Positions 1-23,405 of a stretch of DNA of 23,405 bases are shown here, piece by piece (position 1 is the first letter of the stretch; each line of letters opens with the position of its first letter). Where the stretch lies: positions 1 through 23,405 of IMG/VR virus record IMGVR_UViG_3300009185_001112; one strand, written 5' to 3'. The DNA is from a virus. The translations under genes and the position numbers were made by a program. Below the pieces are notes generated by a model. That model worked only from the letters and a program-made list of their open reading frames with translations. It was not told where the DNA came from and searched no databases.

Positions 1-433
1 CGTCGAGCTCGATAGAGGACGCGTCAGTCGTGGGCTGGGTATAGTGCTTGTATCCAAACACCCGCAGTGTACAGTTGTTAGGCAGTACGAAATACTGTGG
101 CATGTGCAGCTTTCCATCAATGAAGTCCCATCCACCGTTAGCTTCGCTAACCTGTGAGAAAGGTACCGTAAGCAGGAGCTTGCCAGCAGAGTTATAAGCA
201 TCCACGCGATAGACCGCGTCCAGCGTGAGTGTGTCAATAGTGAAGAAAGCCCCGACAGCCGGAGCAGTATAGGATGCGGTTTCATATGTCTCCTGTGGGC
301 GGACCCTGGAGACTTCCTGCGTACCCCACTTGATCATGTCGTTGAGCTCATCAGTCGACCACGTTGGGGTAGCGCCGGAGTCACGTAGATCCCGACGTAC
401 TAGTGTCCTTAGTGCGCTTAGTGTAGTTGCCAT
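1..433 (-). CDS. Head-tail connector (adaptor)-like protein, 3' end cut off by the window edge
   Basis: The reading frame opens at an ATG (433-431) and stays open for 144 codons to the left edge, so the C-terminus is missing. The start is well supported: AGGAG lies 8 bases upstream on the minus strand. The N-terminus (MATTLSALRTLVRRDL, then W-S-T-D-E-L at about residues 25-30) matches the helical opening common in phage adaptor or head-completion proteins, which bind beneath the portal. A beta-rich middle follows (roughly residues 48-115). The position directly after the major capsid gene also fits a connector. No catalytic motif is visible. Another minor head or neck protein is possible. The gene is separated from the capsid gene by a strong hairpin, which may lower its expression relative to capsid. 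Confidence 0.7.
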   Translation of the reverse strand, partial: MATTLSALRTLVRRDLRDSGATPTWSTDELNDMIKWGTQEVSRVRPQETYETASYTAPAVGAFFTIDTLTLDAVYRVDAYNSAGKLLLTVPFSQVSEANGGWDFIDGKLHMPQYFVLPNNCTLRVFGYKHYTQPTTDASSIELD

Positions 434-451
434 GTGATCTCCTGTTGCTAG

Positions 452-475
452 GGGGAGGGGCCGAAGCCCCTCCCC
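452..475 (-). terminator. GC-rich hairpin with UUCG loop between capsid and connector genes
   Basis: On the minus strand ten bases (GGGGAGGGGC) are followed by TTCG and the exact reverse complement, giving a perfect 10-bp stem closed by a C(UUCG)G tetraloop, one of the most stable RNA loops known. It begins 15 bases after the capsid stop codon and ends 10 bases before the AGGAG of the next gene. No run of U follows (the next bases are CTAGCAAC), so it is not a canonical intrinsic terminator. It may be a leaky terminator, a block against 3' exonucleases, or an RNA processing barrier. T7 has a partial terminator at the equivalent place, after its capsid gene. The structure is certain; the role is inferred. 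Confidence 0.6.
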
Positions 476-490
476 GAAGCTATCTAACTC

Positions 491-1495
491 TTAGAGCGTC
501 GAAGCAACTGACTCCACGCGGATGTAGCGCGGCTGGCCAGTCGAGGTATTGCTACCATCGAACTCACCGGTCGTGCCCTCGCCACGGAGGATTGCACCGA
601 AGCGCATCTTGAAGCCAAGTACAGCGATCTGCGAAATTGGATCGCTGTGGTCGCCACCAGGAGCCACGAAGTAGCTCTGGAGGGTCTGGCTGTCACCGAC
701 GATGTACGAGTCCGGACCAAAGAAGTAAGACGAGTGGATAGTGAGGGCCCCGCCGACACCACCAGTGAACGTCTTAGCCGTTGGCGAAACCAGGAAGCGA
801 ACACCAGCGTACGCGCCGATCTCTCCGTTGAGAAGGTCGAGCGTCTTGGTGTACTTCGAGGCTTCGAGGAAACCGTTCGCGCTGGTATCCGTCATAAGGT
901 CAAACTCGACCGAAGGATGGATGATTGCGCGATAGAAACCGTCAGCAAACGTTGGAATGTTTGCAGCCTTGAGCTTAGCAACAGTCTGCTTGACCTCTAG
1001 GCCAGTCAGCTTGTCGGTGGACTGGACAAGTGAACGCGATGCACGACCAGCCACATAACGAACGTTAGTACCCTGGGCGATGACGTCACGAATAATCTTG
1101 TCCATCGACTCAGTCGCAACACGAGCGAGACGCTCGGAAGCGATAGAGATCAGGTCATGCGGACTGTCGAGCTGCGCAAGGTCTGAAATCTTGAGAACCT
1201 TACCGTACTGCTTAGGCACGAAGGACTCAGTCGTGATCGTGAGGTCATACTCAGCCGGGGCGCCTGCCTCGGTGAGTTCATCGCCCACGCCAAGCGGCGT
1301 GAGGTCTGGGTAACGCGCATAACGAATCTCGTTGCTGCCCTTCTGGAAACGCCCTGCCGTGTAGTTACCCGGCATTGCATGGACCAAACGGTCGCGCAGG
1401 TTCTCCTGAGCCTGCTGAGCTACGAGCTCCGTAATGAGCGCAGAATAAGCGTTTGAGCTGCCCGAATCGAGCGTCGCACGCGTCTGCGTAGCCAT
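491..1495 (-). CDS. Major capsid protein, N4-gp56-like (HK97 fold)
   Basis: This 334-residue protein would form the icosahedral shell. It follows the pattern I know for the N4-gp56 major capsid family: an N-terminal helical arm (1-45), a beta strand ending V-P-K-Q-Y-G-K (about 93-99), a long helix, then G-T-N-V-R-Y (142-147), I-I-H-P (191-194), G-E-I-G-A-Y-A-G-V-R-F (224-234), F-G-P-D-S-Y (259-264) and a closing D-P-I-S-Q block (285-289) with G-F-K-M-R-F-G (294-300). Start choice is firm: AAGGAG lies 8 bases before the ATG. It sits 15 bases after the scaffold gene, the usual order. Its codons differ from most of the window: the arginines I read are CGT or CGC, typical of a very highly expressed gene. 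The family call rests on motif recall, not a search. Confidence 0.88.
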   Translation of the reverse strand: MATQTRATLDSGSSNAYSALITELVAQQAQENLRDRLVHAMPGNYTAGRFQKGSNEIRYARYPDLTPLGVGDELTEAGAPAEYDLTITTESFVPKQYGKVLKISDLAQLDSPHDLISIASERLARVATESMDKIIRDVIAQGTNVRYVAGRASRSLVQSTDKLTGLEVKQTVAKLKAANIPTFADGFYRAIIHPSVEFDLMTDTSANGFLEASKYTKTLDLLNGEIGAYAGVRFLVSPTAKTFTGGVGGALTIHSSYFFGPDSYIVGDSQTLQSYFVAPGGDHSDPISQIAVLGFKMRFGAILRGEGTTGEFDGSNTSTGQPRYIRVESVASTL

Positions 1496-1510
1496 TATAT
1501 TACTCCTTTA

Positions 1511-2026
1511 TTACTCGCCCCATGGATTGCCAAGGGCAGCGATGTCCTTAACAATCTCATTGGCACTTCTCTTCCCTGCCGCAGTCGGTGAAGACTTGGC
1601 AGGCTTATTTGGATCTACGGACTCATCAGGAGTCTTTCCACCAGCCTTGACCAGGGCCTCAAATTCGCGTGCCCGATCTTCATCGGTAAGCTCCGCAGCC
1701 TTCTCTTGCCACTGGACATAGTTGGGGTAATCCTTAGCGAGACGAGACTTTGTCTCAGCTTCCCTAGTAGAACGTAGTTCCTTTTCCAACGTCTCAATCT
1801 TTCGTTGAGCGCGTTCGAACTCAGTTAGACTGGCCTCTTCCATCTGAAGCTTCCAGGTTTGCACCTTTTCGTATTCAGACTTAAGCTCATCCAACTGCTT
1901 CTTGGTAGATGTCAGAGCTTGGTCCTTACCAGCCAGACGCTTCTTCCAAGTGGTGATATCGTTATCGTCCTGAGTGACAGCTTCCTGCGACTCCTGGGCG
2001 TTTTGATTCACGACTTCGTCGGTCAT
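1511..2026 (-). CDS. Capsid assembly scaffolding protein
   Basis: The 171-residue product is highly charged and mostly helical. Residues about 25-105 have coiled-coil character, rich in Lys, Glu, Gln and Leu and without Cys, which is typical of phage scaffolds. The start is acidic and Gln/Asn-rich, and the C-terminal third has a Pro/Ser/Lys linker followed by a short helix (about 152-165), where many scaffolds bind the coat. It lies directly upstream of the major capsid gene. Its ATG overlaps the stop of the preceding giant gene (ATGA), and GGAGG inside that gene's last codons serves as ribosome binding site. Scaffolds diverge quickly, so the call depends on composition and place. No protease motif is present, so maturation cleavage is not encoded here. 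Confidence 0.8.
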   Translation of the reverse strand: MTDEVVNQNAQESQEAVTQDDNDITTWKKRLAGKDQALTSTKKQLDELKSEYEKVQTWKLQMEEASLTEFERAQRKIETLEKELRSTREAETKSRLAKDYPNYVQWQEKAAELTDEDRAREFEALVKAGGKTPDESVDPNKPAKSSPTAAGKRSANEIVKDIAALGNPWGE

Positions 2027-5000
2027 CTTCGTCCTCCATAAATATCGAAGTTAGGCCCACGAGCGATACCTAAACCGCTGGCAGGATCAACCTCATTCGC
2101 TCCCGATAAATTATCCACGATTTGCTGCGATGCGCCAACTGTGTTGGCCATCACCTTCAATGGACCGTACTGGTCGAGATTGCCCAGAACGTCACGCCCC
2201 ACGAGGTCTGAAAGGATTTGATAATCCTTATCTCTCCCTGAAGCGCTGAGTACAATTGCCCTCGACCATGCAGGCGGGAGGGCTGTGATATCCCACGGAA
2301 CTCCGGGGAACAACTGAGATACCAGGAATGCAACTTGCTCGTTGTCCTGCAACATCTTCCTTAGACCGTAGTCTGTTTCAAGTTCGTTCTCAACGTATTC
2401 CCTGACATGCATATATGCTTGGTACCCGGCGCCGGGGGCCTCTGCGCCAAACGGCCTCTTGAAAAGGAACTCAACCATCTCAGGAAGAATCTTCTTGAAC
2501 ATATAGCTGTATGGATAGAACCCAAGGAATGGGTGGTTTATTGAGCGCTCAAAGAATGAGCGATCTGGGTTTGCGTATGTAGTAATGTTGGCTTGCTTTA
2601 AAGCTTTTTCGTAGCTATACTGAACCCCTCTGTAAACCCTCTCCTCTGTTCCGTGAGTTACAACAAGCTTGTAGCTTGCATCGTCTAGAGCCCTAACAAT
2701 GTCTGGGTTAGATTCAACTGCCTCTCGCGCCATCCTTCGGATCTGCGTTTCGTATTCTCCAAAGTTCCTTAGCGGTGCCTGGACTGAGTCAACAATCCTC
2801 TGAGCGATAGTAGCAATCTCTGCGATCTCCGGTCCATATCCGTGACCTAGAGCAAGAGCTTCAGCGATCCTAGATCCTTCAAAAGAAAGCTTCCCGATCT
2901 TAGACCTTGAGCTACCCATAGCAAGGAGCATCTCATCGATTACTGACTTGCGGTAGTTTGCCATAATTTTGTACTCGTCAATCTTCTTGAAAGAACTCCT
3001 TATGTTCATAAGCTTGGCCCTAAGCTGGGATGGAATCTGGTCAGCCTTCTGGGCAACCCACCCAGGGTGTTTTACCTGTGTGTCTTGGACTGTGTAAAGG
3101 AATCTCTTGAGTCCTTCAAATTCGTTAGCCAAGTTCCCTATGCTCATGTCATATCCTGCGTCGAATAGACGTGAGTGAGTGATATCAATATCATTAATCA
3201 TTGCAGATGGGTTGCTTAGAACTCCGTTAACAAGAACATTCATATCTGCCTGAGCAATCCTTCCAAGCTCAATGTCAAATACCTCACCGAACAGGTCAGC
3301 TTTCGCCTCTGCCATAACCTGTCCGCTTCTGTCAGGCATTACACGCCATCCAAATCCAGCAGGACGAGAAGCCTCGATGTCTGAAAGAACCCTATCCGGA
3401 TCAGACATTCTCCTTCTTGCATCCATTTCTCTTACAAAGATAGTCCTGGAGTCAGATGTTCCGTGGTGCCTGACAAGTGCGTTCCATAGCTCCATGTCGT
3501 TTTCCTGTAGCTCTTTTGCAAAGTTCTTTGATGTAATGTCAAGGGCCAGAGCATCCTTCCTAATCTCCTTACGGAGTACAAGTACATCTCCCGCTTCTCC
3601 CTTAAATGCAGCTCTGCGAAGTGTTTGAGACAGGCTTTGCTCAGACAGCTTCCAGTCACCTGCGACAGCGCTGGATAGAGCTTTCTCCCTGAAGATTGTA
3701 AGGAAACTGACCTGATCGATAAGGCTGTTGGTCTCAGGTCCTACTTTCATTAGGTCCTTGAGCTCAGATGCAGCCACACCAAGAGATCTTCCGTCAGCTC
3801 CTATGGCCCTAACAACTTCCCTGTCTACACCTCGTGCTCCGTTTAGAAAATCCGACTCAACAAACTCCTGGATCCAGTAAAGAGGGTTAGCCTTAAACCT
3901 GTACTTTGGGTAGAAGTTGTCTGTCATAGAAGCCACGCCAGGGACCCATTCTTTTAGCTTTCCTGTTGCCGACTGTGTGAGTCCAACATACTTTGCGTCT
4001 CCCCTGAAAGCGTACATGAGTGCGTCAATTGGGGAAAACTCTGACTTACTTGTAGTTGCATCTCCCCACCTTCTAACAAACTCATCGTATCCAGAGAATC
4101 CGTCCTGGAACTTAAACGCCCTTTCGAAAGCGTCCTTTGCAGCCTTCTTGCCAATGCCCCTTGCGCTAACGCCTTGGGCCATGGCTTCGTACACAATCTC
4201 ATCCATAACCCTGTCTACGTGACCTGAGCTTATCCCGCCCCTGGCAAGAAACGCAGTCATGCGGGTACGGATATTATTATTTATCTGAGATGTAGAGATA
4301 GGGTCAAACATTCTTGACATAAATTCCTGTACCCTATTGGCCTTGTATACACCTGAGAACTGGTCTTGGACTTCGTCGATGTAAGGGCTAGTCATGTCTA
4401 CGTATGGCTTGATAGAATGCTGGTAGATCAACCTCTTGGTAACATCGTCAATGTTAGGGTTCTCTACAATCTTAGATACTGTCTTGTATGGCCTGTTTGG
4501 TGAACGGACAAGAATGTACCTGGATGCGTTTAGTGCGTTCGTTATTGATGGGTCAACACCTGAAGCAGACATTAGCTTGTATACTGCGTTCTTTCCGTAG
4601 TCGTCAAGTGGGCTAGATGCTACTTCGTCAAGACCGTTTTTAATAAATGAATGGATTCTATGTGGGTCAGTAATCCTTCCCATCTGTGCTGCGATAGTTT
4701 CGAACTGCTCTAGCGCTGCATCTGCCCACATCTTTTTAAGCTCTGCAAGGTTAGCTGGCTTATCCTTGCCATTGATTAGCTTGTACAGTTTCTGCAATGC
4801 TTCTTTTGCAAGAGTGTCTCCAGACCCGTCTGCTTTTCTAATAAGATTATTAATCTCTCTTCGCATCATCTGAACGTCTACTTCTGTACCGACATACCTA
4901 GCAACTGCAGGCTCTCCAACAATCTGGCTCTTAACGGCGTCCCTATAGTCTATGCCCCCAGACTCTATGTCCATAATTGCTTCGTATACTTTGTCGTAAG

Positions 5001-7077
5001 CAACTGCAATAGGCCTGAGGAATGAGTTCTTTCTAACTATCTGGACACCATTGTTACCGATGTACCTTGCCGCCTGCTTTAGCTCAGCGTAACCGTCCTC
5101 TCCATGCTGGGCAATCATTTTCTCTACCCACTTAGGATCGGGGCTAGCCTGGAGGAACGGACGAATGGTCTCATTAATCCTAGATGCAATCTTGTTAGAG
5201 CTGGCGTAAGATGCGTAGTCAAGAACAAGAAGCTGTCGAGCAATCTTTTGAATGTTGTCTGTCTTTGCATATCCGGCCTCGTCAAATAGTGACCTAAACA
5301 TAACCTCAAAGCTTTGATCAGCTTGCGCCCTAACAGCATCTGTCCATGGGGTGCTGGTTGCTGCTGAGATGCTCCTGAGTCTGGCCATGTACATTTCTTT
5401 AACCCTAGGCATAGACGTTACATCTACTGCAAGCCTGGTTACAGCTTTTTCAATTTCCTCTGCGGCTAGCTTACCAACTCCCTCTGCGCCGATAGACCTT
5501 ACAATGTCAGCAATTCTAGCCTCTACTCCACCAGGCATCTTAGCAATTTCTGCAAGCTTACCGGCAACGTAAGTGTTTTCAATGTACTCCATGAGCCTAG
5601 CTTTTGAGGGATTTGCAAGCCTGCCCTGAGCAAGCAGTTGGAGCTCATCGGTTTGTGACAAGATCCGAATACGATCCTTTAGTTCTGATACCCCACTTAT
5701 TCCTTCTGACACTCCGTATGTCTTGACCATGCCGCCTGTGTTTGCCTTTGCGTTTTCTGACATGATGTTAGCAATGTTGTCTAGGTTTTGAGGGGTAAAG
5801 ACTCCCGACTTCTTTTCAAGTCCAATCTGGCTAATAGCCTCAAAGTAACCTTTAGTTGTCACCTCTGCTACAGCATCCGCCAGAGCTGTTTCTGGCTTTG
5901 TAACTAGTCTTGCTGTAGCAAATACGGCAGCTTCAGAAGCACCTCGTCCGATCATCTCCTCCACTGTTCCCCTGATATCTTCTGGGAAGATGGCAGAGAT
6001 TGAGTCCTTCATTTGGTTGAAGCGTTCTCCTCCAAGCTGAGACACAATCTTCATTGAGTAAGGGATTGTAAGGGCACCTGCTAGCGCCCTTGCCGAGGAT
6101 GAGGCAGCACCTTTGGCTCCAATGAAGCCGTTGTACAATCCTGTAGAGAAACCGTTTGTAATGCCCTTGCTTGTTTTAATTGCGATCCTAGCGTCCTCAA
6201 TCTCAGACTCAAGATTTTTAATCTTCTGGTCAATGATCGGTGTCTTTGACTCTAGCTTCAAACTTTCGATCTGACTTTCCTTAGATGCAATCAGCTCTAG
6301 GTTCTTTGCCCCGATTGATACCCTGTTCTTCAGGTCGAGGCCGTACCCTGTGCCCTCTTTCCCCTTGTCAAGTGTTTGAACAATCTTCTCTACAGTGCTT
6401 AGCTCAGAGGTATTTTTTCCTGCAATAAGGGCTGCGTCCAAGGACTTGCTGGCCCTACCTGCCATCTTGTACCCGGCAATTCCTCCTGCCACTGCGCCAG
6501 GAAGGCTCCCCACCAATCCTCCTCCAACTGCTCCAGCGGCTGCGGACAGAGGCTTTAGTAGACCTACCTTACCTAGAGCAAGTGGTGTAAAGTTTAGTGG
6601 ATCAAGAAGAATCTGGAAGATAAGGTTCGCTGACTTGTCATTAGAAAATGCTCTCTGAGAGTTTACAAGGTAATCAGCTACTTCACCAACGTCTTGTCCT
6701 GAGTTAAGCATCTTGGCAATATCTGCCGGAAGAGAGGCCCTATCAGTTACTGCTATGCGCAACCTGGCCGCAGCCTGTTGGACCATCCAGCTTGGAACGT
6801 TAAGAGCGTCAAAGGCTTTACCAGCCACAAATCCAATCGGTGATTCTGCTAGACCCTTTGCAACGTCTGAAATAAGCGGCAGCTTTGTTGCTAAGTTGAT
6901 GCCGGTCCCAATAGTCTCAGTGACCGCAGAGCCTAGGTCCCTGGCTAGTCTCTCGTCTGGCCTAAGGTCTTTTACCCTCTGGTCTCCACCAATGTCAATG
7001 TTTAGGGCAAGGTCCTTACTCTTAAGCTCGTCGAGTTCAGGAACCGAAGGAGAAGAGCTACTATAAATCTGAGGCAC
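2023..7077 (-). CDS. Giant virion-type protein (1684 aa), probable internal or ejection protein
   Basis: I do not recognise a named family. The start is GTG, overlapping the preceding stop (TAGTG), with GGGGAG about 7 bases upstream. The product is almost entirely helical. Visible parts are a Ser/Pro-rich start, a glycine-rich hydrophobic stretch (178-208, repeated AG, GGG and VAGG steps), a predicted coiled coil (about 257-303), and a long Ala-rich helical body. A distinctive aromatic block near the C-terminus contains H-P-F-L-G-F-Y-P-Y-S-Y-M-F, followed by E-M-V-E-F-L-F. The last residues are FDIYGGRR, closely matching the end of the other giant protein here. I found no Walker, HExxH or lysozyme motif. 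Size, glycine-zipper segment and place between portal and scaffold suggest a protein packed in the head and ejected with DNA. Arginine is mostly AGG or AGA. A structural but non-ejected role remains possible. Confidence 0.6.
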   Translation of the reverse strand: MPQIYSSSSPSVPELDELKSKDLALNIDIGGDQRVKDLRPDERLARDLGSAVTETIGTGINLATKLPLISDVAKGLAESPIGFVAGKAFDALNVPSWMVQQAAARLRIAVTDRASLPADIAKMLNSGQDVGEVADYLVNSQRAFSNDKSANLIFQILLDPLNFTPLALGKVGLLKPLSAAAGAVGGGLVGSLPGAVAGGIAGYKMAGRASKSLDAALIAGKNTSELSTVEKIVQTLDKGKEGTGYGLDLKNRVSIGAKNLELIASKESQIESLKLESKTPIIDQKIKNLESEIEDARIAIKTSKGITNGFSTGLYNGFIGAKGAASSSARALAGALTIPYSMKIVSQLGGERFNQMKDSISAIFPEDIRGTVEEMIGRGASEAAVFATARLVTKPETALADAVAEVTTKGYFEAISQIGLEKKSGVFTPQNLDNIANIMSENAKANTGGMVKTYGVSEGISGVSELKDRIRILSQTDELQLLAQGRLANPSKARLMEYIENTYVAGKLAEIAKMPGGVEARIADIVRSIGAEGVGKLAAEEIEKAVTRLAVDVTSMPRVKEMYMARLRSISAATSTPWTDAVRAQADQSFEVMFRSLFDEAGYAKTDNIQKIARQLLVLDYASYASSNKIASRINETIRPFLQASPDPKWVEKMIAQHGEDGYAELKQAARYIGNNGVQIVRKNSFLRPIAVAYDKVYEAIMDIESGGIDYRDAVKSQIVGEPAVARYVGTEVDVQMMRREINNLIRKADGSGDTLAKEALQKLYKLINGKDKPANLAELKKMWADAALEQFETIAAQMGRITDPHRIHSFIKNGLDEVASSPLDDYGKNAVYKLMSASGVDPSITNALNASRYILVRSPNRPYKTVSKIVENPNIDDVTKRLIYQHSIKPYVDMTSPYIDEVQDQFSGVYKANRVQEFMSRMFDPISTSQINNNIRTRMTAFLARGGISSGHVDRVMDEIVYEAMAQGVSARGIGKKAAKDAFERAFKFQDGFSGYDEFVRRWGDATTSKSEFSPIDALMYAFRGDAKYVGLTQSATGKLKEWVPGVASMTDNFYPKYRFKANPLYWIQEFVESDFLNGARGVDREVVRAIGADGRSLGVAASELKDLMKVGPETNSLIDQVSFLTIFREKALSSAVAGDWKLSEQSLSQTLRRAAFKGEAGDVLVLRKEIRKDALALDITSKNFAKELQENDMELWNALVRHHGTSDSRTIFVREMDARRRMSDPDRVLSDIEASRPAGFGWRVMPDRSGQVMAEAKADLFGEVFDIELGRIAQADMNVLVNGVLSNPSAMINDIDITHSRLFDAGYDMSIGNLANEFEGLKRFLYTVQDTQVKHPGWVAQKADQIPSQLRAKLMNIRSSFKKIDEYKIMANYRKSVIDEMLLAMGSSRSKIGKLSFEGSRIAEALALGHGYGPEIAEIATIAQRIVDSVQAPLRNFGEYETQIRRMAREAVESNPDIVRALDDASYKLVVTHGTEERVYRGVQYSYEKALKQANITTYANPDRSFFERSINHPFLGFYPYSYMFKKILPEMVEFLFKRPFGAEAPGAGYQAYMHVREYVENELETDYGLRKMLQDNEQVAFLVSQLFPGVPWDITALPPAWSRAIVLSASGRDKDYQILSDLVGRDVLGNLDQYGPLKVMANTVGASQQIVDNLSGANEVDPASGLGIARGPNFDIYGGRR
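2033..2046 (-). promoter_or_regulatory. GATATTTATGGAGG translation-start element for the scaffold gene
   Basis: The minus strand reads GATATTTATGGAGG ending 7 bases before the scaffold ATG. The GGAGG is the Shine-Dalgarno site, and the AU-rich GATATTTA just upstream could act as an enhancer for ribosomal protein S1. It is also coding, giving D-I-Y-G near the end of the giant protein. The same GATATTTA-x-GGAG arrangement precedes two other starts in the window (near 17129 and 16694). Confidence 0.5.
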
Positions 7078-9902
7078 TAATTAACTCCCCTTGTATAATT
7101 AAACCCACTTGTAGCAGTTGATGAATTCCCGGCAACAGTCGTCTTAGTAGGTGCTGTAGTCCCAGTCTTAGGTGGGACGTAAGACCCAACCAGAGGCTTA
7201 GTCGTAGCAATGCTTATTGGCTTAACCTGAGGGACCGCTTTTGCATTTACTTGTGGAGCCTTTGCCGGAATTGCAGGGGCCATCCCAGGCCTGTTCCTAA
7301 ACGCCTCACCAAGGAATGGGGAGTAAGGTGAAGCTACACCAGAGTTAGCTGTTGGAAGTGGAGAACCCTTAGTTACCTGTGTGCCCGGTGGCGCGTAGAA
7401 TCCACCACCCCCTAGCCCAAATCCTGCGCCTGTAGACTGGACTCCGCTGTTAACTACACCAGTCAATGGCATTGATGTTCCAAGTGTTGGGAATGCTGAC
7501 CTGATTTGAGCTAGCAAGTTAGTGTCCTTAGCAAGAGCATCTCTTACAGCAGTGTAAGAGTTGTTCAAAGCAATTCCAGGTACTGATTGGATGGCAGCGT
7601 CGACGTAGTCGTCAATGTCTGGAACTGACTTACCCTTGGACACTGCAATGTTATTTGCAAACGTTTGGATCTGTGTCCTGTTAACAAGAGATGCGCCTGC
7701 CGCTGAGGATAGCTCGTTGTTAGTGTTCAGCGATCCTGTAAAGAAATACGTCTTTCCAAATTCAGATGGTGCAACCTTAGATCTAACTCCACCGATTCCA
7801 ACAGTTTCTAGATTCCCGATATGGTACTCACTATTTGGGTTAGTAAACACGTTGTTCCAGAAGTCAGCCTTATTAGATCCTATAGTCTGAGTGTCGAACT
7901 CAAGGGTGATGTTCTTCGGTACGTTTCCGTCTTTGCTAAACATATTTGCTTCGTTAAGGCTAAGGCCAGCGTATTCTGCTGCCTTGCTAAAAATTGCATA
8001 GGGCACGATTACAGATGTAGTTGGAAGAGTGTTTCCTCCTGCGTCCTTCATGGGTCCTGTAATTTTAATTAGAGACTGTCCATACCCGAAATCGCCAGGC
8101 CGGCCATAGTTCCCCTGTTGCCTGTAAACCTGTACTGTTAGTCCGTTAAACAGCCCTGCGTCCGCATCGGTTTGCCCATCCGGCATTTTGATGGTGGACG
8201 GCACAACGTATGCAATAGTCTTTTCGCCATTGTAATCGATTACTGTTGGCAAAGCGTCCTGGGATACTTCCTTAATTCCCCAGGCCGTGATCGTTGTGAA
8301 TCCGTTTTCTCCAACTACAGCTACTGACCCAGCTTTCATAGCTGCCTTACCCCACTGGGCGTCTACCCATGCATTCGCAACGGCAGCAGCATTGATTTGA
8401 GAGTTAGGGATAAATGCCATAGAAAGGTTGTTCATAGTCTTAACCATTAGGTCTTGTACCTGGTTTACTTGGAACAATCCGCTAGAGAATCCTGTTTGCA
8501 TTTCAGCTCCGGTAACGTATCCGTCGCCAGAGGTGTCAAACTTTTTGAACTCATCTGGCAGAAGGGATGACTCAATCCTGTCGCTACCAAAGTCAGTTAG
8601 CCATTTAAACTCAGACGAGGCAGAGCTTCCGCCAATACTCTTTCCGTAATCTGTTAATGCAGCTGAGATAGCAGATGGATGTCCACCAAGGATTGTTACT
8701 CTTCCATCAGCAGTCGTTGTGAACTGAGCACCTGCGTTTGATAGAGACGTGCTGAAGTTTGTGGCAGCGTCCCTAGCAGATGAGGTGCTAAAACCAATGC
8801 CGCTGTTAGCAACAAAGAATACTCCATTTCCTCGAGCGGTTAGCGACGTGCTTAGAAGGTCAGCCCTTTGGGCGTCTGATACTCCCTTGAACCCCCCATC
8901 AAGAAGCCTTGCAAATTCCTCGTTTGAGTCACCTACTGCCTCAGCGAAAAGGGCAGACATAGCATCTCCGCCTCCAACAGCCATGATCGAATCGTAGAAA
9001 CCACCGATCATTTCGTTGTTCTTGTTCTCTGCTAGATACTGCAGCATGGAATAGTATGGAGTGGTAGTCGATCCGATGTTGTCCCAAAGGCCCTCAACCT
9101 GAGGTCGGACAGCTGGATTTTGCTCAAAGAACTTTTCAAGGATAGCCTTTGCGGCCTTGTCCGGTCCTTTTAGGATGTTGTGGATTGATTTCTGGTACTT
9201 CTCATACGTGCTGTTCTGCCCCTCTGTCTGAGCTTGCTTATTGACTTGGGATTGCTGAAGAACGATAGACCTGTACACTTCGCTGTTCTTTCCGTACCCT
9301 GCCTCAGAGGCAGCCTCTAGCTGCTTACCAAGCCAGTTGCTCCAGGAAGCATAGCTGAGATCTCCATTATTAACAGCTGCCTCCTTGCCGTCATTCTCTG
9401 CGTTAAACCCTGCAACAAAGATAGCTCCCTTGAGTTTGTCGGCTTGAGTAACGTCCCCATCGGCTAGTAGCTGGCTTACCTGTTGATCACCCCAGTTGCG
9501 CACGTCAGACAAGGTAACCTCGTCAATGCCCTTGTTTTCAAAGTTAGACCCAAGAAGGCCAAAGTCAATCTTTGTCCCTTTGTTCATTGAGTCAATTACA
9601 AGGTTCTGAATGTCAGTCTGGTACTGCTGCCTAAAGGACTCCAGCTTAGACTTGATCGTCTCGTACTCAGTGCTTCCGGCTGGAAATCCTGCCATCATAG
9701 ATTCGTAATAAGAGATTACAAAATCTCCGTCAACGTTTTGACCATTGAACTGAGACTCATACATTCCAGCTGTCATGTTGGTTTTGTACGCAGTTAAAAT
9801 TGAATCAAGTTCGTCAGTCATTTGCTGCTTCATGAGCTGGTAAACAAGCATCGTTAAATTCTGGCTGGTTCCAGATCGACCGAAACTACCTCGTCGTGCC
9901 AT
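7077..9902 (-). CDS. Large virion-type protein (941 aa) with an EF-hand-like calcium loop
   Basis: This is an unrecognised family. The ATG lies three bases after the portal stop, with GGAG about 8 bases upstream. Residues 1-260 are helical and Gln/Met/Lys-rich. The middle holds a complete EF-hand-type loop at residues 456-467 (D456, S458, D460, Y462, T464 and E467 at the six ligand positions), preceded by a helix ending in E-F-K-K-F. Residues about 520-790 look beta-rich, and the C-terminus (about 825-941) is a low-complexity Pro/Thr/Gly/Ala tail. No signal peptide or catalytic motif is visible. Its place between portal and a giant protein suggests a virion component, perhaps an internal or neck protein. 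One loop alone does not prove calcium binding. Arginine is mostly AGG, as in the two giant genes. Confidence 0.6.
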   Translation of the reverse strand: MARRGSFGRSGTSQNLTMLVYQLMKQQMTDELDSILTAYKTNMTAGMYESQFNGQNVDGDFVISYYESMMAGFPAGSTEYETIKSKLESFRQQYQTDIQNLVIDSMNKGTKIDFGLLGSNFENKGIDEVTLSDVRNWGDQQVSQLLADGDVTQADKLKGAIFVAGFNAENDGKEAAVNNGDLSYASWSNWLGKQLEAASEAGYGKNSEVYRSIVLQQSQVNKQAQTEGQNSTYEKYQKSIHNILKGPDKAAKAILEKFFEQNPAVRPQVEGLWDNIGSTTTPYYSMLQYLAENKNNEMIGGFYDSIMAVGGGDAMSALFAEAVGDSNEEFARLLDGGFKGVSDAQRADLLSTSLTARGNGVFFVANSGIGFSTSSARDAATNFSTSLSNAGAQFTTTADGRVTILGGHPSAISAALTDYGKSIGGSSASSEFKWLTDFGSDRIESSLLPDEFKKFDTSGDGYVTGAEMQTGFSSGLFQVNQVQDLMVKTMNNLSMAFIPNSQINAAAVANAWVDAQWGKAAMKAGSVAVVGENGFTTITAWGIKEVSQDALPTVIDYNGEKTIAYVVPSTIKMPDGQTDADAGLFNGLTVQVYRQQGNYGRPGDFGYGQSLIKITGPMKDAGGNTLPTTSVIVPYAIFSKAAEYAGLSLNEANMFSKDGNVPKNITLEFDTQTIGSNKADFWNNVFTNPNSEYHIGNLETVGIGGVRSKVAPSEFGKTYFFTGSLNTNNELSSAAGASLVNRTQIQTFANNIAVSKGKSVPDIDDYVDAAIQSVPGIALNNSYTAVRDALAKDTNLLAQIRSAFPTLGTSMPLTGVVNSGVQSTGAGFGLGGGGFYAPPGTQVTKGSPLPTANSGVASPYSPFLGEAFRNRPGMAPAIPAKAPQVNAKAVPQVKPISIATTKPLVGSYVPPKTGTTAPTKTTVAGNSSTATSGFNYTRGVN

Positions 9903-9905
9903 TTT

Positions 9906-12272
9906 CTATTCTCCTTGCTGAGGGACGCCGCCCTGTGCTGACTGCAACATTGACATCAGGTCTGCTCCGCCGCCCTGTGCGTTTTGAGGAAGAGACTCTT
10001 GCGGAGGGACTGCTCCCTCAGTAGGGCTGTTAAGCATCTCTAGGCCTCCCTGAGGCGGGTTAAGGCTTGCCATGGCCTCCATAGCGCTAGCCTGCCCGGC
10101 TGATGCCTGCTGCTGTGCGGCCTGCGGTGGCTGCTGCTGCATCTGAGCAAACATCTGGATCAATGCGCCCATTGTTTGCACCGCTGCAGGATTTAGCGTG
10201 GCGTCTGTCTGCTCATCTCGCATGAGGTCCTTCTCGCCCTCTGGGTCTGTTACTCCCATTCGGTCCATAGCTCGCTCAGCTGACCAGAGCCTGTTCTGCA
10301 CTAGGTTGATAGCAGTCTGCGCAAGCTCAATCGTATCTCGAGGAGTCAGCTCAGGAGGGGTAATAGCAATAGTGTATTCACCGTCAATAATATTCTCAAC
10401 TGCCTTATCCTTATTCTCCCAAATCCTGGCGCATACCTCCCAAACATTCTGAACCCAGCTGTAAAGAAGTTTACGCTTAGGACTGATCCTAGCTTCGTAG
10501 TTCGCCATGAGCTGAGCAATTGCCCGGCTAGACCCAAGAACGGTAGATGGAGCAAGTCCAAGTAGAAGGTCGTTAAGACCGGACACTACTGCGAGCTCGC
10601 GGTCAATGCGCTTGTTGTAGTCCTCTACCTGGAACTGTGGGATAAACGGATTGATTGACTCAATACGGTTCCCTGCCCCAGGAGTTGCAACCTGATTAGG
10701 CTTTGGAATTGCATTGGCAGGGACCTCGTCAGGGGCTTCCGCACCCACAAGCTGCCACATCTGTCCACCAACTACAGAGTGAATCATCTGAGCTTGGGCT
10801 GTGATCTTTTCGTCCTTCTCTCGAAGTAGCTGCTCAATGTCGTATAGCTCTGGCTTGCCGTATGGGCTTCCAGGGATCATGCTGTTGCGAAGGATGATGT
10901 ATGGGATTACGCCTTCCATCTCAGGGTGCTCAGTCTTCTTGACAACGGTGTTGCCAACGATGATGGCATTGCAGACAAGAGCCGGCTTACCTGGCTGTGT
11001 AGGGTGCTTGTACCAGTAGTCCATAACCTCGATCTTCATTTGGTCATATGCTGTCTGATACCGCACAGGGTCTCTGTGATAACTGTTCAGGTAAATGCTA
11101 GCAATCGGATCATCGTGCGTGCTAGCTGAAGTGTAAGGATACCACTTGCTCCCATCGTTTACAGGGATAACGTTGATTCCATAGTCCTCAATAGCAACTT
11201 GAGGAGAAACTCCGTAGCTGTACAGAGCCCAATCGATCCGGCTGTAGTCTGAAGTTCCGTATCCAAGGTATAGGTTTTCTGGTGTGTCAACAATCTGAAC
11301 CCTTGGCATTTTTCGAACAGGGTCCCAGTATACTTTTGCCGCAGTAGTTCCGTACAGTGCCTTTAGAAGTGTTGCCTCTTCAAGCCTAAGGTCAAAGTCA
11401 TTGTTGTCCCACCAGGCGTAAAACAATCTCTCTCGTCGAGTAGCTTGCTTTCGCTCTTCTTCAGTAGGCCCTGTCGGTGTATAATTGACAATAGGAGTTA
11501 CAGCCTGAAGGGACGCCGGAATGCTCACATAGGACGAGTGCACATTTACAGATACGTGAGACCTGCCTGACAGGCGAGCGCTTGGGTCTTCTGCCCAGTG
11601 GTCTGCCCCCCCAAGGGTGAAGGTCTGTGGGTGAAAGTAGTGGTCGTATCGTCGATATAGGGCACGCATTCGGTTCTGCTCAGGCTCTACCATCTGCTTT
11701 TTTACAATGGCGTCACCGATAATCCCAAAGTATTCGTTCTCTTCAGCAACCTGGCCAATGGCGTTAAGTCGCTGCTTCTCCATGCTGAGAGCTTTCTTCT
11801 GTGCATCTGTAAGGTTTGACATCTTAGAGTAGTCGGCGGAGATCTTCTTTACGGCAATCTTTCCACCTGATATGATCATATCCGCTACAGTCTTAATGCC
11901 CTTTCCTGCAGGCATAGCCTTACGATTCCTGTTGGCACTTTGTCGAGGTGGTCTCTTCTTGGCAGCAGAGATGGTTGGCTTCTCTCCGCCAAGTGCCTTC
12001 CTTGCAGCTACGGCAGATGCCTTGATAGCAGCAATTGCAGCGTCAGGGGCGTCAGTGTTAGCAGGGGAGATGCTAGCTACTACGTTTCCACCGTTCTGGT
12101 TAAGCTTAGACGGCTTGCCCTTCATGGCCTGTCGCGCCTTCTCAAAGTTGGCGCCGATGTCCCTGATTGTGCTGGCTGGTGCTACAGCCGGGTCGTCAGT
12201 GTACAGGGAAGGCTGCGGCTTCCCATTGACGAATGAGCCTGGTAGCTTCCTAAGTCCCTTGCCTTTTGCCAT
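9906..12272 (-). CDS. Portal protein with long basic N-terminal extension (788 aa)
   Basis: The portal forms the dodecameric ring at the capsid vertex through which DNA is packaged. The family core seems to begin near residue 195 (R-A-L-Y-R-R-Y-D), continues through an alpha/beta wing region (about 290-480), the clip and stem helices, and the conserved S-S-R-A-I-A-Q-L-M-A-N-Y-E helix. Two parts are unusual. The first 190 or so residues are Lys/Arg/Ala-rich and look largely disordered. The last 90 are Gln/Pro/Ala/Met-rich. The ATG overlaps the terminase stop (TAATG), with GGGGAG inside the terminase gene about 13 bases upstream, so the two genes are translationally coupled. Portal identity is well supported by the core and by adjacency to the large terminase; the tails are unexplained. 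Confidence 0.87.
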   Translation of the reverse strand: MAKGKGLRKLPGSFVNGKPQPSLYTDDPAVAPASTIRDIGANFEKARQAMKGKPSKLNQNGGNVVASISPANTDAPDAAIAAIKASAVAARKALGGEKPTISAAKKRPPRQSANRNRKAMPAGKGIKTVADMIISGGKIAVKKISADYSKMSNLTDAQKKALSMEKQRLNAIGQVAEENEYFGIIGDAIVKKQMVEPEQNRMRALYRRYDHYFHPQTFTLGGADHWAEDPSARLSGRSHVSVNVHSSYVSIPASLQAVTPIVNYTPTGPTEEERKQATRRERLFYAWWDNNDFDLRLEEATLLKALYGTTAAKVYWDPVRKMPRVQIVDTPENLYLGYGTSDYSRIDWALYSYGVSPQVAIEDYGINVIPVNDGSKWYPYTSASTHDDPIASIYLNSYHRDPVRYQTAYDQMKIEVMDYWYKHPTQPGKPALVCNAIIVGNTVVKKTEHPEMEGVIPYIILRNSMIPGSPYGKPELYDIEQLLREKDEKITAQAQMIHSVVGGQMWQLVGAEAPDEVPANAIPKPNQVATPGAGNRIESINPFIPQFQVEDYNKRIDRELAVVSGLNDLLLGLAPSTVLGSSRAIAQLMANYEARISPKRKLLYSWVQNVWEVCARIWENKDKAVENIIDGEYTIAITPPELTPRDTIELAQTAINLVQNRLWSAERAMDRMGVTDPEGEKDLMRDEQTDATLNPAAVQTMGALIQMFAQMQQQPPQAAQQQASAGQASAMEAMASLNPPQGGLEMLNSPTEGAVPPQESLPQNAQGGGADLMSMLQSAQGGVPQQGE

Positions 12273-13771
12273 TATGATACATACTCCCCAAAGTAGCTAA
12301 ACACAGGCTTCTCAACCGGGTTGGAAGGATTGCGCGTAGCGTGCCTGACCGAGAGGGCAAGTGCCATCACGGCGTCTGTTGAAAGATTCTTGTCAGCAAG
12401 CTTGTATCCAAGTAGCTGTCGTCGAAGTTCCATCCATACACCTGTACGAGGAAGCTTAAGTTGACCACGGTCAATGACAGCCTTAAGGTCACCAAGTAGC
12501 TCTAGCTTCTTTGCCTTAGTACCGCCGAAGTCGTAGTCTCGTAGTGGCTTGATGATGCTAAACTCCTGTCGAAACAGCTTGCCACCGAAGCCAGTTGAGT
12601 CAACGATAGTTGTGCACGTTGCCCCATCCTGTGTGTATAGCAGGTGTCCCTCTCGCACCATGTTGATGACTGCGGGGATAGTCTGCTTTCCAATCTTGCG
12701 TCGGCATCGAACCCCTACCATCATCTGTCGATCAGTGTAATCAATAGTTACTGCCCAGGTTGCATCAGAGGAAATACCTGGGTCTACTCCCTGTGCGTAT
12801 CGTCGCTTTGCGGTAGGGGGCTGCTCGTCTTCAAACTCTACAAAGCATCCATCAACCATCTCAGCGTTGAAGTATGCATCTCGTGCCTCGATGAAGAAAC
12901 CATCAATGTTCTGCGGCACCAGGTACTCAGCCTGCTGGCGAACGATTGATTCAAAGGTTTGCGAGTTTAGTCCAAACCCTACGTTGTCGCGGGTAGATAG
13001 TCGGAAGCTCATAAACTGATCGTCCTTGTTTGGGTTCTTAGGATTGCCAAGCTCCCATAGGTCTGCGTAGTCGTTGATTCCTTCTGTAGGTGTGCCAATG
13101 AAGTGCAGCTGTCCACCGGTGGATAGGCGGCGCAGGTTGAGAACTTCCTGATAGATCATCAGAAGGTGAGGCTCAAACGCGGCTTCGTCAAATGAAATTC
13201 CATTCATGTCCTTTCCAAGCAGGGCCTTAGCCTTGTCCTGGGTTGTGCGGAAGTGGATGTTAGCTCCGCCGAATACAGGGTGGATCTTAATCCACAGGTA
13301 TTCTCCACGGTACTTTTTGTCAAAGATGTACACTGGACCTAGCTCCTTAATAATCGGACATCCCCTACCGCGTTGGGCTGGGTGCGAGCCTTGGAAAACC
13401 ATAGAAAGCTCACGATGCACCAACTCAGCAGTCTCCTGCTGGATGCCGATGTGGTACCACTCATAGGGCTCCGTAGTCCAACGCTCAGCGTCGGCCTGGT
13501 TGTTCAGTTCCGATGGGCGAAGCCCTAGCTTGTATGTGGCAGAGTGCAGGATGCCCACAGCCATTCCAAGCGTCTTACCCGCTCGATTGCCAGCGGAGCA
13601 GACAGTGGTCAGGTACTTGGGCCTGTACCCTGTCTCATCCCTGGCTGACATCCCCTGGAGCCAAGCAAGCTGGCCAGGGTTGAGATTGATCCCAAGCCAA
13701 CGAGAGGCGAAGAAACCGATGTCGGCTCTGCCTCTGGCTAGATCTTGAGCAATCTCAGTAGTAAGATTCAT
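12272..13771 (-). CDS. Terminase large subunit (ATPase and nuclease)
   Basis: This 499-residue protein is the packaging motor, which translocates DNA into the prohead through the portal and cuts the concatemer. The ATPase domain has Walker A at 59-67 (S-A-G-N-R-A-G-K-T), Walker B with catalytic acid at 192-196 (I-S-F-D-E) and coupling motif G-T-P-T at 226-229. The RNase H-like nuclease domain has the expected acidic residues: D330 (G-V-D-P-G), D391 (I-V-D-S-T-G) and D466 (S-T-D-A-V-M-A). All key residues are present and the length is normal. The ATG overlaps the upstream gene's stop (ATGA), with AAGGAA just before it. The arginine codons I read are largely CGA and CGT, unlike those of the giant genes. 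Confidence 0.95.
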   Translation of the reverse strand: MNLTTEIAQDLARGRADIGFFASRWLGINLNPGQLAWLQGMSARDETGYRPKYLTTVCSAGNRAGKTLGMAVGILHSATYKLGLRPSELNNQADAERWTTEPYEWYHIGIQQETAELVHRELSMVFQGSHPAQRGRGCPIIKELGPVYIFDKKYRGEYLWIKIHPVFGGANIHFRTTQDKAKALLGKDMNGISFDEAAFEPHLLMIYQEVLNLRRLSTGGQLHFIGTPTEGINDYADLWELGNPKNPNKDDQFMSFRLSTRDNVGFGLNSQTFESIVRQQAEYLVPQNIDGFFIEARDAYFNAEMVDGCFVEFEDEQPPTAKRRYAQGVDPGISSDATWAVTIDYTDRQMMVGVRCRRKIGKQTIPAVINMVREGHLLYTQDGATCTTIVDSTGFGGKLFRQEFSIIKPLRDYDFGGTKAKKLELLGDLKAVIDRGQLKLPRTGVWMELRRQLLGYKLADKNLSTDAVMALALSVRHATRNPSNPVEKPVFSYFGEYVS

Positions 13772-14094
13772 TTATTCCTTGCGCTAATTGCCTTGGCCTT
13801 AGCCTTGGCATCTGCCTTGCTGCTTGCTCCCCAAGCTTGGAGTGAGAGTAGTAGCCGCGTTGGGCGTCCCTTTGAGTCCCGCTCTGGCCCGGGCATGTTA
13901 CCCATGCGAGCCAGGAACGAAGCCCTTCGCGGATTGTCTCCGGACTTAACCGGAGCCTTGAGCGTGCCGCCTTTATAGCTGGCACGCCCCTTAGCATTCA
14001 GGCCGCCAGAAGGGCTCTTGCCCTCCTTGCGAGTCCATGCGGCTGTCTTAGCCACGCTGTGCGGTTGAGCGGTTCCCTCGTAGTGTCTTTCCAC
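13768..14094 (-). CDS. Basic DUF6321-like protein upstream of the large terminase
   Basis: The 108-residue product carries a pattern I recall from DUF6321 phage proteins: A-A-W-T-R-K-E-G-K, then G-G-L-N-A-K-G-R-A-S-Y, L-K-A-P-V, R-R-A-S-F-L-A-R-M-G-N-M and G-P-E-R-D-S-K-G-R-P-T-R. The family has no established function. It is basic and recurs near packaging or structural genes, so DNA binding is a reasonable guess. The listed start is a GTG with AAGAAGG about 9 bases upstream and gives a 47-base overlap with the preceding gene. A second GTG at 14055 keeps the whole conserved block and leaves only an 8-base overlap but lacks a good ribosome site. The gene ends in an ATGA overlap with the terminase start. 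Confidence 0.75.
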   Translation of the reverse strand: MERHYEGTAQPHSVAKTAAWTRKEGKSPSGGLNAKGRASYKGGTLKAPVKSGDNPRRASFLARMGNMPGPERDSKGRPTRLLLSLQAWGASSKADAKAKAKAISARNK

Positions 14095-14260
14095 CCTTAG
14101 GACCCTTCTTGAATCGGGCTGCCATGGCCTTCTCGCTCTTCTCGCCCTTCTTGCCTTCCTTCTTTTCGTGCTTGTTCTTAGCGGCCTTGCTCTTGTACTT
14201 CTCTACCTTGTTTCCATACTTCTCTAGAAGGAAAGCTGGCATCTTCTTCTTGCCGGGCAT
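14048..14260 (-). CDS. Small lysine-rich basic protein (70 aa)
   Basis: Twenty of 70 residues are lysine and four are arginine, against six glutamates. A short hydrophobic start (M-P-A-F-L-L-E-K-Y-G) precedes a charged stretch of K-K-E-G-K-K-G-E-K type (about 28-44) and a Gly/Lys/Arg tail. It resembles small nucleic-acid-binding or DNA-condensing proteins in composition; I recognise no family. The ATG overlaps the upstream stop (TAATG), and no clear Shine-Dalgarno is visible, so translation probably depends on coupling. The neighbours on both sides are also strongly basic. Reality as a gene is supported by the junctions and by the absence of any other coding frame covering this stretch. Confidence 0.65.
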   Translation of the reverse strand: MPGKKKMPAFLLEKYGNKVEKYKSKAAKNKHEKKEGKKGEKSEKAMAARFKKGPKGGKTLRGNRSTAQRG

Positions 14261-14748
14261 TATCGTGCACCAAGCTTTGGCTTAACGCCAGGCTTTGGCT
14301 TTGGCTTAGGTAAGACCTTCTTCTTTCCTGGCTTAGGCATACCACGGCCATATCCGCTAGCAGGAGTATCAGTAAGTCCTTCACGACCAGTAGTTGTGCC
14401 CTCCATAGTGCTACGAGGCGAGTACTGGTACGTTGGAGCGCTAACGTATGGTCCAGTTGCGCGAGGAGTTGGCTTCATTCGAGAGGTTGTAATTACCTTA
14501 TTGCCGTTAACCTTCTTGCGAACTACAGTGCCATCAGCCTTTGTTACAACTCGATTGCCATTCTTTCGAACGACAACCTTTTCGCCCTTCTTGTTTGTGA
14601 CTGTCTTGTCACCAGCGCGAGCCTTGATGTGGTAGCCTCGAGTGCTCTTAGTAACTACGTTTCCCTTAGAGTCAGTGCTGCGACTAAAGACTCCAGATTT
14701 AATTGATGAGTTTTTAGTTTCCATCTTCTTCTTTTTAGCTGTTGGCAT
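14260..14748 (-). CDS. Basic repeat protein with lysine/proline-rich tail (162 aa)
   Basis: The first 15 residues are Lys-rich. Residues about 28-92 are a degenerate repeat of roughly nine or ten residues built around V-V or V-T strands and G/N/K turns (for example G-N-V-V-T-K, E-K-V-V-V-R-K-N-G, N-R-V-V-T-K-A-D-G, N-K-V-I-T-T), which suggests a small beta-repeat structure. A Ser/Thr/Tyr/Pro linker follows, and the tail reads K-P-K-P-K-P-G-V-K-P-K, like histone H1-type DNA-binding tails. Two ATGs occur: 14754 is only three bases after AAGGGAG, whereas 14748 is nine bases after it, so I prefer 14748. It overlaps the end of the holin candidate by 14 bases. I recognise no family; a DNA-binding or virion role is inferred from composition. 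Confidence 0.65.
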   Translation of the reverse strand: MPTAKKKKMETKNSSIKSGVFSRSTDSKGNVVTKSTRGYHIKARAGDKTVTNKKGEKVVVRKNGNRVVTKADGTVVRKKVNGNKVITTSRMKPTPRATGPYVSAPTYQYSPRSTMEGTTTGREGLTDTPASGYGRGMPKPGKKKVLPKPKPKPGVKPKLGAR

Positions 14749-14965
14749 CTTCATCTTCTCCCTTGTGCCCGAACGCTTTATCGTTTGGATTGAGCCAGCG
14801 GATAACCACTGGCAGAATTGCAGCTAAGCCGGCTGCTACGACTGACTTAACGGTATTAGCGTCAGAGTCAAATGCGCTGCCCCCAAGCGCAATCCATTGC
14901 GCCAGGCATGCAGCCAAGAATGAGCGTCCCCATGACGCCAGCGTGGACTTAAGCTCCTTGCTCAT
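14735..14965 (-). CDS. Holin candidate, two transmembrane segments (76 aa)
   Basis: This small protein has two hydrophobic stretches, about residues 12-30 (S-W-G-R-S-F-L-A-A-C-L-A-Q-W) and 40-58 (S-V-V-A-A-G-L-A-A-I-L-P-V-V-I-R-W), joined by a short polar turn and followed by a charged tail. The second segment with its L-N-P-N-D-K-A-F-G ending resembles phage holins that I recall from late operons. Holins form lesions in the inner membrane and time lysis. The start is clear: GGAGG lies six bases before the ATG and overlaps the end of the preceding gene. No endolysin is present in the window, so the lysis role is not confirmed by context. Another small membrane protein is the alternative. Confidence 0.65.
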   Translation of the reverse strand: MSKELKSTLASWGRSFLAACLAQWIALGGSAFDSDANTVKSVVAAGLAAILPVVIRWLNPNDKAFGHKGEDEDANS

Positions 14966-15410
14966 CCATGACCTCCATTGCTGTACCTTCTACCAAATAT
15001 CCGCCACCTAGGATTCCAGCCATCGAGATGGCCAGTTCACGGTCAGCGTTCTTTTCCTTACGTCGGTCAATCATTTCCTGAGCCCTGAGGCCCTCAGAGA
15101 GAGTTGGGATTACGTCCCCATTCTCGACCATCTTATAAACATATGTGCTAACCAGGCGAGCCAAATCCCCATTTGTAGTCTCAACCCTGATAGCGCTCTG
15201 GATGTTCTTAGTAAGCTCCTGTCGTGCCTTAACGTGCTCAACTGTCATGTGCTGCCTGCGGTGATTTCCTAGAGTAATGCGGCTAATGTAGCTGCTCTCA
15301 GCCTTAAGCCAGTCAGACACCTTCTGGTCAGAGATACCCTCTGTCATCTTACGGTTGATTACATCAACCATTGGATGTGCGCATACTGCGCACTTACTCA
15401 GGATTTTCAA
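14949..15410 (-). CDS. Probable terminase small subunit with CCHH zinc motif
   Basis: Small terminase subunits recognise phage DNA and load the large subunit. From the proposed TTG start (15410) the protein is about 153 residues. A C-A-V-C-A-H-P motif near the N-terminus and H-R-R-Q-H some 40 residues later give a Cys2-His2 set around a helix-turn-helix-like segment (G-I-S-D-Q-K-V-S-D-W-L). This arrangement recurs in small DNA-binding or terminase proteins of phages. A helical C-terminal half follows. No ATG precedes the cysteines. The frame stays open to a TTG at 15488, but that start would overlap a better-supported 47-residue gene by 95 bases. The stop is at 14949-14951. The identity rests on motif and place; the start is uncertain. 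Confidence 0.6.
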   Translation of the reverse strand: MKILSKCAVCAHPMVDVINRKMTEGISDQKVSDWLKAESSYISRITLGNHRRQHMTVEHVKARQELTKNIQSAIRVETTNGDLARLVSTYVYKMVENGDVIPTLSEGLRAQEMIDRRKEKNADRELAISMAGILGGGYLVEGTAMEVMDEQGA

Positions 15411-15537
15411 CTTCTGGCTCTGGATCAGGGTATCGCTCGTTCTTGCCGATGACCTTCCCAGTCTCAGCGTCTCGCACGATCTCCACAAGCATCCCAGTCT
15501 CTGGGTCTAGGTAGGCTGGTTCAGTGATGACTGCCAT
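15394..15537 (-). CDS. Small acidic protein (47 aa)
   Basis: A 47-codon frame begins with an ATG overlapping the fibre gene stop (TAATG), with GGAGG seven bases upstream, one of the best ribosome sites in the window. The product (M-A-V-I-T-E-P-A-Y-L-D-P-E-T-G, later P-D-P-E-P-E-V-E-N-P-E) is strongly acidic and Pro-rich at its end. No membrane segment, cysteine or known domain is visible. Its last 17 bases overlap the proposed small terminase start, so it may couple translation of that gene. I do not recognise a family. The coupled start and strong ribosome site make it a credible real gene despite its size. Confidence 0.7.
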   Translation of the reverse strand: MAVITEPAYLDPETGMLVEIVRDAETGKVIGKNERYPDPEPEVENPE

Positions 15538-16694
15538 TATGATACCTCCGCATAGAAAGCAGAGATTGTACTATTTAGCGCCCCACGATCAACTGATGCT
15601 GTTAGGTCTGATTGTGTTAATACTACATAATATGGATAGCCAGTTGCGTTTACAGCAGCGGTTGCTGCCCTGGCTGCAGACGATAAAACAGTTCCCATAT
15701 TAGTTCCAACTGCTATAACTGCAATAAAGTATTCAGATCCAGCGGTGAGTGTGTATGTTGCTGGGTATCCACCAGTTGTATCAAGTGCCCGTGTATATTT
15801 AGTGTTTGCTGTAGAAAAAATTGATGTGTCTGAGGCAGTTCTAGCAACCAATGTGAAGGTTGATCCGCTTCGTGTGTAGATTCCAAAACGACAAAGTGTA
15901 AGTGCAGAAAAAGCGTTGCTAGAACCCTGGAATGCTATATTGGTGACAGTAAAATTCTTATGTGGTGCAAGTAAACTCCAGTATATAGTCCCAGAAGCAA
16001 ATGATGCACTGGATGTCGTGAGGAGCCATCTTGGAGTTGTTGCAATAACACTAGACGATTGATACAGAAGATATGAGAGTGCGTCAGCCTGAACTGCCGT
16101 ATCAGCCTTAGCCTGTGCTGTAGCGGCATTGGTGACCCCTGTTGATCCTCGGTCATAGGCTGACTTCACCGCCGTTGGGGTGGCGGCAAGGATGCTGCTC
16201 GTGACATTGGTGGCGTCACTGAGTTGAACTGTACCAGCAGCACTTGTAGAAGCGGAAGATACTGAGACTGTAGCAGTTCCACTTACAGTTGAAACAGAGA
16301 TTGGACCTGTTCCACCCACGGCAGAGACGCCACTTGACTGGGCAACCCAGGAAAGGCCTGTGGCTGCTGTGCTGTCAGCTGATAGCACGTGTCCATTTGT
16401 AGCTGATACAGCAAGACGTGAGACAGTGTCGGCTGCTGTGCCAACGATAAGATCTCCCTTTGCGTCCACAATGGTCTTAGACACCTTGTCTGCCTCAAGA
16501 TCAGTAACACGGCCTCGCAGGGTAGATCCCTCATCCGTGTCAAGCCATACGATAGTAGGCTCAACTGTACCAATGTCCTGATTAAACTCCTCATAGAACT
16601 CGTCTGGAATCTCGAACACGGTGTTTGCCGGACCCTCAAGGAGTAGTCCGTTCCAGCGAAGCGAAATTGGGCGTCCAAAGCGTAGTCTAGCCAT
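15537..16694 (-). CDS. Tail-fibre-type protein, probable receptor-binding protein
   Basis: The 385-residue protein has an N-terminal domain (1-70) with a hydrophobic beta start. Next comes K-G-D-L-I-V-G-T-A-A-D-T-V-S-R-L (79-94), then N-G-H-V-L-S-A-D-S-T-A-A-T-G-L-S-W (100-116), a module common in phage fibres. A Ser/Thr/Val-rich stretch leads to A-A-G-T-V-Q-L-S-D-A-T-N (152-163) and A-A-T-P-T-A-V-K-S-A-Y-D (170-181), the Phage_fiber_2 repeat. After a short helical linker, residues about 215-385 are beta-rich and would be the tip that binds the host surface. The start has AAGGAG four bases before the ATG. A 39-base gap precedes it, the larger of the two gaps upstream of its start in this operon, and holds promoter-like sequence. 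The tip domain carries no recognisable specificity. Confidence 0.82.
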   Translation of the reverse strand: MARLRFGRPISLRWNGLLLEGPANTVFEIPDEFYEEFNQDIGTVEPTIVWLDTDEGSTLRGRVTDLEADKVSKTIVDAKGDLIVGTAADTVSRLAVSATNGHVLSADSTAATGLSWVAQSSGVSAVGGTGPISVSTVSGTATVSVSSASTSAAGTVQLSDATNVTSSILAATPTAVKSAYDRGSTGVTNAATAQAKADTAVQADALSYLLYQSSSVIATTPRWLLTTSSASFASGTIYWSLLAPHKNFTVTNIAFQGSSNAFSALTLCRFGIYTRSGSTFTLVARTASDTSIFSTANTKYTRALDTTGGYPATYTLTAGSEYFIAVIAVGTNMGTVLSSAARAATAAVNATGYPYYVVLTQSDLTASVDRGALNSTISAFYAEVS

Positions 16695-16698
16695 AGTT

Positions 16699-16712
16699 CT
16701 CCTTTAAATATC
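16699..16712 (-). promoter_or_regulatory. GATATTTAAAGGAG translation-start element for the fibre gene
   Basis: The minus strand reads GATATTTAAAGGAG four bases before the fibre ATG. GGAG is the Shine-Dalgarno site and GATATTTA is an AU-rich leader. Unlike the other two copies in the window, this one is not within a coding region, so its resemblance cannot be due to protein sequence. Confidence 0.45.
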
Positions 16713-16737
16713 CCTCATATATATCCACTTTTGTCAA
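16707..16737 (-). promoter_or_regulatory. Possible sigma70-type promoter for the fibre-to-terminase genes
   Basis: On the minus strand a perfect TTGACA (16737-16732, overlapping the stop of the upstream gene) is followed after 19 bases by GATATT (16712-16707), a 4/6 match to TATAAT. The gap is AT-rich (GGATATATATGAGG). The spacing is longer than the usual 16-18, and the -10 overlaps the leader of the fibre ribosome site, leaving almost no 5' untranslated region. It is the best promoter candidate I see but could be chance. Confidence 0.3.
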
Positions 16738-17129
16738 GTGTTAACCTCATCGATAGGTGGAAGCAGCCTAGATACAGGGGTAGATAGGGCATCTGCCGCA
16801 CGTTCTACCTCCACATTGAAGACATTGGAGATGATCTCGTACCCCTCCCGGCCCAGCACCCCCTCAAGTGACTCGATTGCCCTTTCAGCCCCAGCATAGT
16901 GGACGTGAAGTAGCTCATGGGCGATCACACGGCGCTTCTCAGTGTTGTCAAGGGTCCAGAACTCAGAGGAGACACGTAGCGTGGCGGTCCAAAGGTTGTC
17001 GCTTACCTCGATATCAGCCCAACTGTCCTCCTCGCAGGGGTGCTTAGACACCTCTACCTTCCAATGGGCAAGCCCAAGGATGGTAGCTGCCCTGTTTACG
17101 TAGTCCTGTAGCTCTGAAATGCTTCTCAT
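16734..17129 (-). CDS. Zincin-type metallopeptidase (HELLH), 131 aa
   Basis: The HExxH motif reads H-E-L-L-H at residues 71-75 within V-I-A-H-E-L-L-H-V-H-Y, with H71 and H75 as zinc ligands and E72 as the general base. A likely third ligand is E109 in V-E-R-A-A-D-A-L. The N-terminal half (residues 10-60) is a small alpha/beta domain. The length fits compact phage and mobile-element metallopeptidases of the SprT/ImmA-like shape, though I cannot place it in one family. The ATG follows the giant gene's stop directly (TAG then ATG), with GGAG and AGAGGG inside that gene's last codons. The close link to a giant virion gene suggests the substrate may be a virion protein, but this is inference. The gene ends in TGA inside a TTGACA sequence. 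Confidence 0.75.
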   Translation of the reverse strand: MRSISELQDYVNRAATILGLAHWKVEVSKHPCEEDSWADIEVSDNLWTATLRVSSEFWTLDNTEKRRVIAHELLHVHYAGAERAIESLEGVLGREGYEIISNVFNVEVERAADALSTPVSRLLPPIDEVNT

Positions 17130-20100
17130 CTATACCCTCTCTCCATAAATATCAAATAAGTCCTTCTCTGGCTTGTATTCTGCTGGCTGTTGGCTATCCG
17201 GAGTCGAAGTTGCTACGTTTGCAGGCATCTGCTGCATACCATTGTTCCCGGTAATGGCAGAGTACAGGGTATCGGTGGCAACCGACCCAGCATTACTGCC
17301 AACAAAGGCTCCTGCTCCTGCAACAAATGGGTTTCCAGTCAATGCGCCAGCTGCCCCACCAATAATACCTCCACCGAGTGACCCAAACAGGTTTACCATA
17401 GCCCTGAGCATGTCGCCACGGTTCATTGCTACCCAGCCTAGGTTTGCCACGGCACCTGCGGTGTTATTAACAGCCCCAATAGCCTCAAGCGCAACTGACG
17501 GTGCAAGGTTAGCCTGTGTGATCTCGTCACCCTGGTCTCCAAACTGGATCCTATTTGTGATAGCATTAGATGCGAGTCCAAGACCAATCCCTACTGCGCC
17601 TGCCCCAAGAGTCATCTTGCCGATATTCCCCTGTCGCTGAATTGCCCTAATCCTACGGAAAAGCGCTACATCGTCCTTTGTGTAGTTTGTCCTTTTTTCG
17701 TCAACAGTCCTATAGTTAACTGGAAGTTTTCTACCATCTCTTGTAGGAACAGTGTTCAGGCCAATAGATTGACCACCCTCAATTGCTGAGTCCAGCATAG
17801 GGTCAACAAATTCTTGCGTCCTCTCTACGCCGGTAGCTTCCCTCCCCAGGGCAGTGATACCGGTAGGAGTCATCCTGTCAAGTGAGGCATCCTCAACCAT
17901 AATATCTGATATCTGCTGTCGGGCGGCTTCCTGTACGGCGTCTATTGTATCGAGGATTTTTCTTACTTCAGGAGTTTCAAATTTGCTCCTATCCATCTCA
18001 GGCCCTTGAAGAAGATCCCCATTATACCTAGGTGACTTATTTTCTTTATCGTATGTCTTCAATTCAGCCTGTAGCTTTTCAATAATCCTGGTAGCTCGCT
18101 CTCTGACTTTCCTGATCCTGAAATTCTTAATAGCGCCTAAGTCTTCGTACTCTCCGGCCTTCCGCGTCAGCCTACCAAGAGGTCCGGTAATTTGCATTAC
18201 CCTACCCTTAGCTACACTGTCGTCTTTATCTGCACGAATAACTTCAATTACCTTGTCGGCCTGACCCTCAGGTGAAATTTCGTAATCATCGTACGGCATT
18301 TCAACGCCCTGGGAAGCTAGGAACCTTTTGATTTTTCCAAGTTGTGAGATTCTAAATCCTACGTCTACAGCATAGGAAAGAACACTTTCCTTTATAGAGT
18401 CTTTCCTGTCTCTAAATCCATTAGCTCTACCAATAATTGTTGCAAATTTAGACATCATTCCAGGAGAAATATCTACGGTATACGGTTTGTCATAGCCCTC
18501 TCTTGTGTCTCCTAATAGAGTTGTCAAACCTGTATCGTTAATCTCTTCAACAGGTTCAATTGACATAGTTCTATCTGCTCCAAACTTGGAAAAGGCTTCA
18601 AGAGCCTTAGTAAGCCCTACACCACCACTCCTAGATGTTTTAATTTTTGCATCGAAATGAACCTTTTTAACCCTGCCTGTCCTTTTATCTACATCTGCTT
18701 TGGCAAGGAAAATAACTTTCTTATCCTGATCGAACACTAAAGTTAGCCTGGTTGTTTTCATTAGCTCTTGCAAAACCTGAGACTCCATGACATGTGGAGT
18801 TTCTGCAATTAATTGAACTAGCTCCGGCTCGCTAATCTCCCTAAGTCCCCTTCCACGAACTGCAGGCATTCTGATAACACCAGTTTGGTCTAGGAACATC
18901 TGGTTATTAACAATAAGCTGTCCGCCATTTTCATTAAACCCATCTTGAATTGTGCTGAGAATCTTATCCATGTTAATGACATCACGGATGATAGAAACAT
19001 AGCCGTCTCCGTCTAGGTCTCCGGCAAGGTGCCTTGCGTTTGCCTCAAGCGCCATCTCGATAGCGGCTTTCCTGTCTTCTGGGCTAAGCTTTCCTAGCTT
19101 AGAAACAGCCATCTTGATCATCTTTTCTGCGTCAGGGCTAGTTGTCTTAAGCTTTCCCCTGACGCTAGTAGGAAGAACAAGCTCTCCGATGTTGTCTTGT
19201 GCAAACTTCCTAACCAGGTTATTTAGAACCTCAACAGTGTTCCTGTAGTCACTCTTTATAACATATTTTTCCCATGACGCCTGAAGTGACTTCTCAACGT
19301 CAGACCCACTGCCCCTTTGCCATTCATCTTTAAGCATACCTCGTCTGCCGGTAACTAATGCCCACTCATCAGGAAAGGCTGGAAGACTCCTGCCTTCAGC
19401 ATCAAGATCTTGAAGAACAAATTCATCGGCCCCCATAAAATCAGCAAACGACTCTGGGCCCACCCTAAGCATCTCGACTAGCATGGCCCTTTGCTTGGTG
19501 TCTTCTACGTTGTCAAAAACAAACTTAATCATCTTGGAGGCAGTTTTACTTCCGCTGTCAGTTAGTGACCCAATGGCGCCAGACACAGACCTGGTCTCTG
19601 CAGCGGAATCAGCGACGTCTGGAGCATCCACTCCGATATCAGCCGCCGCCGTACCTAGCTCTGCTGTCTTTGCCGCGCTTTGAGCAACGTATCCCTCAAA
19701 TGAAATTGGAGCTTGATCAGACAACCTAACCCCTGCGTCTAGATCTGCAATCGCCTGGTATAGTTCCTGTGCGGCTTCTGCAACCTGCTCGTCTCCTGGT
19801 GCCGGGTTGATCTGGACATACCTGGTGTTTCCATATTTGCCTTCGCTAGAAATAACTACCTTAGGGTCATACTCCACAAGCATTGGAGTCCAGTACCTTC
19901 GGTCAGGACCTAGATAGTCAAACGCGGGCACGACGTCCTTTCGGATAAGTGAGTCTAACTCTGCTGCTTCAAGTCCGCTATTTACTAGGAACTCTCGAAT
20001 CTTTACAGTTTTAATAGAGGATTCTTTAATACCGGTAAGGTCTCGGTTTGCCTTGGCCTGGTCTGGGCTAATGTTTTCTCCAGTGGTTGTTATCATCGCA

Positions 20101-23100
20101 GACTTAACAGCGCGGCGACGGATCATAAAGATAAGACGAGATTGAAGTTTTGCAATGTCTGCAATTTCTTCTGGTGTCGCATCAACGATCTCAGTAGGAA
20201 GTAGGGACTCAATATCACTAGATCGAACAGATGTCTCCTCTTCGACCCTTAGCATTGACTCCGCAAAGTCGCTTGCCTCACGGTAGACCCTATCCGGTTC
20301 AAGCTCGTCGTATAGGTCTGCGCCATCGTAGTCTCCGTGGAACCTAGGGGCCGTCTCTAGATCTGTGTCCCCAGGCTGCCCGACGCTCTGAACGTATAGG
20401 GGCTGTAGGTTCTTTGCAATCTCCTTGCCAATATTCCCCCTGCCACCGGCAGCTTGGTCTTGCATTCTTTCCAGTATTGTTCTGTCAGCTGGCTGTGGTT
20501 GGCTGCCAGCGCGTGTTAGATCCCCAACCGCAGCTTGGCGATCTGCTTCATAAAAAGGCTCAGCATTATTTGGATCAGACGGCTTTGTGGTAATGGCAAC
20601 TGATCGCTGTGGACGTGTTTGCTGCCTTGCCCCCTGAATTGGAAGAAGAGATTCCTGCATCAACCCCATCTCTCCCTCAGATCCAGCGTCAACCTTTGTT
20701 GAATCTTGGTATGGGATCCCGGCAGCTTCTTCATTTTGAATTGCACGAGTTGTTTCAAACCCTCGCCGTATTTCTCCTGGCATGTCTTGGCCAAGATCTG
20801 GACGCCCAACTTCTGCATACAGCTGTGGGTCTTCGTCAATTAAGTTTCCGAACTGGTATCCGTCAATGTACTCACCAATTCTTGGATACGTATCGCCGCC
20901 TTCTCCGGTAGGCATAATCCTTGTAGAGATTACGTCAGGGTCGTTTCCTGGCTCTGACTTATCGAAACTTCTTACTGTTCTATCAGACCCAAACCCATCA
21001 AAATTATCTGGGTAGTATACGCCCCTAGGGGCCCATCCGAATGGGTATTGCTTTGTTGGCGGAGTTCGCAATGGAATGCTGTGCCTAACGGCAGGATAAA
21101 CAATTGGGTCTACATCGAATTTAATGAACTCGTGCTCTCCTGAGCTTATAGATCCAACAGGATATTTTACAGCTTCACCAATCCGGAATGGGCTGCTTAC
21201 AGAACCTTGATTTCCAAGCTTGGTCAGAATTTCTTTAACCCTTGGGTCCAAAGCATCCATAATAACGAATCGTTCTGACACGTCAAACGTTGACCCATCA
21301 GCAAGGCCAATCATACCCTGCATGGTCATTCCTTTTCCGATAGAAATCATAACCATCTTTTCTGACGGAAGCTCACCTAGGACAGTGTTTCGAATAGCTT
21401 CTACTTGATCATAGTCTGTGGTATATGGAATTGTCCTGCTGAGCTTAATTGAAGGTGAGTTATCGTCGGCCTGCAGCATAATGCCAAGCTCTGACGACGG
21501 AGATCCTCCGCCGGCAAGAGCTGCAGCCTGCTCAGAGCTTTTTGCTCCCCATGTACCAAACTGTCCAGGGAGATCTGCTTTGTTTGGGAGCCTTGACTTT
21601 AAATACTTCTTTAGAGCTCTAGTCGCATCAATCTCTGCGCCAATATTTCTAGGAACTAAAGACCCAGATGTTTGCGTTCCAGAGGTGGTGTCGGTACTAA
21701 TATTAAATGAAATAGCAGCGGCAGACGCTCCGGTAGGGTGATTGGCATTAGAGAACACTGGAAGGTCAAGACCAAGGGCGTCTACGTCTTGCCACTTGGG
21801 ATCGATAAGGCCAAGCCTGTCTAGGGCATAGCGTCGCTGACCGCGCTTCCTGTAGTTAATGAGATCAGCCAGGCTAACAGATACCCCTGCTGTACGATGG
21901 TCATCAGACCAACCCTTTACTGATATTCCCTTTCTGAGGTCGTCGAATGCTTCGTCCGGGATATCTAGTGTAGGGTCTCCTGTTACCTCTCGAATAAGAT
22001 CCCTTAGCTTCTCCTTGTCCATTTCGTCAATATCTTTTTCATCAAGATCAGTAATAGAGCTTACAAAAGACCTTTCTCGTGTTGGGTTAAAGTCTTCACG
22101 AATTCCAGTGGTAAGCTCAGTGTTATAGGCCTGAACAGTGTCAAGGCCCCACTTGATAAACTGTGCATAGTCAGGATGATTTAGAACACCAATCCGTCCG
22201 CTCCTGTGGAACTTTTTGATGATGTCGCCAATCTCTTGCAAAGCCAACAGGTCTCGCTGGGTGTTGTTTCTCTCTGCTAGCTCAGGTGTAACCTTGCTAC
22301 CAGGCGCGGCAAAGGATGGAGGACCAAATGGGTCCTTGTAGCTGCCAATCTTGGTTTCAAATCCAATTCTTTCAGCATCACTTAGCATGCCCATAGTTCG
22401 TAGGATCTCGCGGAATGCTTCCCTTTCCGCCTCTACCCTTGGCGTGCTAGATTGCAAGTAGTTCATCATTTGATGCAAGAAGTCGCTACGCACAGCCTGT
22501 CGGCCACGGTTTTTAGCAACTGGGTCAGCAGCTGAGTCTAGGGCTTTTAGCCTGCCCTTTGAATCAGTATCACCAATAACCCTAGACACGTATAGGTCAT
22601 AGATTCTGTCTGCACCAGAATGCGGCTGTGACATAAATTCAATTAACCTAGCCTTGTCACGGCCCCTCTTTGCCCTTCTAACGGAAGGCCTGGTGTCCTC
22701 TTTTTGAGACTGCTGCTGGACCCTTACGACAGCTTCTCTAGATACTGCTGTTCTACCCTGGACCCCTGCATCGACCGGCGCATCCGAGCTAGTGTCTTGT
22801 GGGAGTGCGTTGACCTCAGCTTCGAGCCTTGACAGCTCGCTAAGTGGGTCGGACGCCGTTGTGTTTTGTTCGGGGGCTACACCACCTAGCTTAGTAAAGG
22901 ACGAGTCAAAGGTTGTACCGTCTGGTCCATACTTGTACCGCATCCCCTGCTTGATTGCTTTTGCACCAGCTGGAAGTGTATCAACTCTCTCAAGGATGAA
23001 GGTTCTTGAGTCAGGTTTAATAAGCTGGCTTAGGAGTTTGCCGCCCTGCTGTTTGATTCTTTCAAAGTTCCAACCTTCTGTTGACTCCCAGGCAGAAACA

Positions 23101-23405
23101 TCTGCCGGGTTATTAAAGTTGTACTTCTTGTATCCCTTGATTTTCCAGAATCCCTTAACTCCATCCTGGCTAAAGTCAAGGTAATCCCCTACTTGCCAGT
23201 CAGCAGCCCTAGTGGTAGATGTTCGGAGGCCAGCATTCATTGCTTCGGCGGTGCTAGTAATTACACGACCGCGCTGTACACTTGCAGATCCGCCCTTGAT
23301 TTTTTTATAGGCATCAATCCACATCTTGATAGTCTTAGACTTTGACCCAGTACCTTCCCAGTCAGGCTTACCGGTCCCCTCATGAGTAGATGCCTCTAGG
23401 AACTC
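17130..23405 (-). CDS. Giant virion-type protein, 5' end cut off by the window edge (at least 2091 aa)
   Basis: I do not recognise a family. The reading frame continues without a stop from the ATG at 23324 through 27 more codons to the right edge, and there is no ribosome site before that ATG, so the Met is probably internal and the true start lies outside. Residue numbers here count from that Met. The body is long and mostly alpha/beta, with Asp/Glu/Lys-rich helical parts. A dockerin-like loop lies at 1436-1448 (D-L-D-G-D-G-Y-V-S-I-I-R-D). The C-terminal part has glycine-rich hydrophobic stretches at 1904-1921 and 1976-2014, the kind that can enter membranes. It ends FDIYGERV, matching the other giant's end. 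It is followed by the metallopeptidase and the fibre gene, where T7-like phages keep their last internal virion protein. No enzyme motif was found. Confidence 0.6.
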   Translation of the reverse strand, partial: EFLEASTHEGTGKPDWEGTGSKSKTIKMWIDAYKKIKGGSASVQRGRVITSTAEAMNAGLRTSTTRAADWQVGDYLDFSQDGVKGFWKIKGYKKYNFNNPADVSAWESTEGWNFERIKQQGGKLLSQLIKPDSRTFILERVDTLPAGAKAIKQGMRYKYGPDGTTFDSSFTKLGGVAPEQNTTASDPLSELSRLEAEVNALPQDTSSDAPVDAGVQGRTAVSREAVVRVQQQSQKEDTRPSVRRAKRGRDKARLIEFMSQPHSGADRIYDLYVSRVIGDTDSKGRLKALDSAADPVAKNRGRQAVRSDFLHQMMNYLQSSTPRVEAEREAFREILRTMGMLSDAERIGFETKIGSYKDPFGPPSFAAPGSKVTPELAERNNTQRDLLALQEIGDIIKKFHRSGRIGVLNHPDYAQFIKWGLDTVQAYNTELTTGIREDFNPTRERSFVSSITDLDEKDIDEMDKEKLRDLIREVTGDPTLDIPDEAFDDLRKGISVKGWSDDHRTAGVSVSLADLINYRKRGQRRYALDRLGLIDPKWQDVDALGLDLPVFSNANHPTGASAAAISFNISTDTTSGTQTSGSLVPRNIGAEIDATRALKKYLKSRLPNKADLPGQFGTWGAKSSEQAAALAGGGSPSSELGIMLQADDNSPSIKLSRTIPYTTDYDQVEAIRNTVLGELPSEKMVMISIGKGMTMQGMIGLADGSTFDVSERFVIMDALDPRVKEILTKLGNQGSVSSPFRIGEAVKYPVGSISSGEHEFIKFDVDPIVYPAVRHSIPLRTPPTKQYPFGWAPRGVYYPDNFDGFGSDRTVRSFDKSEPGNDPDVISTRIMPTGEGGDTYPRIGEYIDGYQFGNLIDEDPQLYAEVGRPDLGQDMPGEIRRGFETTRAIQNEEAAGIPYQDSTKVDAGSEGEMGLMQESLLPIQGARQQTRPQRSVAITTKPSDPNNAEPFYEADRQAAVGDLTRAGSQPQPADRTILERMQDQAAGGRGNIGKEIAKNLQPLYVQSVGQPGDTDLETAPRFHGDYDGADLYDELEPDRVYREASDFAESMLRVEEETSVRSSDIESLLPTEIVDATPEEIADIAKLQSRLIFMIRRRAVKSAMITTTGENISPDQAKANRDLTGIKESSIKTVKIREFLVNSGLEAAELDSLIRKDVVPAFDYLGPDRRYWTPMLVEYDPKVVISSEGKYGNTRYVQINPAPGDEQVAEAAQELYQAIADLDAGVRLSDQAPISFEGYVAQSAAKTAELGTAAADIGVDAPDVADSAAETRSVSGAIGSLTDSGSKTASKMIKFVFDNVEDTKQRAMLVEMLRVGPESFADFMGADEFVLQDLDAEGRSLPAFPDEWALVTGRRGMLKDEWQRGSGSDVEKSLQASWEKYVIKSDYRNTVEVLNNLVRKFAQDNIGELVLPTSVRGKLKTTSPDAEKMIKMAVSKLGKLSPEDRKAAIEMALEANARHLAGDLDGDGYVSIIRDVINMDKILSTIQDGFNENGGQLIVNNQMFLDQTGVIRMPAVRGRGLREISEPELVQLIAETPHVMESQVLQELMKTTRLTLVFDQDKKVIFLAKADVDKRTGRVKKVHFDAKIKTSRSGGVGLTKALEAFSKFGADRTMSIEPVEEINDTGLTTLLGDTREGYDKPYTVDISPGMMSKFATIIGRANGFRDRKDSIKESVLSYAVDVGFRISQLGKIKRFLASQGVEMPYDDYEISPEGQADKVIEVIRADKDDSVAKGRVMQITGPLGRLTRKAGEYEDLGAIKNFRIRKVRERATRIIEKLQAELKTYDKENKSPRYNGDLLQGPEMDRSKFETPEVRKILDTIDAVQEAARQQISDIMVEDASLDRMTPTGITALGREATGVERTQEFVDPMLDSAIEGGQSIGLNTVPTRDGRKLPVNYRTVDEKRTNYTKDDVALFRRIRAIQRQGNIGKMTLGAGAVGIGLGLASNAITNRIQFGDQGDEITQANLAPSVALEAIGAVNNTAGAVANLGWVAMNRGDMLRAMVNLFGSLGGGIIGGAAGALTGNPFVAGAGAFVGSNAGSVATDTLYSAITGNNGMQQMPANVATSTPDSQQPAEYKPEKDLFDIYGERV
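17141..17153 (-). promoter_or_regulatory. GATATTTATGGAG translation-start element for the metallopeptidase gene
   Basis: The minus strand reads GATATTTATGGAG, then AGAGGGTATAG, then the ATG. It is identical over 13 bases to the element before the scaffold gene. It is also coding, giving D-I-Y-G at the end of the giant protein. GGAG or the nearer AGAGGG could serve as Shine-Dalgarno. Confidence 0.5.

Follow-up and report, generated by a model that had tools for sequence, protein, structure and literature searches.

Why should two giant proteins of one phage, otherwise dissimilar, end in almost the same peptide? The window analyzed here, a stretch of 23,405 bp, is the complete IMG/VR record IMGVR_UViG_3300009185_001112 of an uncultivated phage (Table 1). 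As read in the initial annotation, its 1684-aa protein ends in FDIYGGRR and a giant of at least 2091 residues ends in FDIYGERV (ORFs ending at 2023 and 17130, respectively, both on the minus strand). The giant is in fact longer: contig L004 overlaps the window end (23283-23405) by 123 bp at 100% identity, and its positions 7064-8575 supply the N-terminal 463 residues, bringing the joined protein to about 2554 aa (504 + 2091 - 41). On the minus strand, the gene for the giant is followed by the 131-aa HExxH gene, a tail-fibre-like gene, small genes, and the genes for the large terminase and the portal, and then by those for the 941-aa protein, the 1684-aa protein, the 171-aa probable scaffold, the major capsid protein, and a further structural protein. 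The same order is found in a longer relative, G004 (L117-L119), where replication genes flank the module. G004 also has a distal-tail (Dit)-like gene (L118, 16149-17000) after its capsid gene, and no tape-measure gene was recognized in the module.

Table 1. Features of the window relevant to the two C-terminal tails
Position	Strand	Feature	Remarks
491..1495	-	Major capsid protein	PHROG 1357, 1.5e-38
1511..2026	-	171-aa probable scaffold gene; its ribosome site overlaps the tag	Role suggested by its location ahead of the capsid gene; without PHROG match
2023..7077	-	1684-aa protein, GTG start, hypervariable	Flanked by the 941-aa and probable scaffold genes
2026..2049	-	C-terminal FDIYGGRR of the 1684-aa protein	GG after the FDIY core is Shine-Dalgarno-encoded
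2033..2037	-	GGAGG, ribosome site of the probable scaffold gene	6 nt before ATG (2026-2024); in-frame Gly-Gly
7077..9902	-	941-aa protein	Between the portal and the 1684-aa protein; without FDIY tail
9906..12272	-	Portal protein, candidate docking partner	PHROG portal, 3.6e-08
12272..13771	-	Large terminase, C-end FSYFGEYVS	9e-16
16734..17129	-	131-aa HExxH (HELLH) metallopeptidase-like gene after the giant	Weak M78/IrrE match, E=0.023, below the Pfam cut-off
17130..23405	-	Giant, 2091 aa inside the window	Gly-rich segment close to the C-terminus
17133..17156	-	C-terminal FDIYGERV of the giant	After KPEKDL
17136..17144	-	GGAGAGAGG, ribosome site of the 131-aa gene	In-frame G-E-R

The tail of the 1684-aa protein is written TTC GAT ATT TAT GGA GGA CGA AGA (2049-2026) and that of the giant TTT GAT ATT TAT GGA GAG AGG GTA (17156-17133). 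The codons indeed differ at F (TTC versus TTT) and at the seventh residue, R (CGA versus AGG), as had been pointed out, and D, I, Y, and G are encoded identically. The two tails share an exact 13-bp repeat, GATATTTATGGAG, and TTYGATATTTATGGAG is present twice in the record. Since ten pairs of identical 13-mers were observed on the strand against five expected after shuffling, this repeat is unremarkable as DNA. The claim that the two chains have no other similarity is borne out in that none was found, apart from Gly/Ala-rich segments that both contain.

The residues trailing the core result from in-frame translation of the Shine-Dalgarno sequence that belongs to the downstream gene. The stop codon of the 1684-aa gene overlaps the start of the scaffold gene (ATGA), and the GGAGG before this start is read as Gly-Gly; in the giant gene, GAGG located 6 nt before the ATG of the 131-aa gene (17129) encodes part of Glu-Arg. 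FDIY itself starts at distances of 23 and 27 nt from the two downstream start codons. The ribosome site lies inside the ORF in nearly all members of the giant family, most of which end in GG. In the 1684 family, a trailing GG is seen where the site is inside the ORF and is missing where the stop codon comes first. Such relatives separate true terminal motifs from ribosome-site artefacts. In four of them (L030, L031, L052, and L064) FDI[YD] is kept with the stop codon preceding the site, and their core is therefore not ribosome-site DNA. The core codons of relatives also differ from those of the window at synonymous sites (GAC ATC TAC versus GAT ATT TAT). Hence the core persists without an embedded ribosome site, and the possibility raised initially, that the peptide is conserved only where such a site overlaps it, does not hold for these four loci. 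The exact DNA word was retrieved from seven viral contigs; in each it falls within a longer reading frame, never at the end of a gene. Because of a superfluous final G in the pattern, this search did not cover the 1684-type junction. Candidate sigma-70 promoters and terminators showed no excess over the shuffled level.

The distribution of the core was traced in relatives of the two families. The portal query yielded 23 loci, and profile scans yielded 46 loci of the 1684 family and 20 of the giant family; two further family scans of viral contigs added nothing new except fragments. When both giants and the portal served as queries, isolate phage genomes yielded nothing, and no relative was found in bacterial genomes either. 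The core can be written as [DE]KDxF[DNS][IV][YF]. Among 43 complete C-ends of the 1684 family, there are ten F[DN]I variants (FDIYGGRR of the window, DKDYFDIY in five cases, RDYFDID, PNYFDID, KDYFNIGG, and PDFDIGG), six FEKYGGNR tails, and 27 unrelated ones. The core carriers of the giant family are the window protein (EKDLFDIYGERV), L079 (DKDPFSIYRNGG), and L081, L087, and L088 ([KE]DPFNVFKGLGG); most tails of this family are without the core, ending for instance in LERMGG, LESLGG, KILGG, KIFGG, MLEGI, or GGFGG. The alignment of last residues proposed at the outset thus gives a divided answer: in each family most homologues are without the tag, but one branch per family keeps the core. The tag is lineage-limited and patchily kept. 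Within the FDI branch (seven sequences), F and I are invariant, and the linker columns -5 to -11 show a pairwise identity of only 5-29%.

The resemblance between the families was evaluated with matrices built from one family and scored on the other. A matrix of six 1684-family tails from other contigs, containing neither the window tail nor any giant tail, was scored on 302,535 distinct 8-mers outside the 1684 family; EKDLFDIY of the window giant ranked first and DKDPFSIY of the L079 giant third, both located four residues from the C-end. Reciprocally, with a matrix of giant tails excluding the window, the 1684-family peptides DKDYFDIY and DKDYFNIG scored highest among 458,866 8-mers. The regular expression [DE][KR]D.F[DNS][IV][YF], which was written after the tails had been seen and is therefore descriptive, has six sites in all ORFs, all of them 0-5 residues from the C-end of proteins of the 1684 and giant families. 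In a control with random common positions, the tail similarity of the two families was reached in five of 1000 draws, and in 20 of 1000 when the window was omitted. We consider it likely that a peptide motif is common to both families. Comparison of the sequences also supports peptide-level selection on the core in one branch of each family and its sharing across families. The selection on the peptide suspected in the initial annotation would accordingly concern FDIY, together with the preceding DKD in relatives, which are conserved where the DNA and the position of the ribosome site differ; it does not extend to the trailing GG or GE and R, which come from that site.

Do both proteins of one virus carry the core? 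G025 and G014 are contigs of one virus, with an end-to-end overlap of 5,968 bp at 100%, and its tails are KSDKDYFDIY and EEKDPFNVFKGLGG. The closely related G022 and G008 come from a single sample; their overlap is 127 bp at 100%, and they have the same two tails. The core is therefore seen on both proteins in two lineages, namely the window and the near-identical pair G025/G014 and G022/G008. Three lineages (G005, G023/G019, whose overlap is 99.99% identical, and G001) carry the core or its FEKY variant on the 1684-family protein only; ten contigs have it on neither protein, and a core confined to the giant was not seen. The co-occurrence gives p = 0.036 in Fisher's test when all viruses are counted and p = 0.22 when near-identical ones are collapsed; the latter, non-significant value is what weighs most against a common-docking reading. 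Docking to the portal or scaffold is further weakened, as most homologues are without the tag and three lineages carry the core on one protein only.

The 1684-aa protein has no named domain match in Pfam, PHROG, or NCBIfam, and scans of the giant against the same three collections revealed no named domain; a weak tail-lysin match in the C-terminal part of the giant is the sole PHROG signal for either protein. A search of PDB sequences gave nothing useful. The predicted model for the last 800 residues of the 1684-aa protein is all-helical with a disordered end (pLDDT 62, low confidence). Foldseek gave a single significant match for it, weak and of low TM-score, to an uncultured phage's large polyvalent protein; a fold search of PDB with the same model gave weak helical matches at most. 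The predicted model of the N-terminal part of the giant (pLDDT 35) is unusable. By eye, the stretch VVGVIGTAGRR...VVSGGAAWADHVAVRLYL in this part (from L004) is Rossmann/SLOG-like, with no database match.

The 1684-family proteins are about 28-50% identical between phages whose terminases are 85-98% identical. For instance, between the window and G057 (L012) the terminase is 98% identical and the 1684-family protein 29%, an indication of mosaicism; the giants thus change far faster than the packaging genes, and the 1684-family protein appears to be a fast-changing module. The genes of both proteins sit in the head module, near the portal, scaffold, and capsid genes, as is the case for ejection and internal proteins. 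The Gly-rich segments of both chains and the predicted disorder of the tail also speak for a cargo role. Given this position and the weak structural match to a polyvalent protein, as well as their size, our best guess is that both are packaged and injected, or otherwise internal, virion proteins.

We tentatively favor, with somewhat less than even confidence, a two-layer tag in which an in-frame Shine-Dalgarno sequence adjoins a selected core that acts as a docking label, loading both proteins into the procapsid. The outer GG, GE, and R are the ribosome site of the next gene read in frame, and the core is probably a short linear peptide motif that ends a disordered, fast-changing linker and is selected as a peptide in one branch per family. 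The 1684-aa protein and the giant would be internal virion proteins delivered with the DNA; their exposed F-x-I-Y end could bind a single partner for both (the scaffold, the portal, or the interior of the shell), by which they would be loaded into the procapsid. In other lineages of the phage group, different tails or a different region of the protein would serve instead. A bolder form of this proposal, which we regard as possible but doubtful, is a C-terminal cargo code, in which F-x-[IV]-[YF] after [DE]KD would load two unrelated giant injected proteins into the head of a tailed phage, be exchanged or kept independently of its carriers, and be compatible with an embedded ribosome site. If true, it would offer a transferable tag by which proteins can be loaded into phage heads, and a way of recognizing injected proteins of uncultivated phages by sequence. 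To our knowledge, the sorting of giant internal proteins into phage heads is known in few systems.

A rival account, which we judge rather unlikely, is that only ribosome sites are shared: an A/T-rich stretch and GGAG before a start codon would be read as FDIYGG or FDIYGE, and the likeness in relatives would reflect coincidence and descent within families. This would explain why the trailing residues are site DNA in both genes, why nearly all giant-family tails, with the site inside the ORF, end in a GG/GE-like manner, and why D, I, Y, and G share codons; the chance level of 13-mer repeats and the five of 1000 random position pairs that score as high fit it as well. It does not explain why the core is kept with other codons and with the site after the stop, why it reaches upstream to [DE]KD in both families, or why the cross-family matrix ranks the giant tail first, and the unequal distances of the cores from the start codons (23 and 27 nt) imply that they are not placed by the site. 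The ribosome-site alternative of the initial annotation is thus correct for GG or GE and R and is disfavored for the core. Recombination at short repeats could have copied a 3' end between the two genes, in which case the match reflects descent with no common function. This would agree with the strong mosaicism seen against G057 and with the 13-bp identity in the window; yet the flanks of this repeat differ, and in the second lineage the peptides match and the DNA does not (gataaggactacttcgacatctac versus gagaaagatccatttaatgtattc, about half identical), which makes copying quite improbable.

Two further readings accept a functional peptide. In the first, a maturation protease would recognize the core; a candidate is the neighboring 131-aa HExxH protein, whose metallopeptidase-like gene directly follows the giant; peptidase domains have been linked to the processing of polyvalent proteins (PMC5512222). 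We hold this for very improbable, as in L030 and L031 the core ends at the last residue, with nothing beyond it to cut off, and the gene after the giant starts alike where the giant is without the core, too. The C-terminal peptide might instead bind a host protein after injection or shield the end from host proteases. Being terminal, disordered, and lineage-limited, the motif has properties expected of host-adapted contacts, but such a role seems improbable.

Docking as virion cargo is plausible, and several known systems are comparable. T7 gp14-16, P22 gp7/16/20, and N4 vRNAP are ejection proteins of short-tailed phages, and the giants resemble them in being very large and encoded beside portal, scaffold, and capsid genes; no sequence similarity between them was found. 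Large polyvalent proteins, a class described as packaged and injected (PMC5512222), are similar in that the giants lie beside virion genes, change fast, and give a weak structural match to this class; however, polyvalent proteins contain effector domains (MPTase, ART, MTase, and others), whereas here there is no Pfam domain above the cut-off and one Foldseek match from a low-confidence model. In P1 DarB, 30 terminal residues are enough to bring a reporter into the head (PMC9024508). DarB and the T4 internal proteins use a short terminal peptide directing large injected proteins to the head, but these capsid targeting sequences are N-terminal, and a C-terminal label on two unrelated giants, with the motif 0-5 residues from the C-end and a putative loading role, would differ from them. 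In encapsulins, a C-terminal peptide common to unrelated cargo is bound by the HK97-fold shell (PMC8346489). The likeness lies in a C-terminal motif on unrelated proteins after a flexible linker, here hypervariable and predicted to be disordered. Encapsulins are cellular compartments with a SDGSLGIGSLKRS-like consensus (PMC8346489), which is not matched by the core here, KDxFDIY by inspection.

Several minor observations concern the neighboring genes. The 941-aa protein contains a single EF-hand-like loop, DTSGDGYVTGAEM (Pfam E=0.0017, under the curated cut-off). In several relatives of the giant family, a gene with a start similar to that of the 131-aa HExxH gene adjoins the giant. The terminase tail EKPVFSYFGE was considered as a third carrier of the tag and rejected, since its match (p about 0.004 per 8-mer) is within chance. 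At the C-end of the terminase, FSYFGE hardly varies within the group; it overlaps the ribosome site of the portal gene, TTTGGGGAG.
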